From positions 17,882 through 81,881 of the forward strand of contig CACWLD010000004.1 in the NCBI GenBank assembly GCA_902761655.1: a stretch of 64,000 bases of DNA. Direction: 5' to 3'. The stretch is from an uncultured Bacteroidia bacterium. Lineage in GTDB: Bacteria > Bacteroidota > Bacteroidia > Bacteroidales > UBA932. Positions 1 to 64,000 of this stretch are shown piece after piece (within the stretch, counting starts at the first letter, position 1; each line of letters starts with the position of its first letter). The translations under genes were made by a program, and so were the position numbers. The notes under the pieces are model-generated. The model had not been told where the DNA came from. It ran no database searches and saw nothing but the letters and a program-made list of their open reading frames with translations.

Positions 1-15
1 AGTAGCTACAGGGAA

Positions 16-486
16 TTATTCTGCAGCTTTTCGGGCCTGATACATAATCCTAAGCGCGGAGCAGCGTCTGAGCTCCTGCTTAACATCTGTTATGATACCC
101 ATTCTGACGTCTTCGTCAGCCCTGATAACGGTAGTCATGAAGTTACGGTCGCCCTCACTCATGCTCTCGCGTTCTGCGGCGATAAAGTCGCGGATGTCAT
201 CCGTGGTCTTGAAAGAGTCGTTCAGCTGGATACGGGCATCTGTACCATACTGGGCCTGATACTGCCTGGTAGGGGTACCGATGTTGATGTAGGAAGCAAG
301 GTCTTTTCTTTCAAGTTTTACAGACTGTGAAGCCTCAGGAAGCTTTATGACAACCTTGTTCTCGCTTTCACGCATCTGTGTTGTAACCATAAAGAAGAAC
401 AAAAGCATGAACACGATATCGGAAAGGGATCCTGAGGAAATTCCCGGAACCTCTTTGTTATTTCTACTTCCACCGAATTTTGACAT
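16..486 (-). CDS. exbD: ExbD/TolR biopolymer transport protein (second copy)
   Basis: A 156-residue inner-membrane protein that should join ExbB in the proton-driven complex energising TonB-dependent outer-membrane uptake. The layout is typical of the family: a short cytoplasmic N-terminus, one transmembrane helix at about residues 20-38 (SLSDIVFMLLFFFMVTT) containing the conserved Asp of the proton path, then a periplasmic domain. It is the last gene of an exbB/TM-protein/exbD/exbD run, 18 bases after the preceding exbD. TonB is not seen and may lie left of the window. This operon keeps a normal number of CATG tetranucleotides, unlike the rest of the window. Family assignment is secure. Confidence 0.93.
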   Translation of the reverse strand: MSKFGGSRNNKEVPGISSGSLSDIVFMLLFFFMVTTQMRESENKVVIKLPEASQSVKLERKDLASYINIGTPTRQYQAQYGTDARIQLNDSFKTTDDIRDFIAAERESMSEGDRNFMTTVIRADEDVRMGIITDVKQELRRCSALRIMYQARKAAE

Positions 487-504
487 AACTTTTCCTCCTT
501 ATGA

Positions 505-1083
505 TTATTTCTTGGATACATCCTTAGGCTCAGCCTCGGAGATGTTCTGCGGAACTGCCTTCTTGACAATTGACTGTTGATCTTCAGTGAGCCTGATAAA
601 TGGTTTTCCGTAATTGTTGTATGAGAACTCGTCGCGAAGCTCGTCGATAGCCTTTACGATCTCGTTCTGTACGGCAATGTACTGGTAGTAACTGGTTCCT
701 CGGTCATTCTGCAAAGAGATAACTCCCTTGGAAACGTTGTAGGTGCCAAATCCCTCGATATCGGTCGGAGTCTTCTCAGGAAGATTGGGATCGTTATAAG
801 GGTTGGTGAGGAATTCCTTGACTTTATCTTTGAGCTGGCTAACGGCTATAGGTTCACTTCCGGCGAGAACGTTGTTTGCTGCGTTAACCCTCACAACGAT
901 AATGTTGCGGCGGTTAACCTGCTGGTCCTCAACTTTCTGATTAGGATCAGGCATAGGAGGCAGAAGGCGTGACAGACCGGTCTGTGATCCCATGGTTGTA
1001 GTCATGAGGAAGTAGCACAGAAGCAGGAATGCGATATCTGCCGTTGAACTCGAATTAATCGCAGGTGTTTTCTTTTTAGCCAT
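505..1083 (-). CDS. exbD: ExbD/TolR biopolymer transport protein (first copy)
   Basis: A 192-residue ExbD paralogue, longer than the downstream copy because of an enlarged periplasmic domain and a charged C-terminal tail. The N-terminus has a Lys-rich cytoplasmic start, then one transmembrane helix (about residues 14-32) beginning with STADIAFLLLCYFLM, which holds the conserved Asp. Two different ExbD proteins beside one ExbB is a common arrangement in Bacteroidetes. They probably form mixed ExbD assemblies in the ExbB pore, but that is inference. It lies 8 bases after the small membrane protein gene and is co-directional with it. Confidence 0.93.
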   Translation of the reverse strand: MAKKKTPAINSSSTADIAFLLLCYFLMTTTMGSQTGLSRLLPPMPDPNQKVEDQQVNRRNIIVVRVNAANNVLAGSEPIAVSQLKDKVKEFLTNPYNDPNLPEKTPTDIEGFGTYNVSKGVISLQNDRGTSYYQYIAVQNEIVKAIDELRDEFSYNNYGKPFIRLTEDQQSIVKKAVPQNISEAEPKDVSKK

Positions 1084-1091
1084 AACCTAAT

Positions 1092-1532
1092 CTATTTTCT
1101 GTTGCGAATAGCCGAAATAACCTCACCGAGAACTATGGAAGCGATGGCTACACCGCCCACCAGGTAGGTAAGGTTGAGGATAGTGTCAGTGAGCTTGAGC
1201 GTTTGGGCGCTAGGCTGGTCCACTGTAAGGCCTACTGCAGGGTTGCCCTTTGATACAAGATATACCACGAAGCAAACGGCAGCAACGGCCACCAAACCGA
1301 TAAGGAGCTTGATGATGCTCTTCGGGTTGTTGATGAAGCCTACGATGGCGCTGACGATGATGGCGGCGCAAACTGCGATGCCGATCATTACATAGCCCCA
1401 CCTGAGCAGATTCTCAACAGCCTTTCCGTCATTGGCCTCGAAGCCTTTTACAAAGCCCATGACCAGGAGGATGACACTGACGAGAATCAGAGCAATCATC
1501 AACCATTTGAATATTTTGCTATAATTTTTCAT
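1092..1532 (-). CDS. Small four-helix membrane protein in the exb operon
   Basis: A 146-residue protein with four predicted transmembrane helices (about residues 10-28, 45-66, 75-95 and 120-140) and no recognised catalytic motif. It sits between exbB and the two exbD genes on the same strand, a position seen in other Bacteroidetes exb loci, so a role in assembling or tuning the ExbB/ExbD motor is plausible but not shown. No function can be assigned from sequence. Confidence 0.8.
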   Translation of the reverse strand: MKNYSKIFKWLMIALILVSVILLVMGFVKGFEANDGKAVENLLRWGYVMIGIAVCAAIIVSAIVGFINNPKSIIKLLIGLVAVAAVCFVVYLVSKGNPAVGLTVDQPSAQTLKLTDTILNLTYLVGGVAIASIVLGEVISAIRNRK

Positions 1533-1595
1533 TATAAAGGTCTATCTATTACTATTAATTCTTTTTAGGCATATCGGTTCTGAAAGAATCAGAAA

Positions 1596-2378
1596 TTACT
1601 TGCCCTGGTATTTTGTAAGAACATCGATGAGGCTGATTGAAGCATCCTCCATATCAATGGTGATATTGTCAATCTTGCTAAGGATGTAGTTGTAGAACAC
1701 CTGAAGAATCATAGCAACGATCAAACCGCCCACGGTTGTGATAAGGGCCACCTTCATACCGCCGGCTACAACGTTAGGAGAAATATCTCCAGCTGCCTGG
1801 ATGGCGTCGAAGGCCTGGATCATACCGATAACGGTTCCAAGGAATCCCAGTGAAGGAGCGATTGCGATGAAGAGGGAAATCCAGGTAAGACCGTTCTCCA
1901 TGTTGCTCATCTGAACTGAACCATAGGAAACGACTGATTTCTCAACAACGTCAAGGCCCTGGTCGTAGCGGAGGAGTCCCTGATAGAAGATAGATGCGAT
2001 AGGACCGCGGGTATTACGGCAAACGTCCTTTGCTGCCTCGATTCCACCCTCTTCGAGAGCTTTCTCAACCTTGGCTACAAGGCGCTTGGCATTTGTCTTG
2101 GAGAATGACAAATAAAGAATCCTTTCAATTGCAAGTGCAAGACCGATGATCAAGCAGATGATGATAAGGGACATGAAGCCTGCACCACCCTCGATGAACT
2201 TGGTCTTGAGAGCCTGATGTAGAGGAACCTCAGACTTTACATTGAACGGATCAATCTCGCCGCTATCAACAGCTTCTGCTGCCTGAGGGGCAACGATCTG
2301 CTCTGTGTGAGCAGAGGCGATGTTTGCAGAAACGAGCATGAGAGCTGCGGCTGCTAACAACATGAAAAACTTTTTCAT
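1596..2378 (-). CDS. exbB: ExbB/TolQ/MotA-family proton channel protein
   Basis: A 260-residue protein that forms the pentameric scaffold and proton channel of the Exb motor. It has an extended N-terminus with a signal-like hydrophobic segment (residues 1-23), a transmembrane helix near residues 68-88, then the MotA/TolQ/ExbB core. That core holds the paired helices with the conserved APSLGFLGTVIGMIQAF segment and a final helix rich in TTVGGL. It is the first gene of the exb operon. No convincing TAnnTTTG box was found upstream. Ten CATG sites occur across this operon, unlike the other genes in the window. Confidence 0.94.
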   Translation of the reverse strand: MKKFFMLLAAAALMLVSANIASAHTEQIVAPQAAEAVDSGEIDPFNVKSEVPLHQALKTKFIEGGAGFMSLIIICLIIGLALAIERILYLSFSKTNAKRLVAKVEKALEEGGIEAAKDVCRNTRGPIASIFYQGLLRYDQGLDVVEKSVVSYGSVQMSNMENGLTWISLFIAIAPSLGFLGTVIGMIQAFDAIQAAGDISPNVVAGGMKVALITTVGGLIVAMILQVFYNYILSKIDNITIDMEDASISLIDVLTKYQGK

Positions 2379-2442
2379 AATCGTCTTTTGTGAATTTTAA
2401 TTAATAATATATTAAGTAGTTATAATATTCTGCGGTTATTTC

Positions 2443-2463
2443 TTTCCGGACAAGGTCTGGAAA
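2443..2463. other. Short hairpin between asparaginase and exbB
   Basis: Nine-base arms (2443-2451 and 2455-2463) around a three-base loop, with one wobble or mismatched pair. It lies between the asparaginase stop and the exbB start. There is no clear U-tract on either strand, so it may be a weak terminator or an element of the exbB leader. Confidence 0.3.
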
Positions 2464-2501
2464 TCCGGTGCAATTTAGCAAAAAAAATTCATTTATCAAT
2501 T

Positions 2502-3539
2502 TTATTTCGTTATTTCTCCTCTTAGATTTTCATCCAGGGAAGATTTGACCTGCGCGCTGTCCTGATACTTGCCCAGAAGGTAGAACAATTTGGCCAGAGC
2601 GCACTCCGTGGTTATGTCATAGCCGGACACTACACCCGCCTGCTTCAGGGCCTTGCCGGTAGCGTAGAGGTCCATATCAACGCATCCTCCCATACACTGG
2701 GTCACGTTGAGGAGAACCTTTCCCATCCTGTCCGCCTTGCGTACGATATCCGTGAACCAGGCTTTGGAGATGGCGTTCCCGGAGCCGTAGGTCTCAATGA
2801 CCGAGGCCCTTGTCTTGGGGCTGCACAGGAAATATTCCGCCAGGCTGGGGGTGATGCCGGGGTGGATTTTCAGGACCGAGACGGCGGTGTCCAGTTCCGT
2901 GCTTATGTGGAACCGAGACCCCGGGGCGGGCCTGCGGATGATGGCGTCGTTGTAGACAATCTTGATGCCTGCCTCGGCCAGAGGGGGGCAGTTGGGGGAG
3001 CGGAATGCGGTGAAGCTGGATGAATCTGCCTTTGTGGTGCGGTTGCCGCGGAGCAGCATCGAGCCAAAGAAAACGCACACCTCGGGGACGCGGGCATTGC
3101 CGTTCTCGTCCTTGGCGGAAGCGATCTCCACCGCTGACACCAGATTCTCCTTGCCGTCCGTGCGGAGGGTGCTTATGGGCAGCTGGCTTCCGGTGAAGAC
3201 CACGCATTTGTCAAGGTCTTCCAGCATAAAACTGAGCGCGGATGCGGAGTATGCCATTGTGTCCGTGCCGTGCAGGATAACAAAGCCGTCGTAATTGTCG
3301 TGCTCTTTTTGGATGAGTCTGGCAAGGGCGGTCCAGAGGCCCGGTTCCACGTCGGAGGAGTCAATGAGAGGGGCAAAAGTGTAGGAATCTATCTTGAGGG
3401 CGAACTTGCCCAGTTCCGGGACTTCGGACAGGATCTGGTCGAAATCGAAAGGCCGCAGGGCCTTCTCCACGGGGTCTTCCTTCATCCCAATGGTGCCGCC
3501 TGTGTATATGAGCAGTATGGATGCCTTGGATTGGTTCAT
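2502..3539 (-). CDS. ansA: Type I L-asparaginase
   Basis: A 345-residue cytoplasmic enzyme hydrolysing L-asparagine to aspartate and ammonia. Both family signatures are visible: the N-terminal YTGGTIGM segment with the nucleophilic Thr, and HGTDTMAY with the second catalytic Thr-Asp pair. Length fits type I enzymes and there is no signal peptide. Its ATG overlaps the stop of the upstream tatD gene by four bases (ATGA), so the two are translationally coupled in a dprA-tatD-ansA operon. Confidence 0.93.
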   Translation of the reverse strand: MNQSKASILLIYTGGTIGMKEDPVEKALRPFDFDQILSEVPELGKFALKIDSYTFAPLIDSSDVEPGLWTALARLIQKEHDNYDGFVILHGTDTMAYSASALSFMLEDLDKCVVFTGSQLPISTLRTDGKENLVSAVEIASAKDENGNARVPEVCVFFGSMLLRGNRTTKADSSSFTAFRSPNCPPLAEAGIKIVYNDAIIRRPAPGSRFHISTELDTAVSVLKIHPGITPSLAEYFLCSPKTRASVIETYGSGNAISKAWFTDIVRKADRMGKVLLNVTQCMGGCVDMDLYATGKALKQAGVVSGYDITTECALAKLFYLLGKYQDSAQVKSSLDENLRGEITK

Positions 3540-4303
3540 AGGTTGAACAGTTTTATTGCGTTGGCGGTTGTGGTGTCAACCACTTCTTCTATGCTTACGC
3601 CCTTGATACCGGCAATCTTTGCAGCCACAAGGGGCAGGTTGGAACTGTCGTTGCGGGTCCCGCGAAGGGGAGTGGGGGCCATATACGGGGAGTCCGTCTC
3701 CAGAACGATCCTTTCCAGGGGGATGTCCTCCAGCGTTTTAGCAAGGGAGGCGTTCTTGAAAGTCACCACGCCGCCAATTCCCACGTACCATTCGCCATAG
3801 TTCTGAAGGCGCCGGAAGGTTTCCACGCTTCCGCTGAAAGCGTGCATATTGCCCTTTGCGGGCAGTGCGGAGCAGCTGTCAAGCACCTGGAAAAAGTCCT
3901 CCGTGGCCTCCCTGAGGTGGATATTCACGGGAAGGCCCAGTCCGGCGGCCCATTCCAGCTGCCAGTGCAGAGCCTCTTTCTGCTCTTCCTTGAATTCCTT
4001 GCCGTAATGGTAGTCCAGGCCTATTTCCCCAATGGCCACAACCTTTTCCGATGCGTATTCCAGCATCAGGTCTATCTCCCTGCGCCAGTCCTTGTCCACG
4101 GATCCCGGGTATAGGCCAAGCATCGGGCGCAGCACATCCGGCCAGCGCCTGCACAGGGCGAACATTGCCTCACGCTCGCGCGAGTCAACGTCGGGCTGGA
4201 GCATAATCTTCACGCCCGCATCCAGGCATCGCCTGATCACGGCGTCCTCTTCCCCTGCGAATGCGCTGTCTGAATTGTGCGTATGCGTATCTATGTAATA
4301 CAT
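3536..4303 (-). CDS. tatD: TatD-family metal-dependent hydrolase
   Basis: A 255-residue TIM-barrel metallohydrolase, probably a 3'-5' DNase/RNase. It begins with the metal-binding YIDTHTHNSD segment, carries the GEIGLDYHYG motif with the bridging Glu, later His ligands (HLREA, MHAFSG) and the C-terminal LETDSPYMAP motif. The ATG at 4303 is chosen because family similarity begins there. The frame stays open further upstream, but that extension would overlap dprA and has no family resemblance. It begins 11 bases after dprA and overlaps ansA by four bases. Confidence 0.93.
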   Translation of the reverse strand: MYYIDTHTHNSDSAFAGEEDAVIRRCLDAGVKIMLQPDVDSREREAMFALCRRWPDVLRPMLGLYPGSVDKDWRREIDLMLEYASEKVVAIGEIGLDYHYGKEFKEEQKEALHWQLEWAAGLGLPVNIHLREATEDFFQVLDSCSALPAKGNMHAFSGSVETFRRLQNYGEWYVGIGGVVTFKNASLAKTLEDIPLERIVLETDSPYMAPTPLRGTRNDSSNLPLVAAKIAGIKGVSIEEVVDTTTANAIKLFNL

Positions 4304-4314
4304 ATCATACAAAG

Positions 4315-5481
4315 TTAAGCATTTTTGAAGACGATTGAACAGCGCCCCAGGAGGTCCGTGTAGATTATTCCCTCGCTTTCCAGCATTCCGGTGTACAACA
4401 GGGCTTCCTTGTATTCCATCTTGCACAATAGTGCGATGTCCTCTATCTCAATTCCGCGCTTCGCCTTTATGAGGGCGGCCACCTGCTGCAGGCGGGCCAG
4501 CTCCTCCGGGCCGGCCTGGGCGGCGAACAGGCGGTTGATCTCTTCAGAGAGCAACGCCTTGCTGCGCCGCGACAGGATGCCCAGGCCCAGGGCCGACACA
4601 AAGCCCGCCAGGTCCGTCAGCGGCTCGGCTATCTTGCCCCTGATAATCCTGTTGCAGCCCTCGGAGCGGACGTCGTCGGCCCTGCCGGGCAGGGCGAAAA
4701 CCTCCCTGTCGTACTCAAAAGCCAGTTCGGCGGTTATTATGCCGCCTCCCTTCATCTTGGACTCCACCAGCACCGTGGCCAGCGAGAGCCCCGCGATTAT
4801 CCTGTTGCGCCGCAGGAAATTGATGGCCTGGGGACGTGTCCCGGGCGGATAGTCGGTGATCAGGGCGCAGCCCTCGGTGGAAGCGATCCTTGCCGCGATC
4901 GCGCGGTGCGCCGATGGGTATACCTCTTCAATGCCGGTGGCCATCACTCCAATGGTCGGGAGGCCGTACTCCAGGGCGGCGGCGTGGGCGCAAATGTCCA
5001 CGCCCATCGCCAGCCCGCTCACTATCACCGGCCTCCTGACGGCGTCGGCCAGGGCTCCGGTGATCCGGGCGGTCCATTCCCGCCCGTATGCGGACACGTC
5101 CCTCGTGCCCACGATGCTCACCGCCGCCGCGGTGTTGAAAACCCGCTCCGGCGGCGTGGCGCCGCGCAGGTACAGCCCCATAGGGGCGTCCGGGCACTCG
5201 CGCAGCGCCCGCGGGTAGCACGGGTCGTTGAGCACAATCAGGGCGTATCCCCGTTCCTCCAGCCACTGCAGTTCCTTGCGGCTGATTTCCAGCTCATCGT
5301 CATTGATCTTGTCCGGGTATTCAGTAAAAGGGCCGAACAGGTCCTTCAGTTCCCGCCCGCTCAGGCGGAAGGCCGCCATAGCTCCGCCCAGGCCTTCCAC
5401 CAGGCAGCGCGCCAGCGCGGGCTTGAATCCGAAAATGCGGTTGAGGGTGCAGAAGGCCACCCTCTCTTCATAAGTTTCCAT
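4315..5481 (-). CDS. dprA: DNA processing protein DprA
   Basis: A 388-residue protein of the DprA/Smf family, which loads RecA onto incoming single-stranded DNA during natural transformation. The Rossmann-like core is clear: VSIVGTRDVSAYG, VSGLAMGVDICAHAAAL, and the later FLRRNRIIAGLS and ESKMKGGGIITAELA segments. An N-terminal helix-hairpin-helix-like region and a C-terminal winged-helix-like domain flank it. It is the promoter-proximal gene of dprA-tatD-ansA. The region is GC-rich, with long antisense open frames that are shadows. Confidence 0.94.
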   Translation of the reverse strand: METYEERVAFCTLNRIFGFKPALARCLVEGLGGAMAAFRLSGRELKDLFGPFTEYPDKINDDELEISRKELQWLEERGYALIVLNDPCYPRALRECPDAPMGLYLRGATPPERVFNTAAAVSIVGTRDVSAYGREWTARITGALADAVRRPVIVSGLAMGVDICAHAAALEYGLPTIGVMATGIEEVYPSAHRAIAARIASTEGCALITDYPPGTRPQAINFLRRNRIIAGLSLATVLVESKMKGGGIITAELAFEYDREVFALPGRADDVRSEGCNRIIRGKIAEPLTDLAGFVSALGLGILSRRSKALLSEEINRLFAAQAGPEELARLQQVAALIKAKRGIEIEDIALLCKMEYKEALLYTGMLESEGIIYTDLLGRCSIVFKNA

Positions 5482-5511
5482 AGTTTCAAGTTTAGGCCCC
5501 CAAAATAAACA

Positions 5512-5548
5512 AAACTATCCGTGTACCAAGTTTTTACACGGATAGTTT
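5512..5548 (-). terminator. Rho-independent terminator after queA
   Basis: Perfect 14-base arms (5512-5525 and 5535-5548) with a nine-base loop. Read on the minus strand the hairpin is followed by a U-rich run, as expected for the end of the queA transcript. It separates queA from dprA. Confidence 0.8.
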
Positions 5549-5573
5549 GTATAATTATTCCAGTTGCTGTGGC

Positions 5574-6623
5574 CTAGATGATCAGGAGCGCGTCTCCGTA
5601 AGGGCCAAAGCGGTAGTCACCTTCCAGGGCAACCTTATAAGCCTTCATCACGTTCTCGAATCCGCCAAATGCGGCCACTGACATAAGCATAGTGGACTCC
5701 GGCATATGGAAATTGGATACTATCGCATCCGGAATGGAGAAATCGTAAGGAGGGAAGATGAACTTGTTTGTCCACATATCGTTGGCCTTGACTTCCTTGT
5801 CGGTTGTCACATAGGACTCCAGGGCCCTGATGGTGGTCACGCCAACGGCCAGGATCTTGTGTCCGGCCCTCTTGGTGGAGTTGATTATCTGGGCGGCCTC
5901 CTCGGTTATGATCATCCTTTCCGCATCCATACGGTGCTTTGAAAGGTCCTCCACATCTACCTTGCGGAACTGGCCTATTCCCATATGGACTGTGATGAAC
6001 GCCTTGTTTATGTCCTTGAGAATCATCCTGTTGAACAGTTCGCGGCTGAAATGCGCGCCTGCGGCGGGCATACTTACCGCTCCCTCGTTCTTCGCAAAGA
6101 TGGTCTGGAAGTTCTCCTTGTCCGCCTCTGTAACCTTGTCCTTCACGAACAGGGGCACCGGCGTCTCGCCAAGGCTGAACAGGGCCTTCTTGAACTCATC
6201 GTAAGGACCGTCGTAAAGGAAACGGAGGGTCCTTCCGCGGGAGGTGGTGTTGTCTATGACTTCCGCCACCATACTGTCGTCATCTCCAAAATAGAGCTTG
6301 TTGCCAATGCGGATCTTGCGGGCGGGATCAACTATCACGTCCCAGAGCCTCTGCTCCTTGTTCAGCTCCCTGAGCATAAACACCATAATGTCCGCTCCGG
6401 TTTTCTCCTTTTTGCCGTACAGGCGTGCGGGGAAAACCTTGGTGTCATTGAACACAAAGGTGTCTCCTTTGCCAAAATAATCTATGATATCCTTGAAGAT
6501 GCGGTGCTCTATCTCTCCGGTTTTCCTGTTGAGCACCATAAGTTTGCATTCGTCACGCCATCTGGTTGGCTCTGTTGCGATGCGGTCCTTGGGAAGGCTG
6601 AATTGGAATTGTGAAAGTTTCAT
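5574..6623 (-). CDS. queA: S-adenosylmethionine:tRNA ribosyltransferase-isomerase QueA
   Basis: A 349-residue enzyme that transfers and isomerises the ribose of SAM onto 7-aminomethyl-7-deazaguanine in tRNA, giving epoxyqueuosine. Family features are the N-terminal FQFSLPKDRIATEP start, TFVFNDTKVFPARLYG, the HMGIGQFRKVDVED block, AVGVTTIRALES and the C-terminal NFHMPESTMLMSVAAFGG segment. Length is normal. A strong hairpin terminator follows the gene. Confidence 0.95.
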   Translation of the reverse strand: MKLSQFQFSLPKDRIATEPTRWRDECKLMVLNRKTGEIEHRIFKDIIDYFGKGDTFVFNDTKVFPARLYGKKEKTGADIMVFMLRELNKEQRLWDVIVDPARKIRIGNKLYFGDDDSMVAEVIDNTTSRGRTLRFLYDGPYDEFKKALFSLGETPVPLFVKDKVTEADKENFQTIFAKNEGAVSMPAAGAHFSRELFNRMILKDINKAFITVHMGIGQFRKVDVEDLSKHRMDAERMIITEEAAQIINSTKRAGHKILAVGVTTIRALESYVTTDKEVKANDMWTNKFIFPPYDFSIPDAIVSNFHMPESTMLMSVAAFGGFENVMKAYKVALEGDYRFGPYGDALLII

Positions 6624-6680
6624 TGCTTTTAGTGTGCAGTAAAATATATACGGATATGAAACTCAAAAAGTTTCACCTTC

Positions 6681-7139
6681 CTAAAGCACTTTTGCAAAAA
6701 CCTCCAGGATGGACGGGAAAGTGTCCTTGAGGGCCTCTTCCAGCCGGGCCCGGTCCATCCATACAGCTTCGGTGATGTTCTCTTCCGTCTGGGGGACGAG
6801 TGCCGTATCTTGCGTGCAGGCCATATTGTACCAGAAGGTGTGCTTGAGAACCCAAACGCCGTCGCGCCTGTAGCAGTGGCGGGTTTCGCAGATGAAGTCT
6901 TCCAGCTGAAGGTTGTCCAGGCCTGTCTCCTCGAACACTTCCCTGAGGGCGGTCCGTGAAATCTCCTCACCTTTTTCCTGATGGCCCTTTGGCAGGTCCC
7001 AGATATCGTTGCGCCTGATCATAAGGTATTGGCCTTTGGCATTGTGCACGAGCCCTCCGGCTGCGTTCACGTCCTTGACTTCGCTTCCCAGTTCTTCCTT
7101 TGACAGAATGACCTTGCTGCCTACGTATATATTACCCAT
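6681..7139 (-). CDS. NUDIX hydrolase
   Basis: A 152-residue protein with a recognisable Nudix box (GHQEKGEEISRTALREVFEE, about residues 62-81) that coordinates Mg2+ to cleave a nucleoside diphosphate linked to another group. The substrate cannot be told. The ATG at 7139 is chosen over an upstream in-frame start because the extra residues look like translated promoter DNA and lack family similarity. Its start faces the divergent SRPBCC gene across a short shared promoter region. Confidence 0.9.
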   Translation of the reverse strand: MGNIYVGSKVILSKEELGSEVKDVNAAGGLVHNAKGQYLMIRRNDIWDLPKGHQEKGEEISRTALREVFEETGLDNLQLEDFICETRHCYRRDGVWVLKHTFWYNMACTQDTALVPQTEENITEAVWMDRARLEEALKDTFPSILEVFAKVL

Positions 7140-7153
7140 TGTAGAAAAAATGC

Positions 7154-7161
7154 TACCTTTG
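7154..7161 (+). promoter_or_regulatory. Bacteroidetes -7 box (TACCTTTG) before the SRPBCC gene
   Basis: Matches the TAnnTTTG consensus. It lies 26 bases before the ATG at 7188, which makes the earlier in-frame start at 7170 unlikely because that would fall almost on the transcription start. Confidence 0.6.
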
Positions 7162-7187
7162 TTTTTTGAGTGCACAAAAATAGAAAA

Positions 7188-7643
7188 ATGTTGGCAGAAT
7201 ACAAGAGCAAACACGGAACGGTGTCGCGACCGCCTTACGAACTGTATATGGCTTTCGCCGATATGCGAAATTTCACGCAGATGCTTCCTCCTGAAAAGAG
7301 GGAGTCCGTTACCGCCGCATACGATACCCTGAAGGCTACGGTCCAGGGTTTCAACATAGGCGTTAAGGTGGTCTACAGGGCCCCTTATTATCTAATCCAG
7401 CTGGAAGACGACAACGCTCCCTTCCACTTTGGCGTAAGCCTCCATTTTGACGAAGCGCCAGAAGGCAGGACTGACTTCTGGATCGAAGCCAGCGCTGACC
7501 TGAATTTTATGATGAAGGCAATGCTTGGCGGAAAGATCAAGGAAGGCCTTGACAAGATAGTGGACGGCTTGGTGGCCGTTTCCGAAGGCCGCGCCCCGGA
7601 AGGAGTGGACCCCTCAATGTTCAAAGGCAACTTCAATTTCTGA
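7188..7643 (+). CDS. SRPBCC/START-like fold protein
   Basis: A 151-residue cytoplasmic protein with the pattern of a SRPBCC (Bet v1/START-like) ligand-binding fold: an N-terminal beta strand, a helix pair, a long antiparallel sheet in the centre and a long C-terminal helix (about residues 108-132). No catalytic residues can be named. It is one base upstream of the rRNA methyltransferase gene and clearly co-transcribed with it, but no direct functional link is known. Confidence 0.75.
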   Translation: MLAEYKSKHGTVSRPPYELYMAFADMRNFTQMLPPEKRESVTAAYDTLKATVQGFNIGVKVVYRAPYYLIQLEDDNAPFHFGVSLHFDEAPEGRTDFWIEASADLNFMMKAMLGGKIKEGLDKIVDGLVAVSEGRAPEGVDPSMFKGNFNF

Positions 7644-7644
7644 T

Positions 7645-8805
7645 ATGGACGGACACGCACTTGCCCTGTCCTGTATGGGGGCGCCGGCATCGGTGTCCGT
7701 CAGGATCAATCCATTCAAGGCCATAGACCCCCCGCAGGGGGCCTCCCGCGTTGAATGGAGTCCCTACGGGTATGTGCTTGAATCCCGCCCACAGTTCACC
7801 CTGGACCCGCTTTTCCACGCGGGATGCTATTACGTCCAGGATTCCTCCGCAATGTTCGTGGGAGAACTTTTCCGCAGGCTGGCGCCTTCAGGCAAGGGCC
7901 TGCGCGTGCTTGACCTGTGCGCCGCGCCAGGAGGCAAGACCACGGATCTTGCCGCATCCCTGCGCCTGCGCTGCGGGGACGGCTTCCTGCTGGTGGCAAA
8001 CGAAGTGATGCGCCAGCGTGCCTCCGTCCTCTGCGACAACGTCACCCTCTGGGGAGACCCCAACGTGGTGGTGACCAGCGTGGATCCTGCCGCATTCGCT
8101 TCGCTGGGAAGTTTCTTTGACGTGATAGTTGCCGATGTGCCCTGCTCAGGCGAGGGAATGTTCCGCAAGGACCCCCGCGCCGTGGAGGAATGGAGCCCGG
8201 ACGTGGTAAGACTCTGCGCTTCCCGCCAGAAGAGGATACTGGCCGATGTGTGGCCCGCCCTCAGGCAGGGAGGCCTGCTCATATACTCCACCTGCACTTT
8301 CGAGGAGGCGGAGAACGACTGCAACCTTGAATGGGCCGCCCAGGAGCTCGGAGGCAGGATAATCCCTCCTTTCGAGGCCCCTTCCGGCGTACGGACCACG
8401 CGCTGCGGCCACCTGCTTGTGCCGGGCGAAGTGCCCGGCGAGGGCCAGTGGGCCGGCGCCCTGGTCAAGGAAAGCGAAGGGGGAGACTCCCGCGGAAGCC
8501 TTTCCGCGCTCAGGCCCCTCAAGGAAGGAGTCCGCAAAGGCGTTCAGAAAGGCAAGGACTTTGTACCAGACTGCGATTATGCGCTAAGCCTGTCCTTTGA
8601 CCGGAGCGCATACCCCCTTGTGGAACTTGACCGCGAAACCGCGCTCGCGTTCCTGCACAGGGACAGCTTCAGGCTCCCTGACGCACCGCAAGGCTACCTT
8701 GCGGTATGCTACCAGGGCCATCCGCTTGGCTTTGTGAAAAACCTTGGAAACCGCTGCAACAACCTGCTCCCGCAGGCACGCCGCATAAGAATGAATATTT
8801 ATTGA
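7645..8805 (+). CDS. RsmF/NOP2-family RNA cytosine-C5 methyltransferase
   Basis: A 386-residue SAM-dependent enzyme predicted to make m5C in 16S rRNA. The Rossmann methyltransferase domain shows LDLCAAPGGKTTDLA (SAM binding), DVPCSGEGMFRKDP (motif IV with one catalytic Cys) and STCTFEEAEND (motif VI with the nucleophile Cys). The C-terminal third resembles the PUA-like RNA-binding extension found in RsmF/YebU-type proteins. It is sandwiched between the SRPBCC gene (1-base gap) and a secreted TPR-like gene (2-base gap). Confidence 0.9.
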   Translation: MDGHALALSCMGAPASVSVRINPFKAIDPPQGASRVEWSPYGYVLESRPQFTLDPLFHAGCYYVQDSSAMFVGELFRRLAPSGKGLRVLDLCAAPGGKTTDLAASLRLRCGDGFLLVANEVMRQRASVLCDNVTLWGDPNVVVTSVDPAAFASLGSFFDVIVADVPCSGEGMFRKDPRAVEEWSPDVVRLCASRQKRILADVWPALRQGGLLIYSTCTFEEAENDCNLEWAAQELGGRIIPPFEAPSGVRTTRCGHLLVPGEVPGEGQWAGALVKESEGGDSRGSLSALRPLKEGVRKGVQKGKDFVPDCDYALSLSFDRSAYPLVELDRETALAFLHRDSFRLPDAPQGYLAVCYQGHPLGFVKNLGNRCNNLLPQARRIRMNIY

Positions 8806-8807
8806 TT

Positions 8808-9728
8808 ATGAGAAAGATATATCTGCTTATACTCTCCCTGGCCCTTTGCGCGGGGGCTTTCGCCCAGCAGCGCACGGCGGAGGAATTCCTCCAGAGATAC
8901 AACACCGTATCAAGCCGCCTTGGCGCAGACGGAGTTGGAATTGAAACCTTGATTACAGAGTGGGAAGCCGCATACCCGGAAGACATCAATATGCTCCAGG
9001 CCAAGTGGGCGTATTACTATACCAAGGCTGCAACCACCAACATAGTCCCTATGGACCAGGAAAAGTATCTTGGAGAGCCTCCTGTACTGTCCCTCAAGGA
9101 TTCACTTGACAGGGATGTCAATTATTTCCAGAAAATTGTCTTTGACGACGATATGTTCGGTATAGCCACCCAGGCAATGGACCAGGCCATAAAGCTCGAT
9201 CCCCTCAACCTGGAGCTGCGCCTAGCAAAGCTCACTGCGCTCCTCACCTATGAGGGAGACAGCCCTGACCTCACCTCCCAGGGCCTCAAGAGCCTCATAG
9301 ACTATCATTATCATTCACACCCCGCCTGGGTATTCTCCGGCGATCCCGTAACCCAGGAAGAATTTGAAGAGTCGGTGCAGCAATACTGCTATGACTTTTA
9401 CAAGATTGGCACCCCTACTGCCTTCGAAGCCTTCAGGGAGGCCGCCCAGAAGATGATTGACTACAAGAGCAAGAACGTTGTCTTCCAGAACGACGTAGCC
9501 ACCTACTACCAGACATACAAGGACAACCCCAAGGAAGCCCTCAAGCGTTACGCAAAGGTCCTCAAGGCCGTTCCTGACGACTATACAGCCATCAAGAACA
9601 GCGTGCTCATAGCCCGCAAGACAAATGACAAGAAGAACGAGAAAAAGTATCTCGCCCTTCTTGCCAAATATGCTCCCACGGAGAACGAACGCCTGTCCGC
9701 GCAAGCCCGCCTCTCAGTCCTGAAGTAA
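8808..9728 (+). CDS. Secreted tetratricopeptide-like protein
   Basis: A 306-residue protein with a signal peptide (MRKIYLLILSLALCAGAFAQ) followed by helical repeats of TPR character, clearest near the C-terminus (ALKRYAKVLKAVPDDYTAIKN). The ATG at 8808 is chosen because it gives a complete signal peptide two bases after the upstream stop. It is probably periplasmic and may be a scaffold. No enzyme motif is visible. Confidence 0.8.
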   Translation: MRKIYLLILSLALCAGAFAQQRTAEEFLQRYNTVSSRLGADGVGIETLITEWEAAYPEDINMLQAKWAYYYTKAATTNIVPMDQEKYLGEPPVLSLKDSLDRDVNYFQKIVFDDDMFGIATQAMDQAIKLDPLNLELRLAKLTALLTYEGDSPDLTSQGLKSLIDYHYHSHPAWVFSGDPVTQEEFEESVQQYCYDFYKIGTPTAFEAFREAAQKMIDYKSKNVVFQNDVATYYQTYKDNPKEALKRYAKVLKAVPDDYTAIKNSVLIARKTNDKKNEKKYLALLAKYAPTENERLSAQARLSVLK

Positions 9729-9731
9729 ATA

Positions 9732-11273
9732 TTACTTAGGGCCGAAGATGCCCTCAAGGAATGGTAAGAGTTCAGTGTATCTCCTGCTGAACCTGTTCCT
9801 GACAGGATCAGGGTGCATGCCATTGGTGGAGAACAGAATCTTCTCATTCTGGTCATAAACCTCCACTGTAGGGAATGATGTGTAGATTAATGTGGGATTG
9901 GAGTCAGGATAGAAATAATTGTACCAGCCATTGCAGCCCAGTTCCTCCACTGCGTTTTTCTGGCTTTCCCTATCTTTCCATAAGGAAATCTTATGGTCCA
10001 CCACTTGGGTCGTTACGGTTGCAAGGATTTCCAGCCCGTCGTTGTGGTATTTCTTGTAGTAGTCGTTCAGCTGCTTCATCAGCTCAATGCTTTCCTCTTG
10101 CCCGTATTCCCATAAAAGATGCACTGTGCATCGGTTGCGTCTTACAACTTCTTCCATCGTGAAATCCCTTCCTGAGAAATCAGTCATAGAGATTTCAGAC
10201 CAAATCTGTCCGGGTATTTCTACATTGCTGATATCAAATACATATCCCGGCTTTTGATCGAGAAGTTCGCCCAGGATATACCTTGCATCCTTTGATTCCA
10301 CATAGGATTGCGGGATGGTGCCTGAAAGGCAGTCGTCACATAATCTCAGCTGACGGCCCAACCTTGCCCAGGACGCGAAAGGCGATCCCGTGAACATATT
10401 CCCGCTTATGTTAAGACTATCCAATTTTGGTGAGCCTCCCATACTCTCGTACAACGGTCCGCCCAATTGCTCATTGACAGCAAAACTGAGCCATTCCAAC
10501 TTGGGGAAATTCCCGAAAATGTCCGGAACGGAGGTCAAGCCGGTAAACGAGATGCTCAGCCCTTCAAGGTTGACGAATTTGCCGAAGGAAGCCGGTATGG
10601 GACCGCAAAGCCCGGGCTCGTGGTCGATGAATATACTTTTGACAAGGCCGCCCAGATCTCCGAAGCTTTCAGGTATCTGGCCTTTGAGACCCTGGAATTG
10701 AAATTCCAGGAACAGGTCATTGAATACGCCCATATCCCTGAAATTTACTCCCGGCAGGGTTTCCCCGGGAATCCACGGCTTTCTCCAGTTGCGTGCATCA
10801 AGGGTCTCGTAGAAATCCTTCAATATGGTTTCAACCTTGGTTATATTGGGATGTACCTTCTGGGTGATGGCTAGTTTTACCGAAACCGTTGTCCTGCGGT
10901 CAAGTTTTGCGGCAATGGTAACGGTTCCTTTCCTCTTGAACAAGGTGTCATTTGCCTTGAAGGCCAGGACTATGTCATTGTTGTTTTCGGTGGCGAGGGG
11001 CTTTGGGAGGCCTGGATTCAATTTCTTTTTTTGGACGGAAATCCAGGACTTTGCATCGTCATCAATGGCTACGCCAACTTTGGGGATCGCATTGTTGGTA
11101 AGCGTGAGAGTTCCTTTTTTATAGGAAACAGATATTGCAACCGGCCTGATGGATGGCCTCGCAAACAGTTCATCCAGACTGCGCGTGATACTGGAATCCG
11201 GCAGACGCTGGGAAGGGAGTTTGGGTAAAGGATTAGGCATACAAAAAGAGATTGTTTTGATAAAAATAATCAC
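9732..11273 (-). CDS. Leucine-rich-repeat protein with thioredoxin-like C-terminus
   Basis: A 513-residue protein in three parts. Residues about 45-135 look like a BACON/Ig-type beta domain. Residues about 180-340 carry plant-receptor-style leucine-rich repeats (LKGQIPESFGDLGGLV, LSGTIPQSY). Residues about 375-513 resemble a TlpA/thioredoxin fold with the FPTVEVYD segment but no CxxC pair, so it is not a normal oxidoreductase. The start is uncertain: GTG at 11273 gives a short hydrophobic N-terminus, and ATG at 11240 gives none. Neither is a convincing signal peptide, which is odd for this class. It contains one of the few CATG sites outside the exb operon and looks more AT-rich than its neighbours. 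Confidence 0.75.
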   Translation of the reverse strand: MIIFIKTISFCMPNPLPKLPSQRLPDSSITRSLDELFARPSIRPVAISVSYKKGTLTLTNNAIPKVGVAIDDDAKSWISVQKKKLNPGLPKPLATENNNDIVLAFKANDTLFKRKGTVTIAAKLDRRTTVSVKLAITQKVHPNITKVETILKDFYETLDARNWRKPWIPGETLPGVNFRDMGVFNDLFLEFQFQGLKGQIPESFGDLGGLVKSIFIDHEPGLCGPIPASFGKFVNLEGLSISFTGLTSVPDIFGNFPKLEWLSFAVNEQLGGPLYESMGGSPKLDSLNISGNMFTGSPFASWARLGRQLRLCDDCLSGTIPQSYVESKDARYILGELLDQKPGYVFDISNVEIPGQIWSEISMTDFSGRDFTMEEVVRRNRCTVHLLWEYGQEESIELMKQLNDYYKKYHNDGLEILATVTTQVVDHKISLWKDRESQKNAVEELGCNGWYNYFYPDSNPTLIYTSFPTVEVYDQNEKILFSTNGMHPDPVRNRFSRRYTELLPFLEGIFGPK

Positions 11274-11279
11274 AAATGA

Positions 11280-12245
11280 TCAATTATCAAAACTATCCTT
11301 CTGGCGTCGTGAGATTTCGGCGGAATTGACCAGGTTATGGCAGATGCAGTAAATGCCGCCCGCTATGGAGGTGAGGGGGTTGAGGAACACGTAACCTATC
11401 CATATCATAAGGGTGGTGTTCTTCTGGCCAAGTGCCTGGCCGGCGGTTATGTTCTCCACTTTTCCGAACCTGTTTCCAATCCTGTGGCCTATTGCAAACT
11501 GGCACAGGCAGCTGACGGCCGGTACTATGCTGATAAGCAGGAGGGACCACCAGGGCAGTTCAGAGCGGACTATTGAACGGGTAGTGATGATTATGGCAAG
11601 GCACAGGCTTACAAGCCATACCTGGAAAGCCTTGCCGTAGTTCCTCATAAAGAACCGCTGGGCTTTTGGCATTGTGTAACGGATGATCCAGGCTGCTGCC
11701 GCAGGCAGTATAAGGGTGGGGAATACCTTGCCCAACAGGGTCAGGAAAGAGTTGAGGAAACTCTGGTCCGGATTGGGGTGAACCAGAGGGAAAACCAAAG
11801 GTATGAGTATGGAAACCAGCAGGTTGATGAGTATGATGTAGGACATCACCCCGGAGATGCTTCCGCCTATCTTTTCAGTGACCACACCTGCTGCTATTGC
11901 CGTGGGGCAGATCCAGCAGAGCATAAACGCCTCCAGCAGCACGCGCGCCACATCGCCTTTCACAAAGAAAAGCGCGGCCGCGCTGGCAAGGCACACTCCC
12001 GTCTGGATGAGCAGCAGGTATAGGTGCCAGCGGCGGAACTTGAGGTCGTGCGGGGAAGTGCGGCTGAACTGCAGGAACAGCATCGTGAAAATAAGGATGG
12101 GCTGGATGGTCAGGACCGCCTTTTCAAGGGTGGGGCCGGCAGGGTGAAGCGCAGGTATCCAGTGATAGACCAGATATATGCAGACACCGGTTATCATAGC
12201 GACAATCAGCGGATTTCTCTTCAAAAATGACTTAAGGCCGTCCAT
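11280..12245 (-). CDS. Bile acid:sodium symporter (BASS) family transporter
   Basis: A 321-residue membrane protein with about nine or ten hydrophobic helices. The features match the BASS/ASBT superfamily: a helix-breaking crossover region (CWICPTAIAAGVV) and a second one near TAGQALGQKNTTLMIW. The substrate is probably an organic anion, and bile acid itself should not be assumed. It lies six bases upstream of the LRR gene and is divergent from the M13 peptidase. Confidence 0.85.
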   Translation of the reverse strand: MDGLKSFLKRNPLIVAMITGVCIYLVYHWIPALHPAGPTLEKAVLTIQPILIFTMLFLQFSRTSPHDLKFRRWHLYLLLIQTGVCLASAAALFFVKGDVARVLLEAFMLCWICPTAIAAGVVTEKIGGSISGVMSYIILINLLVSILIPLVFPLVHPNPDQSFLNSFLTLLGKVFPTLILPAAAAWIIRYTMPKAQRFFMRNYGKAFQVWLVSLCLAIIITTRSIVRSELPWWSLLLISIVPAVSCLCQFAIGHRIGNRFGKVENITAGQALGQKNTTLMIWIGYVFLNPLTSIAGGIYCICHNLVNSAEISRRQKDSFDN

Positions 12246-12320
12246 ACCTATATTTTAGGATGGCAAATATCGTAAAAATTAATAACTTCGCAGTCTGTTT
12301 CAAAACAAATAAAAAACATA

Positions 12321-14333
12321 ATGAAAAAGTTAGTTGTATTTATGATGCCTTTGTTGATCCTTGCAGCTTGCCAGACCAACAAGAAGGTTGAAGGCCTGAA
12401 CCCAGAGGATATGGACCTCAGCGTCGCCCCGGGAGATAATTTCTACCAGTATGCCAATGGCGGTTGGATAAAGAACAATCCTCTCCGTCCGGAATACGCC
12501 CGTTTTGGCGCATTTGACTCCCTGTCTGAGACAAACGAGGAAAACCTTAATGCTATGTTCCAGGAAATGGCTTCACTCGAGACCACCCCGGGAACAGTTG
12601 AGCAGAAGATAGCAGACCTTTACAAGATGGCGCTTGATTCCACCAGGCTCAATGCCGAGGGATTCGAGCCCGTAAGGAAATATGTCGATGAGATTTACGC
12701 TATCCCCAACAAGTCAGAACTCGTAAAGAAAGTTGCTGAGCTTCACCTTGTAGGCGAGGGCCCGTTCTTTGGGGTAGGCGTTTCCGCAGACCTTATGGAT
12801 TCCAATATGAACATTGGCTATATGGGCCAGGGCGGACTTGGAATGCGTGACAGGGATTACTACACCGAGCCTGCCAATGCTGCACTCAAGGAGGGATACC
12901 GCAAGATGCTCACAAAGCTCTTTGAACTTGCAGGATATGAAGAGGACAACGCCAAGAGGGCTGACTCCGTAATTTCATTCGAGGACAAGCTTGCCGCCAT
13001 CTCCTGGACAAGGCTCCAGAACAGGGACGTCGAGGCCAGCTACAACCCTATGAGCTCCGACGAGATCATCAAGAAGTACCAGGGATTCGACTTCGGCACC
13101 TACTTCGCAGCACTTGGCCTGCCTCCGCAGGACAAGGTCATCGTAGAGCAGCCGTCCTTCTTTGAGGGATTCGGACCTCTCTTTGCACAGACCAGCCTTG
13201 ACGACCTCAAGAACTACATCGTATCAGGTATCATTATGGGAGCCTGCGGAAACATTTCTGACGAGTTCTACGATGCTTACTTTGACTTCTTCAGCCGCCA
13301 GATGACAGGCGTTTCAGAGCAGAAGCCACGCTGGAAGAGGGCTATGGCAGTTCCTAACGGTGTCCTTGGAGAGGCCGTAGGCCAGATGTACGTAAGCAAG
13401 TACTTCCCTGAGAGCTCCAAGCAGCAGGTAAAGGAACTTGTGGAGAACCTCCGCACCGCCCTTTCACAGCACATCGCCGAGCTTGACTGGATGAGCGACG
13501 CCACCAAGGAGTACGCACAGCAGAAGCTCAAGGCCTTCACCGTAAAGGTGGGCTATCCTGACAAGTGGAAGGATTATTCCGGAATCAACATCGATCCCAA
13601 GAAGAGCTACTATGAGAATATGCGCGAGGTCAGCATCTGGTTCGTACAGGACAATATGAAGGATCTTGGCAAGCCAGTTGACAAGGAAGAGTGGCATATG
13701 TCCCCTCAGACCGTAAACGCTTACTACAATCCTACATCCAACGAGATCTGCTTCCCTGCAGCCATCCTGCAGCCCCCGTTCTTCAATCCTAACGCCGACG
13801 ACGCCACCAACTACGGAGCCATCGGAGTTGTTATCGGACACGAGATGACCCACGGATTTGACGACCAGGGCCGCCTCTTTGACAAGGACGGAAATATGAC
13901 CAACTGGTGGACCGCAGAGGACGACGCCAAGTTCCGCGAGAAAGCCAACAAGCTTGCCGCCCAGTTCGATGAGGTTGAGGTCCTTCCTGGCGTACACGCC
14001 AACGGACAGCTCACAATGGGTGAGAACATTGCAGACCACGGTGGACTGAGCATCGCTTTCACCGCACTCCAGAATGCCTGGAACGGAGTTCATCCCAAGC
14101 CTATCGACGGCTTCACCGCCGAGCAGCGCTTCTATCTTGGATACGCCCGCGTATGGGCCCAGAACATCACCGACGAGGAGATTGCCCGCCGCACAAAGGA
14201 GGACGTTCACTCACTGGGCAACAACAGGGTCAACGTATCCATCCGCAACTTCCAGTCATTCTTCGATGCATTCGGCATCAAGGAAGGCGATCCTATGTAC
14301 CGTCCTGAGAGCGAAAGGGTTCACATCTGGTAA
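12321..14333 (+). CDS. pepO: M13 (neprilysin/PepO) metallopeptidase, lipoprotein
   Basis: A 670-residue zinc endopeptidase with a lipoprotein signal (LLILAAC, Cys at about residue 16). The zinc site is intact: GHEMTHGFD supplies the HExxH pair and the catalytic Glu, and GENIADHGG supplies the third ligand. The NAYYNP and RVNVSIRN segments are also typical. It is expected on the periplasmic or outer-membrane face, cutting peptides. The gene is highly codon-biased. The stop is three bases before an ABC-type permease gene. Confidence 0.94.
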   Translation: MKKLVVFMMPLLILAACQTNKKVEGLNPEDMDLSVAPGDNFYQYANGGWIKNNPLRPEYARFGAFDSLSETNEENLNAMFQEMASLETTPGTVEQKIADLYKMALDSTRLNAEGFEPVRKYVDEIYAIPNKSELVKKVAELHLVGEGPFFGVGVSADLMDSNMNIGYMGQGGLGMRDRDYYTEPANAALKEGYRKMLTKLFELAGYEEDNAKRADSVISFEDKLAAISWTRLQNRDVEASYNPMSSDEIIKKYQGFDFGTYFAALGLPPQDKVIVEQPSFFEGFGPLFAQTSLDDLKNYIVSGIIMGACGNISDEFYDAYFDFFSRQMTGVSEQKPRWKRAMAVPNGVLGEAVGQMYVSKYFPESSKQQVKELVENLRTALSQHIAELDWMSDATKEYAQQKLKAFTVKVGYPDKWKDYSGINIDPKKSYYENMREVSIWFVQDNMKDLGKPVDKEEWHMSPQTVNAYYNPTSNEICFPAAILQPPFFNPNADDATNYGAIGVVIGHEMTHGFDDQGRLFDKDGNMTNWWTAEDDAKFREKANKLAAQFDEVEVLPGVHANGQLTMGENIADHGGLSIAFTALQNAWNGVHPKPIDGFTAEQRFYLGYARVWAQNITDEEIARRTKEDVHSLGNNRVNVSIRNFQSFFDAFGIKEGDPMYRPESERVHIW

Positions 14334-14336
14334 TCG

Positions 14337-15497
14337 ATGAACGCTTCTCGCTTCATAGCCGGGAAACTACGTTTCAAGGGAAAGATAGCTATGGTGTCCA
14401 TAGCTATCTCTTTCCTTGTTATGATTCTTGCGGTCTCAATCTCTGCCGGATACCGCAAGGAAATCAGGGAAGGCGTGTCTTCTTTCTCAGGAGACATAGT
14501 CCTGGGCCCCGCAGGGCAGAGTTATCTTAATTCTGACCAGCCTGTCAGCGCCAATCCGTCCTATATGCAGCAACTGCTTGACGTGGAGGGCGTAAAGAGC
14601 ATCGCTCCAGTAATATACCGCGCTGGTATCATAAAGCAGGGCACGGAAATCCACGGAGTGGTGTTCAAGGGCGTGGAGATGGAAGGGGAGAGCCTTGATG
14701 CCAGGATTCCGTCCGGGCTGGCAAAGATGATGTCCATCTCCGAGGGCGATGCAATGCTCACCTATTTTGTGGGGGACAACATCAAGGCCCGCCGTTTCAA
14801 CGTGGTGTCCATCTATGACAATCCCCTTGACATTGAGGAGGCCCTGATAGTGTATGTTCCCATAGAGGATATGCGCCACCTTAACGAATGGGACGAAACC
14901 CAGGTATCCGCGCTGGAAGTCACCCTGGGAAGCGCCTACAAGTCCACTATGATGATGGAGGAGAAGTCCGCTGAACTGGGGAACATAGCCATCCTTTTCG
15001 CACAGGAGGATGAGCCCCAAATGATGTCCACCTCAATAGTGAGGCAGTTCCCCCAGCTGTTCGACTGGCTGGACCTCATAGACTTCAACGTGCTGTTCAT
15101 ATTGCTTCTTATGGCAGTTGTGGCAGGTTTCAATATGATTTCCGGCCTGCTCATAATGCTGTTCCGCAACATTTCCACAATTGGCACGCTAAAGGCCCTT
15201 GGTATGACCGACAAGGGCATTGCAAAGGTGTTCCTGCAGGTATCTTCCAACTTGGTGCTCAAGGGAATGCTCATTGGAAACGCGCTGGCGCTGCTCTTCT
15301 GCCTTATCCAGGGCAGGACGCATTTCTTCAAGCTGAATCCGGAGAATTACTTTGTAAGCTTTGTGCCGGTAGCGGTGAATGTTCCAATGATACTGCTTGC
15401 GGACCTGGCGGCATACATCATAATAATGCTGCTGCTCCTCTTGCCGTCGCTGTTTATTTCAAAGGTTGATCCTGCGCAGACAATGCGTACCCAGTAG
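14337..15497 (+). CDS. LolC/LolE-type ABC transporter permease
   Basis: A 386-residue inner-membrane protein with the MacB/FtsX architecture: one N-terminal helix (about residues 18-40), a large periplasmic domain (about 45-240), then three C-terminal helices. The opening segment (FIAGKLRFKGKIAMVSIAIS) and GTLKALGMTDKGI coupling segment match lipoprotein-releasing permeases. No ATPase gene is adjacent, so its partner must be encoded elsewhere. It is three bases after the M13 gene. Confidence 0.88.
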   Translation: MNASRFIAGKLRFKGKIAMVSIAISFLVMILAVSISAGYRKEIREGVSSFSGDIVLGPAGQSYLNSDQPVSANPSYMQQLLDVEGVKSIAPVIYRAGIIKQGTEIHGVVFKGVEMEGESLDARIPSGLAKMMSISEGDAMLTYFVGDNIKARRFNVVSIYDNPLDIEEALIVYVPIEDMRHLNEWDETQVSALEVTLGSAYKSTMMMEEKSAELGNIAILFAQEDEPQMMSTSIVRQFPQLFDWLDLIDFNVLFILLLMAVVAGFNMISGLLIMLFRNISTIGTLKALGMTDKGIAKVFLQVSSNLVLKGMLIGNALALLFCLIQGRTHFFKLNPENYFVSFVPVAVNVPMILLADLAAYIIIMLLLLLPSLFISKVDPAQTMRTQ

Positions 15498-15502
15498 CCT
15501 TA

Positions 15503-18130
15503 CTACCTTCTTCCAGCCCTTGCATTTGCATTCCCGGACCCGGAGTCGTGGGAGTGGGATGCGTTACCTCCAGGCTTGCCCGGGTTGGGGTGGAACGGCC
15601 AGAACAGGCCTATCTTTATTATGCGCGGAGTGCGGATGTGGCCGTCGGCGCTGAAGTAGTCCGCATAGCCCAGGGGCCATCCCATACCGGCATTCTCCCA
15701 TTTCACGAATACGCAGGCGTTCTGCCATTTCATATTGGCGAACAGGTCAATGTACGGGGCGTTGCCATATTCGGTTTCCGTCTGGTTGTAGAAGATGCCA
15801 ATGTTTGGATTCCACCTTTGCAGGTTATACTTGGTGAAATAGAAGACGTTGGCACCCAGCTGCATTGTCATTGCGTTGTTTATTCCAAACTGGAAATAGT
15901 AGCGCGCGTTGGCGGAAACGGTAGGGAGCGGGACAATGTCCTGCTTGGAAGACAGCTGGAAGAGTACCCTGTGGTCAAGGTGCAGGAACTTGAAAAGTTC
16001 CAGTTCCTTGTCAAGGGTGACGCTCAGCACGCTCATAGGGTCAGTGTTCTGAGTGGCCATTGAGCGCTCGTCATAGTAGATATTGTTAACAAGCAGGGCG
16101 TAGTTCACAGAAGCCGCCAGTTTCCAGCGGGGGATTGAGAGGGTTCCCTGGAATTTGGAGGTGGATATCTTGCTGAAGCTGTTCTCCCACTTGTAATGGT
16201 TCATCATCATATGCTGGACATAGTATCCGGGCTCGTCAAGGGCTGTGGAGAAGCCAAGGTCCAGGATGATGGGGCTTGTGCGCGCCCTGCGGAACGGATA
16301 GAACTGGAACAGGGCGTTGGCACTCAGGTCAAAGTCTCCGGCCTCGTTGCCAAGCAGGCTGTAGTGGCCCAGGGCATTCCATTGGAAGTAGTTCCTGAAC
16401 TGACCCTGTGCTCCTGCGTACAGATATCCGGAAGTCCAGGGGGCGGATCCCTGTTTGTGCAGGTATGAGGGATCCATCTTGGCGTAATGCAGGATGTCCA
16501 GGCCCACTCCTACGTCAAGTTTTGAGACAATGGCTTCCTTTGCCCAAGGCTGAAGCCGTATGAACACCTTGTTGTTGAACTTGGTCACGCCAAGGGAGTC
16601 GTAAGAGGAGGTAGGATTTATGTAGGCGGCAGAGGAATAGAACTGCTTTGCCAGGTTCGTAGAAAACCTGTCCTGATACTTACGGTAGATGCGGGTGAAT
16701 TCACTGCTGTGGCCTATGAAGGCTGTGGTGACGTTCTCCTCCGCCTTGGTGGAATCTAACAGGGCAAGGGGATCTTCTGCCTCCGGGTGAGGTCCCTCGT
16801 CAATCTCTTCCTGGCCTTTGTCCTTCTTCTTGAAGATGTTGAGCAGGAAGGACAGGGGGATACGGTACTGCTGGTCTACGAATACGGTTTTCTTGACAGT
16901 GTTGCTGCTTGCATCCTTGAGGTAGACTTCCACTTCCCGGGCATCCACGGTGGTGTCCCTTATCCAGAAGTTGTCCACAATCCTTCCGTTCTCATTCTGG
17001 GAGACATTGTTGGATATGTATCCTGCGTGCAGGAGATACTTTTCACCAATGTAACTGGTGTGGGCGTAGAGGCTCTTGTTGGCTGTACGCTCGTTGGCAA
17101 GCATTCCCTCGCTTCCATAGCGGTCGAACCCCACGGTCACGTTCCACTCAGGCATTATGTTCTGGGTGGTGAGTATATGGATGTTGTGAGATGTGGTCTG
17201 CTCGCTCTGGAACAGGGTTCCATAGTATGCCAGTTCTGTGTAAGGAGTCTTGGTGTTGTACATTGGAAGGCTCTGGGCGGAGAATGACCAGGGCTCCAGG
17301 GCGTCGTAGAACATTTCTCCTTCTTCTGATTTGCGGTTGAAGAAGTTGTTGTACAGGACAGGGGATCCAGCCGTGCCAAGCCAGGTGGCGTTGACGTCCT
17401 TGCGCAGGAACGGGTAGTCGTTGAAACGGTAGTTGAAGTCCTCTGACTTTTCTGCGTCCAGGATTGTAAGGTCGTGGAAATCACGGCTGTGGGTCCAGCT
17501 TACGATGCGCTTGTACTGCATTGAATCCGGCAGGAAGTAGGTGTTGAGGATTCGCGGGGTGGCTTCGAATACACTGTCCCTGTAGGCCTTTGCAATGGCC
17601 TTTTCTTCTTCAAGGCTGTCTTTGCGGGCCTGCAGTATCGGGATCATCTGTTCCCTGTCGTACGCCTTGCGGGCCTTGTCGTCCAAGGTAGAGTACCAGT
17701 GCTCAAAAAGGTTTCCTTCCACAAAAGTGGAATCCTCATCGCGCATTTCAGCAAGGCTCAGGGCAAGTGTGGAATCAGTCAGGGCTATCAGCGAATCCAG
17801 ATCCGGGACGGCAAAGGGATCTTCCTCTACTTCCTCCTCCACCGGGACGCCTTCTTCCGGCAGTTCTTCAAGGGCAAGATCGAATTCCTGGCCAAAGGTG
17901 CTGTCCTGGAGGGCAAGAAGGCTGTCCGCCACGTCAAGCCGGATGCCGGCCTCCTGCGCGGACCAGCCGCGCTTGTAACCGTCCGTAGGGTAGGTTACGG
18001 TGTCAGGCGCGGCCGCAGGTACGGCCGGCGGAAGGCTGCCGCTTTCCGCCACGGTGCCGCTGAACTGCGCCGCCGCTACGGTGAGCGTGAACGCTACAGG
18101 GAACCATATGTCTGACAATATACCCTTCAT
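15503..18130 (-). CDS. Putative outer-membrane porin (Porin_10 family)
   Basis: An 875-residue protein with an N-terminal signal segment, an acidic low-complexity stretch at about residues 75-125, and a long C-terminal region of alternating aromatic strands ending in GYADYFSADGHIRTPRIIKIGLFW-like barrel signals. This matches the Porin_10 group found in Bacteroidetes. It is predicted to form an outer-membrane beta-barrel of unknown substrate. Its ATG overlaps the stop of the MurU-like gene by one base (TAATG). The C-terminal Gly/Asn/Arg-rich tail is unusual for a barrel, which normally ends in an aromatic residue. Confidence 0.85.
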   Translation of the reverse strand: MKGILSDIWFPVAFTLTVAAAQFSGTVAESGSLPPAVPAAAPDTVTYPTDGYKRGWSAQEAGIRLDVADSLLALQDSTFGQEFDLALEELPEEGVPVEEEVEEDPFAVPDLDSLIALTDSTLALSLAEMRDEDSTFVEGNLFEHWYSTLDDKARKAYDREQMIPILQARKDSLEEEKAIAKAYRDSVFEATPRILNTYFLPDSMQYKRIVSWTHSRDFHDLTILDAEKSEDFNYRFNDYPFLRKDVNATWLGTAGSPVLYNNFFNRKSEEGEMFYDALEPWSFSAQSLPMYNTKTPYTELAYYGTLFQSEQTTSHNIHILTTQNIMPEWNVTVGFDRYGSEGMLANERTANKSLYAHTSYIGEKYLLHAGYISNNVSQNENGRIVDNFWIRDTTVDAREVEVYLKDASSNTVKKTVFVDQQYRIPLSFLLNIFKKKDKGQEEIDEGPHPEAEDPLALLDSTKAEENVTTAFIGHSSEFTRIYRKYQDRFSTNLAKQFYSSAAYINPTSSYDSLGVTKFNNKVFIRLQPWAKEAIVSKLDVGVGLDILHYAKMDPSYLHKQGSAPWTSGYLYAGAQGQFRNYFQWNALGHYSLLGNEAGDFDLSANALFQFYPFRRARTSPIILDLGFSTALDEPGYYVQHMMMNHYKWENSFSKISTSKFQGTLSIPRWKLAASVNYALLVNNIYYDERSMATQNTDPMSVLSVTLDKELELFKFLHLDHRVLFQLSSKQDIVPLPTVSANARYYFQFGINNAMTMQLGANVFYFTKYNLQRWNPNIGIFYNQTETEYGNAPYIDLFANMKWQNACVFVKWENAGMGWPLGYADYFSADGHIRTPRIIKIGLFWPFHPNPGKPGGNASHSHDSGSGNANARAGRR

Positions 18131-18861
18131 TATCCCTTTTCAATCATCTGGGAGGCCCTTTCCAGGGTCTCGGGTTTTCCGGCGTCTACAATCTCCAGTC
18201 CTTCAGGGGCGAACCCGTAAATGGGTAATTCCGCCGCCATTTTCAGATAAAAATCCATTATGGAGAACCTTTCCGGCATTTCCTGCAGCAAAGGTAGGAT
18301 TTTCTCCGATATATAGTGAATGCCTGCAAACGCATATTTGCTGCAGTCCTCCATCCTAAGGTCCTTGAACGGGCTGCGGACTTCTCCCGTGGCCACGTTT
18401 GTCCATCCTACAAGGCGCATTTCCTGGTTGAACAGAAGGTAGCGTTGTGTATTCCTTTGGCTCACCAGCAAGGTGGCGAGGGCGTCGGGGCGCTCCGACG
18501 CTGCCATAGCTGCCAGGTCCGCGTTGGAAATGATATCCACGTTGTGCGCGAAGAAACTCCCTGAACCCTGCAATAATTCTGCCGCTTTCCTGAGTCCTCC
18601 GCCGGTTTCAAGAGGCATATCCTCCTCCACGCTCAGTTCTATCCTGGCCCCGAAGAAATCTTCCAGTTCAAGATAGTCCGATATCATCTCCGCATAATGG
18701 TGGACGTTGATTATAAACTCGTCCACGCCGGCTTTCTGCAGCTTTCGTATCACGTGCCAAATCAACGGCCTGCCTCCTACGGGCACCAATGCCTTGGGCA
18801 TACGGTCCGTCAGGGGTTTGAGCCTGGTTCCCAGGCCTGCTGCAAATATAAAAGCCTTCAT
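18130..18861 (-). CDS. murU: MurU-like N-acetylmuramate-1-phosphate uridylyltransferase
   Basis: A 243-residue nucleotidyltransferase. The nucleotide-binding loop AAGLGTRLKPLTDRMPKALV is intact at residues 7-26, followed by NVDIISNADL with the metal-binding Asp. Length and its place directly after an AmgK-like kinase suggest it converts MurNAc-1-phosphate to UDP-MurNAc in peptidoglycan recycling. A mannose-1-phosphate guanylyltransferase-like role cannot be excluded. It starts three bases from the AmgK-RapZ gene and is coupled to the porin downstream. Confidence 0.8.
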   Translation of the reverse strand: MKAFIFAAGLGTRLKPLTDRMPKALVPVGGRPLIWHVIRKLQKAGVDEFIINVHHYAEMISDYLELEDFFGARIELSVEEDMPLETGGGLRKAAELLQGSGSFFAHNVDIISNADLAAMAASERPDALATLLVSQRNTQRYLLFNQEMRLVGWTNVATGEVRSPFKDLRMEDCSKYAFAGIHYISEKILPLLQEMPERFSIMDFYLKMAAELPIYGFAPEGLEIVDAGKPETLERASQMIEKG

Positions 18862-18864
18862 TTC

Positions 18865-20262
18865 CTACTCCATTTCCCTGTGGGTGACCTTTACCACTGT
18901 CAGAGGGAATTTCTCTTTCAAATGTTTCCCCACCGCGCAGGCGCAATAAACCGAACGGTGCTGCCCTCCGGTGCACCCGAAGCACAGCTGAAGATGCGTG
19001 AAGCCCCTTTCCAGGAACCTTTGCACGTGCGCGTCCACCAGCTTGTACACGCTGTCAAGGAATACCAGCACCTCACCGTCCTCCTCCAGGAACCGGATCA
19101 CGTCCGCATCCTTGCCCGTGCTGTTGGCAAAGCGGGCGTATTTCCCTGGATTATGTACTGCGCGGCAGTCAAATATGTAACCTCCGCCATTGCCTGAAGT
19201 GTCCTGCGGTAGCCCTTTCTTGTAGGAGAAACTGATTATGTCAATGTGCAGCAGACCATCCTCCTGCGGCTTTTCCTTTGGCTTGCACAGTTCCTTTATA
19301 ACCTGGTCCAGGTAAGGATACTGCGGGAAGTCGCCCAGGGCGCGCAGGTTGTCAAGCGCTGCCGGAATGCTCTGCACAAAATACTCTTTCCTTTCTATGA
19401 GGCCCCTGAACCCGTAGGCTCCCAGCACCTGGAGGCAGCGGAAAAGCACGAACAGGCGGAGCCTGGAGCGGAATTCCGCGTCATCCACGCTGGCAAAGCG
19501 CCTGAGGCTTGCGAGGTACTCGCACAGCAGTTCTTCCCGGAGGGAAGGGCTGAAGCGGGAGCTCGCCTGCCACAGGAACGAGGCCACGTCGTAGTAGACA
19601 GGACCCTTGCGTCCTCCCTGGAAATCAATGAAATACGGCTGCCCGTCCACCAGCATCACGTTCCTGGACTGGAAGTCCCGGTACATAAAGGTGTCCGTGC
19701 CGCCGCAGGCCAGGAGGTCCGCCTTGAACTTTTCAAAGTCGTCCTGGAGGGTGATTTCGTTGAATTCCACGCCGCTTTCCTTGAGGAAGCAGTACTTGAA
19801 ATAGTTGAGGTCGAAGTCTATGTTCCTGCCGTCGAACTCGCTCTGCGGATAGCAGACGCTGAAGTCGAAGCCCTCAGCGCCCCGGAACTGAAGTTCCGGC
19901 AGCAAGGCCACGGTGCGCTTCAGCAGGTCGCGCTCCTCAGGGGAGTACGCGCCCTTCTTCCGCCCCGGGGCTATCACATCGTAAAGGTTGGCATCGCCCA
20001 GGTCTTCCTGGAGGTACGCCAGGCCGTCTTCGGAGACGGCCAGCACCTCAGGGACGGGAAGCCCCTGCTTGCGGAAGTGGGCGCTGATTGCCATAAAGGC
20101 GGCGTTCTCGTCCTTGTCCGTGCCTATAACGCCTATGCAGGAAGGGCCTTGCCCTGCGGCAAGGCGGAAATAGCGCCTGCGGCTTCCTCCCTTGGAAAGG
20201 GGAGTCCGCCGTGTGCACTCCTGTTTTGTGAGGCTCAGGAACAATGACTCAAGGATGTCCAT
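18865..20262 (-). CDS. AmgK-like sugar kinase fused to a RapZ C-terminal domain
   Basis: A 465-residue two-domain protein. Residues 1 to about 330 form an aminoglycoside-phosphotransferase-type kinase, with YRDFQSRNVMLVDGQPYFID as the catalytic and metal-binding loops. This resembles AmgK, which phosphorylates the anomeric carbon of MurNAc/GlcNAc. Residues about 340-465 match the RapZ C-terminal domain (GCTGGQHRSV, FDCRAVHNPGKY). In enterobacteria that domain binds glucosamine-6-phosphate and regulates a small-RNA decay pathway. The fusion suggests amino-sugar sensing joined to cell-wall sugar salvage, but that is inference. It is followed by murU. Confidence 0.85.
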   Translation of the reverse strand: MDILESLFLSLTKQECTRRTPLSKGGSRRRYFRLAAGQGPSCIGVIGTDKDENAAFMAISAHFRKQGLPVPEVLAVSEDGLAYLQEDLGDANLYDVIAPGRKKGAYSPEERDLLKRTVALLPELQFRGAEGFDFSVCYPQSEFDGRNIDFDLNYFKYCFLKESGVEFNEITLQDDFEKFKADLLACGGTDTFMYRDFQSRNVMLVDGQPYFIDFQGGRKGPVYYDVASFLWQASSRFSPSLREELLCEYLASLRRFASVDDAEFRSRLRLFVLFRCLQVLGAYGFRGLIERKEYFVQSIPAALDNLRALGDFPQYPYLDQVIKELCKPKEKPQEDGLLHIDIISFSYKKGLPQDTSGNGGGYIFDCRAVHNPGKYARFANSTGKDADVIRFLEEDGEVLVFLDSVYKLVDAHVQRFLERGFTHLQLCFGCTGGQHRSVYCACAVGKHLKEKFPLTVVKVTHREME

Positions 20263-20263
20263 C

Positions 20264-21193
20264 CTATGCTTCCGCTATGGCTTCGTTGGGGTCTATGATA
20301 TCGCATCCGCCCTTTGGATTCTTGTTGGGCAATGCAAGGAACTTTCTGATAATCAAGAAGGTGAGGATGGCGCAGGCGGCAAAGGCAATCCAGTACCACT
20401 TGGCTCCCATAATCTCAATCCAGTATTCGTAATCGCTCAGGGAATCTATCTGGCCCATTACAAGGGCAAGCGTGTTGTTCACAAAGTGCATTAGCATTGT
20501 GAGCTTGAGGGATCCGGTCTTGTAGTAAACCAGGCCCATTACCAAACCAATGGTAAAGGCCGGGAGAGCCTGCCAGATATTGCCGTGGATGGCGGCAAAC
20601 ACTGCGGCTGAAATAACAATTGCCCAAACTGGCTTGATTCCGTTGGTGCCATCTTCCTTCTTGTAATTGAGAAGACCGCGGAGGATCATACCCCTGCAAA
20701 GCCACTCCTCAAAGAACGGGGCAAAGATGGAAACGCATATGAAATTGATCCAGAAATTACCTCCTGTCAGGCCCTGGAGCGTGTCCTTGAGCCAGTCCGG
20801 CATATCAGGCATAATATATCCGAAGATATCGATTATGAAGCCTGAAGTCAGTACCAGCACCGCGGCCATCAACGCAGCCCGCAGACCTCCAAGATCTCCA
20901 AAGTTGTTGCTGTCCAGTTCATATCCCAGGTCGAAGAATGAATTGCGCTTGCTCTGGAGAGAGGCGTAAATCATTGGTGGAATGAACATTATAGGGTAAG
21001 AAATGATGGTAACCATTTCTACTGTCTTTTCCGGAGAAGATGCAGCAAACGGTGCGGCTACTATTGAGCCTATTACAGCTCCCAGGACTGCACCTGCCAG
21101 GAAGAGGAGAAGCAGTATTAGGCCACCCTTGAATCCCGGTGTATAAAACGGGAAGTTGCCGTAAAAATTGTAATTTTTAGTTTTTGTTCTCAT
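20264..21193 (-). CDS. CPBP-family intramembrane metalloprotease
   Basis: A 309-residue polytopic membrane protein. The conserved CAAX-protease/bacteriocin-processing motifs are present: FFEEWLCRGMIL (EExxxR) in the middle and later His residues (AIHGNIWQ, MHFVNN), which together form the metal site. Substrates of this family are mostly unknown. The start overlaps the end of the upstream nucleotidyltransferase by 17 bases, and the stop is one base before the AmgK-RapZ gene, so the four genes appear to form one operon. Confidence 0.88.
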   Translation of the reverse strand: MRTKTKNYNFYGNFPFYTPGFKGGLILLLLFLAGAVLGAVIGSIVAAPFAASSPEKTVEMVTIISYPIMFIPPMIYASLQSKRNSFFDLGYELDSNNFGDLGGLRAALMAAVLVLTSGFIIDIFGYIMPDMPDWLKDTLQGLTGGNFWINFICVSIFAPFFEEWLCRGMILRGLLNYKKEDGTNGIKPVWAIVISAAVFAAIHGNIWQALPAFTIGLVMGLVYYKTGSLKLTMLMHFVNNTLALVMGQIDSLSDYEYWIEIMGAKWYWIAFAACAILTFLIIRKFLALPNKNPKGGCDIIDPNEAIAEA

Positions 21194-22118
21194 AAAGCGG
21201 TGAAGGATAAATGCCGTCTTTTACCAATTGTTCAAACTTAGCCACCACGCCCGGGCGGTCCTGCTGATAGGTCACTCCAAACCAGCGTGAAGGGGTGCAC
21301 AGCACGGTGCATTTGTCTCCGCCTTTCTTTATCATCTGGTCAACGGCGTAAGGGATATAGAATTCGCTCTTGAGCTCATTGCTGTGAGCGGCGAGGAAAC
21401 TGTCAAATATGACGGCGCTTTTCTCAAAGTAATCAGGTGTGAAGCCCCACATATTCATAGAGCACAGGTCTGATCCGTTGAGCAGTACGTGCTCCAAGGT
21501 TACAGAGTTGTCTCCGCGGATTTCTCCGTCAGCCTCGCGGGCTATCATATGGTGCTCTACCACGTCAATGAGGTTGTTGTCTTTGTCGTAAGAGCATATT
21601 CCGCGGGAAACACCTCCGGACTCGGACAGCGTGTTCTCCAGCTTGAATCCAACTATGCAGTATTCTCCGGTGCTGTTTTCACGCTGGCGGAGCCAGTCTG
21701 CAAGGATCTGGAAGGAGTCGCGTCCGTAGTAGTCATCTCCATTGATTACGGCGAAAGGCTCTCCCACCGCCTCCGCAGCCATAAGGAGGGCGTGCGCCGT
21801 TCCCCAGGGCTTTACGCGCTCAGGATTTACCACATATCCGGCCGGGATCTTGTCCAGTTCCTGTGTAACGAACTGGAATTCCAGCGGGCTTCCGTCAATG
21901 CAGCGCACTGAACTGTATTTTTTCTTGACTGTATCTTGGAACTGCTCCTTGAAATATTCGCGGACAATGTATACGACTTTGCCGAACCCTGCCCGTACTG
22001 CATCGTAAATAGAATAATCTATGATGGTCTCGTTGTTGGGGCCCAGCCCGTCCATCTGTTTGAGACCGCCGTAGCGGCTTCCCATACCGGCCGCAAGGAC
22101 AACTAATGTAGGCTTCAT
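21177..22118 (-). CDS. Sugar-phosphate nucleotidyltransferase
   Basis: A 313-residue protein with the NTP-transferase signature LAAGMGSRYGGLKQMDGLG at the N-terminus and an INGDDYYG metal-binding motif near residue 120. It belongs to the glucose-1-phosphate-type nucleotidyltransferase clan. The actual sugar and nucleotide are not determinable. It is the first gene of the operon running through the CPBP protease, AmgK-RapZ and MurU-like genes, consistent with a cell-envelope sugar role. Confidence 0.85.
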   Translation of the reverse strand: MKPTLVVLAAGMGSRYGGLKQMDGLGPNNETIIDYSIYDAVRAGFGKVVYIVREYFKEQFQDTVKKKYSSVRCIDGSPLEFQFVTQELDKIPAGYVVNPERVKPWGTAHALLMAAEAVGEPFAVINGDDYYGRDSFQILADWLRQRENSTGEYCIVGFKLENTLSESGGVSRGICSYDKDNNLIDVVEHHMIAREADGEIRGDNSVTLEHVLLNGSDLCSMNMWGFTPDYFEKSAVIFDSFLAAHSNELKSEFYIPYAVDQMIKKGGDKCTVLCTPSRWFGVTYQQDRPGVVAKFEQLVKDGIYPSPLYENKN

Positions 22119-22125
22119 ATTTTTA

Positions 22126-22157
22126 TTGGTTATAGTTTACAAATTTAGTTAAATTTG
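22126..22157 (+). promoter_or_regulatory. Promoter of ftsB/divIC
   Basis: TTG at 22126-22128, a 21-base spacer, then TAAATTTG at 22150-22157. The ATG follows after only five bases, so the transcript is probably leaderless. Confidence 0.65.
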
Positions 22158-22162
22158 CAAAT

Positions 22163-22444
22163 ATGAAAAAGAGCCCGGTAGTCAAATACATAATAGTGTC
22201 TTCCGCAATCTTCCTGGTGGTGATAACATTCCTGATGAGGGACAACCTCATCCGCTGGATTGGTGCGGAAATGACCCTCCTGCGCCAGCGCAGGCAGATA
22301 GAGTACTACCAAAAGAGCAACGCGCAGCTGGAGGAGCAGTTGCGCAACCTTTCTACGGACAGGGATACGCTTGAGAAGTTCGCCCGCGAGAATTTCCAGT
22401 TCGCCGCCCCGGACGAGGACGTCTACATCATAGAAGGCGAATGA
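22163..22444 (+). CDS. FtsB/DivIC septum-formation initiator
   Basis: A 93-residue bitopic division protein: a short cytoplasmic end, a transmembrane helix at about residues 8-27, then a coiled coil (about 35-70) with the LRNLSTDRDTLEKFARENF segment typical of the family. It should join FtsL and FtsQ in activating septal wall synthesis. The last 22 bases overlap the 3' end of the convergent folP gene. Confidence 0.88.
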   Translation: MKKSPVVKYIIVSSAIFLVVITFLMRDNLIRWIGAEMTLLRQRRQIEYYQKSNAQLEEQLRNLSTDRDTLEKFARENFQFAAPDEDVYIIEGE

Positions 22445-23127
22445 AATCGGCGCACGGTGGCCCTGGCGGCCGCTACGTTATGCACTCTGAGGATATCAGC
22501 CCCACCCTCCAGCGCACACAGGTGCGCTTTTTCTGTCACATAGGCGCTCGCGCAGGTCATCCTCTTCATTGAGACGCCCACCAACACGGGGCGCCCCAGA
22601 GCCTTGAGCTCGCGCAGGTTCACCAGCAGTTCCCAGTTCTGGGCGATATCTTTTCCAAATCCGAAGCCGGGGTCCAGGATCCAGTCCGTTACGCCAAGGT
22701 CTTCGGCCTTCAGGCGCCAGTTCCTGAAGAAATCTGCCACTTCACTGCGCTGGAAGAAGCCGCCGCGGTGCATTGCCACAAAGGTGAGGCCCTCGCGCGC
22801 GGCAAGAGGTAGCATTGCGGCATCGTCCTGCCCCGCGGAGATGTCATTGACGATGACTTTGCGCCCCAGGAGCTGCATTGTGCGCTCTATCACCTGGGCG
22901 CTTGTTGTGTCTATGGAAACGTTCAGATTGGCGGGCAGGGTCCTGAGCACGGGCTCAAGCCTTTTCCACTGCTCCGCAGCGGGTACGGGCTTGTAGCCCG
23001 GGCGTGTAGACTCCGCCCCTATGTCAATTATATCGGCTCCTGAGGTCAGGACGGAACCGTTATACCGGCTGGGGGCGTAGAAAGAATCCCCGGTGGCGTT
23101 GAATATGCCCATTATCTGTACTTCCAT
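22423..23127 (-). CDS. folP: Dihydropteroate synthase, short and atypical
   Basis: A 234-residue member of the pterin-binding family that condenses p-aminobenzoate with the dihydropterin diphosphate in folate synthesis. Visible motifs are ADIIDIGAESTRPG, VNDISAG, ILDPGFGFGKD and RVHNV. It departs from the usual sequence in several places: the opening loop reads GIFNATGDSF rather than NVTPDSF, the GxSRK segment reads GVSMKR, and the whole protein is about 35-50 residues short. It is probably functional but diverged. It overlaps the ftsB/divIC end by 22 bases, tail to tail. Confidence 0.82.
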   Translation of the reverse strand: MEVQIMGIFNATGDSFYAPSRYNGSVLTSGADIIDIGAESTRPGYKPVPAAEQWKRLEPVLRTLPANLNVSIDTTSAQVIERTMQLLGRKVIVNDISAGQDDAAMLPLAAREGLTFVAMHRGGFFQRSEVADFFRNWRLKAEDLGVTDWILDPGFGFGKDIAQNWELLVNLRELKALGRPVLVGVSMKRMTCASAYVTEKAHLCALEGGADILRVHNVAAARATVRRFHSPSMM

Positions 23128-23152
23128 AATGCAAAAATATTGAATTTTTGGG

Positions 23153-23160
23153 TATATTTG
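23153..23160 (+). promoter_or_regulatory. -7 box (TATATTTG) of tmk
   Basis: Matches TAnnTTTG five bases before the chosen ATG at 23166. No well-spaced TTG is visible upstream. A leaderless or nearly leaderless mRNA is implied. Confidence 0.5.
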
Positions 23161-23165
23161 TAAAT

Positions 23166-23846
23166 ATGCTTGTAGTATTGGAAGGATTGGACGGCGCTGG
23201 GAAATCCACCCAGGTCAAAAGGCTCGCAGAGTATCTGAAGAGCCGTTTCGGCAGTCTTGAATACATTCATTTCCCAAGGTACGACGCCCCTGTCTACGGA
23301 GAACTCATAAGCAATTTCCTCAAAGGGGAATTCGGGGCCATAGACAAGGTGCATCCGCAGTTGGTGGCCCTCCTGTTCGCAGAGGACCGTCACGGCGCCT
23401 CCCCGGCCATAAAACGTTCCCTGGAGAGCGGTTCCGTGGTTCTTCTGGACCGTTATGTATATTCCAACGTGGCGTACCAATGCGCCAAGATGCCAAGCCA
23501 GGAGAAAGCGGAGTACCTGCGGGAGTGGATCCTGAATACGGAATACGGCCGCTTTGACCTTCCGCGCCCGGACCTCAACATATTTCTGGACGTGCCAATT
23601 TCTTTTGTGGAATCCAGCCTTCAGGCCAACCGCAAGGGAGATGACCGCAGTTACCTGCAGGGCCGCCAGGACATCCACGAGGCAAGCATAGAGTTCCAGA
23701 AGCGCGTGCGTGAGATCTACCTTCGCCAGGCCTCCCTGGACAAAGACTTCCTTATCATTGACTGTTCCGACCCGGAAGGCAAGATGCTTCCCCCGGACGA
23801 TATATTCACTAAAATCAAATCCGCGGTTGACAGCCGCTTCAAGTAG
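23166..23846 (+). CDS. tmk: Thymidylate kinase
   Basis: A 226-residue P-loop kinase that phosphorylates dTMP to dTDP. The P-loop EGLDGAGKST is at residues 6-15, LDRYVYSNVAYQ carries the DRY motif, and a basic lid follows (QANRKGDDRSYLQGRQDIHE). The ATG at 23166 fits family starts better than the frame-opening codon at 23148, which lies inside the promoter. Two bases separate it from the DoxX-like gene. Confidence 0.93.
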   Translation: MLVVLEGLDGAGKSTQVKRLAEYLKSRFGSLEYIHFPRYDAPVYGELISNFLKGEFGAIDKVHPQLVALLFAEDRHGASPAIKRSLESGSVVLLDRYVYSNVAYQCAKMPSQEKAEYLREWILNTEYGRFDLPRPDLNIFLDVPISFVESSLQANRKGDDRSYLQGRQDIHEASIEFQKRVREIYLRQASLDKDFLIIDCSDPEGKMLPPDDIFTKIKSAVDSRFK

Positions 23847-23848
23847 TT

Positions 23849-24901
23849 ATGGGTTCTTTCTACAGCGGTTTCCGCCGCCTTTTCGCCTGTCTTATCGGTC
23901 TTGTGTTCTTCCTCTCAGGAATGCTCAAGCTCATAGACCCCGTGGGCACCACCCTCATAGTCAGGGAATACCTCAAGTTCTTCAACCTTACCTTCCTTAT
24001 GGGAATGGACAGGTTCATTGCAGTTGCCCTGTCGCTGCTGGAGGCGTTGGTGGGCGCGGCGTTGCTTGCCGGAGTCTGGAGCAAGATAGTGGCGCTCATC
24101 ACTATGGTAATGATGGCATTCTTCACCATCGTAACCCTGTTCCTGCTCATAAAGAACCCGGATATGGACTGCGGTTGCTTTGGCGAGGCCATTCACCTGA
24201 CTCACTTGCAGACATTCCTCAAGAACATAGTCCTTTGCGTATTCTGCATCCCGGCATTCCTGCCATTCAAGCTTATGCCGCCGCCGCGCAACATACGGTA
24301 TGTGGGCTTTGGAATCGCAACCCTGATCATTCTTGCAGTAGCGGTATACTCGCAGAACCACTTGCCGCTGGTAGACTTCACTCCTTACGCTCCCCAGTCA
24401 GAAGTCTTTGGCGCTAACGGAAACTTTGACCAGGATGCCCCAGTCCTCTCCTTCAAGGATGATTACGGTGACTATTACGACGAACTGGCCACCATTGGCA
24501 AGGTGATCATCTATTCTGCGTACGAGCCTGAGAAACTGGATGCCCAAGACTGGGCGCGTATCATTGACTCCGGCAACGAAGCCTTTATGAACGGTGCCAA
24601 TTGTCTAATTCTGGTCGCAGATGCCAATACGGAAAGCGTCCCTCTGGAATTAAGGCTGAGTGCCTACACTACCGATTACCGTACAGCCATCGCCCTCAAT
24701 CGTTCCAACGGGGGAGCGACCTACCTGGAAGACGGTACCGTTATAGCAAAATGGGATAAGAATTCCATCCCTGCGGGGGATGAGATGTTTATGATCCTGG
24801 CACGGGATGCTACGGAGTATTCCGTAAAAAACCGTTCCCGCGGCCGCGTATGGCTGCAAGCGGCAGGAATAACCTGCCTTGCAGCCCTTCTGTTGCTTTA
24901 A
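23849..24901 (+). CDS. DoxX/MauE-like membrane protein
   Basis: A 350-residue protein with four N-terminal transmembrane helices of the DoxX/MauE type (residues about 10-150), a DCGCFG motif at about residues 109-114, and a large soluble C-terminal domain bounded by a last helix near the end. It belongs to a Bacteroidetes-typical family of DoxX-like proteins. The Cys pair in the DCGCFG loop suggests a link to redox or thiol chemistry. It converges with a VKOR-thioredoxin gene and overlaps its end by four bases. Confidence 0.82.
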   Translation: MGSFYSGFRRLFACLIGLVFFLSGMLKLIDPVGTTLIVREYLKFFNLTFLMGMDRFIAVALSLLEALVGAALLAGVWSKIVALITMVMMAFFTIVTLFLLIKNPDMDCGCFGEAIHLTHLQTFLKNIVLCVFCIPAFLPFKLMPPPRNIRYVGFGIATLIILAVAVYSQNHLPLVDFTPYAPQSEVFGANGNFDQDAPVLSFKDDYGDYYDELATIGKVIIYSAYEPEKLDAQDWARIIDSGNEAFMNGANCLILVADANTESVPLELRLSAYTTDYRTAIALNRSNGGATYLEDGTVIAKWDKNSIPAGDEMFMILARDATEYSVKNRSRGRVWLQAAGITCLAALLLL

Positions 24902-26055
24902 TTGGTAACCGGTATATCAAATACCGTATTCAGGATTTCCATCAGGCCTTCCGGAGTGTCCACTTCCGGAATTATCCATTGTGACTTGTAGACAAGCCTT
25001 GGAATGCCGTTCTTTCCCTGCATAGTGGTGCGGCCAAAGAGGTCGAAACTCTTGGAGAAGATGGCGCTGATGGCGGCGTTGCGCGTCGCTTCAAAGAGCG
25101 CCTCCTCGCTGCCAAGCAGCTCCGCCGCCTTTCTGTTGGCGGCGTCAATCGTGCGCGGATACCAGCCCTTGGCGGGATCTTCAGGGGTGAAAAGCCAGTC
25201 GTCATACTCCGGGAACTTGTCCGGAGCGGTTGCCCATACTGCCAGTGCGAGCCTTGCCAGTTCACAGGAACCCGCAAACTGGTCCTGTCCGCTAACTGCG
25301 ACATAAGGGTTGCAGGCATAGCTTAGAGGGCAGGGAACCTGTACAAATGCAATCTCAGGATGCTTCTGGACTATCTCCTTTGCCACGAAATGGATCTTGC
25401 GGCAGTGGGAGCACTGGTAGTCGAACATCAGGTTTATCTGGTAGGGCGCGTCCGGATTGCCTATCACCGGGGTCTCACCAACCTTGAGTACGGGAAGAGA
25501 TGCCTCTGACGTTCCGTGGTCATAAGCCACTTTGGGAGTTGTCAAAAGCTGGAAACCAGCAAGGCATCCGGCAAGCGCAAGGCCTGCCGCCGCAAAAACA
25601 GGGTTCCATTTGGAAGGACAGTTCTTGTGGGCCAGATACCATAGCAGTCCCGTGACCACTATTCCAATGGAATGGGTGGTCATACAGTACTTGCAGAACT
25701 GCCCTATGAACCACTTCTGGAGTATGAAAAACCATATTGCGGCTCCAACGATGGCTCCGCCAAAAAGAAGGAGCAGTTTCCATACAATTGGAGCCAGCTC
25801 CCTGTCCTTTACAAAGTAAAGACATAAAAGGACGGCCAGATAAACACCAAGTGCAAGACCGGCGACGGGAATGACTCCCAAAACCATCGACCACCTGCTG
25901 TTAAGGACATTGTCGCAGGAGGAGCCGGGGCCGCATCCTATCATAGCGGTTCCCTTGATGGAATGCAAAGCCATTACAACGCATAAAACAAGGGCCACGA
26001 CGCTCAGAAGCGCCGTGACCCGTTTAAGCGTTATAGCACTGTTTTTCTGTGCCAT
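24898..26055 (-). CDS. Vitamin K epoxide reductase fused to a thioredoxin-like domain
   Basis: A 385-residue disulfide-forming enzyme. The N-terminal VKOR domain (about residues 1-160, four or five helices) contains the CGPGSSCDNVLNS loop Cys pair and the quinone-proximal FCKYC active-site pair. The C-terminal domain (about 185-385) is DsbA/thioredoxin-like with an YQCSHCRK active site. Together they would oxidise exported proteins using quinone. This suits the many secreted enzymes in this window. It starts nine bases before the GH54 stop codon. Confidence 0.92.
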   Translation of the reverse strand: MAQKNSAITLKRVTALLSVVALVLCVVMALHSIKGTAMIGCGPGSSCDNVLNSRWSMVLGVIPVAGLALGVYLAVLLCLYFVKDRELAPIVWKLLLLFGGAIVGAAIWFFILQKWFIGQFCKYCMTTHSIGIVVTGLLWYLAHKNCPSKWNPVFAAAGLALAGCLAGFQLLTTPKVAYDHGTSEASLPVLKVGETPVIGNPDAPYQINLMFDYQCSHCRKIHFVAKEIVQKHPEIAFVQVPCPLSYACNPYVAVSGQDQFAGSCELARLALAVWATAPDKFPEYDDWLFTPEDPAKGWYPRTIDAANRKAAELLGSEEALFEATRNAAISAIFSKSFDLFGRTTMQGKNGIPRLVYKSQWIIPEVDTPEGLMEILNTVFDIPVTN

Positions 26056-26063
26056 AGAGAATA

Positions 26064-29000
26064 CTAGTAAGCGTTAGGTGCGCCAGGAGTAGGAACGTTG
26101 TCGGTCATAGGAGTTCCAACAGGGTGAGCTGCCTTGAGAGGAGCTGTGAGGGTAACGCCTGTTCCGGCAACCTGTGTGCCTGCACCGAATGAGCCCCTGA
26201 TAGGACTTACAAGGTTGATTGTGCTAGGAGGTACCTGCATAGGAGCGCCGGGTGTGAATGCCATTCCCTGAGGACGGCGTCCCTGAACTACGCTCTCGAT
26301 AGTAACTTCCTCGTTGCCAACCTTGATAACCTGTCCGGCCCTGAAGTTCTGGACAGCCTGTACCTGGAGAGCCTTGGCACCTGAAAGTGCGCGCTCTGCA
26401 AGAACTGTAGCACCAGTGGTTCCAACTTCCTTGACTGTAGCAACCTCATTGCCAATGTACAGCTTGGAGCCGGGCTTGAGTCCGTTCACACTGGCAACCT
26501 TAACGTTGGTTGCACCAGGAGCAGAAGCTGCTGCGAGGCTGACATTTACCTGGAGCTTGAAGTCGTTGATGTTGTCATCAGCGTCAGCTCCGTCAGGATA
26601 ACGTCCTGAGCTGAGGTTAGGCATAACGAGCTGCTGGCCAGGCATCATATTGCGGGTGTTAGGAGAGTAAACCCTTACACGGCTTCCGCCAAGTCCGTGG
26701 CCTGAATCTGCGTGATAACCCTCTGATGACCAAGCGTCAACGATAAGGCCATAATTGAGAGCGTCAGCAACGTTGCCGTTTGCTGTGCGGAGGGTGATTG
26801 CTCCTGCATTTGCGAATGAAGGACCACCATAGTACTGGTTGGCCTGGCCCTGGAATCCGGCCTCTTTTGCTCCGGCCTTCATTACAGGTGCGTCAATTGC
26901 GTGGTCAGCTGCAAGGGCCTCCTTGAGCTCGATCTCGAATACGAGAGCGAGGACTGGCTCGTTGGATGAGTGCGCGAACTTGGTAGCAGGCTCAAAGCTG
27001 ATACCTGTTCCGTTGTTTGCGAAAGGAATATTAGCTGAGTGGTAGTACTTGATAGGCTCCTCGAGATCGAGACCTGTTCCGGCCTGCTCAAGGGTCATAG
27101 GGCCTCTGATTGAGCTTACCTGAGACTGTGTTCCCACAGACTTCACGGTAACCCACTCAATTCCGTGTCCCTCGCTGGCGATGTCAAGACGGATCTTGTC
27201 ACCAGGGGAGATGTTTGCAACTGATGTAACCTTGATGTTGGTGTCACCAGGTTTTGCGTCGTATGCAAGGTAAGCCTGAGTTCCCGGCTTGCCAACCTCA
27301 GTAACGGTAACAACCTCATATTTCTCAATGGTGCGGTCAACTGCAGGATACTCTGCGCCGTAGCCGATGGCCATCTTCTGGCCAACCTTGAAGCCTGCGA
27401 TGTTGGTAACAGGAACGTTCTTGGATCCTACAGGGATGGTGATGACCGGTCCCTCAGGAAGCGGCTGCCACAATGTGGTAGGTGTACCATAGTTAACCCT
27501 GTTGTTGTTCCTCTGGTCTGCCTGGGCGTCCTCGCTTCCGGGAGCCACAACCTTTGCTACGACTGCCTTTTCGCCGTCTATCTCAATTGTGTCACCAGCC
27601 TTGATTCCGTCAACGCTGCGAGGATAGATGACCTTGTCGCCCTTGCTTGCAGGAACTGCAAGACCGGTGGTAGCAAGACCGAGTACATAGAATCCCTTAG
27701 GAGCGATTGTGGTTCCTGAAGGAATGGCGATGTTGGAGAATACAGGGATGTTGATCTTATGGGTTGTAACGGTCCATCCGGATACGTCAACGGCCTGGTC
27801 GCCGGCGTTGTAGAGCTCGATGAATGAGTCTGTGGTGTTGGCGCCTGCAATGCGGAACTCGTTGATCTTGATAGGATATGTGTTACGTACTTTCTCGATT
27901 GACTTCTCGGTCTTCTTGCCCCACTTGGCAACACCGAGGAGGTCACCGTTGAACTCCTTGTCAGCGGAAGTAACGTCAAATGTAACGATTACGGTCTGTC
28001 CGGGAGCTACTGCATAGTCGATCTTCTTGTCAGCCTCGGCCTTCCATCCGTTAGGAACTTCTACGCCAAGGGTGAGGTCCTTGATCTCCTTGCCGGTGGT
28101 GTTCACGAACTTGACGGCAACTTTCTGGGTCTCGCCGGGAACGAAGGTCTGGAGGCGGTTAGGCCTGTTGATGTCCTTCTCTGCGGCAACAGTTACGCGC
28201 TCTACATCGTAGTGTGCTGCAACGATGTTTGCCTGTACGGCCTGCTGGAGTTCAGCTGAAGGGAATGTGCCTGCAAAGGTGATAGCGCCCTCATAGAATG
28301 TTCCCTGTGATCCTACGGAGTTGTCTCCACCGTTTCCGAGGAGGATGGCTCCCTGCTTGCGCATCGGGTCATAACTGCTGCGGGGGTTCTGGATACGTCC
28401 GCCGTCGTAATAGATTACGAGCTCGCCCTGCTGTGCGTCTCCACCCATTGACCTCCAGTGATGAGGCTCACCGTCGGCGGTAGCGGTTACGAATCTCCAC
28501 TCTACAGGATTGAGGGTGGGGCAGAACTTGTCGTTAGGGTCAGGATTTACGCAACCTACAAGGTTGTTCTCCTGGTCTGTCATAATCCAAGGACCCGGCT
28601 CGTTTCCGTGATACCAGGCTGTCTGGTTTCCGAAATAGGTGGTTTCCATAGTTCCGTCACCGTCGTCGCGGGAGTCGGTCTCGGCATTACCGTAGTCAAA
28701 GCAGCAACCGTCGTTGTAGTGGTTACCGGCAATTACCCAGTACTGTCCTTCTGCCTGGTCGTCAACTGCGATTCCCTTGGTGTCGTTCCAACGGAGTCCC
28801 ATACCTGGAGCGATGAATGTTCCGTAAACCTTCTGGTTGTAGATGGTTACAGGAGCCCAGTCTGCTACAGGGATGTTGTTGAATCCTCCCATTGCGTGGC
28901 CGCTGAATCCTCCGCGAGGAGCCTGCTGCAGGTCGTTTCCGCTGGGGCCCTGGTCGTAGATGATTGTAATCCAGCAATAGGTGTCAGCGCAGAATTTGTC

Positions 29001-29273
29001 CTGTGCCTCGGCATTTGCTGCTCCGGATGAGGTGACGCCAATGTCCAGGGTCTTGCCGTCTGACTGGCGCATTACCTGGTAAAGAGGGCCCTTGTATGCC
29101 TTGAACAGAGCACGTGTGGTACTATGTGCAGAGGCGCAAGGTGTTCCTCCCTTGGCGTAAACGTCACAAGGTCCTTCCGGCCTTGCGCCGTTCTGGCAAG
29201 CGGCGATCGTAAGGATCGCTGCAGGGATCACTATCACAGCTGTGATAATGGAAATGAACAACTTTCTTTTCAT
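26064..29273 (-). CDS. GH54 alpha-L-arabinofuranosidase with NEW3 and lamin-tail domains
   Basis: A 1069-residue lipoprotein (lipobox IAAC, Cys 26). Residues about 35-360 match the GH54 catalytic domain: GPCDVYAKGGTPCASAHSTT, ITIIYDQGPSGNDLQQAP, YNDGCCFDYGNAETDS (with the vicinal Cys pair), WIMTDQEN and GGDNSVGSQGTFYEGAI. It should remove alpha-linked L-arabinofuranose from arabinoxylan or arabinan. The fungal-type arabinose-binding module is replaced by an NEW3-type Ig domain (about 375-455), a lamin-tail domain (about 475-570) and a long repeat region with a second lamin-tail-like block ending SSGRYPDGADADDN. GH54 is mainly known from fungi. Codon use is strongly biased, suggesting high expression. 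Confidence 0.88.
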   Translation of the reverse strand: MKRKLFISIITAVIVIPAAILTIAACQNGARPEGPCDVYAKGGTPCASAHSTTRALFKAYKGPLYQVMRQSDGKTLDIGVTSSGAANAEAQDKFCADTYCWITIIYDQGPSGNDLQQAPRGGFSGHAMGGFNNIPVADWAPVTIYNQKVYGTFIAPGMGLRWNDTKGIAVDDQAEGQYWVIAGNHYNDGCCFDYGNAETDSRDDGDGTMETTYFGNQTAWYHGNEPGPWIMTDQENNLVGCVNPDPNDKFCPTLNPVEWRFVTATADGEPHHWRSMGGDAQQGELVIYYDGGRIQNPRSSYDPMRKQGAILLGNGGDNSVGSQGTFYEGAITFAGTFPSAELQQAVQANIVAAHYDVERVTVAAEKDINRPNRLQTFVPGETQKVAVKFVNTTGKEIKDLTLGVEVPNGWKAEADKKIDYAVAPGQTVIVTFDVTSADKEFNGDLLGVAKWGKKTEKSIEKVRNTYPIKINEFRIAGANTTDSFIELYNAGDQAVDVSGWTVTTHKINIPVFSNIAIPSGTTIAPKGFYVLGLATTGLAVPASKGDKVIYPRSVDGIKAGDTIEIDGEKAVVAKVVAPGSEDAQADQRNNNRVNYGTPTTLWQPLPEGPVITIPVGSKNVPVTNIAGFKVGQKMAIGYGAEYPAVDRTIEKYEVVTVTEVGKPGTQAYLAYDAKPGDTNIKVTSVANISPGDKIRLDIASEGHGIEWVTVKSVGTQSQVSSIRGPMTLEQAGTGLDLEEPIKYYHSANIPFANNGTGISFEPATKFAHSSNEPVLALVFEIELKEALAADHAIDAPVMKAGAKEAGFQGQANQYYGGPSFANAGAITLRTANGNVADALNYGLIVDAWSSEGYHADSGHGLGGSRVRVYSPNTRNMMPGQQLVMPNLSSGRYPDGADADDNINDFKLQVNVSLAAASAPGATNVKVASVNGLKPGSKLYIGNEVATVKEVGTTGATVLAERALSGAKALQVQAVQNFRAGQVIKVGNEEVTIESVVQGRRPQGMAFTPGAPMQVPPSTINLVSPIRGSFGAGTQVAGTGVTLTAPLKAAHPVGTPMTDNVPTPGAPNAY

Positions 29274-29308
29274 AGATCAGATTTTATTAGTAATAAGGTG
29301 TTAAGTTA

Positions 29309-31105
29309 TTAGTAGTTAAAAATGATTTCATACGGTATCCTGGCCATCATATATTGTGACTTGCGGTCTTTCCAGGATTTGGAGAGGTCCAGGATGGAAT
29401 AGCCTGCGTCCTCCAGAGGGGTGCCTTTGAATACATTGGCCTTTGCCCTTGCGGAATTGCCCATCATCTCCATCATCATCTCCATAGGGGTCTGCGGCTT
29501 GGGGTATTCCGCAACGTTCCATTTGCTGAGGTCAGTGCCTGGTTCAACAACGTTTATGGCGTAGTTGAGGGCGTCCTCAAGCGTTCCAATCTCGTCCACG
29601 AGGCCAATCTGAAGGGCATCGGCGCCTGTCCATACCCTGCCCTGGGCAATAGAATCTACGAATGCAGGCTCCAGGTTGCGACCCTGGGAAACAATGTTCA
29701 CGAACCTGTCATATATCCTTTCCACGCTGGCCTGCATATACTCTGTCTCCTCCGGGTCAAGAGGGGAGGTGAGGCTGAGCATTCCGGAGTGCTTGTTGGA
29801 ACCAATCTTGACAATGTTCAGGTGGGCAATGTCCTTGACTGTTCCGCTGATGTCCGGAATCATACTGAAAACGCCGATGGAGCCTGTGAGGGTGGTGGCG
29901 TTGGAGAATATCTTGTCGCAGTTGTTGGAGATCCAGTATCCGCCGGAGGCTGCGTAATCTCCATAAGAGGCAATCACCGGCTTTACCTTTGCGGTGAGGT
30001 CAATCTCAGCCTTGATCTGTTCCGATGCGAACACGCTTCCTCCCGGGGAGTTCACCCTGAACACCACCGCCTTTACTGTGGAGTCCGCGCGGACTTCGGA
30101 GATGACCTGGGCGAAGCGTGCGCCTGCCACCTCGCGGTTCTGGGTTCCGTCAACTATCTGGCCGTTGGCGTATATGATGGCAACCTTCTTCTTTGCCTTG
30201 AGGTTGTCCTTGACCTTTGATTCCACGTATTTCTCGAACGGGATGAACTTGATGTCGTCGAACTTCTTTGCCATTGCAAGGTCAGTGAGTTTCTCCCTGC
30301 ACTGTTCCCTTGTCATCAGTTCGTCTACCAGGCCTGCCTTGAGGAAGTCCTCGGGGAAGTTGAGCTCCAGGTTGTCAATCATCTGGTTGAGCCTGTCCAC
30401 GCTTATGCCCCTGCTTTCAGCGATGACGCCGGCAAAACTGTTCCACATACTGTTGATCATCACCTGGTTCTGCTCCAGGTTCTCCGGACTGGGCTCGCTC
30501 TTGATATAGACTTCTCCGGCCGATTTGTATTTGCCGTGCCTGATCAGCTGTACGTTTACTCCAAGCCTGTCAAGGAGATCCTTGTAATAGATGATCTGGC
30601 TGCTTATGCCGTTGAAACCAGTTGTGGCGCCTTCGTAAGAACTGAGGTAAACCTTGTCAGATACAGATGCCAGGAAAAGGCTTCCGTTTGTGGGAGCGTC
30701 CATCTTTGAGACGATGGCCTTTCCGCTTTTGCGGAAGTTCTCCAGCGCCGTGCGCAGTTCAAAGATGTCAGAATTTCCTGCTGAGACACCGTCAGGAACC
30801 ATATAGATGAACTTGATGCCGGGGTCCTTGGCGGCGGCGTTGATTGCCTGCACGGCCTTCCAGATTCCAATTGTGGTGGTGGAGCCTCCCTGGATCAAGC
30901 TCATAGGGTCAGGCATCGATTCCTGGTCGGCGATTGAGAACTGGCTCATATCCATATAAAGCACACCCTCCTTTGGAAGGCCGGAAGCGGACTTGCCTGC
31001 GGCCGCCAGGGCTCCAATTAAAGCCATACCGAACATAAAGAGAATGAGGTTGAATATGATGAGGCCACAAATAACCGCTAGGACTGTCTTGATAAATTGT
31101 TTCAT
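29309..31105 (-). CDS. sppA: Signal peptide peptidase SppA, 67-kDa type
   Basis: A 598-residue membrane-anchored Ser/Lys protease that degrades leftover signal peptides. It has an N-terminal helix (about residues 8-32) and two tandem peptidase S49 domains. The catalytic Ser lies in YAASGGYWIS in the second domain and the Lys in the first (SKMDAPTNGS). The ATG at 31105 is preferred because it starts the anchor helix directly. The frame stays open upstream through promoter DNA to a GTG. It is divergent from hisS. Confidence 0.92.
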   Translation of the reverse strand: MKQFIKTVLAVICGLIIFNLILFMFGMALIGALAAAGKSASGLPKEGVLYMDMSQFSIADQESMPDPMSLIQGGSTTTIGIWKAVQAINAAAKDPGIKFIYMVPDGVSAGNSDIFELRTALENFRKSGKAIVSKMDAPTNGSLFLASVSDKVYLSSYEGATTGFNGISSQIIYYKDLLDRLGVNVQLIRHGKYKSAGEVYIKSEPSPENLEQNQVMINSMWNSFAGVIAESRGISVDRLNQMIDNLELNFPEDFLKAGLVDELMTREQCREKLTDLAMAKKFDDIKFIPFEKYVESKVKDNLKAKKKVAIIYANGQIVDGTQNREVAGARFAQVISEVRADSTVKAVVFRVNSPGGSVFASEQIKAEIDLTAKVKPVIASYGDYAASGGYWISNNCDKIFSNATTLTGSIGVFSMIPDISGTVKDIAHLNIVKIGSNKHSGMLSLTSPLDPEETEYMQASVERIYDRFVNIVSQGRNLEPAFVDSIAQGRVWTGADALQIGLVDEIGTLEDALNYAINVVEPGTDLSKWNVAEYPKPQTPMEMMMEMMGNSARAKANVFKGTPLEDAGYSILDLSKSWKDRKSQYMMARIPYEIIFNY

Positions 31106-31159
31106 TATTCCGATAATTTCCCAAATTCTCACAAATATAATAAAAACCGAAATAAATGC

Positions 31160-31167
31160 TAACTTTG
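31160..31167 (+). promoter_or_regulatory. -7 box (TAACTTTG) of hisS
   Basis: Fits TAnnTTTG, 21 bases before the hisS ATG. A matching TTG element was not seen. Confidence 0.55.
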
Positions 31168-31188
31168 CAGACACTAAAACAATATTTT

Positions 31189-32535
31189 ATGGCACAAAAA
31201 CCATCAATTCCCAAAGGCACAAGAGACTTCTCCCAGCAGGAGATGGCCCAGAGGAATTATATATTCGATACCATCCGTTCCGTATTCAGGACATACGGCT
31301 ATTCACAGATAGAGACTCCCGCAATGGAAAACCTCCAGACCCTTATGGGTAAGTATGGAGAAGAAGGGGACAAACTGCTCTTCCGAATCCTCAATTCAGG
31401 AGATGCTTTCGCGGACGTGGATATGTCCAGGCCTTTGGCCTCCCAGGTGTGTGAAAAGGGCCTCAGGTATGACCTTACAGTGCCTTTCGCCCGTTTTGTG
31501 GTACAGCATCAGAACGAGATCAGTTTCCCGTTCAAGCGTTTCCAGATACAGCCCGTATGGCGCGCTGACAGGCCGCAGAAGGGCCGCTACCGCGAGTTCT
31601 ACCAGTGCGACGTGGATGTCATAGGCAGCCGCTCGCAGGTGAACGAGCTGGAACTGGTGCAGATCGTGGACAGGGTTTTCACCCTTCTGGACGTGAATGT
31701 GCTCATAAAGATCAACAACAGGAAAGTGCTCACCGGACTTGCAGAAATCTGCGGATTCCCGGACAAGGTGGTGGACATTACGGTGGCCATAGATAAATTG
31801 GACAAAATTGGCTTGGATGCCGTCAAGGAGGAGATGCTATCCAAGGGCCTTACCCCGGAGGCGGTTGCCGTGCTGGAGCCGGTGCTCCAGCTTTCCGGCA
31901 GTACCGCCGACAAGATTGCCCGTATGAGAGAGATGATGGACGGCAAGTCGGAAGCCGGGATGGAGGGCCTCCGGGAACTGGAGGAACTCTTCGGCTTCAT
32001 TGACGCGGCCGGTATCCGCAGCCAGGTGGAGATAGACCTCTCGCTGGCGCGCGGCCTCAATTATTACACCGGAGCCATCTTTGAGGTGAAAGCCCTTGAC
32101 TATCAGATAGGAAGCATCTGCGGAGGCGGCCGTTACGACAACCTCACCGGTATTTTTGGCCTGCCGGATATGTCAGGAGTTGGAGTGTCATTTGGCGCTG
32201 ACCGCATCTATGACGTACTCAAGGGCCTGGACAAGTTCCCTGAGGGTCTCAAGAGCACAACCACTCTGCTGTTCGCCAATATGGGAGAACTGAAATATGT
32301 CCTTCCCATTGCCAAGGCACTGCGAGAGGCCGGGGTTGCCGTCGAGGTCTATCCGGACAACACCAAGCTCAAGAAACAGTTCGATTACGCAGACAGGAAA
32401 GCCATCCCGTTCATCTCCATAAACGGCAGCGAAGAGGCCGCCCGCGGAGAGGTCCAGATCAAGAACCTCAGCAGCGGAGAGCAACGCAGTTTTGCCAAGG
32501 AAGACACAGACGGAATGATAAAATTTGTTTTTTAA
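31189..32535 (+). CDS. hisS: Histidyl-tRNA synthetase
   Basis: A 448-residue class II synthetase that charges tRNA-His. Motifs include [10 protein letters not shown] near the start, [12 protein letters not shown] (motif 2 region), [20 protein letters not shown], the histidine-A motif [25 protein letters not shown] (motif 3 region), and a C-terminal anticodon-binding domain. The ATG at 31189 follows the promoter with a 20-odd-base leader. The upstream in-frame start overlaps the -7 box and is rejected. Confidence 0.95.
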
Positions 32536-32554
32536 AGAAATCTGCTTACCTTTG
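32525..32554 (+). promoter_or_regulatory. Promoter of tRNA-fMet
   Basis: TTG at 32525-32527, exactly 19 bases, then TACCTTTG at 32547-32554. It is a textbook Bacteroidetes promoter. Its -33 element lies inside the last codons of hisS. The tRNA begins 12 bases after the -7 box. Confidence 0.85.
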
Positions 32555-32565
32555 CAGTCCAACAC

Positions 32566-32638
32566 TGCGGGGTAGAGCAGTTGGCAGCTCGTCGGGCTCA
32601 TAACCCGGAGGTCGGAGGTTCGAGTCCTTCCCCCGCTA
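32566..32638 (+). tRNA. Initiator tRNA-fMet (CAT anticodon)
   Basis: Cloverleaf can be drawn by hand: acceptor stem 32566-32572 with 32631-32637, discriminator A at 32638, D arm, anticodon arm with CTCATAA loop, and T arm with GGTTCGAGTCC. Two features mark it as the initiator: the 1-72 position is an unpaired T-T, and three consecutive G-C pairs sit at the base of the anticodon loop. CCA is not encoded. Its 3' end runs directly into a long palindrome. Confidence 0.95.
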
Positions 32639-32686
32639 CGAAGAAAGGAAGGTGCTGAAATTTCAGCACCTTCCTTTCTTCGTAGC
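32635..32686 (+). terminator. 52-nt perfect palindrome, likely terminator of tRNA-fMet
   Basis: Arms 32635-32660 and 32661-32686 are perfect reverse complements with no unpaired loop. The first arm starts inside the tRNA acceptor end (GCTA). The 3' arm contains CCTTCCTTTCTTC rather than a plain U-tract. It could act as a terminator in both directions or as a processing signal. Confidence 0.65.
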
Positions 32687-32689
32687 TAC

Positions 32690-32880
32690 GCACTCCAACC
32701 CCCTGTCGCTTCGCGACATCCCCCTTTCAGGGGGAATACGGTCTCCACTTCATTTCGACCGGCGCCTTCCGGTCGTCGCATCGCTCCTCCCTCACGGCGC
32801 GCGCCTGACGGCGCTTCGGCCTCCGAATGTAGTTCATTTCCGCTTTTGTCTATTCCTGCCATTCTTCTTATCTTCGCACT
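32690..32880. repeat. Hairpin-rich GC intergenic element
   Basis: No credible gene. The stretch contains three compact hairpins: TGTCGC-ttc-GCGACA near 32703-32718, CCCCCT-ttc-AGGGGG near 32720-32735, and GACCGG-cgcctt-CCGGTC near 32758-32776. GC-rich elements of this look are often dispersed repeats in bacterial genomes. The 76-residue open frame here looks like translated repeat, not a protein. Confidence 0.5.
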
Positions 32881-32900
32881 GATAAATCGTAATTTATATT

Positions 32901-33368
32901 ATGGTAAACGGGAATAGTATTAGAAAGATTGTTGTTAAATTCATACATCCTCTGGCAGTTTCATTATTAGTTTTCATAGGATGTACAACTCATTATCTAG
33001 ATTTTGTTTTCGAAACAGATGAACAAGTCCACACACTAAATGGAAATGAGCAAACAATAAGCATCCCTTTTACAATCCAAGAAGTAGAAACAAGGACAAG
33101 CCAGCCGACGGCATTTCATCTCTTTAGGTTCCGTTTGAATATTGATGGTATTACAGGTGATGCAAAAGTTGCCGAATACATAATTGATTATGATGTGACG
33201 GATTATCCTACAAATGTATTATACGTCCATATCCCGGAAAATAGATCAGGACACGAGAGAACAATCACAGTTGAAATAAGTAAAGATGAGGAATGGGGGA
33301 CAAATCCAGAGAATCCTACTTGGAAGGATTGGGAAACAATATATAAGGCAACACAATCATCTCTGTAA
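32901..33368 (+). CDS. AT-rich putative lipoprotein of unknown function
   Basis: A 155-residue protein with an N-terminal hydrophobic segment ending in a lipobox-like LLVFIGC (Cys about residue 28), then a soluble domain of mixed beta character. No family recognised. Its base composition is markedly more AT-rich than the flanking chromosome, as is the next gene, which points to recent acquisition. It lies in the segment between tRNA-fMet and a copy of the tRNA T-arm sequence at 33928. Confidence 0.6.
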   Translation: MVNGNSIRKIVVKFIHPLAVSLLVFIGCTTHYLDFVFETDEQVHTLNGNEQTISIPFTIQEVETRTSQPTAFHLFRFRLNIDGITGDAKVAEYIIDYDVTDYPTNVLYVHIPENRSGHERTITVEISKDEEWGTNPENPTWKDWETIYKATQSSL

Positions 33369-33387
33369 ATTCGAATTTTACGAAACA

Positions 33388-33864
33388 ATGAAGATTAAGT
33401 TTGGTTTGGTATTTCTGTTAGGTGCAATAAGTCTAAATCTTCACGCACAAGAAAGTACAGACTTAGACTCCGTGGTAGTAGTACGAGCAATAGATGTTTA
33501 TCTAGAGTATTGCACAAGTACAGATTCTGCCATTGAACATGCTATTGAGATTGGATTTCCTATTCAACGCCCAAGTCTAGCAATCAATCGCGTTGTCATC
33601 AATGATGAAAAGGAGATTGACATAATCAGGAACTGTTTTAATGGCATATGGTTAGGCCCATATAGGATTTCGAAGAAGAAGCGTTATTCATCTGCGAAAG
33701 CAGAAGATATGGGTTTCTACGGAGTTTCGAAAGATGGACTTGTGGTTATCTCTCTGAAAAGGAATGAGATATTTGACATCAATTGTCTGGAGAGTTGGCT
33801 TAAAGATATGATTAAGAATAATCCACAATATTTGAAAGAAACAATTCATAATTCCTACCGCTAA
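33388..33864 (+). CDS. AT-rich secreted protein of unknown function
   Basis: A 158-residue protein with a signal peptide (MKIKFGLVFLLGAISLNLHAQ). The ATG at 33388 is chosen because it begins that signal. The mature part has no recognised domain. It sits 19 bases after the preceding orphan and shares its AT-rich composition, so the two were probably gained together. It holds one of the rare CATG sites (33538). Confidence 0.6.
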   Translation: MKIKFGLVFLLGAISLNLHAQESTDLDSVVVVRAIDVYLEYCTSTDSAIEHAIEIGFPIQRPSLAINRVVINDEKEIDIIRNCFNGIWLGPYRISKKKRYSSAKAEDMGFYGVSKDGLVVISLKRNEIFDINCLESWLKDMIKNNPQYLKETIHNSYR

Positions 33865-33927
33865 ATTCCAGTTTATCGGTGTAGAACATCAATGAATCGT
33901 TGGATTTCCAGCAGATCCTCTAGAAAG

Positions 33928-33939
33928 CGGAGGTTCGAG
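33928..33939 (+). repeat. 12-bp copy of the tRNA-fMet T-arm sequence
   Basis: CGGAGGTTCGAG at 33928-33939 is identical to 32613-32624 in the T arm of tRNA-fMet. The pair brackets the AT-rich genes and could be the remains of attachment sites. No integrase is present. The core GGTTCGA is common to many tRNAs, so chance is possible. Confidence 0.35.
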
Positions 33940-33961
33940 ATTTGGAGTATTTGTCCTCTTT

Positions 33962-33991
33962 TTGTTTATGTCGGAATAAATAGTATCTTTG
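33962..33991 (+). promoter_or_regulatory. Promoter of fic
   Basis: TTG at 33962-33964, 19-base spacer, TATCTTTG at 33984-33991. The spacer is mostly filled by the first of the 12-bp repeats. Expected transcription start is around 33997-34003. Confidence 0.75.
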
Positions 33992-34040
33992 TGTCGGAAT
34001 AAATGTCGGGATAACTGACGGAACTAGATGACGGAATAAA
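33969..34040 (+). repeat. Five iterated 12-bp repeats across the fic promoter and leader
   Basis: Units of TGTCGGAATAAA type at 33969-33980, 33992-34003, 34004-34015, 34016-34027 and 34029-34040. The first two are identical and the others carry one to four changes. Units 2 to 5 are contiguous except for one extra base. Unit 1 lies between -33 and -7, and unit 2 abuts the -7 box. They look like operator iterons, most simply for the Fic protein's own DNA-binding domain. Three units also contain a start codon, two codons and a stop. Confidence 0.75.
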
Positions 34041-34042
34041 CT

Positions 34043-35020
34043 ATGTACAAACCACCCTTCACCGTATCTGCCAAGGCCATCAATTTGATTGCGAAGATTT
34101 CTAGTCAGCTTGAAAGATATGCAATCCGGATGGAACAGGAGGATACCTTGCGGCTCAGGAGAGCCAACCGGATTAAAACCATCCATTCCTCTCTGGCTAT
34201 CGAGGGTAACACCCTGTCTGAAGGTGAAGTTCAGGCCGTCTTGGAAGGCAAGAAGGTGGTTGCACCGTTGAAAGAGATCCAGGAAGTCAAGAACGCCATC
34301 AAGACCTACGAACTCTATCCCAAACTCAATCCCTTTTCCATTCAGGACCTTTTGCTGGCCCATTGTACGATGATGTCCGGCCTTGTCGATGAAGCCGGGA
34401 TGTTCAGAAAAGGGGGCGTCGGGGTTTTTGACGGAGACAAGCCCATCCACATCGCTCCCCCTGCGGACAGGGTCAGGGACCTGATGAGCGACCTTTTCGG
34501 ATGGCTTGAGAATGCCGATGACCATCTGCTCATCCGGAGTTGCGTCTTCCATTATGAGTTTGAATTCATCCACCCCTTCGCCGACGGGAACGGAAGAATC
34601 GGCCGACTCTGGCAATCCCTCATCCTCGGGCGGCTGAATCCCATTTTCGAGCATCTTCCTGTCGAGAACATGGTCTATTCCAACCAGCAGGCCTATTACT
34701 ATGCCATCAACCGGAGTTCCGACCTTGGCAACAGTGGCCCCTTCATCGATTTTATGCTGAAAGAAATCCTGGACGCACTCGTTGTCCATCAAGGAAAATC
34801 AAATGCCGACATTGCCGATGAGAAAGGCCTCAACTACCAACAACTAAGGGTCTTGGGGTATCTTCGTGCAGACAGACATACCACAGCGGCCAAGATTGCC
34901 GCTGACCTGGACATGAGCGCCCGCCAGATTGAACGGATGCTTGCCGATATGAAAGCCAAAAGCATCATCCGGCGGATCGGCGCCAACAGGAACGGCTATT
35001 GGGAAATCGTGGATGATTGA
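34043..35020 (+). CDS. Fic-domain adenylyltransferase with C-terminal winged helix
   Basis: A 325-residue protein. The Fic active-site motif HPFADGNGRIGR (His 177) is complete, so AMP transfer to hydroxyl groups of target proteins is expected. The N-terminal inhibitory helix S-x-x-x-E-G (Ser 50, Glu 54) is present, marking a self-inhibited class II Fic. The last 70 residues (DEKGLNYQQLRVLGYLRADR onward) form a winged helix, suggesting DNA binding. No antitoxin gene is adjacent. It contains two of the rare CATG sites (34669, 34912), hinting at transfer from a different genome background. Confidence 0.92.
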   Translation: MYKPPFTVSAKAINLIAKISSQLERYAIRMEQEDTLRLRRANRIKTIHSSLAIEGNTLSEGEVQAVLEGKKVVAPLKEIQEVKNAIKTYELYPKLNPFSIQDLLLAHCTMMSGLVDEAGMFRKGGVGVFDGDKPIHIAPPADRVRDLMSDLFGWLENADDHLLIRSCVFHYEFEFIHPFADGNGRIGRLWQSLILGRLNPIFEHLPVENMVYSNQQAYYYAINRSSDLGNSGPFIDFMLKEILDALVVHQGKSNADIADEKGLNYQQLRVLGYLRADRHTTAAKIAADLDMSARQIERMLADMKAKSIIRRIGANRNGYWEIVDD

Positions 35021-35079
35021 GAGCCTCCAGTAAATCAAGATTGATAATTCCTATCTTTATACCAATAAAGCGTATTGCT

Positions 35080-35385
35080 ATGATAATTCTGATAATTGTT
35101 GCGGCCTTCCTGGCCATAATGGGCGTCCTCATCCTGATAGGGAAGGGAGATAATCTGATTGCAGGTTATAATACCGCTTCCAAAGAAGAAAGGGCCAAGT
35201 ATAATATCAAACGGCTCCGCGGATTGATAGGCGGTCTGCTTATTATACTTGCCCCTATGTTATTCTTTCTGAAAGAAGAAGATACGATGACGGCGGCGTG
35301 GTCTTTCTGTGCCCTTGTTTTCGTCCTTTGCATCATCGTAGTTATCCTTGCGAACACTTGGGCTAAGAAGAAGCCCAACCGATAG
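35080..35385 (+). CDS. DUF3784-like small membrane protein
   Basis: A 101-residue protein with three hydrophobic helices (about residues 1-20, 45-65, 73-93) and the GKGDNLIAGYNTASKEERAKYN segment typical of DUF3784 proteins. The ATG at 35080 begins the first helix. Function unknown. It lies 59 bases after fic and converges with the next gene. Confidence 0.75.
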   Translation: MIILIIVAAFLAIMGVLILIGKGDNLIAGYNTASKEERAKYNIKRLRGLIGGLLIILAPMLFFLKEEDTMTAAWSFCALVFVLCIIVVILANTWAKKKPNR

Positions 35386-35721
35386 CTACATCTTGGGCTT
35401 CCGGACTATACGGATGATCAGAGAGATGATATAGACAATGATGCCGTAGGCGGCTGGGATCAAGGCAGATGGAACAGCCGCCCAGATGATGTACATATCC
35501 ACATCCGGTTCGCATTCTACTATGGCCTTTGCCATAGCCATAAACTCACATACAGTCCACAGCCATCCTACGGCCAGTGCTGCAAGGCCGGTTTCTTTTA
35601 CCCAGGCCGGAGCTTTCCAGGCAACGAAGAACAATGCTATGAGAAGCAACGTTACGATTCCTATTCCGAACGGGTCGGAAGAGAAGACAAGATTGAAAAG
35701 GTTTGATTCAAGAGTAAACAT
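35386..35721 (-). CDS. Small three-helix membrane protein
   Basis: A 111-residue protein with hydrophobic segments at about residues 18-36, 41-60 and 78-104. No family recognised. A TACCTTTG box on the minus strand at 35747-35754 gives a leader of about 20 bases and supports the chosen start. The stop is adjacent to that of the converging DUF3784-like gene. Confidence 0.65.
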   Translation of the reverse strand: MFTLESNLFNLVFSSDPFGIGIVTLLLIALFFVAWKAPAWVKETGLAALAVGWLWTVCEFMAMAKAIVECEPDVDMYIIWAAVPSALIPAAYGIIVYIISLIIRIVRKPKM

Positions 35722-35746
35722 AGCGATTAATTATTATTCCTTGTTG

Positions 35747-35754
35747 CAAAGGTA
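35747..35754 (-). promoter_or_regulatory. -7 box (TACCTTTG) for the small membrane protein gene
   Basis: Reads TACCTTTG on the minus strand, 25 bases from the ATG at 35721. Confidence 0.5.
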
Positions 35755-35877
35755 CTTACGAGGGGTGCGGAAATGCAAGGTAGAATCCACAAGGACAGGT
35801 GTCAAATCCCAAAACAATGACTTGGAGACAACCTCAGAGTATGTTTTTGAGGAAGAATGCGTATTTTTGTATTAGGG

Positions 35878-36600
35878 ATGAAGAGAGGAATTATCATAGT
35901 CGCATACTGGCTGGCCGCAATCATTTTTACGGCCAGCATCCTTATGAGCCTCGACTATGACATAGGGCACGCCGCAATAATGAGCCTGTCATTCCTGCCC
36001 GCAGCAATGGCTTTGTCATTCTTCCTTCCCAAGGTAGAAAAGACGCAGGAAAAGAAAGAACGCGTTCTGGGTGCCATATTCATTATCCTGGGGGTGATGA
36101 CAATGACGTTCTTCTTCATATACCTTTGGCAGTTGCTTTTTGCCTTTGTCATCGATGGGGCCAGTGAAACCAGGTGGGATATGCCTTCAATGCTTTGGAA
36201 TCCAGTCTTTGTGGCTGCCGTTCTCGCCCTGCTCGCATACGGGCATTTCCATCTTCTGAAGTGGCTGGACAAGAAATATCCTACGGATGGTCCAATTACC
36301 TTCTACTCTGTCTACAAGAAGATTTCCCTGAAGCGAGAAGATATACTGTACATTGAATCCAGAGACTCCGAGGTCTGGATATATGCCCGAGACGGACAGC
36401 AGTATAGAAACAGAACCGGAATCAGCCAATGGGAGGACGTTCTTGGATCCGGTTTTGTCCGGATTCACAGATCCTATCTCGTCAACAGGACTTATGCGAG
36501 CGTTTCTTCTCCGGAATGCGTATGCGTGGCCGGAAAAGAATTGCCAGTTTCCAGAAAATATAAGGATGAGGTGTTCAGAATGAGGAGAAGTAATTATTAA
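35878..36600 (+). CDS. Membrane-anchored LytTR transcriptional regulator
   Basis: A 240-residue protein with four transmembrane helices (about residues 3-22, 29-48, 62-88, 103-123) joined to a C-terminal LytTR DNA-binding domain (about 145-240), seen in EDILYIESRDSEVWIYARDG and GFVRIHRSYLVNR. There is no receiver domain, so it is a one-component membrane regulator. The ATG at 35878 follows a TATTTTTG box at 35862-35869. The esterase gene follows after 26 bases and may be co-transcribed. Confidence 0.85.
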   Translation: MKRGIIIVAYWLAAIIFTASILMSLDYDIGHAAIMSLSFLPAAMALSFFLPKVEKTQEKKERVLGAIFIILGVMTMTFFFIYLWQLLFAFVIDGASETRWDMPSMLWNPVFVAAVLALLAYGHFHLLKWLDKKYPTDGPITFYSVYKKISLKREDILYIESRDSEVWIYARDGQQYRNRTGISQWEDVLGSGFVRIHRSYLVNRTYASVSSPECVCVAGKELPVSRKYKDEVFRMRRSNY

Positions 36601-36626
36601 ATTATTAATATAAAAAAGCTATACCT

Positions 36627-37781
36627 ATGAAAATTCGTTTGACACTGGGACTGGCCGTTGCAGTGGCCGTCCTCGTTTCCTGCTCGGGAAACAAGCAGCA
36701 GGTTGGTGTGCTGACCAAACCCACCAGCGCAACCACTAACGTTCAAGGCGCTGAGTATCCTAAGATCAATCCTGACCTTACCACCGTATTCCGCAACGAT
36801 TTCCCCGATGCGCAGTCCGTTTCCGTGAATGTTGGAGGTAAGAATTACGAAATGACAAAAGGGGAGGACGGCATATGGGAGGCCACTACGGAGCCGCTCG
36901 TGCCCGGTTTCCACTATTATATGCTTACCGTTGACGGAAAGCGTGTTTCAGATCCCAACAGCCGCCAGTTCTTTGGTTCCGGCTACTGGGGCAGCGGAAT
37001 TGAGGTTCCGGAGCCCGGCGTGGATTATTATCTTGAAAAGAAGGTCCCTCACGGAGAGATCCGCATAGAAAAATACTACTCCAACCTGACAGCCGCGGAG
37101 CGCACCTGCTACGTATATCTCCCGCCGCAGTATGCCTCCGAGCCCAACCGCCGTTTCCCGGTGCTCTACCTGATGCACGGCGCGGGCGAGGACGAGACCG
37201 GATGGGCAACCCAGGGAATGATGCGTGACATAATGGACAACCTTATTGCCGAAGGCGAATGCGAGCCTATGATCATTGTCTGCGAGCACGCCGTTGCCAC
37301 TCTGGCCGATGCCGCCCCCGGATCAGGCTTCAACCTGTTCAATTTCGATGCTTTTGAGAAAGTTACCGTAGAGGAGACCCTGCCCACCTTCGACGCCCGC
37401 TTCCGCACCCTTACGGACCGCGACCACCGCGCCATCTGCGGCCTCTCCCTGGGCGGTTTCCAGGCCTATACGATTGGCCTGGACCACCCGGAGCTGTTCG
37501 GCTGGATAGGCGGATTCAGCGGCTCCGGCCGCGGCCCCGGCGACCGTCGCGACTCTGAGATGTATCCGGTTTCGCTGAACGATGACTATCACCTGCTGTA
37601 CATAAGCATAGGCACCGACGAGCCTGCCGGAATGTACCAGGGCATCTATGACCTCCACGTAGCGCTGGACAGCCTTGGCGTAAAGCACGTATACTACGAG
37701 TCTCCGGGAACCGGCCACGAGTGGCTTACCTGGAGGCGCTCCCTGCACCAGTTCGCCCCTATGCTGTTCAAGGGCGTATAA
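36627..37781 (+). CDS. CE1-type esterase lipoprotein with N-terminal Ig/CBM48-like domain
   Basis: A 384-residue lipoprotein (lipobox VSC, Cys 19). Residues about 50-125 form an Ig-like domain related to those preceding many Bacteroidetes feruloyl esterases (VPGFHYYMLTVDG). The alpha/beta hydrolase part has CGLSLGGFQAY with the nucleophile Ser, GTDEP with the likely Asp and GTGHEWLTW with the His. It probably removes feruloyl or acetyl groups from xylan, fitting the GH43 and GH54 enzymes in this window. Exact ester specificity is uncertain. Confidence 0.85.
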   Translation: MKIRLTLGLAVAVAVLVSCSGNKQQVGVLTKPTSATTNVQGAEYPKINPDLTTVFRNDFPDAQSVSVNVGGKNYEMTKGEDGIWEATTEPLVPGFHYYMLTVDGKRVSDPNSRQFFGSGYWGSGIEVPEPGVDYYLEKKVPHGEIRIEKYYSNLTAAERTCYVYLPPQYASEPNRRFPVLYLMHGAGEDETGWATQGMMRDIMDNLIAEGECEPMIIVCEHAVATLADAAPGSGFNLFNFDAFEKVTVEETLPTFDARFRTLTDRDHRAICGLSLGGFQAYTIGLDHPELFGWIGGFSGSGRGPGDRRDSEMYPVSLNDDYHLLYISIGTDEPAGMYQGIYDLHVALDSLGVKHVYYESPGTGHEWLTWRRSLHQFAPMLFKGV

Positions 37782-37790
37782 CGCCCTGAA

Positions 37791-38144
37791 TCAGCTGTGG
37801 CGGTGGGGCGGAGGGACGCCCGGACCAAAGGTCTGGATCTTTGCGCCGTCCCGGATCATTGCTTCGCGGGCATCTTGCATTGCTTGTGCAAGATGCTCCG
37901 TTGCGTGGTCCAGCATATCCAGCATTTCTTTCCTGTTGACGCTTACGCCAATGTCCGCGATGCAAAGGGAGCGGATCATTGCCAGGACGGACATCTCGTT
38001 CCCGCCCCAGAGCGAGGTGGTCATTGCCATTGCAAGCCTGGGCACCAGGTCTTCCAGGGCCTGAGGGTTTTTCATTACGTCAAAATCCGTGTTGAAACGG
38101 ATGTCAAATTCTCCATATTGGAGTACTTCCAGTATCTTTTTCAT
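37791..38144 (-). CDS. Conserved-looking small protein, function unknown
   Basis: A 117-residue soluble protein with mixed helices and a His/Pro-rich tail (PGVPPPHRHS) that could bind metal. No signal peptide or known domain. It converges with the esterase gene (9-base gap) and is divergent from the M28 peptidase. Confidence 0.6.
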   Translation of the reverse strand: MKKILEVLQYGEFDIRFNTDFDVMKNPQALEDLVPRLAMAMTTSLWGGNEMSVLAMIRSLCIADIGVSVNRKEMLDMLDHATEHLAQAMQDAREAMIRDGAKIQTFGPGVPPPHRHS

Positions 38145-38230
38145 AGTTCACATTTTTCTGCGAATATAACCCGCAATTTTGAGGTAGCCGTTTGTTAAAC
38201 GTTTAATTATCAAAAATAAACGTTTATTTG

Positions 38231-38238
38231 TATCTTTG
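38231..38238 (+). promoter_or_regulatory. -7 box (TATCTTTG) of the M28 peptidase gene
   Basis: Consensus TAnnTTTG, 24 bases before the ATG at 38263. No TTG at the expected spacing. Confidence 0.45.
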
Positions 38239-38262
38239 CCTACAGACCAATTTGAAGACCAG

Positions 38263-39846
38263 ATGCGTGTACGTAAATCGATAGTTTTACTGGTGACTTT
38301 GCTGCTTGGCGGGCAGGCCTTTGCGCAGGTTACCGCCTCCGCCGGAGCGGATGACGAGAAACTGCTCAGGCAGTGGATCAGGACCCTTGCGTCAGATGAG
38401 TTCGGAGGGCGCAAGCCAATGACTGAATATGAAGGCGTTACCATCAACTACCTTGCAGGGCAGTTGGAAGCGCTGGGACTGGAGCCCGCCTTTGGCGGCA
38501 GCTGGTTCCAGCCCTTCCAGATGATAGCCGTAACGGCAAAGCCGGTGGGCGGCAAGATAACGGTCCGGGGTAAAAAGAAGGCTGACCTGCTTTATCCGGA
38601 CGACCTGGTGGTCTGGACGGCCAGGGCGGCGGACAAGGTGGAGGTGCCAAAGGCGGAATATGTCTTCTGCGGCTTTGGAATACACGCTCCGGAGTACGGT
38701 TGGGACGACTATGCTGGCATAGATGTCAAAGGCAAGATTGTGATTGCTATGGTGAACGACCCCGGCTACTATGACAACACCCTTTTCCGAGGCCGGAATA
38801 TGACATATTACGGCCGATGGCTGTACAAGTTCGAGGAGGCACGCCGCCAGGGCGCGGCCGGGTGCCTGGTGCTTCACAACACGGAAGCTGCCAGCTATGA
38901 CTGGTCCGTGTGCGTTAACGGGCATCTGGAGGACAACCTGGCTCTGTATGACCCCGAAACACGCAATTCCAGCGAGCTTGCCGTGAAGGGCTGGCTCCGC
39001 GAGGAAGGAGCGCGCAAGCTGTTCGCGGCCGCGGGAATGGATATGGACGCGGCGCTCGCAGCTGCAAAGCGCCCCGGCTTCAAGTCCTTCTCCCTTGGCG
39101 TGAAAGGGGATGTCAAGATGACTGAAACCTATATTGTCAGGGAAACCAGCAACGTGGGAGCCATACTCCGCGGAACGGACAAGGCCGATGAGGCCGTAGT
39201 CCTGAACGCCCACTGGGACCATCTGGGCATAGGCACACCGGACGACACCGGCGACAACATCTACAACGGCGCAGCCGACAACGCCTCCGGTATGGCCGGC
39301 CTGCTCCTTGCTGCAAAGAAGTTCACGGAACTGCCGGAAAGGCCACGCCGCTCAATACTCTTCATTATCCCTTCCTCCGAGGAAAGCGGACTCTTCGGCT
39401 CCGAATACTATTGCGCCCACCCCGCCATCCCAATGGAGAAGACTGCTGCCTGCCTCAATTTCGAGAGCATAGGCCCTGCCGAGCTCACACGCGACGTGTC
39501 CATCCTGGGCGGCGGCGCAAGCGACCTGGACCGGTACTTTGTGGCTGCCGCCGCCGCCCAGGGGCGCTACCTCTTCTTTGACGATGACAATTCTGACGGA
39601 TGGTTCTTCCGCTCGGACCACTACAACTTTGTCAAGAAGGGCGTGCCCGCACTGGTAGTGGAAAACGGCAACAATCCCGTGGATCCCTCCCGCCCCAACA
39701 AATACCCTATGAAAATGTGGTATCACCAGCCCTGTGACGAATACCGCGATGACTGGGACCTGGAAGGTACACTGGCCAATGTGAACCTTATCTTCAGCGT
39801 GGGAGTATCCATCTCCAATGCCCCTGAACAGCTCAAATTATATTGA
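38263..39846 (+). CDS. Secreted M28-family aminopeptidase with PA domain
   Basis: A 527-residue protein with a signal peptide (RKSIVLLVTLLLGGQAFAQ). A protease-associated domain occupies about residues 120-230. The zinc site is visible in NAHWDHLGIG, GAADNASGMAGLL, SSEESGLFGSEYY and, near the C-terminus, FRSDHYNFVKKGVPAL. It should release N-terminal amino acids from peptides outside the cytoplasm. The ATG at 38263 gives the complete signal peptide. The preceding in-frame TTG lies in the promoter. Confidence 0.92.
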   Translation: MRVRKSIVLLVTLLLGGQAFAQVTASAGADDEKLLRQWIRTLASDEFGGRKPMTEYEGVTINYLAGQLEALGLEPAFGGSWFQPFQMIAVTAKPVGGKITVRGKKKADLLYPDDLVVWTARAADKVEVPKAEYVFCGFGIHAPEYGWDDYAGIDVKGKIVIAMVNDPGYYDNTLFRGRNMTYYGRWLYKFEEARRQGAAGCLVLHNTEAASYDWSVCVNGHLEDNLALYDPETRNSSELAVKGWLREEGARKLFAAAGMDMDAALAAAKRPGFKSFSLGVKGDVKMTETYIVRETSNVGAILRGTDKADEAVVLNAHWDHLGIGTPDDTGDNIYNGAADNASGMAGLLLAAKKFTELPERPRRSILFIIPSSEESGLFGSEYYCAHPAIPMEKTAACLNFESIGPAELTRDVSILGGGASDLDRYFVAAAAAQGRYLFFDDDNSDGWFFRSDHYNFVKKGVPALVVENGNNPVDPSRPNKYPMKMWYHQPCDEYRDDWDLEGTLANVNLIFSVGVSISNAPEQLKLY

Positions 39847-39867
39847 TACTCAATAAATTAACCAGAT

Positions 39868-40497
39868 ATGATTAAAAGATTTACCCTTATTGCGGCTGCC
39901 GCAGCCGCACTTATGCTTCTTTCAGGATGCGGCGGAAGCGAGACCAAAGAGACCGCATCAGGACAGTCGTTTGACGAGATAGTTGCCACCAGGCGCAGCG
40001 TGCGTGACTACAAGGAAGGCACAACCATAACCCAGGCCCAGGTGCGTGATCTTGTAGCCACAGCAATGGAGGCCCCTTCCTGGGCCAACAGCCAGACAAC
40101 ACGCTATTATGTTGCTATGGATCCGGAGAAAGTTGCGGCCGTAAAGGAACTGGTGGGCGCAGGTAACGCCAGGAACACCGCCAACGCTCCCGTAATGATA
40201 GTCTCCACCTTTGTCAAGGGCCAGTCCGGCTTCGGCCGCGGCAACCAGGTCAACGAGATTGGTGACGGCTGGGGCGCCTATGACAACGGAGTCAGCAACG
40301 CCTACTTCATTCTCAAGGCCCGTGAGCAGGGTTTTGACACCCTTATTATGGGAATGCGCGACTCCGACGGCCTTAGGAAACTGTTCAACATTCCTGACAC
40401 TGAGGAAGTTATGGCAGTTATCAGCCTTGGATATCGCGCATCCGATCCAAACCGTCCAGCCCGTAAAGGCATAGACGAGATTCTTAAATTTTTCTAG
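39868..40497 (+). CDS. Nitroreductase-family lipoprotein
   Basis: A 209-residue FMN-dependent nitroreductase fold (ATRRSVRDYKEGTTITQ at the start of the domain, EAPSWANSQTTRYYV, and LGYRASDPNRPARK at the end) carrying a lipoprotein signal (LLSGCGG, Cys about 22). Most nitroreductases are cytoplasmic, so an envelope location is unusual. The flavin would have to be loaded before or after export. Its stop overlaps the converging tricorn-like gene by four bases. Confidence 0.85.
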   Translation: MIKRFTLIAAAAAALMLLSGCGGSETKETASGQSFDEIVATRRSVRDYKEGTTITQAQVRDLVATAMEAPSWANSQTTRYYVAMDPEKVAAVKELVGAGNARNTANAPVMIVSTFVKGQSGFGRGNQVNEIGDGWGAYDNGVSNAYFILKAREQGFDTLIMGMRDSDGLRKLFNIPDTEEVMAVISLGYRASDPNRPARKGIDEILKFF

Positions 40498-43400
40498 CCC
40501 TTCAGTTCGCTGAGGACTTCAGCAATTGCGGCGTCAAGCTGAGGGTCTTTGCCCTCCAGGCGGTCCTGGAAAGTGTTCTTGACGTAGATGTCCGGTTTAA
40601 CACCGGTATTCTCCAGGTCTTTGCCGTCAACAACGCTGTAGCAGCCCCACGCCGGCAAACGACAGGTGGATCCATCGATGAGCCTTGCAGAAGAGGTGAA
40701 GATGATCCACCTGTAAGTTTCTGTACCTACCAGCTTGGCTATTCCAAGGGTCTTGATACCGTTGGAAGTAACCTCCGCGTCTGAAAGACTGTGCTCATTG
40801 ACCAGCACTACGATAGGCTTTCCCGCAGGTGCCACGTTAGGATGGCTGGTCCTGGGGAAGTCCCGGTACGCCCACTCGAAATGGGCCTGTCCGCGCAGGA
40901 AATCAATAACCTCCTTGTGTACGTTTCCACCATTGTTATAGCGCAGGTCAAGGATAAGCGCATCCTTGTCAAACACCTCCGTATGCATCTTGAGAAGGAA
41001 CGAGTTGAGGTCCTCGTCACCCATTGCCCTCATATGGATGTAGCCCACCCTGTCGCCGGTCTTGGCGGAAACCACATCGGCCCTCTGGTCCTCCCAGCGC
41101 TTGTATGCCAGGGTCTTGACATTTGAGAAGGTGGTGGTGTGCACCTTGACGTCGAACTCCTTGCCGCTGCGGCTGAAGGTGAGCTTAAGCTCATCCTTTC
41201 CCACAGCGCCGGAGAAGTACTTCTCACGGTTCTGCCTTGCATCTACCCTAACGCCGTCCACTGCAACCAGCTCATCGCCGTTGCGCAGGTCTATCTCAAC
41301 CTTGTCCGCTGGGGAGTCCACCAGGATGTAATCCACCTTGTAAGGCGCCTCGTTCTGGAAAACTATGCCTGTGCCATAGGTGCGGATGGATGTCTGGGGC
41401 CTCTCCTCCGTTCCGCTGGAAGTGAATCCCATATGGGAAGAATTCAGTTCTCCCAGAAGGTCTGCCATCAAGGTCCTGAGGTTGGCCCTGGTCCTGACGT
41501 AAGGCAGCAGGGAGCCGTAATAATCCCTTATGGAATACCAGTCCGCTCCGTGGAAATTGACATCGTAGTAGTTCTGCTCCAGGACGGCCCAGACCTCGTA
41601 GAACATCTGCCTGAACTCATCGTTCAGCACCACTTCCACGTCCTTTGTCACTGCGGTCTTTGCAGCGCTGCCGGCGTTCACGTCTATCTTGTATATTGCT
41701 CCGCTGCTCAGGCAGTACAGAGCGTCCTTGCAGCTGAAGAAGGTGCCGGAAGTGAGGTCACGGATCTGCTTGGGCTTTGCTTCCGGGTCAGATATTTCCA
41801 GGCAATACACGCCTCCTGGAGCCGATGCGAACGAACTGTAAAGCAGGTATGACTTGTCCTTGTTCTTGAACACGTACAGATTGTTCTGGCTGCCGTCACG
41901 CTCTACGCGTGTAAGCCTGCTGTGAATGTCCTTGTAGTCAATCACTACTGCGGAATCCTTCTTTGCCGGTTTATCCCCGAACAGTGCGTCCACCGCCTCA
42001 GACTTGAACGGAGTCTCGTACTTCCTCAAAGGCAGTTTGTACAATGACGCACGTGATCCCCTTGGGAAGGAGGACGAAGTAGGGTTCGCCAGCATATACA
42101 TATCCTTTCCGTCAGGGGAGAACACAGGGCTTTCTTCCACGGAAGCGGAGTTTGTGAGGTTCTTCAGGGTTCCGTCGGCAAAGCTGTATATGAAGATGTC
42201 CGGCTCGAACATATGCATTGCGTCAAATGCCAGGTAGTTGTCATCGAACGAGAAAGAAAGGCTATAGCGCTGGTATGACCAGAACTCCGCCTCAGTCAGC
42301 TTGCGGGCGACGTTGTTGTTCAGATCGAGCAGCATCACTGACTTGCTTCCGTCAACAAAGGCCATCCTGTCTCCCAGGTGGCTCAGGGTGAGGTTCTTGA
42401 CGTTGTTCTGAGAAAGATATACCACTGACTCGGGAGCGGAGCCGTCGGCTGCAACCTTATAGATGTTTGTCCAGCCCATATTGGTCCTGGTGTAGTAGAC
42501 GGTCTTGCTGTCAGGGCCCCAGACAACTTCAGCCACCCTTTCGTATGAAGGGGTTTCCAGTTTCTGGAGGAACTTGCACTTGGGGTCGGTGATGTAGAGG
42601 CCGCCCCTGATTACCAGGGCGAACTTCTTCCCGTCAGGGGAGACTGCGGCCGCGGAAGGTGTCTGGCCTGCGAAAGACCTGCGCACCTCCACGCTTCCGG
42701 AGGCTATGCTTATCTGCGGAACACTCACGCTGCCGGAAGGCAGGCTGAGGACATTGATCTCATAGTCCTTCAGGAATACCATTGCGGAGCCCCCGTAGGC
42801 CAGGTTGGGATACTGGACAGACTTGTCAAACGTGGTAAGCTGCTGTGGAGCGCCGCCGGGGACGTATTTTACTATGTTGGATTCCTTGTTCAGCTCATCG
42901 CTCACATAGTATATGTTGCCGTTGACATCGGCCATTGGCCACTGGTCCTTGCCAATGTAGCTTGTGAGCTCAGTGTAAGCCTTTGTCTTTGGATTCCAGG
43001 ACTTTATGTTTGGGTTATGGTCTCCCACGTAGCGTTTCCTGGTAGGGAAGCTGAGGCTCTCCATTGACTCGTTGAAAAGGAACTCACCGGTCTTTGGGTT
43101 TTCCGCCAGGTTCACTATGGTGTTGAAGTACCCGTCGAACATCAGCTGAGGGGTGCCTCCTTCCACGGATACCCTGAAAGAAGTCTTGCGCGCGCTTTCG
43201 CGCGTAGATTCAAAGTAGATGTATTTTGAGTCAGCGGACCAGGAGATGGGCACGTCCGGAGCCTCGTGGAAGGTGAGCTGTACTGCCTTGCCTCCGCCCA
43301 GCGGGACTGCGTATACGTCCGTATTTCCCTGGATGTCGGAGCTGAAAGCCAGCCATTTGCCGTCAGGAGACACCAGAGGTGAATCCTGCTCTCCCGTCAT

Positions 43401-43583
43401 TGTGATTACGGCTGTAGCCTGCCCTCCCGAGACAGGTACGGAGAAGATGTCTCCGTCATAACTGAAATAAATCTGCTTCCCGTCCGGAGACAAAGAAGGA
43501 TGGGAAGCGAATCTTAAGTTCTGTGAAAAAGAAAGGGTGGATGCCAAAAAAATATTAGCGGCGATGAAAAGTAAACGTTTCAT
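40494..43583 (-). CDS. Tricorn-like S41 protease
   Basis: A 1029-residue secreted protein. An N-terminal signal is followed by WD/TolB-type beta-propeller repeats (LSPDGKQIYFSYDGD, VSPDGKWLAFSSD and others, about residues 25-640), a PDZ-like domain (about 740-830), and a C-terminal peptidase S41 domain with VLVNEHSLSDAEVTS containing the catalytic Ser. It resembles tricorn protease and probably trims oligopeptides in the periplasm. It is 31 bases downstream of the GH9 gene on the same strand. Confidence 0.9.
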   Translation of the reverse strand: MKRLLFIAANIFLASTLSFSQNLRFASHPSLSPDGKQIYFSYDGDIFSVPVSGGQATAVITMTGEQDSPLVSPDGKWLAFSSDIQGNTDVYAVPLGGGKAVQLTFHEAPDVPISWSADSKYIYFESTRESARKTSFRVSVEGGTPQLMFDGYFNTIVNLAENPKTGEFLFNESMESLSFPTRKRYVGDHNPNIKSWNPKTKAYTELTSYIGKDQWPMADVNGNIYYVSDELNKESNIVKYVPGGAPQQLTTFDKSVQYPNLAYGGSAMVFLKDYEINVLSLPSGSVSVPQISIASGSVEVRRSFAGQTPSAAAVSPDGKKFALVIRGGLYITDPKCKFLQKLETPSYERVAEVVWGPDSKTVYYTRTNMGWTNIYKVAADGSAPESVVYLSQNNVKNLTLSHLGDRMAFVDGSKSVMLLDLNNNVARKLTEAEFWSYQRYSLSFSFDDNYLAFDAMHMFEPDIFIYSFADGTLKNLTNSASVEESPVFSPDGKDMYMLANPTSSSFPRGSRASLYKLPLRKYETPFKSEAVDALFGDKPAKKDSAVVIDYKDIHSRLTRVERDGSQNNLYVFKNKDKSYLLYSSFASAPGGVYCLEISDPEAKPKQIRDLTSGTFFSCKDALYCLSSGAIYKIDVNAGSAAKTAVTKDVEVVLNDEFRQMFYEVWAVLEQNYYDVNFHGADWYSIRDYYGSLLPYVRTRANLRTLMADLLGELNSSHMGFTSSGTEERPQTSIRTYGTGIVFQNEAPYKVDYILVDSPADKVEIDLRNGDELVAVDGVRVDARQNREKYFSGAVGKDELKLTFSRSGKEFDVKVHTTTFSNVKTLAYKRWEDQRADVVSAKTGDRVGYIHMRAMGDEDLNSFLLKMHTEVFDKDALILDLRYNNGGNVHKEVIDFLRGQAHFEWAYRDFPRTSHPNVAPAGKPIVVLVNEHSLSDAEVTSNGIKTLGIAKLVGTETYRWIIFTSSARLIDGSTCRLPAWGCYSVVDGKDLENTGVKPDIYVKNTFQDRLEGKDPQLDAAIAEVLSELKG

Positions 43584-43614
43584 GCCGCTAATATAGCAAT
43601 TATTTAGTCAGGGA

Positions 43615-46203
43615 CTATTTGTTCAGTGCCTGTGCAACCTCGATTGCGCCAAGTACAAGTTCTACGTACCTTGGAGCATCGTTGATACAGCACTCGTTCT
43701 CACCCCAGTGGAACGGATAGTCGTCCTTGTTCTCAAAGAAGTCTTCCTTTACGAGAAGTCCAGGAACAACGCCTCCAGGGATTACTGAGTAGTCAGCCCT
43801 GTTGTTGCTGTAGGCAACGTTCTTGGTGGTAACACCAACGGCGGTGATGAAGGACTTGTTGTTGTAAGGATGGCATCCGAACAGGTAGTTGAGGCCTGCG
43901 AATACAAACTCGGGATCGATCATATCAGGGAACAGCTTCCATACCTTGTAGCAGTTGTATGCGTTGTTGATGATTCCGCTGTTTCCAGCCCAGGTAGCAC
44001 CTGCGATGTTGACACCGTAAGGATTATCCTCGGCAACGGCTGTGATGCTCTTTACATATGCAGGAATGATGGCCTTAACCTTGTCCTGGAACTTCTTGTC
44101 CATATAAGGATAAACCTCAAGGGCTGCAGAAAGGTTCATTCCTACTCCGCCTCTTCCGTTGGCCATTGAAGGAGCCTGTACGGGCTGAGGGTTGAGCTGA
44201 GCCTCTACGAGCGGTGTGAAGAAGTCCTTGAACTTCTGGTCGCCGGTAGCGAACCAAAGCTCGATGGCTGCCTGCATCCTGGGATCTCCACCCATCCTTC
44301 CGAACATTGCGCCTGCGGCGTTGGTGTTATTGGAAGGAGCTGCTGCCTCTGAGTATTTGTCCCAGAGCATAAGGGCGTTCTTGAGGGTGCGCTCTGCCTC
44401 CTCAGGGAAGTATTCCTTGAGTGCAGGATATGCAGCTGCAAGTGAAACGATAGTTCCCATTGTTCCGGCAGGGCTGAAACGTCCGGTGAGGACGAACCTG
44501 TCGTCAGGGGTGCCTGAGCGGTTGCCCTTAACCTCATAGCGTGCAAGTGTAGGATCGTAGATGAGACCGTCGGTAAGTGTCATTGCATCGCCAAGGTGAT
44601 GATAGTGATGCATATCCGGCTGGCCGATGGTTCCGGCTACAAAGCCGATGTTCTCTACCTGTGCGTTGATGTTCAGGGTTCCCTGCATAATGTACTGTAC
44701 GTTGTCAGGAATTCCGTCAGGAACGTGGATGTCAGCGTAGAGTGTCTTATGGTCGATGAGAGTCTGGTCTCTCTCAGGACGGAAGGTACGCCACATATAG
44801 GCGAGGTCCTGGGTTGTGGTAACTACAGAGTTGGACTGGATGTCGAAGTCTCCGGCGTCATACCATCCACCGATTGCAAGTCCGGGGATATGCTCCAGGG
44901 GTGCATACTTGGTGTTGGTCTCGTTACCCATTGTGTAACCGTCGTGGAGGCGGATGTTGAGGGGAGCCTGGAGGGCGTCGTCCATATTGGCGCGTCCGTG
45001 CCATACACGGTAAGCCTCGTTAACCTCCATATGGTCCATATTCACAACCAGTGAGATATCCATTGAAGGATGCCACTTGTCATCGTAAACGTTCTTGTCG
45101 ATAGGGAATGCGTTGGTCTCAACTCCGTTGTATTCGATGCTGTATAGGCCAGGGGTCTTTACGTCAGAGAAGTCAAGCTGAACGTAATTGTACCTGTGAT
45201 GGTACTCTCCCCAGAACTTGGCGTTGATAACCTTTGCAACGCTCTTGGTTCCGTCAGGATTTACCTTGAGGAGGTTGGCGGTCTTTGCAGGGGTGTCGTT
45301 CTTGTCAAGCTCAACAACTGCAACCTTCTTCTGTGCAGGGGTGTAACCTACCTGTGAGAAGCCAATGTTTGGCTTGCGAACCCAAGTGGGGTCTGCGCTG
45401 GGCTCAAGGTACCACTCAAGGACCTTGCCGGTCTTTCCGGTAGGAAGGAGAGAGCGGAGAACGAACATACCGTTCTGTGCAAGGTGACGTCCGTCAAAGA
45501 TCATAAGGTCCTGGTCAGACTTCACACTTACGCGGAGTGCGGGATCCTCAGGTGCAAGTGTAATCTGCTTTCCTGTTGAGAGCGGGAGGGGAACAAGGAA
45601 GTCTCCACGTCCGCGGTCATCAAATGTAGACTCTCCAAAGTACTGGGGGATCTTCTCTGCAATAGGATGAACTTCAGTGTCTGCCATAGGATACTTTGGC
45701 AGGGGCCTTGCGAGTCCGTCAACAAGATAGTTCTTTCCAAAGTAGGAAGCGGGGAAGAACTCAAGGTTCATACCTGCCTTGCCCTGGAGGAACTCAGGAA
45801 CCGGCTTGTCAAGGTAAACCTGGATGATAACGCCCTTGTCCTTGGGGAATACCCTTAGTTTGGAGACGAAGTTCCAGTCTTCATAAGTCAGTTCCACCTC
45901 AACGCTGCTGTCGCTGTGGTTGACTGTCCTGTTGCTGATGACACCAAAGATGTCCCACTGCTCAGGGGTGTTCACAAGCCTGATACCACCACCGGTGCAG
46001 ATACGCTCACCTCTCTGGATTATTTCAATTCCGGCGAATTTCTCGTCGTAGAAAGCACCGTTGTAGAGGTTGTTGTAAACGAGCACGTTAGTGCCTCTGT
46101 CCTCGTAGTAGTCGAGGTCGTTCATTTTAAGGCTCTGTGCGTTTGCACTGAAAGCCATTAAGGCCAAAAGTGCAGAAGCAATGAAAATAGAAAGTTTTCT
46201 CAT
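43615..46203 (-). CDS. GH9 endoglucanase with N-terminal Ig-like domain
   Basis: An 862-residue secreted enzyme (signal peptide ending in SANA). After a beta-sandwich region of about 280 residues comes a CelD_N-type Ig domain (SQVGYTPAQKKVAVVELD, about 280-375) and the (alpha/alpha)6 GH9 catalytic domain (about 390-860). The catalytic base Asp pair is in GGWYDAGDFDI and the acid Glu in HWGENECCIN near the C-terminus. It should cut beta-1,4-glucan, cellulose-like or mixed-linkage. Codon use is strongly biased, as in the GH54 gene. Confidence 0.9.
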   Translation of the reverse strand: MRKLSIFIASALLALMAFSANAQSLKMNDLDYYEDRGTNVLVYNNLYNGAFYDEKFAGIEIIQRGERICTGGGIRLVNTPEQWDIFGVISNRTVNHSDSSVEVELTYEDWNFVSKLRVFPKDKGVIIQVYLDKPVPEFLQGKAGMNLEFFPASYFGKNYLVDGLARPLPKYPMADTEVHPIAEKIPQYFGESTFDDRGRGDFLVPLPLSTGKQITLAPEDPALRVSVKSDQDLMIFDGRHLAQNGMFVLRSLLPTGKTGKVLEWYLEPSADPTWVRKPNIGFSQVGYTPAQKKVAVVELDKNDTPAKTANLLKVNPDGTKSVAKVINAKFWGEYHHRYNYVQLDFSDVKTPGLYSIEYNGVETNAFPIDKNVYDDKWHPSMDISLVVNMDHMEVNEAYRVWHGRANMDDALQAPLNIRLHDGYTMGNETNTKYAPLEHIPGLAIGGWYDAGDFDIQSNSVVTTTQDLAYMWRTFRPERDQTLIDHKTLYADIHVPDGIPDNVQYIMQGTLNINAQVENIGFVAGTIGQPDMHHYHHLGDAMTLTDGLIYDPTLARYEVKGNRSGTPDDRFVLTGRFSPAGTMGTIVSLAAAYPALKEYFPEEAERTLKNALMLWDKYSEAAAPSNNTNAAGAMFGRMGGDPRMQAAIELWFATGDQKFKDFFTPLVEAQLNPQPVQAPSMANGRGGVGMNLSAALEVYPYMDKKFQDKVKAIIPAYVKSITAVAEDNPYGVNIAGATWAGNSGIINNAYNCYKVWKLFPDMIDPEFVFAGLNYLFGCHPYNNKSFITAVGVTTKNVAYSNNRADYSVIPGGVVPGLLVKEDFFENKDDYPFHWGENECCINDAPRYVELVLGAIEVAQALNK

Positions 46204-46298
46204 ATTGAATGATGATAATGAAATATTCTTGCCGAAAATTAGTAAATATTCTTAAGAATACAAACAAACGGCCCTCATTTAATGTTAATATTAATTAT

Positions 46299-46306
46299 TA
46301 TATTTG
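46299..46306 (+). promoter_or_regulatory. -7 box (TATATTTG) upstream of pepP
   Basis: Fits TAnnTTTG and predicts a leader of about 115 bases before the pepP ATG at 46430. That leader holds a 19-codon open frame. The 46204-46298 stretch is AT-rich and otherwise featureless. Confidence 0.45.
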
Positions 46307-46325
46307 TCTAACCCACATATGACTT

Positions 46326-46385
46326 ATGAGACGCTTTTTATGTTTGGCCTTAGTAGTGAGCATCTTACCAGATATCCAAGCATAG
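46326..46385 (+). CDS. 19-codon signal-peptide-like small ORF
   Basis: Encodes MRRFLCLALVVSILPDIQA and then a stop. It reads like a bare signal peptide. It may be the remnant of a lost secreted gene, an upstream leader ORF for the pepP-hypD operon, or chance. Confidence 0.25.
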   Translation: MRRFLCLALVVSILPDIQA

Positions 46386-46429
46386 TATAGTCAACGAATA
46401 CACAAAAAAGAACAGCAGGGACAGATAAT

Positions 46430-47747
46430 ATGTTCAGCGCACAGACATACAAAGAAAGAAGGGAACGCCTCCGCAAACAATTGGACGGCGGCATCCTGTT
46501 TTTCCTGGGCAACGGGGAAGTTGGGATGAACTATGCGGACAATACATATCCTTTCCGCCAGGACAGTACCTTCCTGTACTACTTTGGCCTGGATTACGCC
46601 GGCCTTTCCGCCATAATGGACCTGGACTCCGGAGAGGACATAATCTTTGGTGACGAACTAACCATTGACGACATTGTCTGGACGGGTACAATGCCTACCC
46701 TGTCCCAAAACGCCCTGCTTTCCGGGGTTGGGAAGACCCTCCCTTCGGGGGAGTTGCGCCCGCTCCTTGAGAAGGCATCGGCGCAGGGAAGAAGCATAAG
46801 GTTCCTGCCTCCGTACAGGGGGGAGCACAGCGTGAAGCTGCTGGAACTTTTGGGTATAGCCCCATCTGAGCAGGCCTCGAAGGCCGATGAAGGCTTCATA
46901 AAGGCCGTGGTGGATATGCGCATACATAAAGGCCCGGAGGAGGTTGAGGCCATAGAGGAGGCGGTAGACATAAGCACCCGTATGCATCTTATCGCGTACA
47001 GGATGGCGCGCCCGGGGGTGCACGAGGCGGAGATAGCCGCCGCAGTCCGCAGGGAGGCGAGCCTGCGACAAGGGACGGACCTGTCGTTTCCAACCATAGC
47101 AACGGTCAAGGGGCAGGTGCTTCACAATCACGGATTCATCCATACATTGAAGGACGGAGACATTTTCCTGCTTGACGCAGGGGCAGAGAATGCCTTGCAT
47201 TACAGCGGGGACCTTTCGTCTTCAATGCCGGTGGGAGAGAAATTCACAGAGCGCCAGGAACTATCTGGCCGCGGCGCAGGCCATAGCGGAAGGGATGATA
47301 GACCTGGGCCTGATGAAGGGCAATCCTGAAGACATTGCACAGAGCGGGGCGTACGCCCTTGTCTTCCCTTGCGGGACGGGCCATATGATGGGCCTTGACG
47401 TGCACGATATGGAAAACCTGGGAGAACAGTATGTGGGCTACACCGGAGGGGAAAAGAAGAGCACACAGTTCGGATTCAAGTCACTGAGGCTCTCGCGCCC
47501 GCTGGAGCCGGGATTCGTGTTCACGGTGGAGCCGGGTATCTATTTCATCCCTGAACTGATCGACCTGTGGAAGTCCCAGGGCCTTTTCAAAGACTTCATC
47601 AACTATGACAGGTTCGAGGCCTGGAAAGACTTCGGAGGACTTCGCAATGAACTGGACTACCTCATAACTCCTGACGGATGCCGCGTGCTGGGAACCATCC
47701 GCAAACCAATGACAATAGAAGAAGTTTACCAAGCAAAGAATTTATGA
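46430..47747 (+). pseudogene. pepP: Xaa-Pro aminopeptidase (M24B), interrupted by a deletion/frameshift
   Basis: Two frames together cover the protein. Residues from 46430 (MFSAQTYKERRERLRKQLDG) run through the creatinase N-domain and the first metal ligands (LLDAGAENALHYSGDLSSS), then leave frame after FTERQ near 47257. The second frame, shifted by one, resumes with NYLAAAQAIAEGM and carries the remaining ligands (GHMMGLDVHD, TVEPGIY, RNELDYL). Compared with the family about 25 residues are missing at the join, so this is a deletion of 3n+2 bases rather than a simple indel. An intact enzyme would remove residues before proline. It is the first gene of the hypD operon, overlapping it by four bases. 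Confidence 0.8.
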
Positions 47748-50104
47748 ACGACAGGATAGAACGCCTGAGGCGGCAGAGCCTGGACACACCGGCAACCCTT
47801 TCCATAGAGAGGGCCCTGATAGAGACGGAATTCTATAAGGAGAACTACGGAAAATACCCTGTGGCAATTCTCAGGGCCAGGAATTTCTATGAGATCTGCG
47901 CCAGGAAAACCATATACATTGGCCCGGAAGAGCTGATAGTGGGGGAGAGGGGCCCGCGGCCAAAGGCCGTGCCCACGTTCCCGGAACTGACGTGCCACAG
48001 CGCGGAAGACCTTCGCGTGCTGGACACCCGCGAGCTTCAAAGCTATCACATAAGTGCCGATGACATAGAGACTTACCAGAGGGAAGTCATCCCTTATTGG
48101 GAGGGCAAGACGCAGCGCGAGCGAATCTTCGGCCACGTATCCAAGGAGTGGGAAGAGGCGTATCACGCCGGAGTTTTCACGGAGTTTATGGAGCAGCGCG
48201 CAGCGGGACATACGGCAATGGATGGCAGGATGTACCGCGAGGGCCTGCTGGATATCAAGGAGCGCATTGCAAAGCGCATCGCGGAGCTCGATTACATAAA
48301 CGATCCCAAGGCCACGGACAGGCAGCAGGAGCTGGAGGCGATGGCCATTTCCTGCGATGCGGCCATACTGTTCGCGCAGCGCCACGCGGAGCTGGCGCGC
48401 GAGTTGGCCGCCGCGGAGCAGAACCCCCGCCGCAAGGCGGAGCTCCTGAAGATCGCTTCCGTCTGCGACTGGGTTCCCGCCCACGCGCCGCGCGACCTAT
48501 GGGAAGCCATCCAAATGTATTGGTTCGTCCATCTTGGCACCGTTACGGAGCTCAACGGATGGGATTCAATGAACCCCGGTCACATTGACCAGCACCTGTA
48601 TCCTTTCTATAAGAAAGGCCTGGAAGACGGTTCTCTCAGTTATGATTCCGCAAAGGAACTCTTATGCTGCCTCTGGATAAAGTTCAACAACCAGCCGGCA
48701 CCTCCCAAAGTTGGCATAACCGCCAGGGAATCAGGTACATACAATGACTTTACTAACATAAACGTAGGAGGCGTTGACCGCAACGGCAACAGCGCCGTGA
48801 ACGACCTCTCCTATATGATCCTGGAAATACAGGAAGAACTTCACCAGCTTCAGCCCGGCCTCAGCATCCACATATCCCAGAACACTCCCGACTCATTCCT
48901 TGAAGCCGGCATCAGGGTAATCCGCAAAGGCTACGGCTATCCTTCAGTATTCAATCCTGACACCTATGTGCAGGAACTTGTCCGTCAGGGCAAAAGCCTT
49001 GAAGACGCCCGCGAGGGCGGCTGCTCCGGCTGCATAGAGGTGGGCGCCTTCGGCAAGGAAGCATATCTGCTGACAGGCTACCTGAACACGCCAAAGATAC
49101 TGGAGATAACGCTCAATGACGGCATTGACCCGGAAACCGGAAAGCAGATAGGCCTGCAGACCGGGGACCCGCGCACCTTCAAGGATTTCGAGCAGTTGTA
49201 CACTGCCTGGAAAACCCAGATGGAGTACTTCGTGAACCTGAAACTGAGCGTTAACAATTACATTGAAAGGATGTTCAGCCTGTACGCTCCGGCCACCTTC
49301 CTGAGCCTTTACATAGACGACTGCATAGACAAGGGAATGGACTATTACAGCGGAGGAGCAAGGTACAACACAACCTATATCCAATGCACCGGCCTTGGAA
49401 CCATAACAGACTGTCTGTCAGTGATTAAGAAGCACGTGTTCGAGGACGGCCGCTATACTATGGACCAGCTCCTTGCAGCCATCAGGCGCAACTTCCAGGG
49501 AGACGAACCGATGCGCCAGTACATCCGAACCCGCACCCCGTTCTTCGGTAATGACAACGCCTACGCAGACAGCATAGCCCTCCGCGTCTATGACGATCTT
49601 GTCAAGGCCATCGAGGGCCGTCCCAACACTCGCGGCGGCAAGACCTACCTGAATATGTTGTCCACCACCTGCCACAACTATTTCGGCCAGGTGTGCGGAG
49701 CTTCCGCGGACGGGCGTTTCGCCCATTTTGCCATTTCCGACGGCACCTCGCCCGCCCACGGCGCTGACACCCACGGCCCAACCGCAGTGATCCGCTCCCT
49801 TGGCAAGCTGGACCAGACCAGGAGCGGCGGCACCCTGCTCAACGTGCGCTTCACGCCCGCCCTCCTCAAGACTGACAGCGAGGTCACCAAACTTGGCAAG
49901 CTCATCCGCGAGTATTTCCGCCTCGGCGGCCATCATATCCAGTTCAATATCGTTGATACAGATACCCTGCGTGACGCCCAGCAGCATCCGGACCAGTACC
50001 GTGACCTGCTTGTGCGCGTGGCCGGCTACTCTGACTATTTCAATGATATGACCTCCCAACTCCAGGAAGAAATCATAGCCCGAACCCAGAACGAAGAATT
50101 CTAG
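47744..50104 (+). CDS. hypD: trans-4-hydroxy-L-proline dehydratase (glycyl radical enzyme)
   Basis: A 786-residue glycyl radical enzyme that dehydrates trans-4-hydroxy-L-proline to pyrroline-5-carboxylate. The thiyl Cys 430 and Glu 432 lie in GCSGCIEVGAFGKEAY, and the radical Gly 761 in RVAGYSDYF. Similarity to known HypD proteins runs the whole length (FTEFMEQRAAGHT, QMYWFVHLG, FNNQPAPPKVGIT, LSTTCHNYFG), which favours HypD over choline, glycerol or propanediol lyases. The ATG at 47744 overlaps the pepP stop (ATGA). The activase follows after nine bases. The proC gene that usually completes the pathway is not in the window. Confidence 0.88.
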   Translation: MNDRIERLRRQSLDTPATLSIERALIETEFYKENYGKYPVAILRARNFYEICARKTIYIGPEELIVGERGPRPKAVPTFPELTCHSAEDLRVLDTRELQSYHISADDIETYQREVIPYWEGKTQRERIFGHVSKEWEEAYHAGVFTEFMEQRAAGHTAMDGRMYREGLLDIKERIAKRIAELDYINDPKATDRQQELEAMAISCDAAILFAQRHAELARELAAAEQNPRRKAELLKIASVCDWVPAHAPRDLWEAIQMYWFVHLGTVTELNGWDSMNPGHIDQHLYPFYKKGLEDGSLSYDSAKELLCCLWIKFNNQPAPPKVGITARESGTYNDFTNINVGGVDRNGNSAVNDLSYMILEIQEELHQLQPGLSIHISQNTPDSFLEAGIRVIRKGYGYPSVFNPDTYVQELVRQGKSLEDAREGGCSGCIEVGAFGKEAYLLTGYLNTPKILEITLNDGIDPETGKQIGLQTGDPRTFKDFEQLYTAWKTQMEYFVNLKLSVNNYIERMFSLYAPATFLSLYIDDCIDKGMDYYSGGARYNTTYIQCTGLGTITDCLSVIKKHVFEDGRYTMDQLLAAIRRNFQGDEPMRQYIRTRTPFFGNDNAYADSIALRVYDDLVKAIEGRPNTRGGKTYLNMLSTTCHNYFGQVCGASADGRFAHFAISDGTSPAHGADTHGPTAVIRSLGKLDQTRSGGTLLNVRFTPALLKTDSEVTKLGKLIREYFRLGGHHIQFNIVDTDTLRDAQQHPDQYRDLLVRVAGYSDYFNDMTSQLQEEIIARTQNEEF

Positions 50105-50113
50105 CCCTCCGGT

Positions 50114-51022
50114 ATGTCCCTGATATTTGACATAAAGCGCTACGCCCTGCACGACGGCCCTGGAATCCGCACCACCATATTCCTCAAGGGCTGCCCCCTG
50201 AGGTGTGTCTGGTGCCACAATCCGGAAAGCTGGAGCCCGCAGCCGCAGAGAATGTACAAGCAGAACCGCTGCATTGGCTGCGGCAGCTGCGTACAGGCCT
50301 GCCCTGTGGGGGCGCTGGAGCTCACGCCGCAGGGCATCGTCCCCACCGGGGAAGAATGCCTGCTCTGTGGTGCCTGCGCCGATGTCTGTCCGCCTATGGC
50401 CCTGGAAATCAGCGGCAAAGACTGGCCTATGAGCCAGCTTATGGAGGAGATCGAAAAGGAAAGGGGAGTGATGGAAACCGGCGGTGGAGGCGTCACGCTT
50501 TGCGGCGGAGAGCCGCTGCTTGACGCAGACTACGCCATCTCCCTGCTTGAGGAGCTGGGCAGGCGCGGCTTCCACCGTTGCGTGGACACCTGCCTGCAGG
50601 TGCCACCGCAAACCCTCCGCCGCGCCGCTCCCGTCTGCGACCTCTTCCTTGTCGATATCAAGCTGATGGATCCAACCCTCCACCGCAAATATACCGGCGT
50701 CTCCAATGAGCTTATACTCAGCAATATACGCCTCCTTTCGGAACTGAAAGCCCCCTACTGGATCCGCATCCCTCTCATCAAAGGCATAAATGCCGATGAC
50801 GCCAACCTCACCGCCACCGCGGACTTCCTCCTCTCCCTGCCCACCCCGCCTCAGGAAGTGGACCTCCTACCATACCACGACGTAGCCAAAGGCAAGCACC
50901 AGCGTCTCTGGTCCACCTACAACCCGGACAAACTCCCAATGTCCACGCCCGACGCCACCGAACTGGACCACGCCCTATCCCTCTTCCGCTCCCGCGGCCT
51001 CAAAGCCTGCATCGGCGGATAA
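50114..51022 (+). CDS. HypD-activating radical SAM enzyme
   Basis: A 302-residue glycyl-radical-enzyme activase. The radical SAM cluster motif CxxxCxxC is at Cys 27, 31 and 34. Two further four-cysteine ferredoxin-like clusters follow (CIGCGSCVQACP, CLLCGACADVCP). GGGVTLCGGEP marks the SAM-binding part. It would abstract a hydrogen from Gly 761 of the dehydratase encoded nine bases upstream. No other glycyl radical enzyme is in the window, so the pairing is firm. Confidence 0.92.
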   Translation: MSLIFDIKRYALHDGPGIRTTIFLKGCPLRCVWCHNPESWSPQPQRMYKQNRCIGCGSCVQACPVGALELTPQGIVPTGEECLLCGACADVCPPMALEISGKDWPMSQLMEEIEKERGVMETGGGGVTLCGGEPLLDADYAISLLEELGRRGFHRCVDTCLQVPPQTLRRAAPVCDLFLVDIKLMDPTLHRKYTGVSNELILSNIRLLSELKAPYWIRIPLIKGINADDANLTATADFLLSLPTPPQEVDLLPYHDVAKGKHQRLWSTYNPDKLPMSTPDATELDHALSLFRSRGLKACIGG

Positions 51023-51049
51023 CTATAAAACAAGCTAAATTGACTGGAA

Positions 51050-53458
51050 ATGAAACCTAACCTTTTAATTGCCGGATTTGTGCTGCTGTGTGGAGCGGCA
51101 TTCCTGACCGGATGTTCAGATTCAAAGAACTATAAAGAGATACGTAAAGTTGAGTCAGTGCAGGTGGAGACCCCGGAGGGGACTGCGCCAAGGCTGCCGT
51201 ACCTTGTCAGCGTCACATACGCTGATGGCTCCAAGGAGTGGCGGCAGGTGAAATGGATGAATAGCGCGCGAGAGACGGAGGAGCAGGAGGCCGGTATGGC
51301 TGTAGGATCTGAATACACTGTCCGTGGATTTATTATTGGAGATTCCACTGAAGCCGAAGGGTATCCGCTGGATGCGCAGGTGAAAGTTGTGGGTACGGCG
51401 TGGGAAGTGCCGGCCAGCGTCCCGCAGGCGCAGCCGCTTCCGCTGGGAAGCGTGCGCCTCATTGGGGACAACCGCCTCACTTCCAACCGCGACCTGGACA
51501 TACAGAACCTGCTTTCACTGGATATTACGCAAGAGCTTTATAATTACCGTGACACGTATGGCCTGAGCACAGATGGCTATACCCGTTCCAACGGCTGGGA
51601 TTCCCCGACGACAAAGCTGAAAGGACACGGCTCAGGGCACTATATGTCCGCCTTGGCGTTTGCTTATGCAGGTACTGACGACCCTTCGTTGAAGGCCGCC
51701 TTGAAGGCCAATATCAAAAGGATGGTGGACGAACTGCGCTACTGCCAGGAGCTCACCTTTGTATGGGATCCGGCGCTGGGACGCTACCGCGAAGCCCGCG
51801 ACCTTGCCCCCGAGGATGAACTTATGGGGATGAAAGGCACCTGGGAGGCATTTGACGTCTACAAGAAAGACTGCACCAAATATGGTTATGGCTATATCAA
51901 CGCCATTCCGGCGCAACACCCCGTTCTAATAGAGAAATACGCCCCGTACAATAACCAGGACTGGGTATGGGCACCATATTATACAATTCACAAGCAGCTT
52001 GCCGGCCTCATTGACATTGCCTGCAACGTCGATGACCAGGAAATAGCCTCCAAGGCCCTGCTGATTGCAAAGGATATGGGCCTTTGGGTATGGAACCGCC
52101 TGTATTACCGCACCTACGTGCAGACTGAAGGCACCCAGGAGGAACGGCGCGCCCGCCCCGGCAACCGTTACGAAATGTGGAATATGTACATTGCCGGAGA
52201 GGTTGGAGGTATGCAGGAGGCGCTCTCACGCCTGTCCGTAATGGCTTCGGACCCTACGGAAAAGGAGCGGCTGGCGCAGGCCGCCGGCTTCTTTGACGCC
52301 CCGGCCTTCTATCAGCCCCTTTCCCGCAACATTGACGACATCCGTACCCGCCACGCCAACCAGCATATCCCAATGATAGTGGGATCCCTCAAGCAGTTCC
52401 AGGCAACCGGGAACGAATTCTATTACAACATTGCGGTCAATTTCTGGAATCTGGTCCAGGGCAGATATGCCTATGCAATGGGAGGCGTGGGCAACGGCGA
52501 AATGTTCCGCCAGCCCTATACCCAGATGCTGAGCCTTAACACCAACGCCCAGACCCGCAGGAACGGGGAAACCTCCCCGGACCCCAACATAAACGAGACC
52601 TGCTGTTCCTACAACCTGGCCAAACTGACCAAGGACCTGAACTGCTACAATCCGGACGACGCCCGATATATGGACTATTATGAAAGGGTTCTATACAATC
52701 AGCTGGTTGGATCCGTTCACCCTGAGCATTACGGAGTTACATACCAGTACGCAGTTGGCCTGAATGCTGCGAAGCCTTTTGGGAACCGCACTCCGCAGTC
52801 TACCTGCTGCGGTGGAACAGGTGCGGAAAACCACGTGAAATACCAGGAGGCGGCGTACTTTGTCTCCGACAATACCCTGTGGGTAGGCCTCTACCTGCCA
52901 ACCGAAGCCAATTGGGAGGAGAAGGGCGTACGCCTGCGCCAGGAGTGCGCCTGGCCTGCTGAAAGCTCCGTCATAACCATAGAGGAGGGCGGACGCTTTG
53001 CAATGAAACTTCGCGTTCCGTATTGGGCCACCAAGGAGTTCAAGATCAAGCTCAACGGGAAGAAGGTTGGCAGGAAGTACCAGCCATCGTCCTATGTGGA
53101 AATCCCTGAAAGGGAGTGGAAAGCAGGGGACAGGGTGGAGATAGAGATGCCTTTCGGCACACATATCTTCTATGGTCCGGACAGGATGGAAGTGGCGGCA
53201 ACCGCGGAAGGCGGCCCTTCGACGCAGTTTGAGCCTATGTGGGAGGGCGCGTTGATGTACGGCCCGCTGGTTATGGCATCGCCGGATATCACAACCTGGG
53301 AGGAGGCTGAAATATCCCTCGATGCAGAAGAGATTGAGGCGGGATTTGACGGAAACGTGCATAAGCTTACCTTTGAAGGCAAGACATTCTACCCGGATTA
53401 CTATATGACCGGGAGGGGATCCCATTATCTGAGACTGAACGCTAAGCAAAGTGACTGA
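51050..53458 (+). CDS. GH127/GH146-type beta-L-arabinofuranosidase lipoprotein
   Basis: An 802-residue lipoprotein (lipobox LTGC, Cys 22) with an N-terminal Big_4-like Ig domain (VTYADGSKEWRQVKW) and a DUF1680-type (alpha/alpha)6 catalytic domain. The zinc-thiolate site is complete: Glu 516 and Cys 518 in NETCCSYNLAKLT, and Cys 586-587 in STCCGGTGAENH, one of which is the nucleophile. The CCxGTGxENH form is closer to GH146 than to GH127. Both act on beta-L-arabinofuranosides, and some members act on hydroxyproline-linked arabinose. It lies 27 bases after the activase gene and overlaps the AgcS gene by eight. Confidence 0.87.
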   Translation: MKPNLLIAGFVLLCGAAFLTGCSDSKNYKEIRKVESVQVETPEGTAPRLPYLVSVTYADGSKEWRQVKWMNSARETEEQEAGMAVGSEYTVRGFIIGDSTEAEGYPLDAQVKVVGTAWEVPASVPQAQPLPLGSVRLIGDNRLTSNRDLDIQNLLSLDITQELYNYRDTYGLSTDGYTRSNGWDSPTTKLKGHGSGHYMSALAFAYAGTDDPSLKAALKANIKRMVDELRYCQELTFVWDPALGRYREARDLAPEDELMGMKGTWEAFDVYKKDCTKYGYGYINAIPAQHPVLIEKYAPYNNQDWVWAPYYTIHKQLAGLIDIACNVDDQEIASKALLIAKDMGLWVWNRLYYRTYVQTEGTQEERRARPGNRYEMWNMYIAGEVGGMQEALSRLSVMASDPTEKERLAQAAGFFDAPAFYQPLSRNIDDIRTRHANQHIPMIVGSLKQFQATGNEFYYNIAVNFWNLVQGRYAYAMGGVGNGEMFRQPYTQMLSLNTNAQTRRNGETSPDPNINETCCSYNLAKLTKDLNCYNPDDARYMDYYERVLYNQLVGSVHPEHYGVTYQYAVGLNAAKPFGNRTPQSTCCGGTGAENHVKYQEAAYFVSDNTLWVGLYLPTEANWEEKGVRLRQECAWPAESSVITIEEGGRFAMKLRVPYWATKEFKIKLNGKKVGRKYQPSSYVEIPEREWKAGDRVEIEMPFGTHIFYGPDRMEVAATAEGGPSTQFEPMWEGALMYGPLVMASPDITTWEEAEISLDAEEIEAGFDGNVHKLTFEGKTFYPDYYMTGRGSHYLRLNAKQSD

Positions 53459-54836
53459 TTTAATATATAATATCATTTGGAGCCCGGCACTGATAGTGCT
53501 GCTGGTGGGCGCGGGGCTGTATTTCACCATACGCACGCGCTGTGTGCAATTGAGACGGGTGGGGCTGATGGCAAAGATGCTGTTCGGCCGGCGCGCATCC
53601 GCAAGCAATAACTTTTCCCCTTTCCAGGCATTCTGCGTGGCACTGTCAGGCAGGGTGGGCACCGGGAACATAGTGGGCGTGGCTACGGCCATAGCCCTGG
53701 GAGGCCCCGGGGCCGTATTCTGGATGTGGGTGATAGCGTTCCTTGGCGCTTCCACCGCATTTACGGAATCCACCCTGGCGCAGATTTACAACTTCAAGCA
53801 TAAAGGCGAGCTGCGCGGAGGCCCTGCAAGCTATATTGAAAAGGGATTAAAGAAGCCTTGGCTGGGAATGCTTTTCGCCATACTGACACTTGCTGGATAT
53901 GGTATGCTGCTGGTGCTTACACAGGCTAACGGAGTATCCAGCGCGTTTGAAAATTCTTTCGCGGTTAAGCCGTGGGTTTCCGGTGCGGTGCTGGCGTTTG
54001 TCCTGAGTCTGGTTATCATTGGTGGGGCAAAGCGCATCGCCAATGTGGCAACGCTGGTTACGCCGTTTATGGCCATCGCCTATATAATATTGGCGCTCAT
54101 CATCATAGGCGCTAACATCAGCGCAGTGCCCGGGATGCTGGGAGTCATTGTGAAGAGCGCCTTCGGCATTAATCCCCTTGTCGGCGGAATGCTTGGAAGC
54201 ACTATTGCGATGGGCGTCAAGCGAGGGCTTTTCTCCAACGAGGCTGGCCAGGGCGGCGGGGCAATAGTCTCCGCAAGCGCGGAGAACGAAATGCCCGCCC
54301 AGCAGGGCCTGGTGCAGGCTTTCTCCGTTTACATAGACACCATCCTGGTTTGTACGGCAACCGCCCTGATGATACTCTGCACTGGCAATTTCAATGTCGT
54401 GGATCCTTCTACAGGGGAGCTCCTGTATGCCTCCGCACCTGAGTTGGGGAGCAACTACGTGGGCTATACCCAGGCGGCCATCGACACCGTGTTCCACGGC
54501 TTTGGAAGCGCCTTTGTGGCAGTGGCGCTGAGTTTCTTCGTGTTCACTACGCTTATGGCGTATTACTTCTATGCGGAGTCAAGCATAGCATATCTTTTCA
54601 GCCGTTTCGGCAAGGAGGGAGGCAAGGCGGAGAAGGCTGCCGTATGGGTTTATAGAATAATAATGTTAACTTTGGTTGTACTTGGCGCCTGCACCAGCTC
54701 CGACATTGCCTGGAAATGGGGAGACGTGGGTCTGGGCCTTACAACCTGGATCAATGTCCTGGCGCTGCTGTTCCTGTTCCCGCAGGCCCTTGCTGCCCTT
54801 AAGGACGTAGAGAAGAAATATCCAATAAAGAAATAA
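53451..54836 (+). CDS. AgcS-family sodium:amino acid symporter
   Basis: A 461-residue transporter with about eleven helices. The alanine/glycine:cation symporter signatures are present: GRVGTGNIVGVATAIALGGP and SNEAGQGGGAIV. The substrate is expected to be a small neutral amino acid. Its overlap with the arabinofuranosidase gene and closeness to hypD raise the possibility of proline or hydroxyproline uptake, which is inference. It is two bases before the GH3 gene. Confidence 0.9.
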   Translation: MTDLIYNIIWSPALIVLLVGAGLYFTIRTRCVQLRRVGLMAKMLFGRRASASNNFSPFQAFCVALSGRVGTGNIVGVATAIALGGPGAVFWMWVIAFLGASTAFTESTLAQIYNFKHKGELRGGPASYIEKGLKKPWLGMLFAILTLAGYGMLLVLTQANGVSSAFENSFAVKPWVSGAVLAFVLSLVIIGGAKRIANVATLVTPFMAIAYIILALIIIGANISAVPGMLGVIVKSAFGINPLVGGMLGSTIAMGVKRGLFSNEAGQGGGAIVSASAENEMPAQQGLVQAFSVYIDTILVCTATALMILCTGNFNVVDPSTGELLYASAPELGSNYVGYTQAAIDTVFHGFGSAFVAVALSFFVFTTLMAYYFYAESSIAYLFSRFGKEGGKAEKAAVWVYRIIMLTLVVLGACTSSDIAWKWGDVGLGLTTWINVLALLFLFPQALAALKDVEKKYPIKK

Positions 54837-54837
54837 T

Positions 54838-57075
54838 ATGAAAAGACTGATTGTTCCGGTATTTGCCGTCCTGCTTCTTGCAGGGTGCGCAAGTAAATCC
54901 CCTCAGGACCTGCTTACAAAGCACGACAAGGAGATTGACAAGATCATTGCACAGATGACCTTGGAGGAGAAGGTTATGATGCTCCACTCCAAGACCATTA
55001 TGTCTTCCGAGGGCGTCCCGCGCCTTGGAATCCAGGACATCAAATATGCTGACGGCCCGTTTGGCGTGCGCGAAGAGTTGGGCGATGGCTTCCGCCCTCT
55101 GGGCTGGCAGTTGGACTCCGCCACGTATTTCCCCACGGGATCGGCGCTTGCCGCCACCTGGGACCCTTCCCTGGCCTATGACTACGGCCACGGAATAGGG
55201 GTTGAGGCCAGACTCCGCGGCAAGGACGTGATGCTGGGCCCCGCCATCAACATCCAGAGGCTGCCAGTGGGCGGCCGCAGCTACGAGTACCTCAGCGAGG
55301 ATCCGGCCCTTGCGGCCGCCCTGGCAGTGGGTTACGTGAAGGGAATGCAGGACGCCGGCACAGCCGCCTGCGTCAAGCACTTTGCCATAAACAACCAGGA
55401 GACCAACCGCGGCAGCGTGAACGTGATAATTGACGAAAGGGTGATGCGCGAGATCTACCTCAAGCCGTTCGAGGCCACGGTGAGGGAGGCCGGAGCAATG
55501 GCCATAATGCCTGCGTACAACAAGGTGAACGGAGACTATTGTTCTGAGAACGAGCACCTCCTGAACGAGATCCTGCGCGGCGAATGGGGCTTCAAGGGCA
55601 TCACGGTCTCTGACTGGGGCGCCACTCACAGCACTATGGGAGCCGCGCTGCACGGCCTTGACGTGCAGATGACAGGCGACAACTACCTTGGCCCGCCGCT
55701 CATCGACTCCATTGCCGCAGGCAAGGTTTCAGAGAAGGTTGTGGACGACAAGGTGCGCGAACTTCTCCGCGTGCGCTTCGCCATAGAGCCCATCCCAGCG
55801 GACAAGTCCAACCTGGTGCAGACTTCGCAGCCGGAGAGCCGCCAGGCCGCCCTTGAGGTGGCCCGCCGCTCCATTGTGCTGCTCAGCAACAAGGGCGCCG
55901 CGCTTCCTATTGCCAAGAGCGTCAAGACCATTGCAGTGATTGGGCAGAACGCCGTGCTGTCCACCGCCGCCGGCGGTGTGGGCGCAGGCGTGAAGACCCC
56001 TTACGAGGTAACCCCTCTCCAGGGCATCCAGCGCAGGGCGGGAGATGCCATAAAGGTTCTCTACGCCCCCGGCTACAGGAACTTTGGCGGAAGGGTTCGC
56101 CCGGGACAGGAGCCCAGGCCTCTCCAGGCTATGGCCATCGACGAGGAGCCTGACGCAGACCTCCTCGCGGAGGCCGTGGAGATTGCCAAGGCTGCGGACC
56201 TGGTACTCTTCTTCTGCGGAACCAACAAGACAATAGAGACTGAAGGCAGCGACCGCCAGAACATCAAGCTGCCGGTTGGCCAGGAGGCCATAGCTGCCGC
56301 TCTGGCTGAGGCCAACCCCAATATGGTCAGCGTAGTTATATCCGGCGGCCCGCTGGAGCTTGCGGCCGTGGAGGCCTGCTCCAAGGCTATGGTGCAGGGC
56401 TGGTGGAACGGAATCGAGGGCGGAACCGCCCTTGCCGAAGTCCTCTTCGGCGACAGGGCTCCTTCCGGAAAACTTCCGTTCACATATCCCCGCGTGCTTG
56501 AGGAGTCACCCGCATACGCAATGGGCAACTTCCCCAACAGGGCTGAAACCCAGGAAGACCTCTTCACCGGTATGTACCGCGCCGATATGGGCGGCACCGG
56601 CGGACAGTTCCGCCGCGTAACCCCGGATTCCAAGTACACAGAGGGCCTGCTTGTGGGCTACAGGTGGTTCGACACCAAGAAAGTCCCGGTTGCATATGCA
56701 TTTGGACACGGCCTTTCCTATGTGAACTTCGAATACTCCAACATTGCCGCCTCCAAGAAGGCATACAAGGAGGGTGACGTTGTCAAGGTCAGCTTCGACC
56801 TCAAGAACACCGGCGATATGCCGGCGGAGGAGGTCGCCCAGCTTTACATCAGCCACAAGGACGCCAAGGTAGAGTATCCTGCAAAGGAACTCAAGGCATT
56901 CCAGAGAGTGGCACTTGGCGCCGGCGAAACCCGCAAAGTGACCCTGGAGTTCCCTGTAAGCGAGCTTTGCTGGTGGTCTGACAGCGGCTGGCAGCTGGAG
57001 AAGGGCACCATTGAAATGATGCTTGGATCCGCATCTGACGACCTGCGTCTGAGTACTTCCGTAGAAATCAAATAA
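54838..57075 (+). CDS. GH3 family beta-glycosidase lipoprotein
   Basis: A 745-residue lipoprotein (LLLAGC, Cys 17). The TIM-barrel domain shows YADGPFGVREELGDG, KHFAINNQETNRGS and the nucleophile Asp 259 in VSDWGA. A beta-sandwich domain (VLFFCGTNKTIETEGSDR) and a C-terminal fibronectin-III-like domain (GDMPAEEVAQLYIS) follow. Likely a beta-glucosidase or beta-xylosidase acting in the periplasm. It ends the run that begins with pepP and is followed by a terminator. Confidence 0.92.
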   Translation: MKRLIVPVFAVLLLAGCASKSPQDLLTKHDKEIDKIIAQMTLEEKVMMLHSKTIMSSEGVPRLGIQDIKYADGPFGVREELGDGFRPLGWQLDSATYFPTGSALAATWDPSLAYDYGHGIGVEARLRGKDVMLGPAINIQRLPVGGRSYEYLSEDPALAAALAVGYVKGMQDAGTAACVKHFAINNQETNRGSVNVIIDERVMREIYLKPFEATVREAGAMAIMPAYNKVNGDYCSENEHLLNEILRGEWGFKGITVSDWGATHSTMGAALHGLDVQMTGDNYLGPPLIDSIAAGKVSEKVVDDKVRELLRVRFAIEPIPADKSNLVQTSQPESRQAALEVARRSIVLLSNKGAALPIAKSVKTIAVIGQNAVLSTAAGGVGAGVKTPYEVTPLQGIQRRAGDAIKVLYAPGYRNFGGRVRPGQEPRPLQAMAIDEEPDADLLAEAVEIAKAADLVLFFCGTNKTIETEGSDRQNIKLPVGQEAIAAALAEANPNMVSVVISGGPLELAAVEACSKAMVQGWWNGIEGGTALAEVLFGDRAPSGKLPFTYPRVLEESPAYAMGNFPNRAETQEDLFTGMYRADMGGTGGQFRRVTPDSKYTEGLLVGYRWFDTKKVPVAYAFGHGLSYVNFEYSNIAASKKAYKEGDVVKVSFDLKNTGDMPAEEVAQLYISHKDAKVEYPAKELKAFQRVALGAGETRKVTLEFPVSELCWWSDSGWQLEKGTIEMMLGSASDDLRLSTSVEIK

Positions 57076-57101
57076 TTTTTACTGATAATTCTGTAACAAA
57101 C

Positions 57102-57144
57102 CCCGGACTGCTGCGTCATTTAACTGAAGCCGGTCCGGGTTTTT
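57102..57144 (+). terminator. Hairpin terminator after GH3
   Basis: Arms CCCGGAC (57102-57108) and GTCCGGG (57133-57139), a loop of 24 bases, then TTTTT. The large loop is unusual, but position and U-tract support termination. Confidence 0.65.
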
Positions 57145-57166
57145 AACTCCGGCTTCCTGAAAAAGA

Positions 57167-57682
57167 ATGAGAAAACTGTTCTTCATAGTTGTCATTGCCT
57201 TGGCCCTGCCTCTTGCGGGTCTGGCAGAAAAACCGGCAAAGCCGGTACCTGGTACACAGATTTCAATGCTCATAAACGAGTACAGGTTTTACGACGGATT
57301 TGAGGCGGTAAAAGTAGGAAGGCTGGGAACCAAGATTGTAAAAGCCTTGATACAGAGCGGAGCCGCGCACGAAGATGATCCTGATTTGAAAGATGCCGTG
57401 AAAGTGCTCAAGGGAATAAAGAGACTGGCCGTGGTGGAGTATTCTGACTGCGCCCCGGAGGTAAGGCAAGGCTTTTCGCAAAAGATGTCAAGGCTCCTCA
57501 GCGGAGCGGAGATGCTGATGGAGGTCAAGGACGGATCGGACATAATGCGTATGTACGGCGTTGTGGACGACCGTGGAGACAAAGTGAAGGACTTTGTCCT
57601 ATTCAGCCCGGAAGACTGCACGCTGATATGCCTCTTTGGCTCCATCTCCCTGGATTCAGTAATGGCCGTAGCGTCAAAGTAA
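57167..57682 (+). CDS. DUF4252-family secreted protein (first)
   Basis: A 171-residue protein with a signal peptide (MRKLFFIVVIALALPLAGLA) and the DUF4252 pattern of alternating strands and helices, including AEMLMEVKDGSDIMRMYGVVDD. Function unknown. It lies one base before an ECF sigma-factor gene, and a second DUF4252 gene closes the four-gene cassette. Confidence 0.8.
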   Translation: MRKLFFIVVIALALPLAGLAEKPAKPVPGTQISMLINEYRFYDGFEAVKVGRLGTKIVKALIQSGAAHEDDPDLKDAVKVLKGIKRLAVVEYSDCAPEVRQGFSQKMSRLLSGAEMLMEVKDGSDIMRMYGVVDDRGDKVKDFVLFSPEDCTLICLFGSISLDSVMAVASK

Positions 57683-57683
57683 T

Positions 57684-58163
57684 ATGGATTACAAAGAGTT
57701 CTGTGACATCTACCTGCCCCTGACGGACGGCCTGTACAAAGTGGCCTTCTATATCCTGGAATCGGAACAGGATGCAAAGGATGCCGTACAGGACCTTTAC
57801 ATAAAGCTCTGGGATTCAAGGGATACGCTTGACAATGTCCACAACCCAATGGGATATGGCATAAGGCTCCTGAAGAACATCTGCATAGACCGGATCAGAA
57901 AGGAATCACGCCACCCAAGGGAAGGCCTGAGCGAAGATCTGCCGGCGGCCGATACGGCGGACGGCCCGCAGGCCGCAAAGGAGCGGACGGCAAGGCTGCA
58001 GCGGGCTATAAGGAATCTTCCGGAGGGTCAGAGGACCGTACTTGAAATGAGGCTGTTGCGGGGAATGAGCAACGAGCAGATATCAAAGGAAACAGGAATG
58101 AGCAATCTGGCGGTAAGGGTTATGATAAGCCGCGCCAGGAAAAAGATAAAGGAAGCGATATGA
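57684..58163 (+). CDS. ECF-type RNA polymerase sigma factor
   Basis: A 159-residue sigma factor with region 2 (DAKDAVQDLYIKLWDSRDTLDN, binding the -10-like element) and region 4 (LPEGQRTVLEMRLLRGMSNEQISKETGMS). It overlaps the small membrane-protein gene by four bases (ATGA), which suggests regulation by that protein as an anti-sigma factor. No TonB receptor with a signalling domain is nearby, so this is not the usual FecR-type system. Confidence 0.92.
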   Translation: MDYKEFCDIYLPLTDGLYKVAFYILESEQDAKDAVQDLYIKLWDSRDTLDNVHNPMGYGIRLLKNICIDRIRKESRHPREGLSEDLPAADTADGPQAAKERTARLQRAIRNLPEGQRTVLEMRLLRGMSNEQISKETGMSNLAVRVMISRARKKIKEAI

Positions 58164-58552
58164 AAACATTGCAGGAAATAGAGAACACCAGTTTCGAGCG
58201 TCTGGAACAGATCGCTAAGGAAGATGGCGTGCGCGTGCCCCGGGACCTTCAGGGCTCAGTGAGGGAGAGCGTGGCCGCCGCGGCACTGGCATCGGCAGGA
58301 GAAAGGAAGCCCGGCAGGGCAATGTGGCTCACATACGCGTTGCTCAGTATGTTCGCTGCCGCCTGCCTTGCCACCTTCTTTGTCATCCCTCGCACCCCCA
58401 AGGACACTTATGACGATCCGCTCCTTGCGTATGCCAAGGTGGAGGAGACCTTCGCCCTCATCTCAAAGCAGATGGACCGCGGTGTACAGAGCGCGCTCCT
58501 TGCAGAAGAATCATTGGAAACAGTTGACAGAATTATCAATAATACAAAATGA
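58160..58552 (+). CDS. Bitopic membrane protein, possible anti-sigma factor
   Basis: A 130-residue protein: a cytoplasmic N-terminus of about 50 residues, one transmembrane helix (about 54-74), and a short external part. No zinc-binding anti-sigma motif is seen. The role as anti-sigma is inferred from its translational overlap with the sigma gene and from its topology. Confidence 0.65.
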   Translation: MKTLQEIENTSFERLEQIAKEDGVRVPRDLQGSVRESVAAAALASAGERKPGRAMWLTYALLSMFAAACLATFFVIPRTPKDTYDDPLLAYAKVEETFALISKQMDRGVQSALLAEESLETVDRIINNTK

Positions 58553-59019
58553 AAAGGTTTATATTGATTGCGCTGGCCGCATTGTTTGGTGCGGGCGCAT
58601 TTGCCCAGGACGGCAAGTCTATCTACAACAAATACTCAGAGGCCGAGAACGTAAGCGCCGTGTATATTTCTCCGGCAATGTTCAAGCTTATGAAGAAGGT
58701 CCCGGACATCAACCTGGAAGGGGAGAGCGTGAACCTTGGACCCATCATCAAGACCCTCACGGGTATGTACATAATCAGCAGTGAGAATCCTGCAATCAAC
58801 GAGGATCTCAAGCATGACGTGGACCGTTTCATCCGCCGCGGCACCTACGAGATGCTTATGGAAGCCAAGGACAACGGCGAGGTTATGAGAATGTACACTA
58901 TGGGAAGCGAGAAGACCGTCACCGGCTTTGTGATGATGTCCTACGAGCAGGAAGAATGCAATTTTATTTGCATAAATGGCGAGATGCCCAGGGAGGCACT
59001 GGAGGAATTGATAAATTAA
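58549..59019 (+). CDS. DUF4252-family secreted protein (second)
   Basis: A 156-residue paralogue of the first DUF4252 protein with a signal peptide (MKRFILIALAALFGAGAFAQ). It overlaps the preceding gene by four bases. Both paralogues share the segment EMLMEVKD/EMLMEAKD followed by MRMY. It holds one of the rare CATG sites (58813). Confidence 0.82.
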   Translation: MKRFILIALAALFGAGAFAQDGKSIYNKYSEAENVSAVYISPAMFKLMKKVPDINLEGESVNLGPIIKTLTGMYIISSENPAINEDLKHDVDRFIRRGTYEMLMEAKDNGEVMRMYTMGSEKTVTGFVMMSYEQEECNFICINGEMPREALEELIN

Positions 59020-59067
59020 TTTCATATATTGCGTAAGATTTTGGAAAAATCATTTAATACGCAGTAT

Positions 59068-60426
59068 ATGAAACTTAAAACCATTGCAGCTATCTTCATT
59101 GCAGCCACCGCTGCATCAGTAAGCCTGTCTGCCCAGAACCCTATCATCAGGGACGCTTTCTCTGCGGATCCATCCGCACACGTATTCGAAGGCAGAGTCT
59201 ATGTATATCCGTCACACGACATTCCTGCACCTGCAGATTATGCACGCAAGGATTGGTTCTGTATGGCGGATTATCACGTTTATTCCTCCGACAACCTTGT
59301 AGACTGGGTTGACCACGGAGTGATCGTTGACCAGTGGAACGTTCCGTGGGTGAACTCAGCCGGCTACAGTATGTGGGCGCCTGACTGCAACTACCACAAC
59401 GGCAAGTATTATTTCTATTTCCCCGCTCCTCAGAAACCGGAACCCGGCGCTCGCTTCGCAGGCAACGGAATTGGAGTGGCCATCTCTGACACCCCTTACG
59501 GACCTTTCGTTCCTGAGGAGAAGCCTATCCAGGGCATTGGCGGAATCGACCCTTGCATCTTCATCGATGATGACGGCACCCCGTACCTTGCCTGGTCAGG
59601 CCGCGGCCTTCAGGTTGCACGCCTCAAGGACAATATGCTTGAGCTTGATTCCGAGCCCGTGACCATCACCGGCATCCCCCGCGGACAGACCGAGGGCCCG
59701 TTCCTCTTCAAGCGCAACGGCAAGTACTACTACACATTCCCTTGGGTTGAGGATGCACGCGAGACCCTCGCTTACTGTATGGCAGACAACCCTCTTGGCC
59801 CTTATACCTTTATGGGCAAGTTTATGGAGCAGTCAGAGACCATCTGCTGGACCAACCACCACTCATTCATAGAACTGGACGGCCAGTGGTATCTGTTCTA
59901 TCACCATAACGACTATTCTCCATACTTTGACAAGAACAGGTCAGTATGCGTAGATTACCTGTATTTCAATCCTGACGGAACCATCATTCCTGTAACTCCT
60001 ACACTCCGCGGTGTGGGCACATCAAAGGCTAAGTCACTAATCCAGATAGACCGCTATTCAGACAAGTCTGACAAATACGTTGCAGTTGACTTCCTGAACT
60101 CAGAGTTCACATTCGACGGTTGGAAGGCTATCCTCTGGAACACCACACAGGAAAGGGAGCCCCGCTGGATAAGCTATGACAGGGTAGATTTCGAGGACGG
60201 CATCAAGGACGCCACCATCAGGATCCACTCACTTGCCGGCGGTAAGATAGAGCTTCGCTCCGATGCGGTTGACGGACCGGTCATCGCTTCATTCGACGTT
60301 CCTGGCAGCCCCGTATGGGCAGAAAGGACGGTCAAGGTTACAAACAGCCTCAAGGGCGTTCATAACCTGTACCTGCTTATGACCGATGGAAACCACGTAG
60401 AGGTAGACTGGGTAAACTTCAAATAA
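59068..60426 (+). CDS. GH43 glycosidase with C-terminal CBM6
   Basis: A 452-residue secreted enzyme (signal peptide MKLKTIAAIFIAATAASVSLSAQ). The five-bladed GH43 propeller has the catalytic base Asp in FSADPSAHVFEG, the pKa-setting Asp in GGIDPCIFIDDD and the acid Glu in TEGPFLFKRNGKYY. A CBM6 domain occupies about residues 330-452. It is expected to be a beta-xylosidase or alpha-L-arabinofuranosidase. The ATG at 59068 gives the whole signal peptide. A strong hairpin terminator follows. Confidence 0.9.
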   Translation: MKLKTIAAIFIAATAASVSLSAQNPIIRDAFSADPSAHVFEGRVYVYPSHDIPAPADYARKDWFCMADYHVYSSDNLVDWVDHGVIVDQWNVPWVNSAGYSMWAPDCNYHNGKYYFYFPAPQKPEPGARFAGNGIGVAISDTPYGPFVPEEKPIQGIGGIDPCIFIDDDGTPYLAWSGRGLQVARLKDNMLELDSEPVTITGIPRGQTEGPFLFKRNGKYYYTFPWVEDARETLAYCMADNPLGPYTFMGKFMEQSETICWTNHHSFIELDGQWYLFYHHNDYSPYFDKNRSVCVDYLYFNPDGTIIPVTPTLRGVGTSKAKSLIQIDRYSDKSDKYVAVDFLNSEFTFDGWKAILWNTTQEREPRWISYDRVDFEDGIKDATIRIHSLAGGKIELRSDAVDGPVIASFDVPGSPVWAERTVKVTNSLKGVHNLYLLMTDGNHVEVDWVNFK

Positions 60427-60444
60427 AAGTACCCCTGCATAATC

Positions 60445-60485
60445 AAAGAGAAGCCGCGCCATCTCGGCGGGGCTTCTCTTTTTGT
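60445..60485 (+). terminator. Terminator after GH43, possibly bidirectional
   Basis: Perfect 11-base arms 60445-60455 and 60471-60481 with GC-rich inner pairing, then a U-run on the plus strand. On the minus strand it could end the small RNA transcribed from 60571. Confidence 0.85.
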
Positions 60486-60565
60486 GTGCAATGATTAGAT
60501 ACTAGATAGAGTTTGAAGTTTTTCACAGATCCCAGTCTGAAACTTCTTGTCTTATTATTTCTAAC
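60445..60565 (-). ncRNA. Candidate small RNA, minus strand
   Basis: Bounded by a consensus promoter on the minus strand (60571-60601) and the GH43 terminator hairpin. There is no open frame of note inside. A second stem (arms 60515-60521 and 60540-60546, with inner CAGA/TCTG pairing) would fold in the middle. The RNA would be about 120 bases. No known family was recognised. The minus-strand U-tract is weak. Confidence 0.45.
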
Positions 60566-60570
60566 TATTG

Positions 60571-60601
60571 CAAAGTTACACATTTGCTATAACCAAAACA
60601 A
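60571..60601 (-). promoter_or_regulatory. Minus-strand promoter in the GH43-GH31 gap
   Basis: On the minus strand: TTG at 60601-60599, a 20-base spacer, TAACTTTG at 60578-60571. It points away from the GH31 gene and into the GH43 terminator. Confidence 0.6.
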
Positions 60602-60693
60602 ATATTAAACTTAATATTTCAAGAGCTAACTCATTGATAATCAATGGGCGTTACTTTCGAAAACTTAATGAAGGCATAAATTGCGGCCAATTG

Positions 60694-60724
60694 TTGACTC
60701 TTATACCGCTTTTCCGTACCTTTG
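60694..60724 (+). promoter_or_regulatory. Promoter of the GH31 gene
   Basis: TTG at 60694-60696, 20-base spacer, TACCTTTG at 60717-60724. Only four bases separate it from the ATG, so a leaderless message is likely. Confidence 0.75.
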
Positions 60725-60728
60725 TGTT

Positions 60729-62969
60729 ATGAAACGATTATCTATTCTGATTTGTTTCCTTGCGCTGGCAGGATGCCGGCCCGGAGCAGTAACCATTGAC
60801 ACCCCTCAGGGCACCCTGTGCCTGGAACCTGTTGCCGCGGATGCCATCCGCGTCAGACTGACTCCGGAAGGAGCCCCTGATCTTGGGGAATTGATTTTTG
60901 TACAGAAAACCAAGACACCTAAATATAAGGTGGAGAAGAACGGCGCTGACATCACAGTGCGTACCGCACGGATGGCCGCGCAGTGGAGCGACGCCTCGCA
61001 GACGCTCACCTTCCTTGACGCGGAAGGCCGCGTGCTGCTCCAGGAGCTGCCCGGCGGCCGCACCGTCAAGGCCGTTGACGTGGACGGCTCTCCGGCATAT
61101 GCCGTAAGCCAGGCCTTCGACTCACCTAAAGGTGAGCACCTTTACGGCACCGGCCAGTTCCAGGACGGTTACCTGGATGTCCGCGGCCTTACAAGGCGCC
61201 TGACCCAGGTTAACACCCAGATATCCCTGCCAATGATCATCTCCAGCCGTGGCTGGGGTCTTCTCTGGCACAATTACGGCCTCACGGACTTCAATCCCGC
61301 TGACCACAGCATAAAGCTTACGGAAACGCAGGCTGACGGCGGCTCCGTGACCGTGAACGCCACGGGCACCGCCGGCAACCGCCGCGAGTTCCGCGCCTTC
61401 AGGACCTTCACCGGAGAGATTGAAATCCCTTCAGAAGGAGAATATGCACTCCTGCTTGACGTTGGCCGCGATATGGCCCGCCGACAGTACCTTGCAGTGG
61501 ACGGAGAGCCCATCATAGACATCTCCAACACCTGGCTTCCGCCAACCGCTGCGGTAAAGGCGCAGCTTTCCCCCGGAAAGCACACGCTTGAGGTGCAGGG
61601 GACCTTTGGCGATGCGCCTATAGTATTCTGGCGTGCCGTTGAAGAGAGCACAACCTTCTCCTCCCCAGTGGCAGAGGGTCTCGATTATACCGTATTCGCC
61701 GGAAATGCCGATGCTGTAATGCACAGTTTCCGCACCCTCTCCGGCCACGTTCCCGCAATGCCGGACTGGATTTTCCGCTATATCCACTGCCGCGAGCGCT
61801 ATGACACCCAGGAACAGCTCCTGGCCGCCGCCCGCAGGTTCAACCAGGAGAAGATTCCCGTTGGAACCATTGTACAGGACTGGCAGTGGTGGGGCAAATA
61901 CGGCTGGAACGCAATGCAGTTTGACGAAGGCAAATACCCTGATCCAAAGGCAATGGTGGACGAACTCCACTCTATGGACCAGCACCTTATGCTTTCAGTA
62001 TGGTCCCGCATAGGACGTGACTCAGAGCTTGGAAAGGAAGTTGAGGCCCGCGGCTACTACATTGCCGGAACCGAGTGGGTAGACTTCTTCCAGCCCGACG
62101 CCGCAAACTTCTACTGGGAGAATTTCAGCAGCAAGCTGGTTCCAGTTGGAATAGACGCCTGGTGGCAGGACGCCACCGAGCCTGAGAATGACGACCTCAA
62201 AGGCCGCCGCATAGGCCCGGACCAGATCCCCGGCGAATTCTATCGCAACGTATATCCTCTCAAGGTTGTCCAGACCGTATATGAGGGCCTGCGCCGCGAC
62301 CAGCCGGGCAAGCTGCCGGTAATCCTTACCCGCAGCTCTTTCCCCGGAATCCAGCGCTATGGCGCCGTCACCTGGAGCGGTGACGTTGGCAACGACTGGG
62401 ATACCCTGCGCCGTCAGATCATAGGAGGCCTTGGCCAGATGGCCGCCGGCCTTCCTTGGTGGACCTACGATGCAGGCGGATTCTTCCGTCCCGGCAACCA
62501 GTATTCAGATCCTGAGTACCAGGAAAGGATGATCCGCTGGATCCAGACCGCCGTTTACCTTCCGTTTATGCGCGTTCACGGCTATCAGAGCCGTACCGAG
62601 CCTTGGGAGTACAGTGAGGAGACTGAGCGCCTCTTCCTTGCCGCCATCGCTCAGCGCGAGGCCCTTCTCCCTTATGTCCTGGAGAATGCCCAAAAGGTAT
62701 GGAAGGATGACTATACGCTTATGAGACCGCTTGTATTCGACTTCCCTCAGGACGAGCAGGCCCTGAAGCAGGAGTGCGAATTTATGTTCGGACCTGACTT
62801 CCTGGTATGCCCTGTTCTTGCCGGTGGCGTTTCATCCTGGAGGGTTTACCTTCCGGAGAATGCAGCAGGATGGGAGGATGTACGCAATGGCACCCGCTAT
62901 GACGGCGGACAGTACCGTGACGTGCCGGTTGACCTGGAGGCCATCCCGGTATTCAAGCGTCTGAAATAA
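60729..62969 (+). CDS. GH31 alpha-glycosidase lipoprotein with PA14-like insert
   Basis: A 746-residue lipoprotein (LALAGC, Cys 16). A PA14-like module is inserted in the N-terminal region at about residues 215-315. The GH31 barrel carries the nucleophile Asp 481 in WWQDATEPEND, preceded by GTIVQDWQWWGKYGWN, and the SFPGIQRYGAVTWSGDV segment. Family alternatives are alpha-xylosidase and alpha-glucosidase. The PA14 insert and Bacteroidetes setting favour alpha-xylosidase on xyloglucan fragments, but this is not proven. The ATG at 60729 starts the lipoprotein signal. Confidence 0.9.
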   Translation: MKRLSILICFLALAGCRPGAVTIDTPQGTLCLEPVAADAIRVRLTPEGAPDLGELIFVQKTKTPKYKVEKNGADITVRTARMAAQWSDASQTLTFLDAEGRVLLQELPGGRTVKAVDVDGSPAYAVSQAFDSPKGEHLYGTGQFQDGYLDVRGLTRRLTQVNTQISLPMIISSRGWGLLWHNYGLTDFNPADHSIKLTETQADGGSVTVNATGTAGNRREFRAFRTFTGEIEIPSEGEYALLLDVGRDMARRQYLAVDGEPIIDISNTWLPPTAAVKAQLSPGKHTLEVQGTFGDAPIVFWRAVEESTTFSSPVAEGLDYTVFAGNADAVMHSFRTLSGHVPAMPDWIFRYIHCRERYDTQEQLLAAARRFNQEKIPVGTIVQDWQWWGKYGWNAMQFDEGKYPDPKAMVDELHSMDQHLMLSVWSRIGRDSELGKEVEARGYYIAGTEWVDFFQPDAANFYWENFSSKLVPVGIDAWWQDATEPENDDLKGRRIGPDQIPGEFYRNVYPLKVVQTVYEGLRRDQPGKLPVILTRSSFPGIQRYGAVTWSGDVGNDWDTLRRQIIGGLGQMAAGLPWWTYDAGGFFRPGNQYSDPEYQERMIRWIQTAVYLPFMRVHGYQSRTEPWEYSEETERLFLAAIAQREALLPYVLENAQKVWKDDYTLMRPLVFDFPQDEQALKQECEFMFGPDFLVCPVLAGGVSSWRVYLPENAAGWEDVRNGTRYDGGQYRDVPVDLEAIPVFKRLK

Positions 62970-64000
62970 TTAAGATTCAAGCTTCTTGCAAGTCTCCAGC
63001 AGATAAGTCTTGAGCTTCTGCCCGTTGAGCGGCAGGCCAAGCTTGTTACGGATAATATTGTTGTTGGTGTTGCTTGAAGCACGGCTGAAATGGGGCTCTA
63101 TATCTTTGGAATAGAGTCCCATTAAAAATAGGCAGCAGTAGCCAACCTCCCACTGTGTGAGGTTGTGTTCCTTGAGGAAGGCTATGAACTTGGGATGGCT
63201 GGCGGAGAACACCCTTGCGGTTGACAGGAGGAATTCGTCCCTGTTGCTCAAAAGTTCCTGTATGCTCTGGTCGGCGGCCTTGGAATCTACCGGATTGGAA
63301 GTAATATGTCCCAGCAGGACCTTGTCCAGCACGGCAAGGCGCTCGCCAACTATCTTGCGTGTCTCCTCATTCATCATTTCGGATTCACGGTGAGCGGCCT
63401 CAAGGGCGTCGCGCTCCCTTTGGAGATCGTCTGATTTCTGTTTGAGACTGCTAAAGCTCAACTGTATCCTTTCCAGGGCTTTCCTTCCATAATGTATTAT
63501 GCCCCATCCCAGCATCAACAGGATCCTGTAGCGCTCCTCCATAAAACGGGTGTCGAAATTAAGGACCTTCTTCAATTGTTTGTCACCTGCCTCCTTGCCC
63601 TTCTTGTGCATTTCTACGGCTTTCTGGAAATCTCCTTCGTTCTCGTAAATCTGTGACAGGCGCAAGTAGTAATCCACATTGAGGTCATCGGGATGATAGG
63701 ACGCGTAGTATCCCAGGACAAGGAGAGCTGAATCAACCTTGCCGCTGGCTGCGTATGCGTCCGATATGGCTAGCCAAGGCCTCATCCCGCTGTTAGGGAT
63801 TTCTGTGAAGCAGGAGTCTTTCAGCGCTTGGAGGTTTGCAGTGTCCTTGACGGCCGCCGCAATGTCAATCCTGCTCTTCAGATACTGGGATCTGACGGCA
63901 AGCCCAAGGCTGTCCCAGTAGGGGACAAGGTCATCCAAGGCCTGACCGGCGGAGGGGATGTCTCCCAGATTTACATAGTCATCGGCCAGGGAGGCCTGGG
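62970..64000 (-). CDS. DUF6377-like TPR membrane regulator, 5' end outside window
   Basis: The visible part has TPR-like repeats (about the first 150 residues), a hydrophobic segment (YRILLMLGWGIIHYG, short for a membrane helix), a coiled coil (SLKQKSDDLQRERDALEAAHRE) and a C-terminal helical domain ending LGLPLNGQKLKTYLLETCKKLES that looks DNA-binding. The reading frame stays open to base 64000 (in-frame codons for LADDYVNLGDIPSAGQALDD), so the true start is beyond the edge. It converges with GH31 with no gap. Probably a regulator of envelope or carbohydrate functions. Confidence 0.75.
   Translation of the reverse strand, partial: QASLADDYVNLGDIPSAGQALDDLVPYWDSLGLAVRSQYLKSRIDIAAAVKDTANLQALKDSCFTEIPNSGMRPWLAISDAYAASGKVDSALLVLGYYASYHPDDLNVDYYLRLSQIYENEGDFQKAVEMHKKGKEAGDKQLKKVLNFDTRFMEERYRILLMLGWGIIHYGRKALERIQLSFSSLKQKSDDLQRERDALEAAHRESEMMNEETRKIVGERLAVLDKVLLGHITSNPVDSKAADQSIQELLSNRDEFLLSTARVFSASHPKFIAFLKEHNLTQWEVGYCCLFLMGLYSKDIEPHFSRASSNTNNNIIRNKLGLPLNGQKLKTYLLETCKKLES

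Follow-up and report, generated by a model that had tools for sequence, protein, structure and literature searches.

NlaIII is the type enzyme for the tetranucleotide CATG, and restriction-site avoidance is usually viewed as a bias of the genome that holds the enzyme. Rusinov et al. 2015 (PMC4687349) describe palindrome avoidance due to orthodox Type II systems and the traces of it that lost systems leave, and avoidance of GTAC accompanies restriction enzymes of the PabI family in Helicobacter and Campylobacter (PMC10273834). CATG itself is targeted by M.HpyI, and in H. pylori the CATG methylase is universal and CATG the densest target motif (PMC10423294). No report of CATG avoidance in the genus studied here appears among the titles and abstract openings of the literature matches listed.

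The window is a stretch of 64,000 nucleotides from the assembly of an uncultured Bacteroidia bacterium (63 contigs, 93.7% complete). A preliminary description had found only six copies of CATG between positions 2401 and 64000, where about 240 were expected. A machine count returns the identical positions (9816, 33538, 34669, 34912, 43581 and 58813) against an expectation of 233 (Poisson log10 P(<=6) = -90) under a maximal-order Markov model, from which all expected counts are taken. When the whole window is compared with this model, as had been suggested, CATG has the lowest ratio of observed to expected copies (O/E) of all 256 tetranucleotides (0.066), followed by CTAG (0.216) and CTAA (0.52). 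Since the remaining 14 palindromes range from 0.65 to 1.41, the depletion is specific to CATG; neither of the outcomes named beforehand as contrary to avoidance, a count near expectation or equal depletion of many palindromes, was observed, with CTAG the exception among the latter. The depletion resembles that of the rest of the genome, in which 336 copies are found against 6960 expected (O/E 0.048, over 1,872,769 of the 2,005,445 assembly bases), such that about 95% of CATG is gone from the genome of this gut-type bacterium. A palindrome this far under expectation over 1.87 Mb, in a word-specific manner, is the pattern of restriction-site avoidance.

Positions 1-2400, which carry an exb operon, are exempt, with 10 copies against 10.5 expected (at 136, 160, 406, 991, 1003, 1458, 1899, 2172, 2337 and 2361). 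The operon, the residual sites and a phylogenetic marker gene are positioned as follows.

16..486, minus strand: ExbD-family gene in the exempt operon, with 3 CATG (TTC-ATG, AGC-ATG, TTC-ATG)
505..1083, minus strand: ExbD-family gene, 2 CATG (CTC-ATG, ACC-ATG)
1092..1532, minus strand: exb-operon gene for a small protein, by eye a membrane protein, 1 CATG (GTC-ATG)
1596..2378, minus strand: MotA/TolQ/ExbB-family gene, 4 CATG (TTC, CTC, TTC and AAC before ATG)
9816..9819: residual CATG in the gene 9732-11273 (minus strand), which has a weak LRR match
31156..32535, plus strand: hisS (histidyl-tRNA synthetase), phylogenetic marker, 0 CATG here and 4 in the sister species G358
33538..33541: residual CATG in the CAT-G frame, in the ORF 33286-33864 (plus strand) of an AT-richer island
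34669..34672: residual CATG in the island's Fic-like gene, 34043-35020 (plus strand)
34912..34915: second residual CATG of the Fic-like gene, 34043-35020 (plus strand)
43581..43584: residual CATG overlapping the start codon, gene 40494-43583 (minus strand)
58813..58816: residual CATG of the DUF4252 gene 58549-59019 (plus strand), in the CAT-G frame

All ten CATG copies of the exb operon occur as NNC-ATG. The operon is 96% identical to that of G331, the nearest relative, and 90% identical to those of G001 and G177, and its CATG sites are conserved at 10 of 10 positions in G331 and at 7 of 10 in both G177 and G030. These identities and common sites show vertical inheritance and rule out a foreign origin, and the operon is an old exempt locus rather than an import. 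The contrast originally implied between the operon and the remaining sequence is to be corrected accordingly, and the exemption does not extend to every depleted species, as G022 retains 2 of 10.3 expected copies and G047 3 of 8.4. Three of the six residual copies do lie in the accessory island, which is AT-richer than its surroundings (GC 0.446 for 32901-36600; hisS has 0.533 and the gene following the island 0.577). The copy at 9816 was also placed correctly, but the LRR label given to its gene corresponds only to a match to Pfam LRR_8 with an E value of 0.0009, under the curated cut-off.

Codon choice, studied in approximately 60% of the genome, is affected in all three reading frames. Four-fold degenerate codons end in C at a frequency of 0.007 before ATG versus 0.505 before ATC or ATT, with A, G and T all raised, in agreement with the earlier remark that Met codons are seldom preceded by C; for two-fold codons the corresponding frequencies of C are 0.019 and 0.752. 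The His codon CAT has a frequency of 0.017 before G, compared with 0.376-0.479 before other bases, and NCA one of 0.004 before TG, compared with 0.231. Escapes therefore include T to C (CAT|G via CAC|G) besides C to T. Relative to non-depleted control genomes it is T that gains most before ATG, with A and G gaining too, and this larger control weakens the idea that the lost C is spread evenly over the other three bases.

This rise of T would be consistent with a mutational bias, whether deamination of methylcytosine or CATG-directed repair, as would the observation that the CATG sites of G358 most often differ here by C to T or its complement (452 of 863). Such a bias is nonetheless very improbable as the cause, because CAT|G and NCA|TG, which C-to-T changes cannot clear synonymously, are nearly gone too, no C5 methylase is matched in the assembly, and sites are kept in the exb operon and in 4 of the 39 tRNA genes. 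The loss of NCA|TG, and of CAT|G through T to C, rules out cytosine deamination and likewise argues against the repair bias put forward in the preliminary description.

With clusters of CATG masked, intergenic regions contain 1 copy of 38.8 expected between divergent genes, 2 of 27.5 between convergent genes and 12 of 61.3 between genes on the same strand. Non-coding DNA in total (15 of 128.7) is less depleted than coding DNA (121 of 6315), and as the masked clusters were defined by CATG itself, the ratio of 0.023 obtained in this way is biased low relative to the unmasked 0.048. Selection targets the DNA word, not codons, RNA or a mutation bias, albeit more weakly in non-coding DNA as a whole; frame independence and the depletion between divergent genes rule out selection at the codon or RNA level. 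CATG is retained in some strongly codon-biased genes and AT-rich islands, CATG-rich islands are tolerated, and two tRNA-Met genes are among the tolerated sites. O/E is 0.17 in the 20 most codon-biased genes and about 0.02 in lower ranks, according to an index trained on ten rpoB-region genes that are themselves among the genes ranked. The 336 remaining sites, some of them in tRNA genes, rule out lethal cutting of unprotected DNA at present.

The age of the pressure was studied by comparison with relatives, in a phylogenetic tree that rests on one gene. Besides this genome, the depleted members of the clade are G331, G001 and G177 (74-78% complete), and the same clade contains G358, whose CATG ratio of 0.77 is nearly normal, the depletion being lineage-specific; the sequence read amounted to 327 kb for G358, 76 kb for G331, 81 kb for G001 and 48 kb for G177. 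In a 236 kb alignment to G358, at 85% identity, just 16 of 863 G358 CATGs are kept here, compared with 353 of 755 for the control word GTAC, and 16 of the 22 aligned CATGs of this genome are common to G358. Among sites common to G358 and the outgroup, 19 of 25 CATGs have been lost here, against 14 of 41 for GTAC. Parsimony polarised with G001 and G177 gives no CATG gain in this lineage (83 sites being ambiguous), and between 8 and 47 gains for each of eleven other palindromes. The absence of gains implies that the pressure is current or very recent.

G358 may be recovering from a past depletion. A precedes ATG at a frequency of 0.312 versus 0.192 in G358 and of 0.120 versus 0.101 in non-depleted relatives, one of these control sets being small and the other drawn from different species; its 67 apparent CATG gains against 1 loss could equally be produced by parallel losses in two depleted lineages. 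Partial recovery of this sort would fit the trace of a lost restriction system with nothing acting now, as in the model of Rusinov et al., who document avoidance without a matching system as a vestige (PMC4687349). For the present genome this is somewhat unlikely: no site recovery is seen in a lineage in which other palindromes are gained, the large share of its CATGs common to G358 would make any loss very recent relative to the split, and a system of this kind was not found in close relatives (neither PF02086 nor PF01555 being matched in any of eight genomes), the HpyI-like methylase occurring only in the distant G458.

The preliminary description had further proposed a matching methyltransferase and a search of the genome for CATG-specific genes. 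None of PF02086, PF01555, PF00145 and PF02384 is matched in this assembly (E <= 0.001), which lends no support to a resident enzyme. The first two families are also without a match in all eight genomes checked, the four nearest relatives included; of the five close-clade genomes, this one and G001 were those searched for the last two. In the 1.87 Mb, an amino-methyltransferase motif IV is present in 13 ORFs longer than 150 amino acids, which by eye look like housekeeping or unrelated proteins from their N-terminal sequences, and a tblastn search of the same contigs with the G458 methylase found no counterpart (best E 4.0). PADLOC, applied to 186 accessory proteins in two sets (86 of 116 references and 100 of 123), gave no restriction enzyme among the families listed (25 of 158 and 25 of 26 respectively). 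Its 'mad3' match was rejected as a MADS system, being a single AAA-type protein that also matches AriA, mad8 and HEC-01A. Matches to mad1 and PD-T4-2_B were also returned.

Within the genus, 12 of 73 species are CATG-poor by their count of GCATGC. The division was made by eye between those with at most 88 copies and the other 61 with at least 205, G041 and G065, intermediate relative to controls, being placed with the 61, and G031 being low in both pattern and control. By genome lists copied by hand for each family, D12 (PF02086) is present in 1 of 12 CATG-poor and 19 of 61 other species, N6_N4 in 5 and 17, C5 in 1 and 10, and N6_Mtase in 3 and 23, while 5 and 23 have none of the four; no methylase family is therefore enriched in the CATG-poor species. 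Among named relatives, a set that may overlap with the genus set, D12 is found in 1 of 14 CATG-poor genomes (14 of 15 tested, L259 being left out) and 5 of 16 others. CATG ratios below 0.35 are seen at 15 of 80 named loci, and loci poor in CATG or in other palindromes, sometimes several together, recur in Bacteroidales of gut and rumen. G458, a distant relative in the Rikenellaceae, has a 21 kb locus with 0 CATG of 72 expected and encodes a D12 methylase. HpyI-like annotation occurs among the homologues of this methylase, others being labelled LlaI or FokI methylase, and its putative CATG specificity rests on such annotation of distant homologues; no NCBIfam cut-off is reached, a PDB search gave no match, and a viral scan gave no close relatives. 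Pieces of 16S were present in 2 of 28 assemblies (G055 and G144), and the G055 locus contains CATG, also at 16S sites conserved by eye, with contamination possible.

That a resident, methylase-protected CATG system is simply missing from the assembly, in the unassembled 6%, a strain-variable island or an unbinned plasmid, is quite possible, if short of an even chance. The assembly is fragmented and incomplete, restriction islands differ between strains, tolerance of CATG-rich islands is expected where sites are methylated, and no new CATG has arisen here by parsimony. Against this, the depleted G331, G001 and G177 likewise have no match to PF02086 or PF01555, and PF02086 is as scarce in the CATG-poor genomes of the genus and of the named set as given above, though recovered in 19 of the 61 other species of the genus; the G031 copy, moreover, shows no tblastn similarity to the HpyI-like methylase of G458 at E <= 1. 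Alternatively, CATG-cutting neighbours or phages could restrict exchanged DNA, so that CATG-free alleles recombine better with no resident system. The recurrence of CATG-poor genomes without a common resident methylase family would fit, as would the lower frequency of C before ATG in two-fold codons at methylase-bearing loci of relatives (0.298 versus 0.566), and Rusinov et al. offer easier exchange between strains as a reason for GATC avoidance (PMC4687349). This account is unlikely, given that the sister species is nearly normal and that a CATG cutter in the community and high recombination are both without direct evidence. Quite unlikely is a taboo free of modification, under which a CATG-targeting defence or a community barrier would know self by the near-absence of the word, selection of about the strength of that on codon usage would exclude CATG, and the copies left would be chiefly those at constrained sites (exb, tRNA) and in recent imports.

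The palindromic target, frame independence, reach into divergent intergenic DNA and multiplicity of escapes best support purifying selection on the word CATG itself, probably through Type II restriction pressure of the NlaIII or HpyI kind, and long exposure to an NlaIII-type system, as originally suggested, is thus the class of cause most in keeping with the data. The accounts invoking a missing system, a lost one or an external one are versions of this reading, and their likelihoods overlap. Each unprotected or under-methylated CATG would carry a small cost, from occasional self-cutting or the loss of incoming homologous DNA. Tolerance of the exb and two tRNA-Met sites suggests that the cost per site is of the same order as selection on codon usage; as a rough estimate, the scaled coefficient would be about 4 for a ratio near 0.02, from ln(1/0.02). 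As the cognate methylase was not found in the assembled genome, the system would have been lost very recently, lie on unassembled or unbinned DNA, or act from outside the cell's own genes. Counting against restriction pressure are the failure to find the four methylase families here, PF02086 or PF01555 in the eight genomes, or any of the four in excess in CATG-poor species, the weaker depletion of non-coding DNA and the lack of a candidate CATG endonuclease. The universal methylase and dense CATG of H. pylori likewise suggest that possession of a CATG system need not lead to avoidance of the word.

Restriction-site avoidance, even without an enzyme, is already known; what is unusual here is its strength and its maintenance with no enzyme found. 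A single word has been all but abolished and shows no return, while the clade yielded no match to the CATG-linked methylase family and the sister species is nearly normal. This offers a natural experiment on the strength and age of restriction pressure, on its action without a resident methylase and, at exb and the rpoB-rplA cluster, on its balance with codon-usage selection.

The site is that of NlaIII and HpyI (iceA1-hpyIM), and the relative G458 combines an HpyI-like D12 methylase with a locus devoid of CATG; unlike in H. pylori, where CATG is dense (PMC10423294), the word is avoided here and the methylase was not found in this genome or its close relatives. As with GTAC, a single four-letter palindrome is rare across related genomes, which for GTAC, across related genera, is attributed to long-term attack on resident or entering DNA; the word differs, however, and the PabI family is inherited there (PMC10273834), whereas no enzyme was found here. 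In contrast to an old vestige, no sites are gained in this lineage, and the methylase class was not found in the five close-clade assemblies. The closest resemblance in form is to the Type II avoidance of Rusinov et al., in being palindromic, genome-wide, common to related genomes and possible without a matching system, but the Markov ratio of 0.048 lies far under the cut-off of 0.78 (Kr) applied in that paper (PMC4687349).

The six copies of CATG that the preliminary description read between 2401 and 64000 were reproduced exactly by machine count (233 expected), and this word proved the lowest of all 256 tetranucleotides in the window relative to Markov expectation. Across 1,872,769 bases of the assembly, 336 sites are observed against 6960 expected under a maximal-order Markov model (O/E 0.048), with 184 of them in clusters of at least three. 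Positions 1 to 2400 contain 10 (10.5 expected). CTAG is likewise low in the window (17 observed, 78.6 expected), and TCGA is high (124 observed, 87.7 expected).

The assembly consists of 2.0 Mb in 63 contigs and is 93.7% complete, the window lying on contig 4. Features of the window considered here are:

16-2378, minus strand, exb operon (ExbD/MotA-TolQ-ExbB genes)
31156-32535, plus strand, hisS
47678-50104, plus strand, trans-4-hydroxy-L-proline dehydratase, a glycyl radical enzyme (1138 bits; curated NCBIfam cut-off 1100)

As the relatives of hisS, chiefly uncultured Bacteroidales of gut and rumen, include Candidatus Cryptobacteroides faecavium (75%), the genus is probably Cryptobacteroides. 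The tree of this single gene places the genome under study, G000, among its nearest relatives as ((G001,G177),(G358,(G000,G331))). Two plasmid-collection records, NZ_CP119140.1 (N. gonorrhoeae, 2.17 Mb) and NZ_CP077849.1 (A. baumannii, 3.66 Mb), are chromosome-like by size.

The suggestion that codon choice had been bent to avoid CATG was borne out in about 60% of the genome. The share of four-fold degenerate codons ending in C is 0.7% before ATG, against 50.5% before ATC or ATT, and that of two-fold codons is 1.9% against 75.2%; histidine is encoded as CAT in 1.7% of cases before G and 37.6-47.9% before other bases; and NCA codons fall from 23.1% to 0.4% before TG. These deficits imply that the route of clearance differs between frames: one loses its C to T, A or G, a second exchanges T for C, and in the last A is replaced by C, G or T. 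With clusters and contig ends masked, depletion extends to divergent (1 CATG, 38.8 expected), convergent (2, 27.5 expected) and same-strand (12, 61.3 expected) intergenic DNA, although it is weaker in non-coding DNA taken together (15, 128.7 expected) than in coding DNA (121, 6315 expected), and 4 of 39 tRNA genes retain a site. The loss in all frames, the varied escape bases and the intergenic depletion argue against a codon-level, RNA-level or deamination effect, and the pattern is best read as selection on the DNA word itself.

The clearest exempt case is the exb operon, whose ten CATGs each consist of a C-ending codon followed by ATG. The contrast originally drawn with this operon stands, but import of DNA is not its cause, as the sites are common to G331 (10/10; 96% identity), G177 (7/10; 90%, as to G001) and the more distant, depleted G030 (7/10). 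The operon is not spared in every depleted species, with none of the ten sites in G022 and one in G047. Its retention of sites shows that the cost of one CATG is small. Genes with strong codon bias also retain the word (O/E 0.17 in the top 20; 0.043, 0.084 and 0.043 in the three bins that follow; about 0.02 in lower ranks), and rpoB and rplA, named by eye from their sequence starts, have three each; codon-usage selection or slow synonymous change may have resisted CATG avoidance in exb. Of 188 CATGs expected in the 99 genes whose third-position GC is below 0.5, 95 are present; many of these genes lie in AT-rich islands. Contig 1 carries a CATG-rich island at about 76.5-80.5 kb, and further AT-rich islands in the assembly are likewise CATG-rich.

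Calculated from part of each genome, O/E is 0.30 in G001, 0.26 in G177, 0.14 in G331 and 0.77 in the sister species G358. Over 236 kb of alignment, only 16 of the 863 CATGs of G358 are present in G000, against 353 of 755 sites for the control palindrome GTAC; these 16 are also the majority of the 22 that G000 has there. When 46,767 aligned four-mers were polarised with G001/G177 (83 CATG sites being ambiguous), the G000 lineage showed no CATG gain, against 8 to 47 gains for eleven other palindromes. Of the sites common to G358 and the outgroup, it had lost 19 of 25, compared with 14 of 41 for GTAC. Because most residual sites are old and no new ones are building up, the pressure is current or very recently ended.

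For the methyltransferase families D12 (PF02086), N6_N4 (PF01555), C5 (PF00145) and N6_Mtase (PF02384), the enzyme search that had been proposed turned up nothing in the assembly at E <= 0.001. Amino-methylase motif IV occurs in 13 ORFs (1.87 Mb), which by eye resemble RsmD, PrmC, a TrmN6-like protein, Era, MetF, RimO and unrelated proteins. No D12 or N6_N4 match was found across eight neighbourhood genomes, and none of the four families tracks CATG loss within the genus, all being absent from 5 of 12 CATG-poor species and 23 of 61 others. In 186 accessory proteins, PADLOC recorded matches that include Kiwa-like, PDC-M62 and PtuA-like ones, with no restriction enzyme among the families listed (25 of 158 and 25 of 26); the KwaA/KwaB-like, PDC-M62 and PtuA-like defence matches belong to the AT-rich accessory set. 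In the methylase-bearing loci of the genus (L001-L024), C precedes ATG less often (0.298 against 0.566 in two-fold codons), as if these loci had frequently been exposed to CATG restriction.

Among loci of named relatives, 15 of 80 fall below a CATG O/E of 0.35. The 21 kb locus L262, from Rikenellaceae bacterium SIG172, has no CATG where 72 are expected, and O/E of 0.0 for GCGC and 0.01 for GATC, so that three palindromes are nearly missing together. Its genome carries a D12 methylase gene that is HpyI-like by the annotation of distant homologues; PMC10423294 gives CATG as the target of M.HpyI, and the enzyme is likely CATG-specific, judging from this resemblance. Other homologues are annotated as LlaI or FokI methylases, and the gene could serve a different word, because its genome also lacks GATC and GCGC. 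Of the named genomes tested, only 1 of the 14 that are CATG-poor has a D12 gene, as do 5 of the 16 that are not. The comparison with L262 supports CATG restriction as the type of agent at work. It also demonstrates that such a methylase gene, if present in G000, would have been picked up by the HMM. Further extreme taboos in uncultured Bacteroidales include CATG in L230 (0, 50.5 expected) and L260 (1, 58.2 expected), ACGT in L265 and L295 (0.03) and GGCC in L263 (0.0).

The most likely cause, which we favour with moderate confidence, is CATG restriction pressure from a system that is hidden, very recently lost or external. Restriction-site avoidance as a kind of phenomenon is already described in PMC4687349; what is unusual here is a near-total, still maintained avoidance of CATG alongside no visible methylase.
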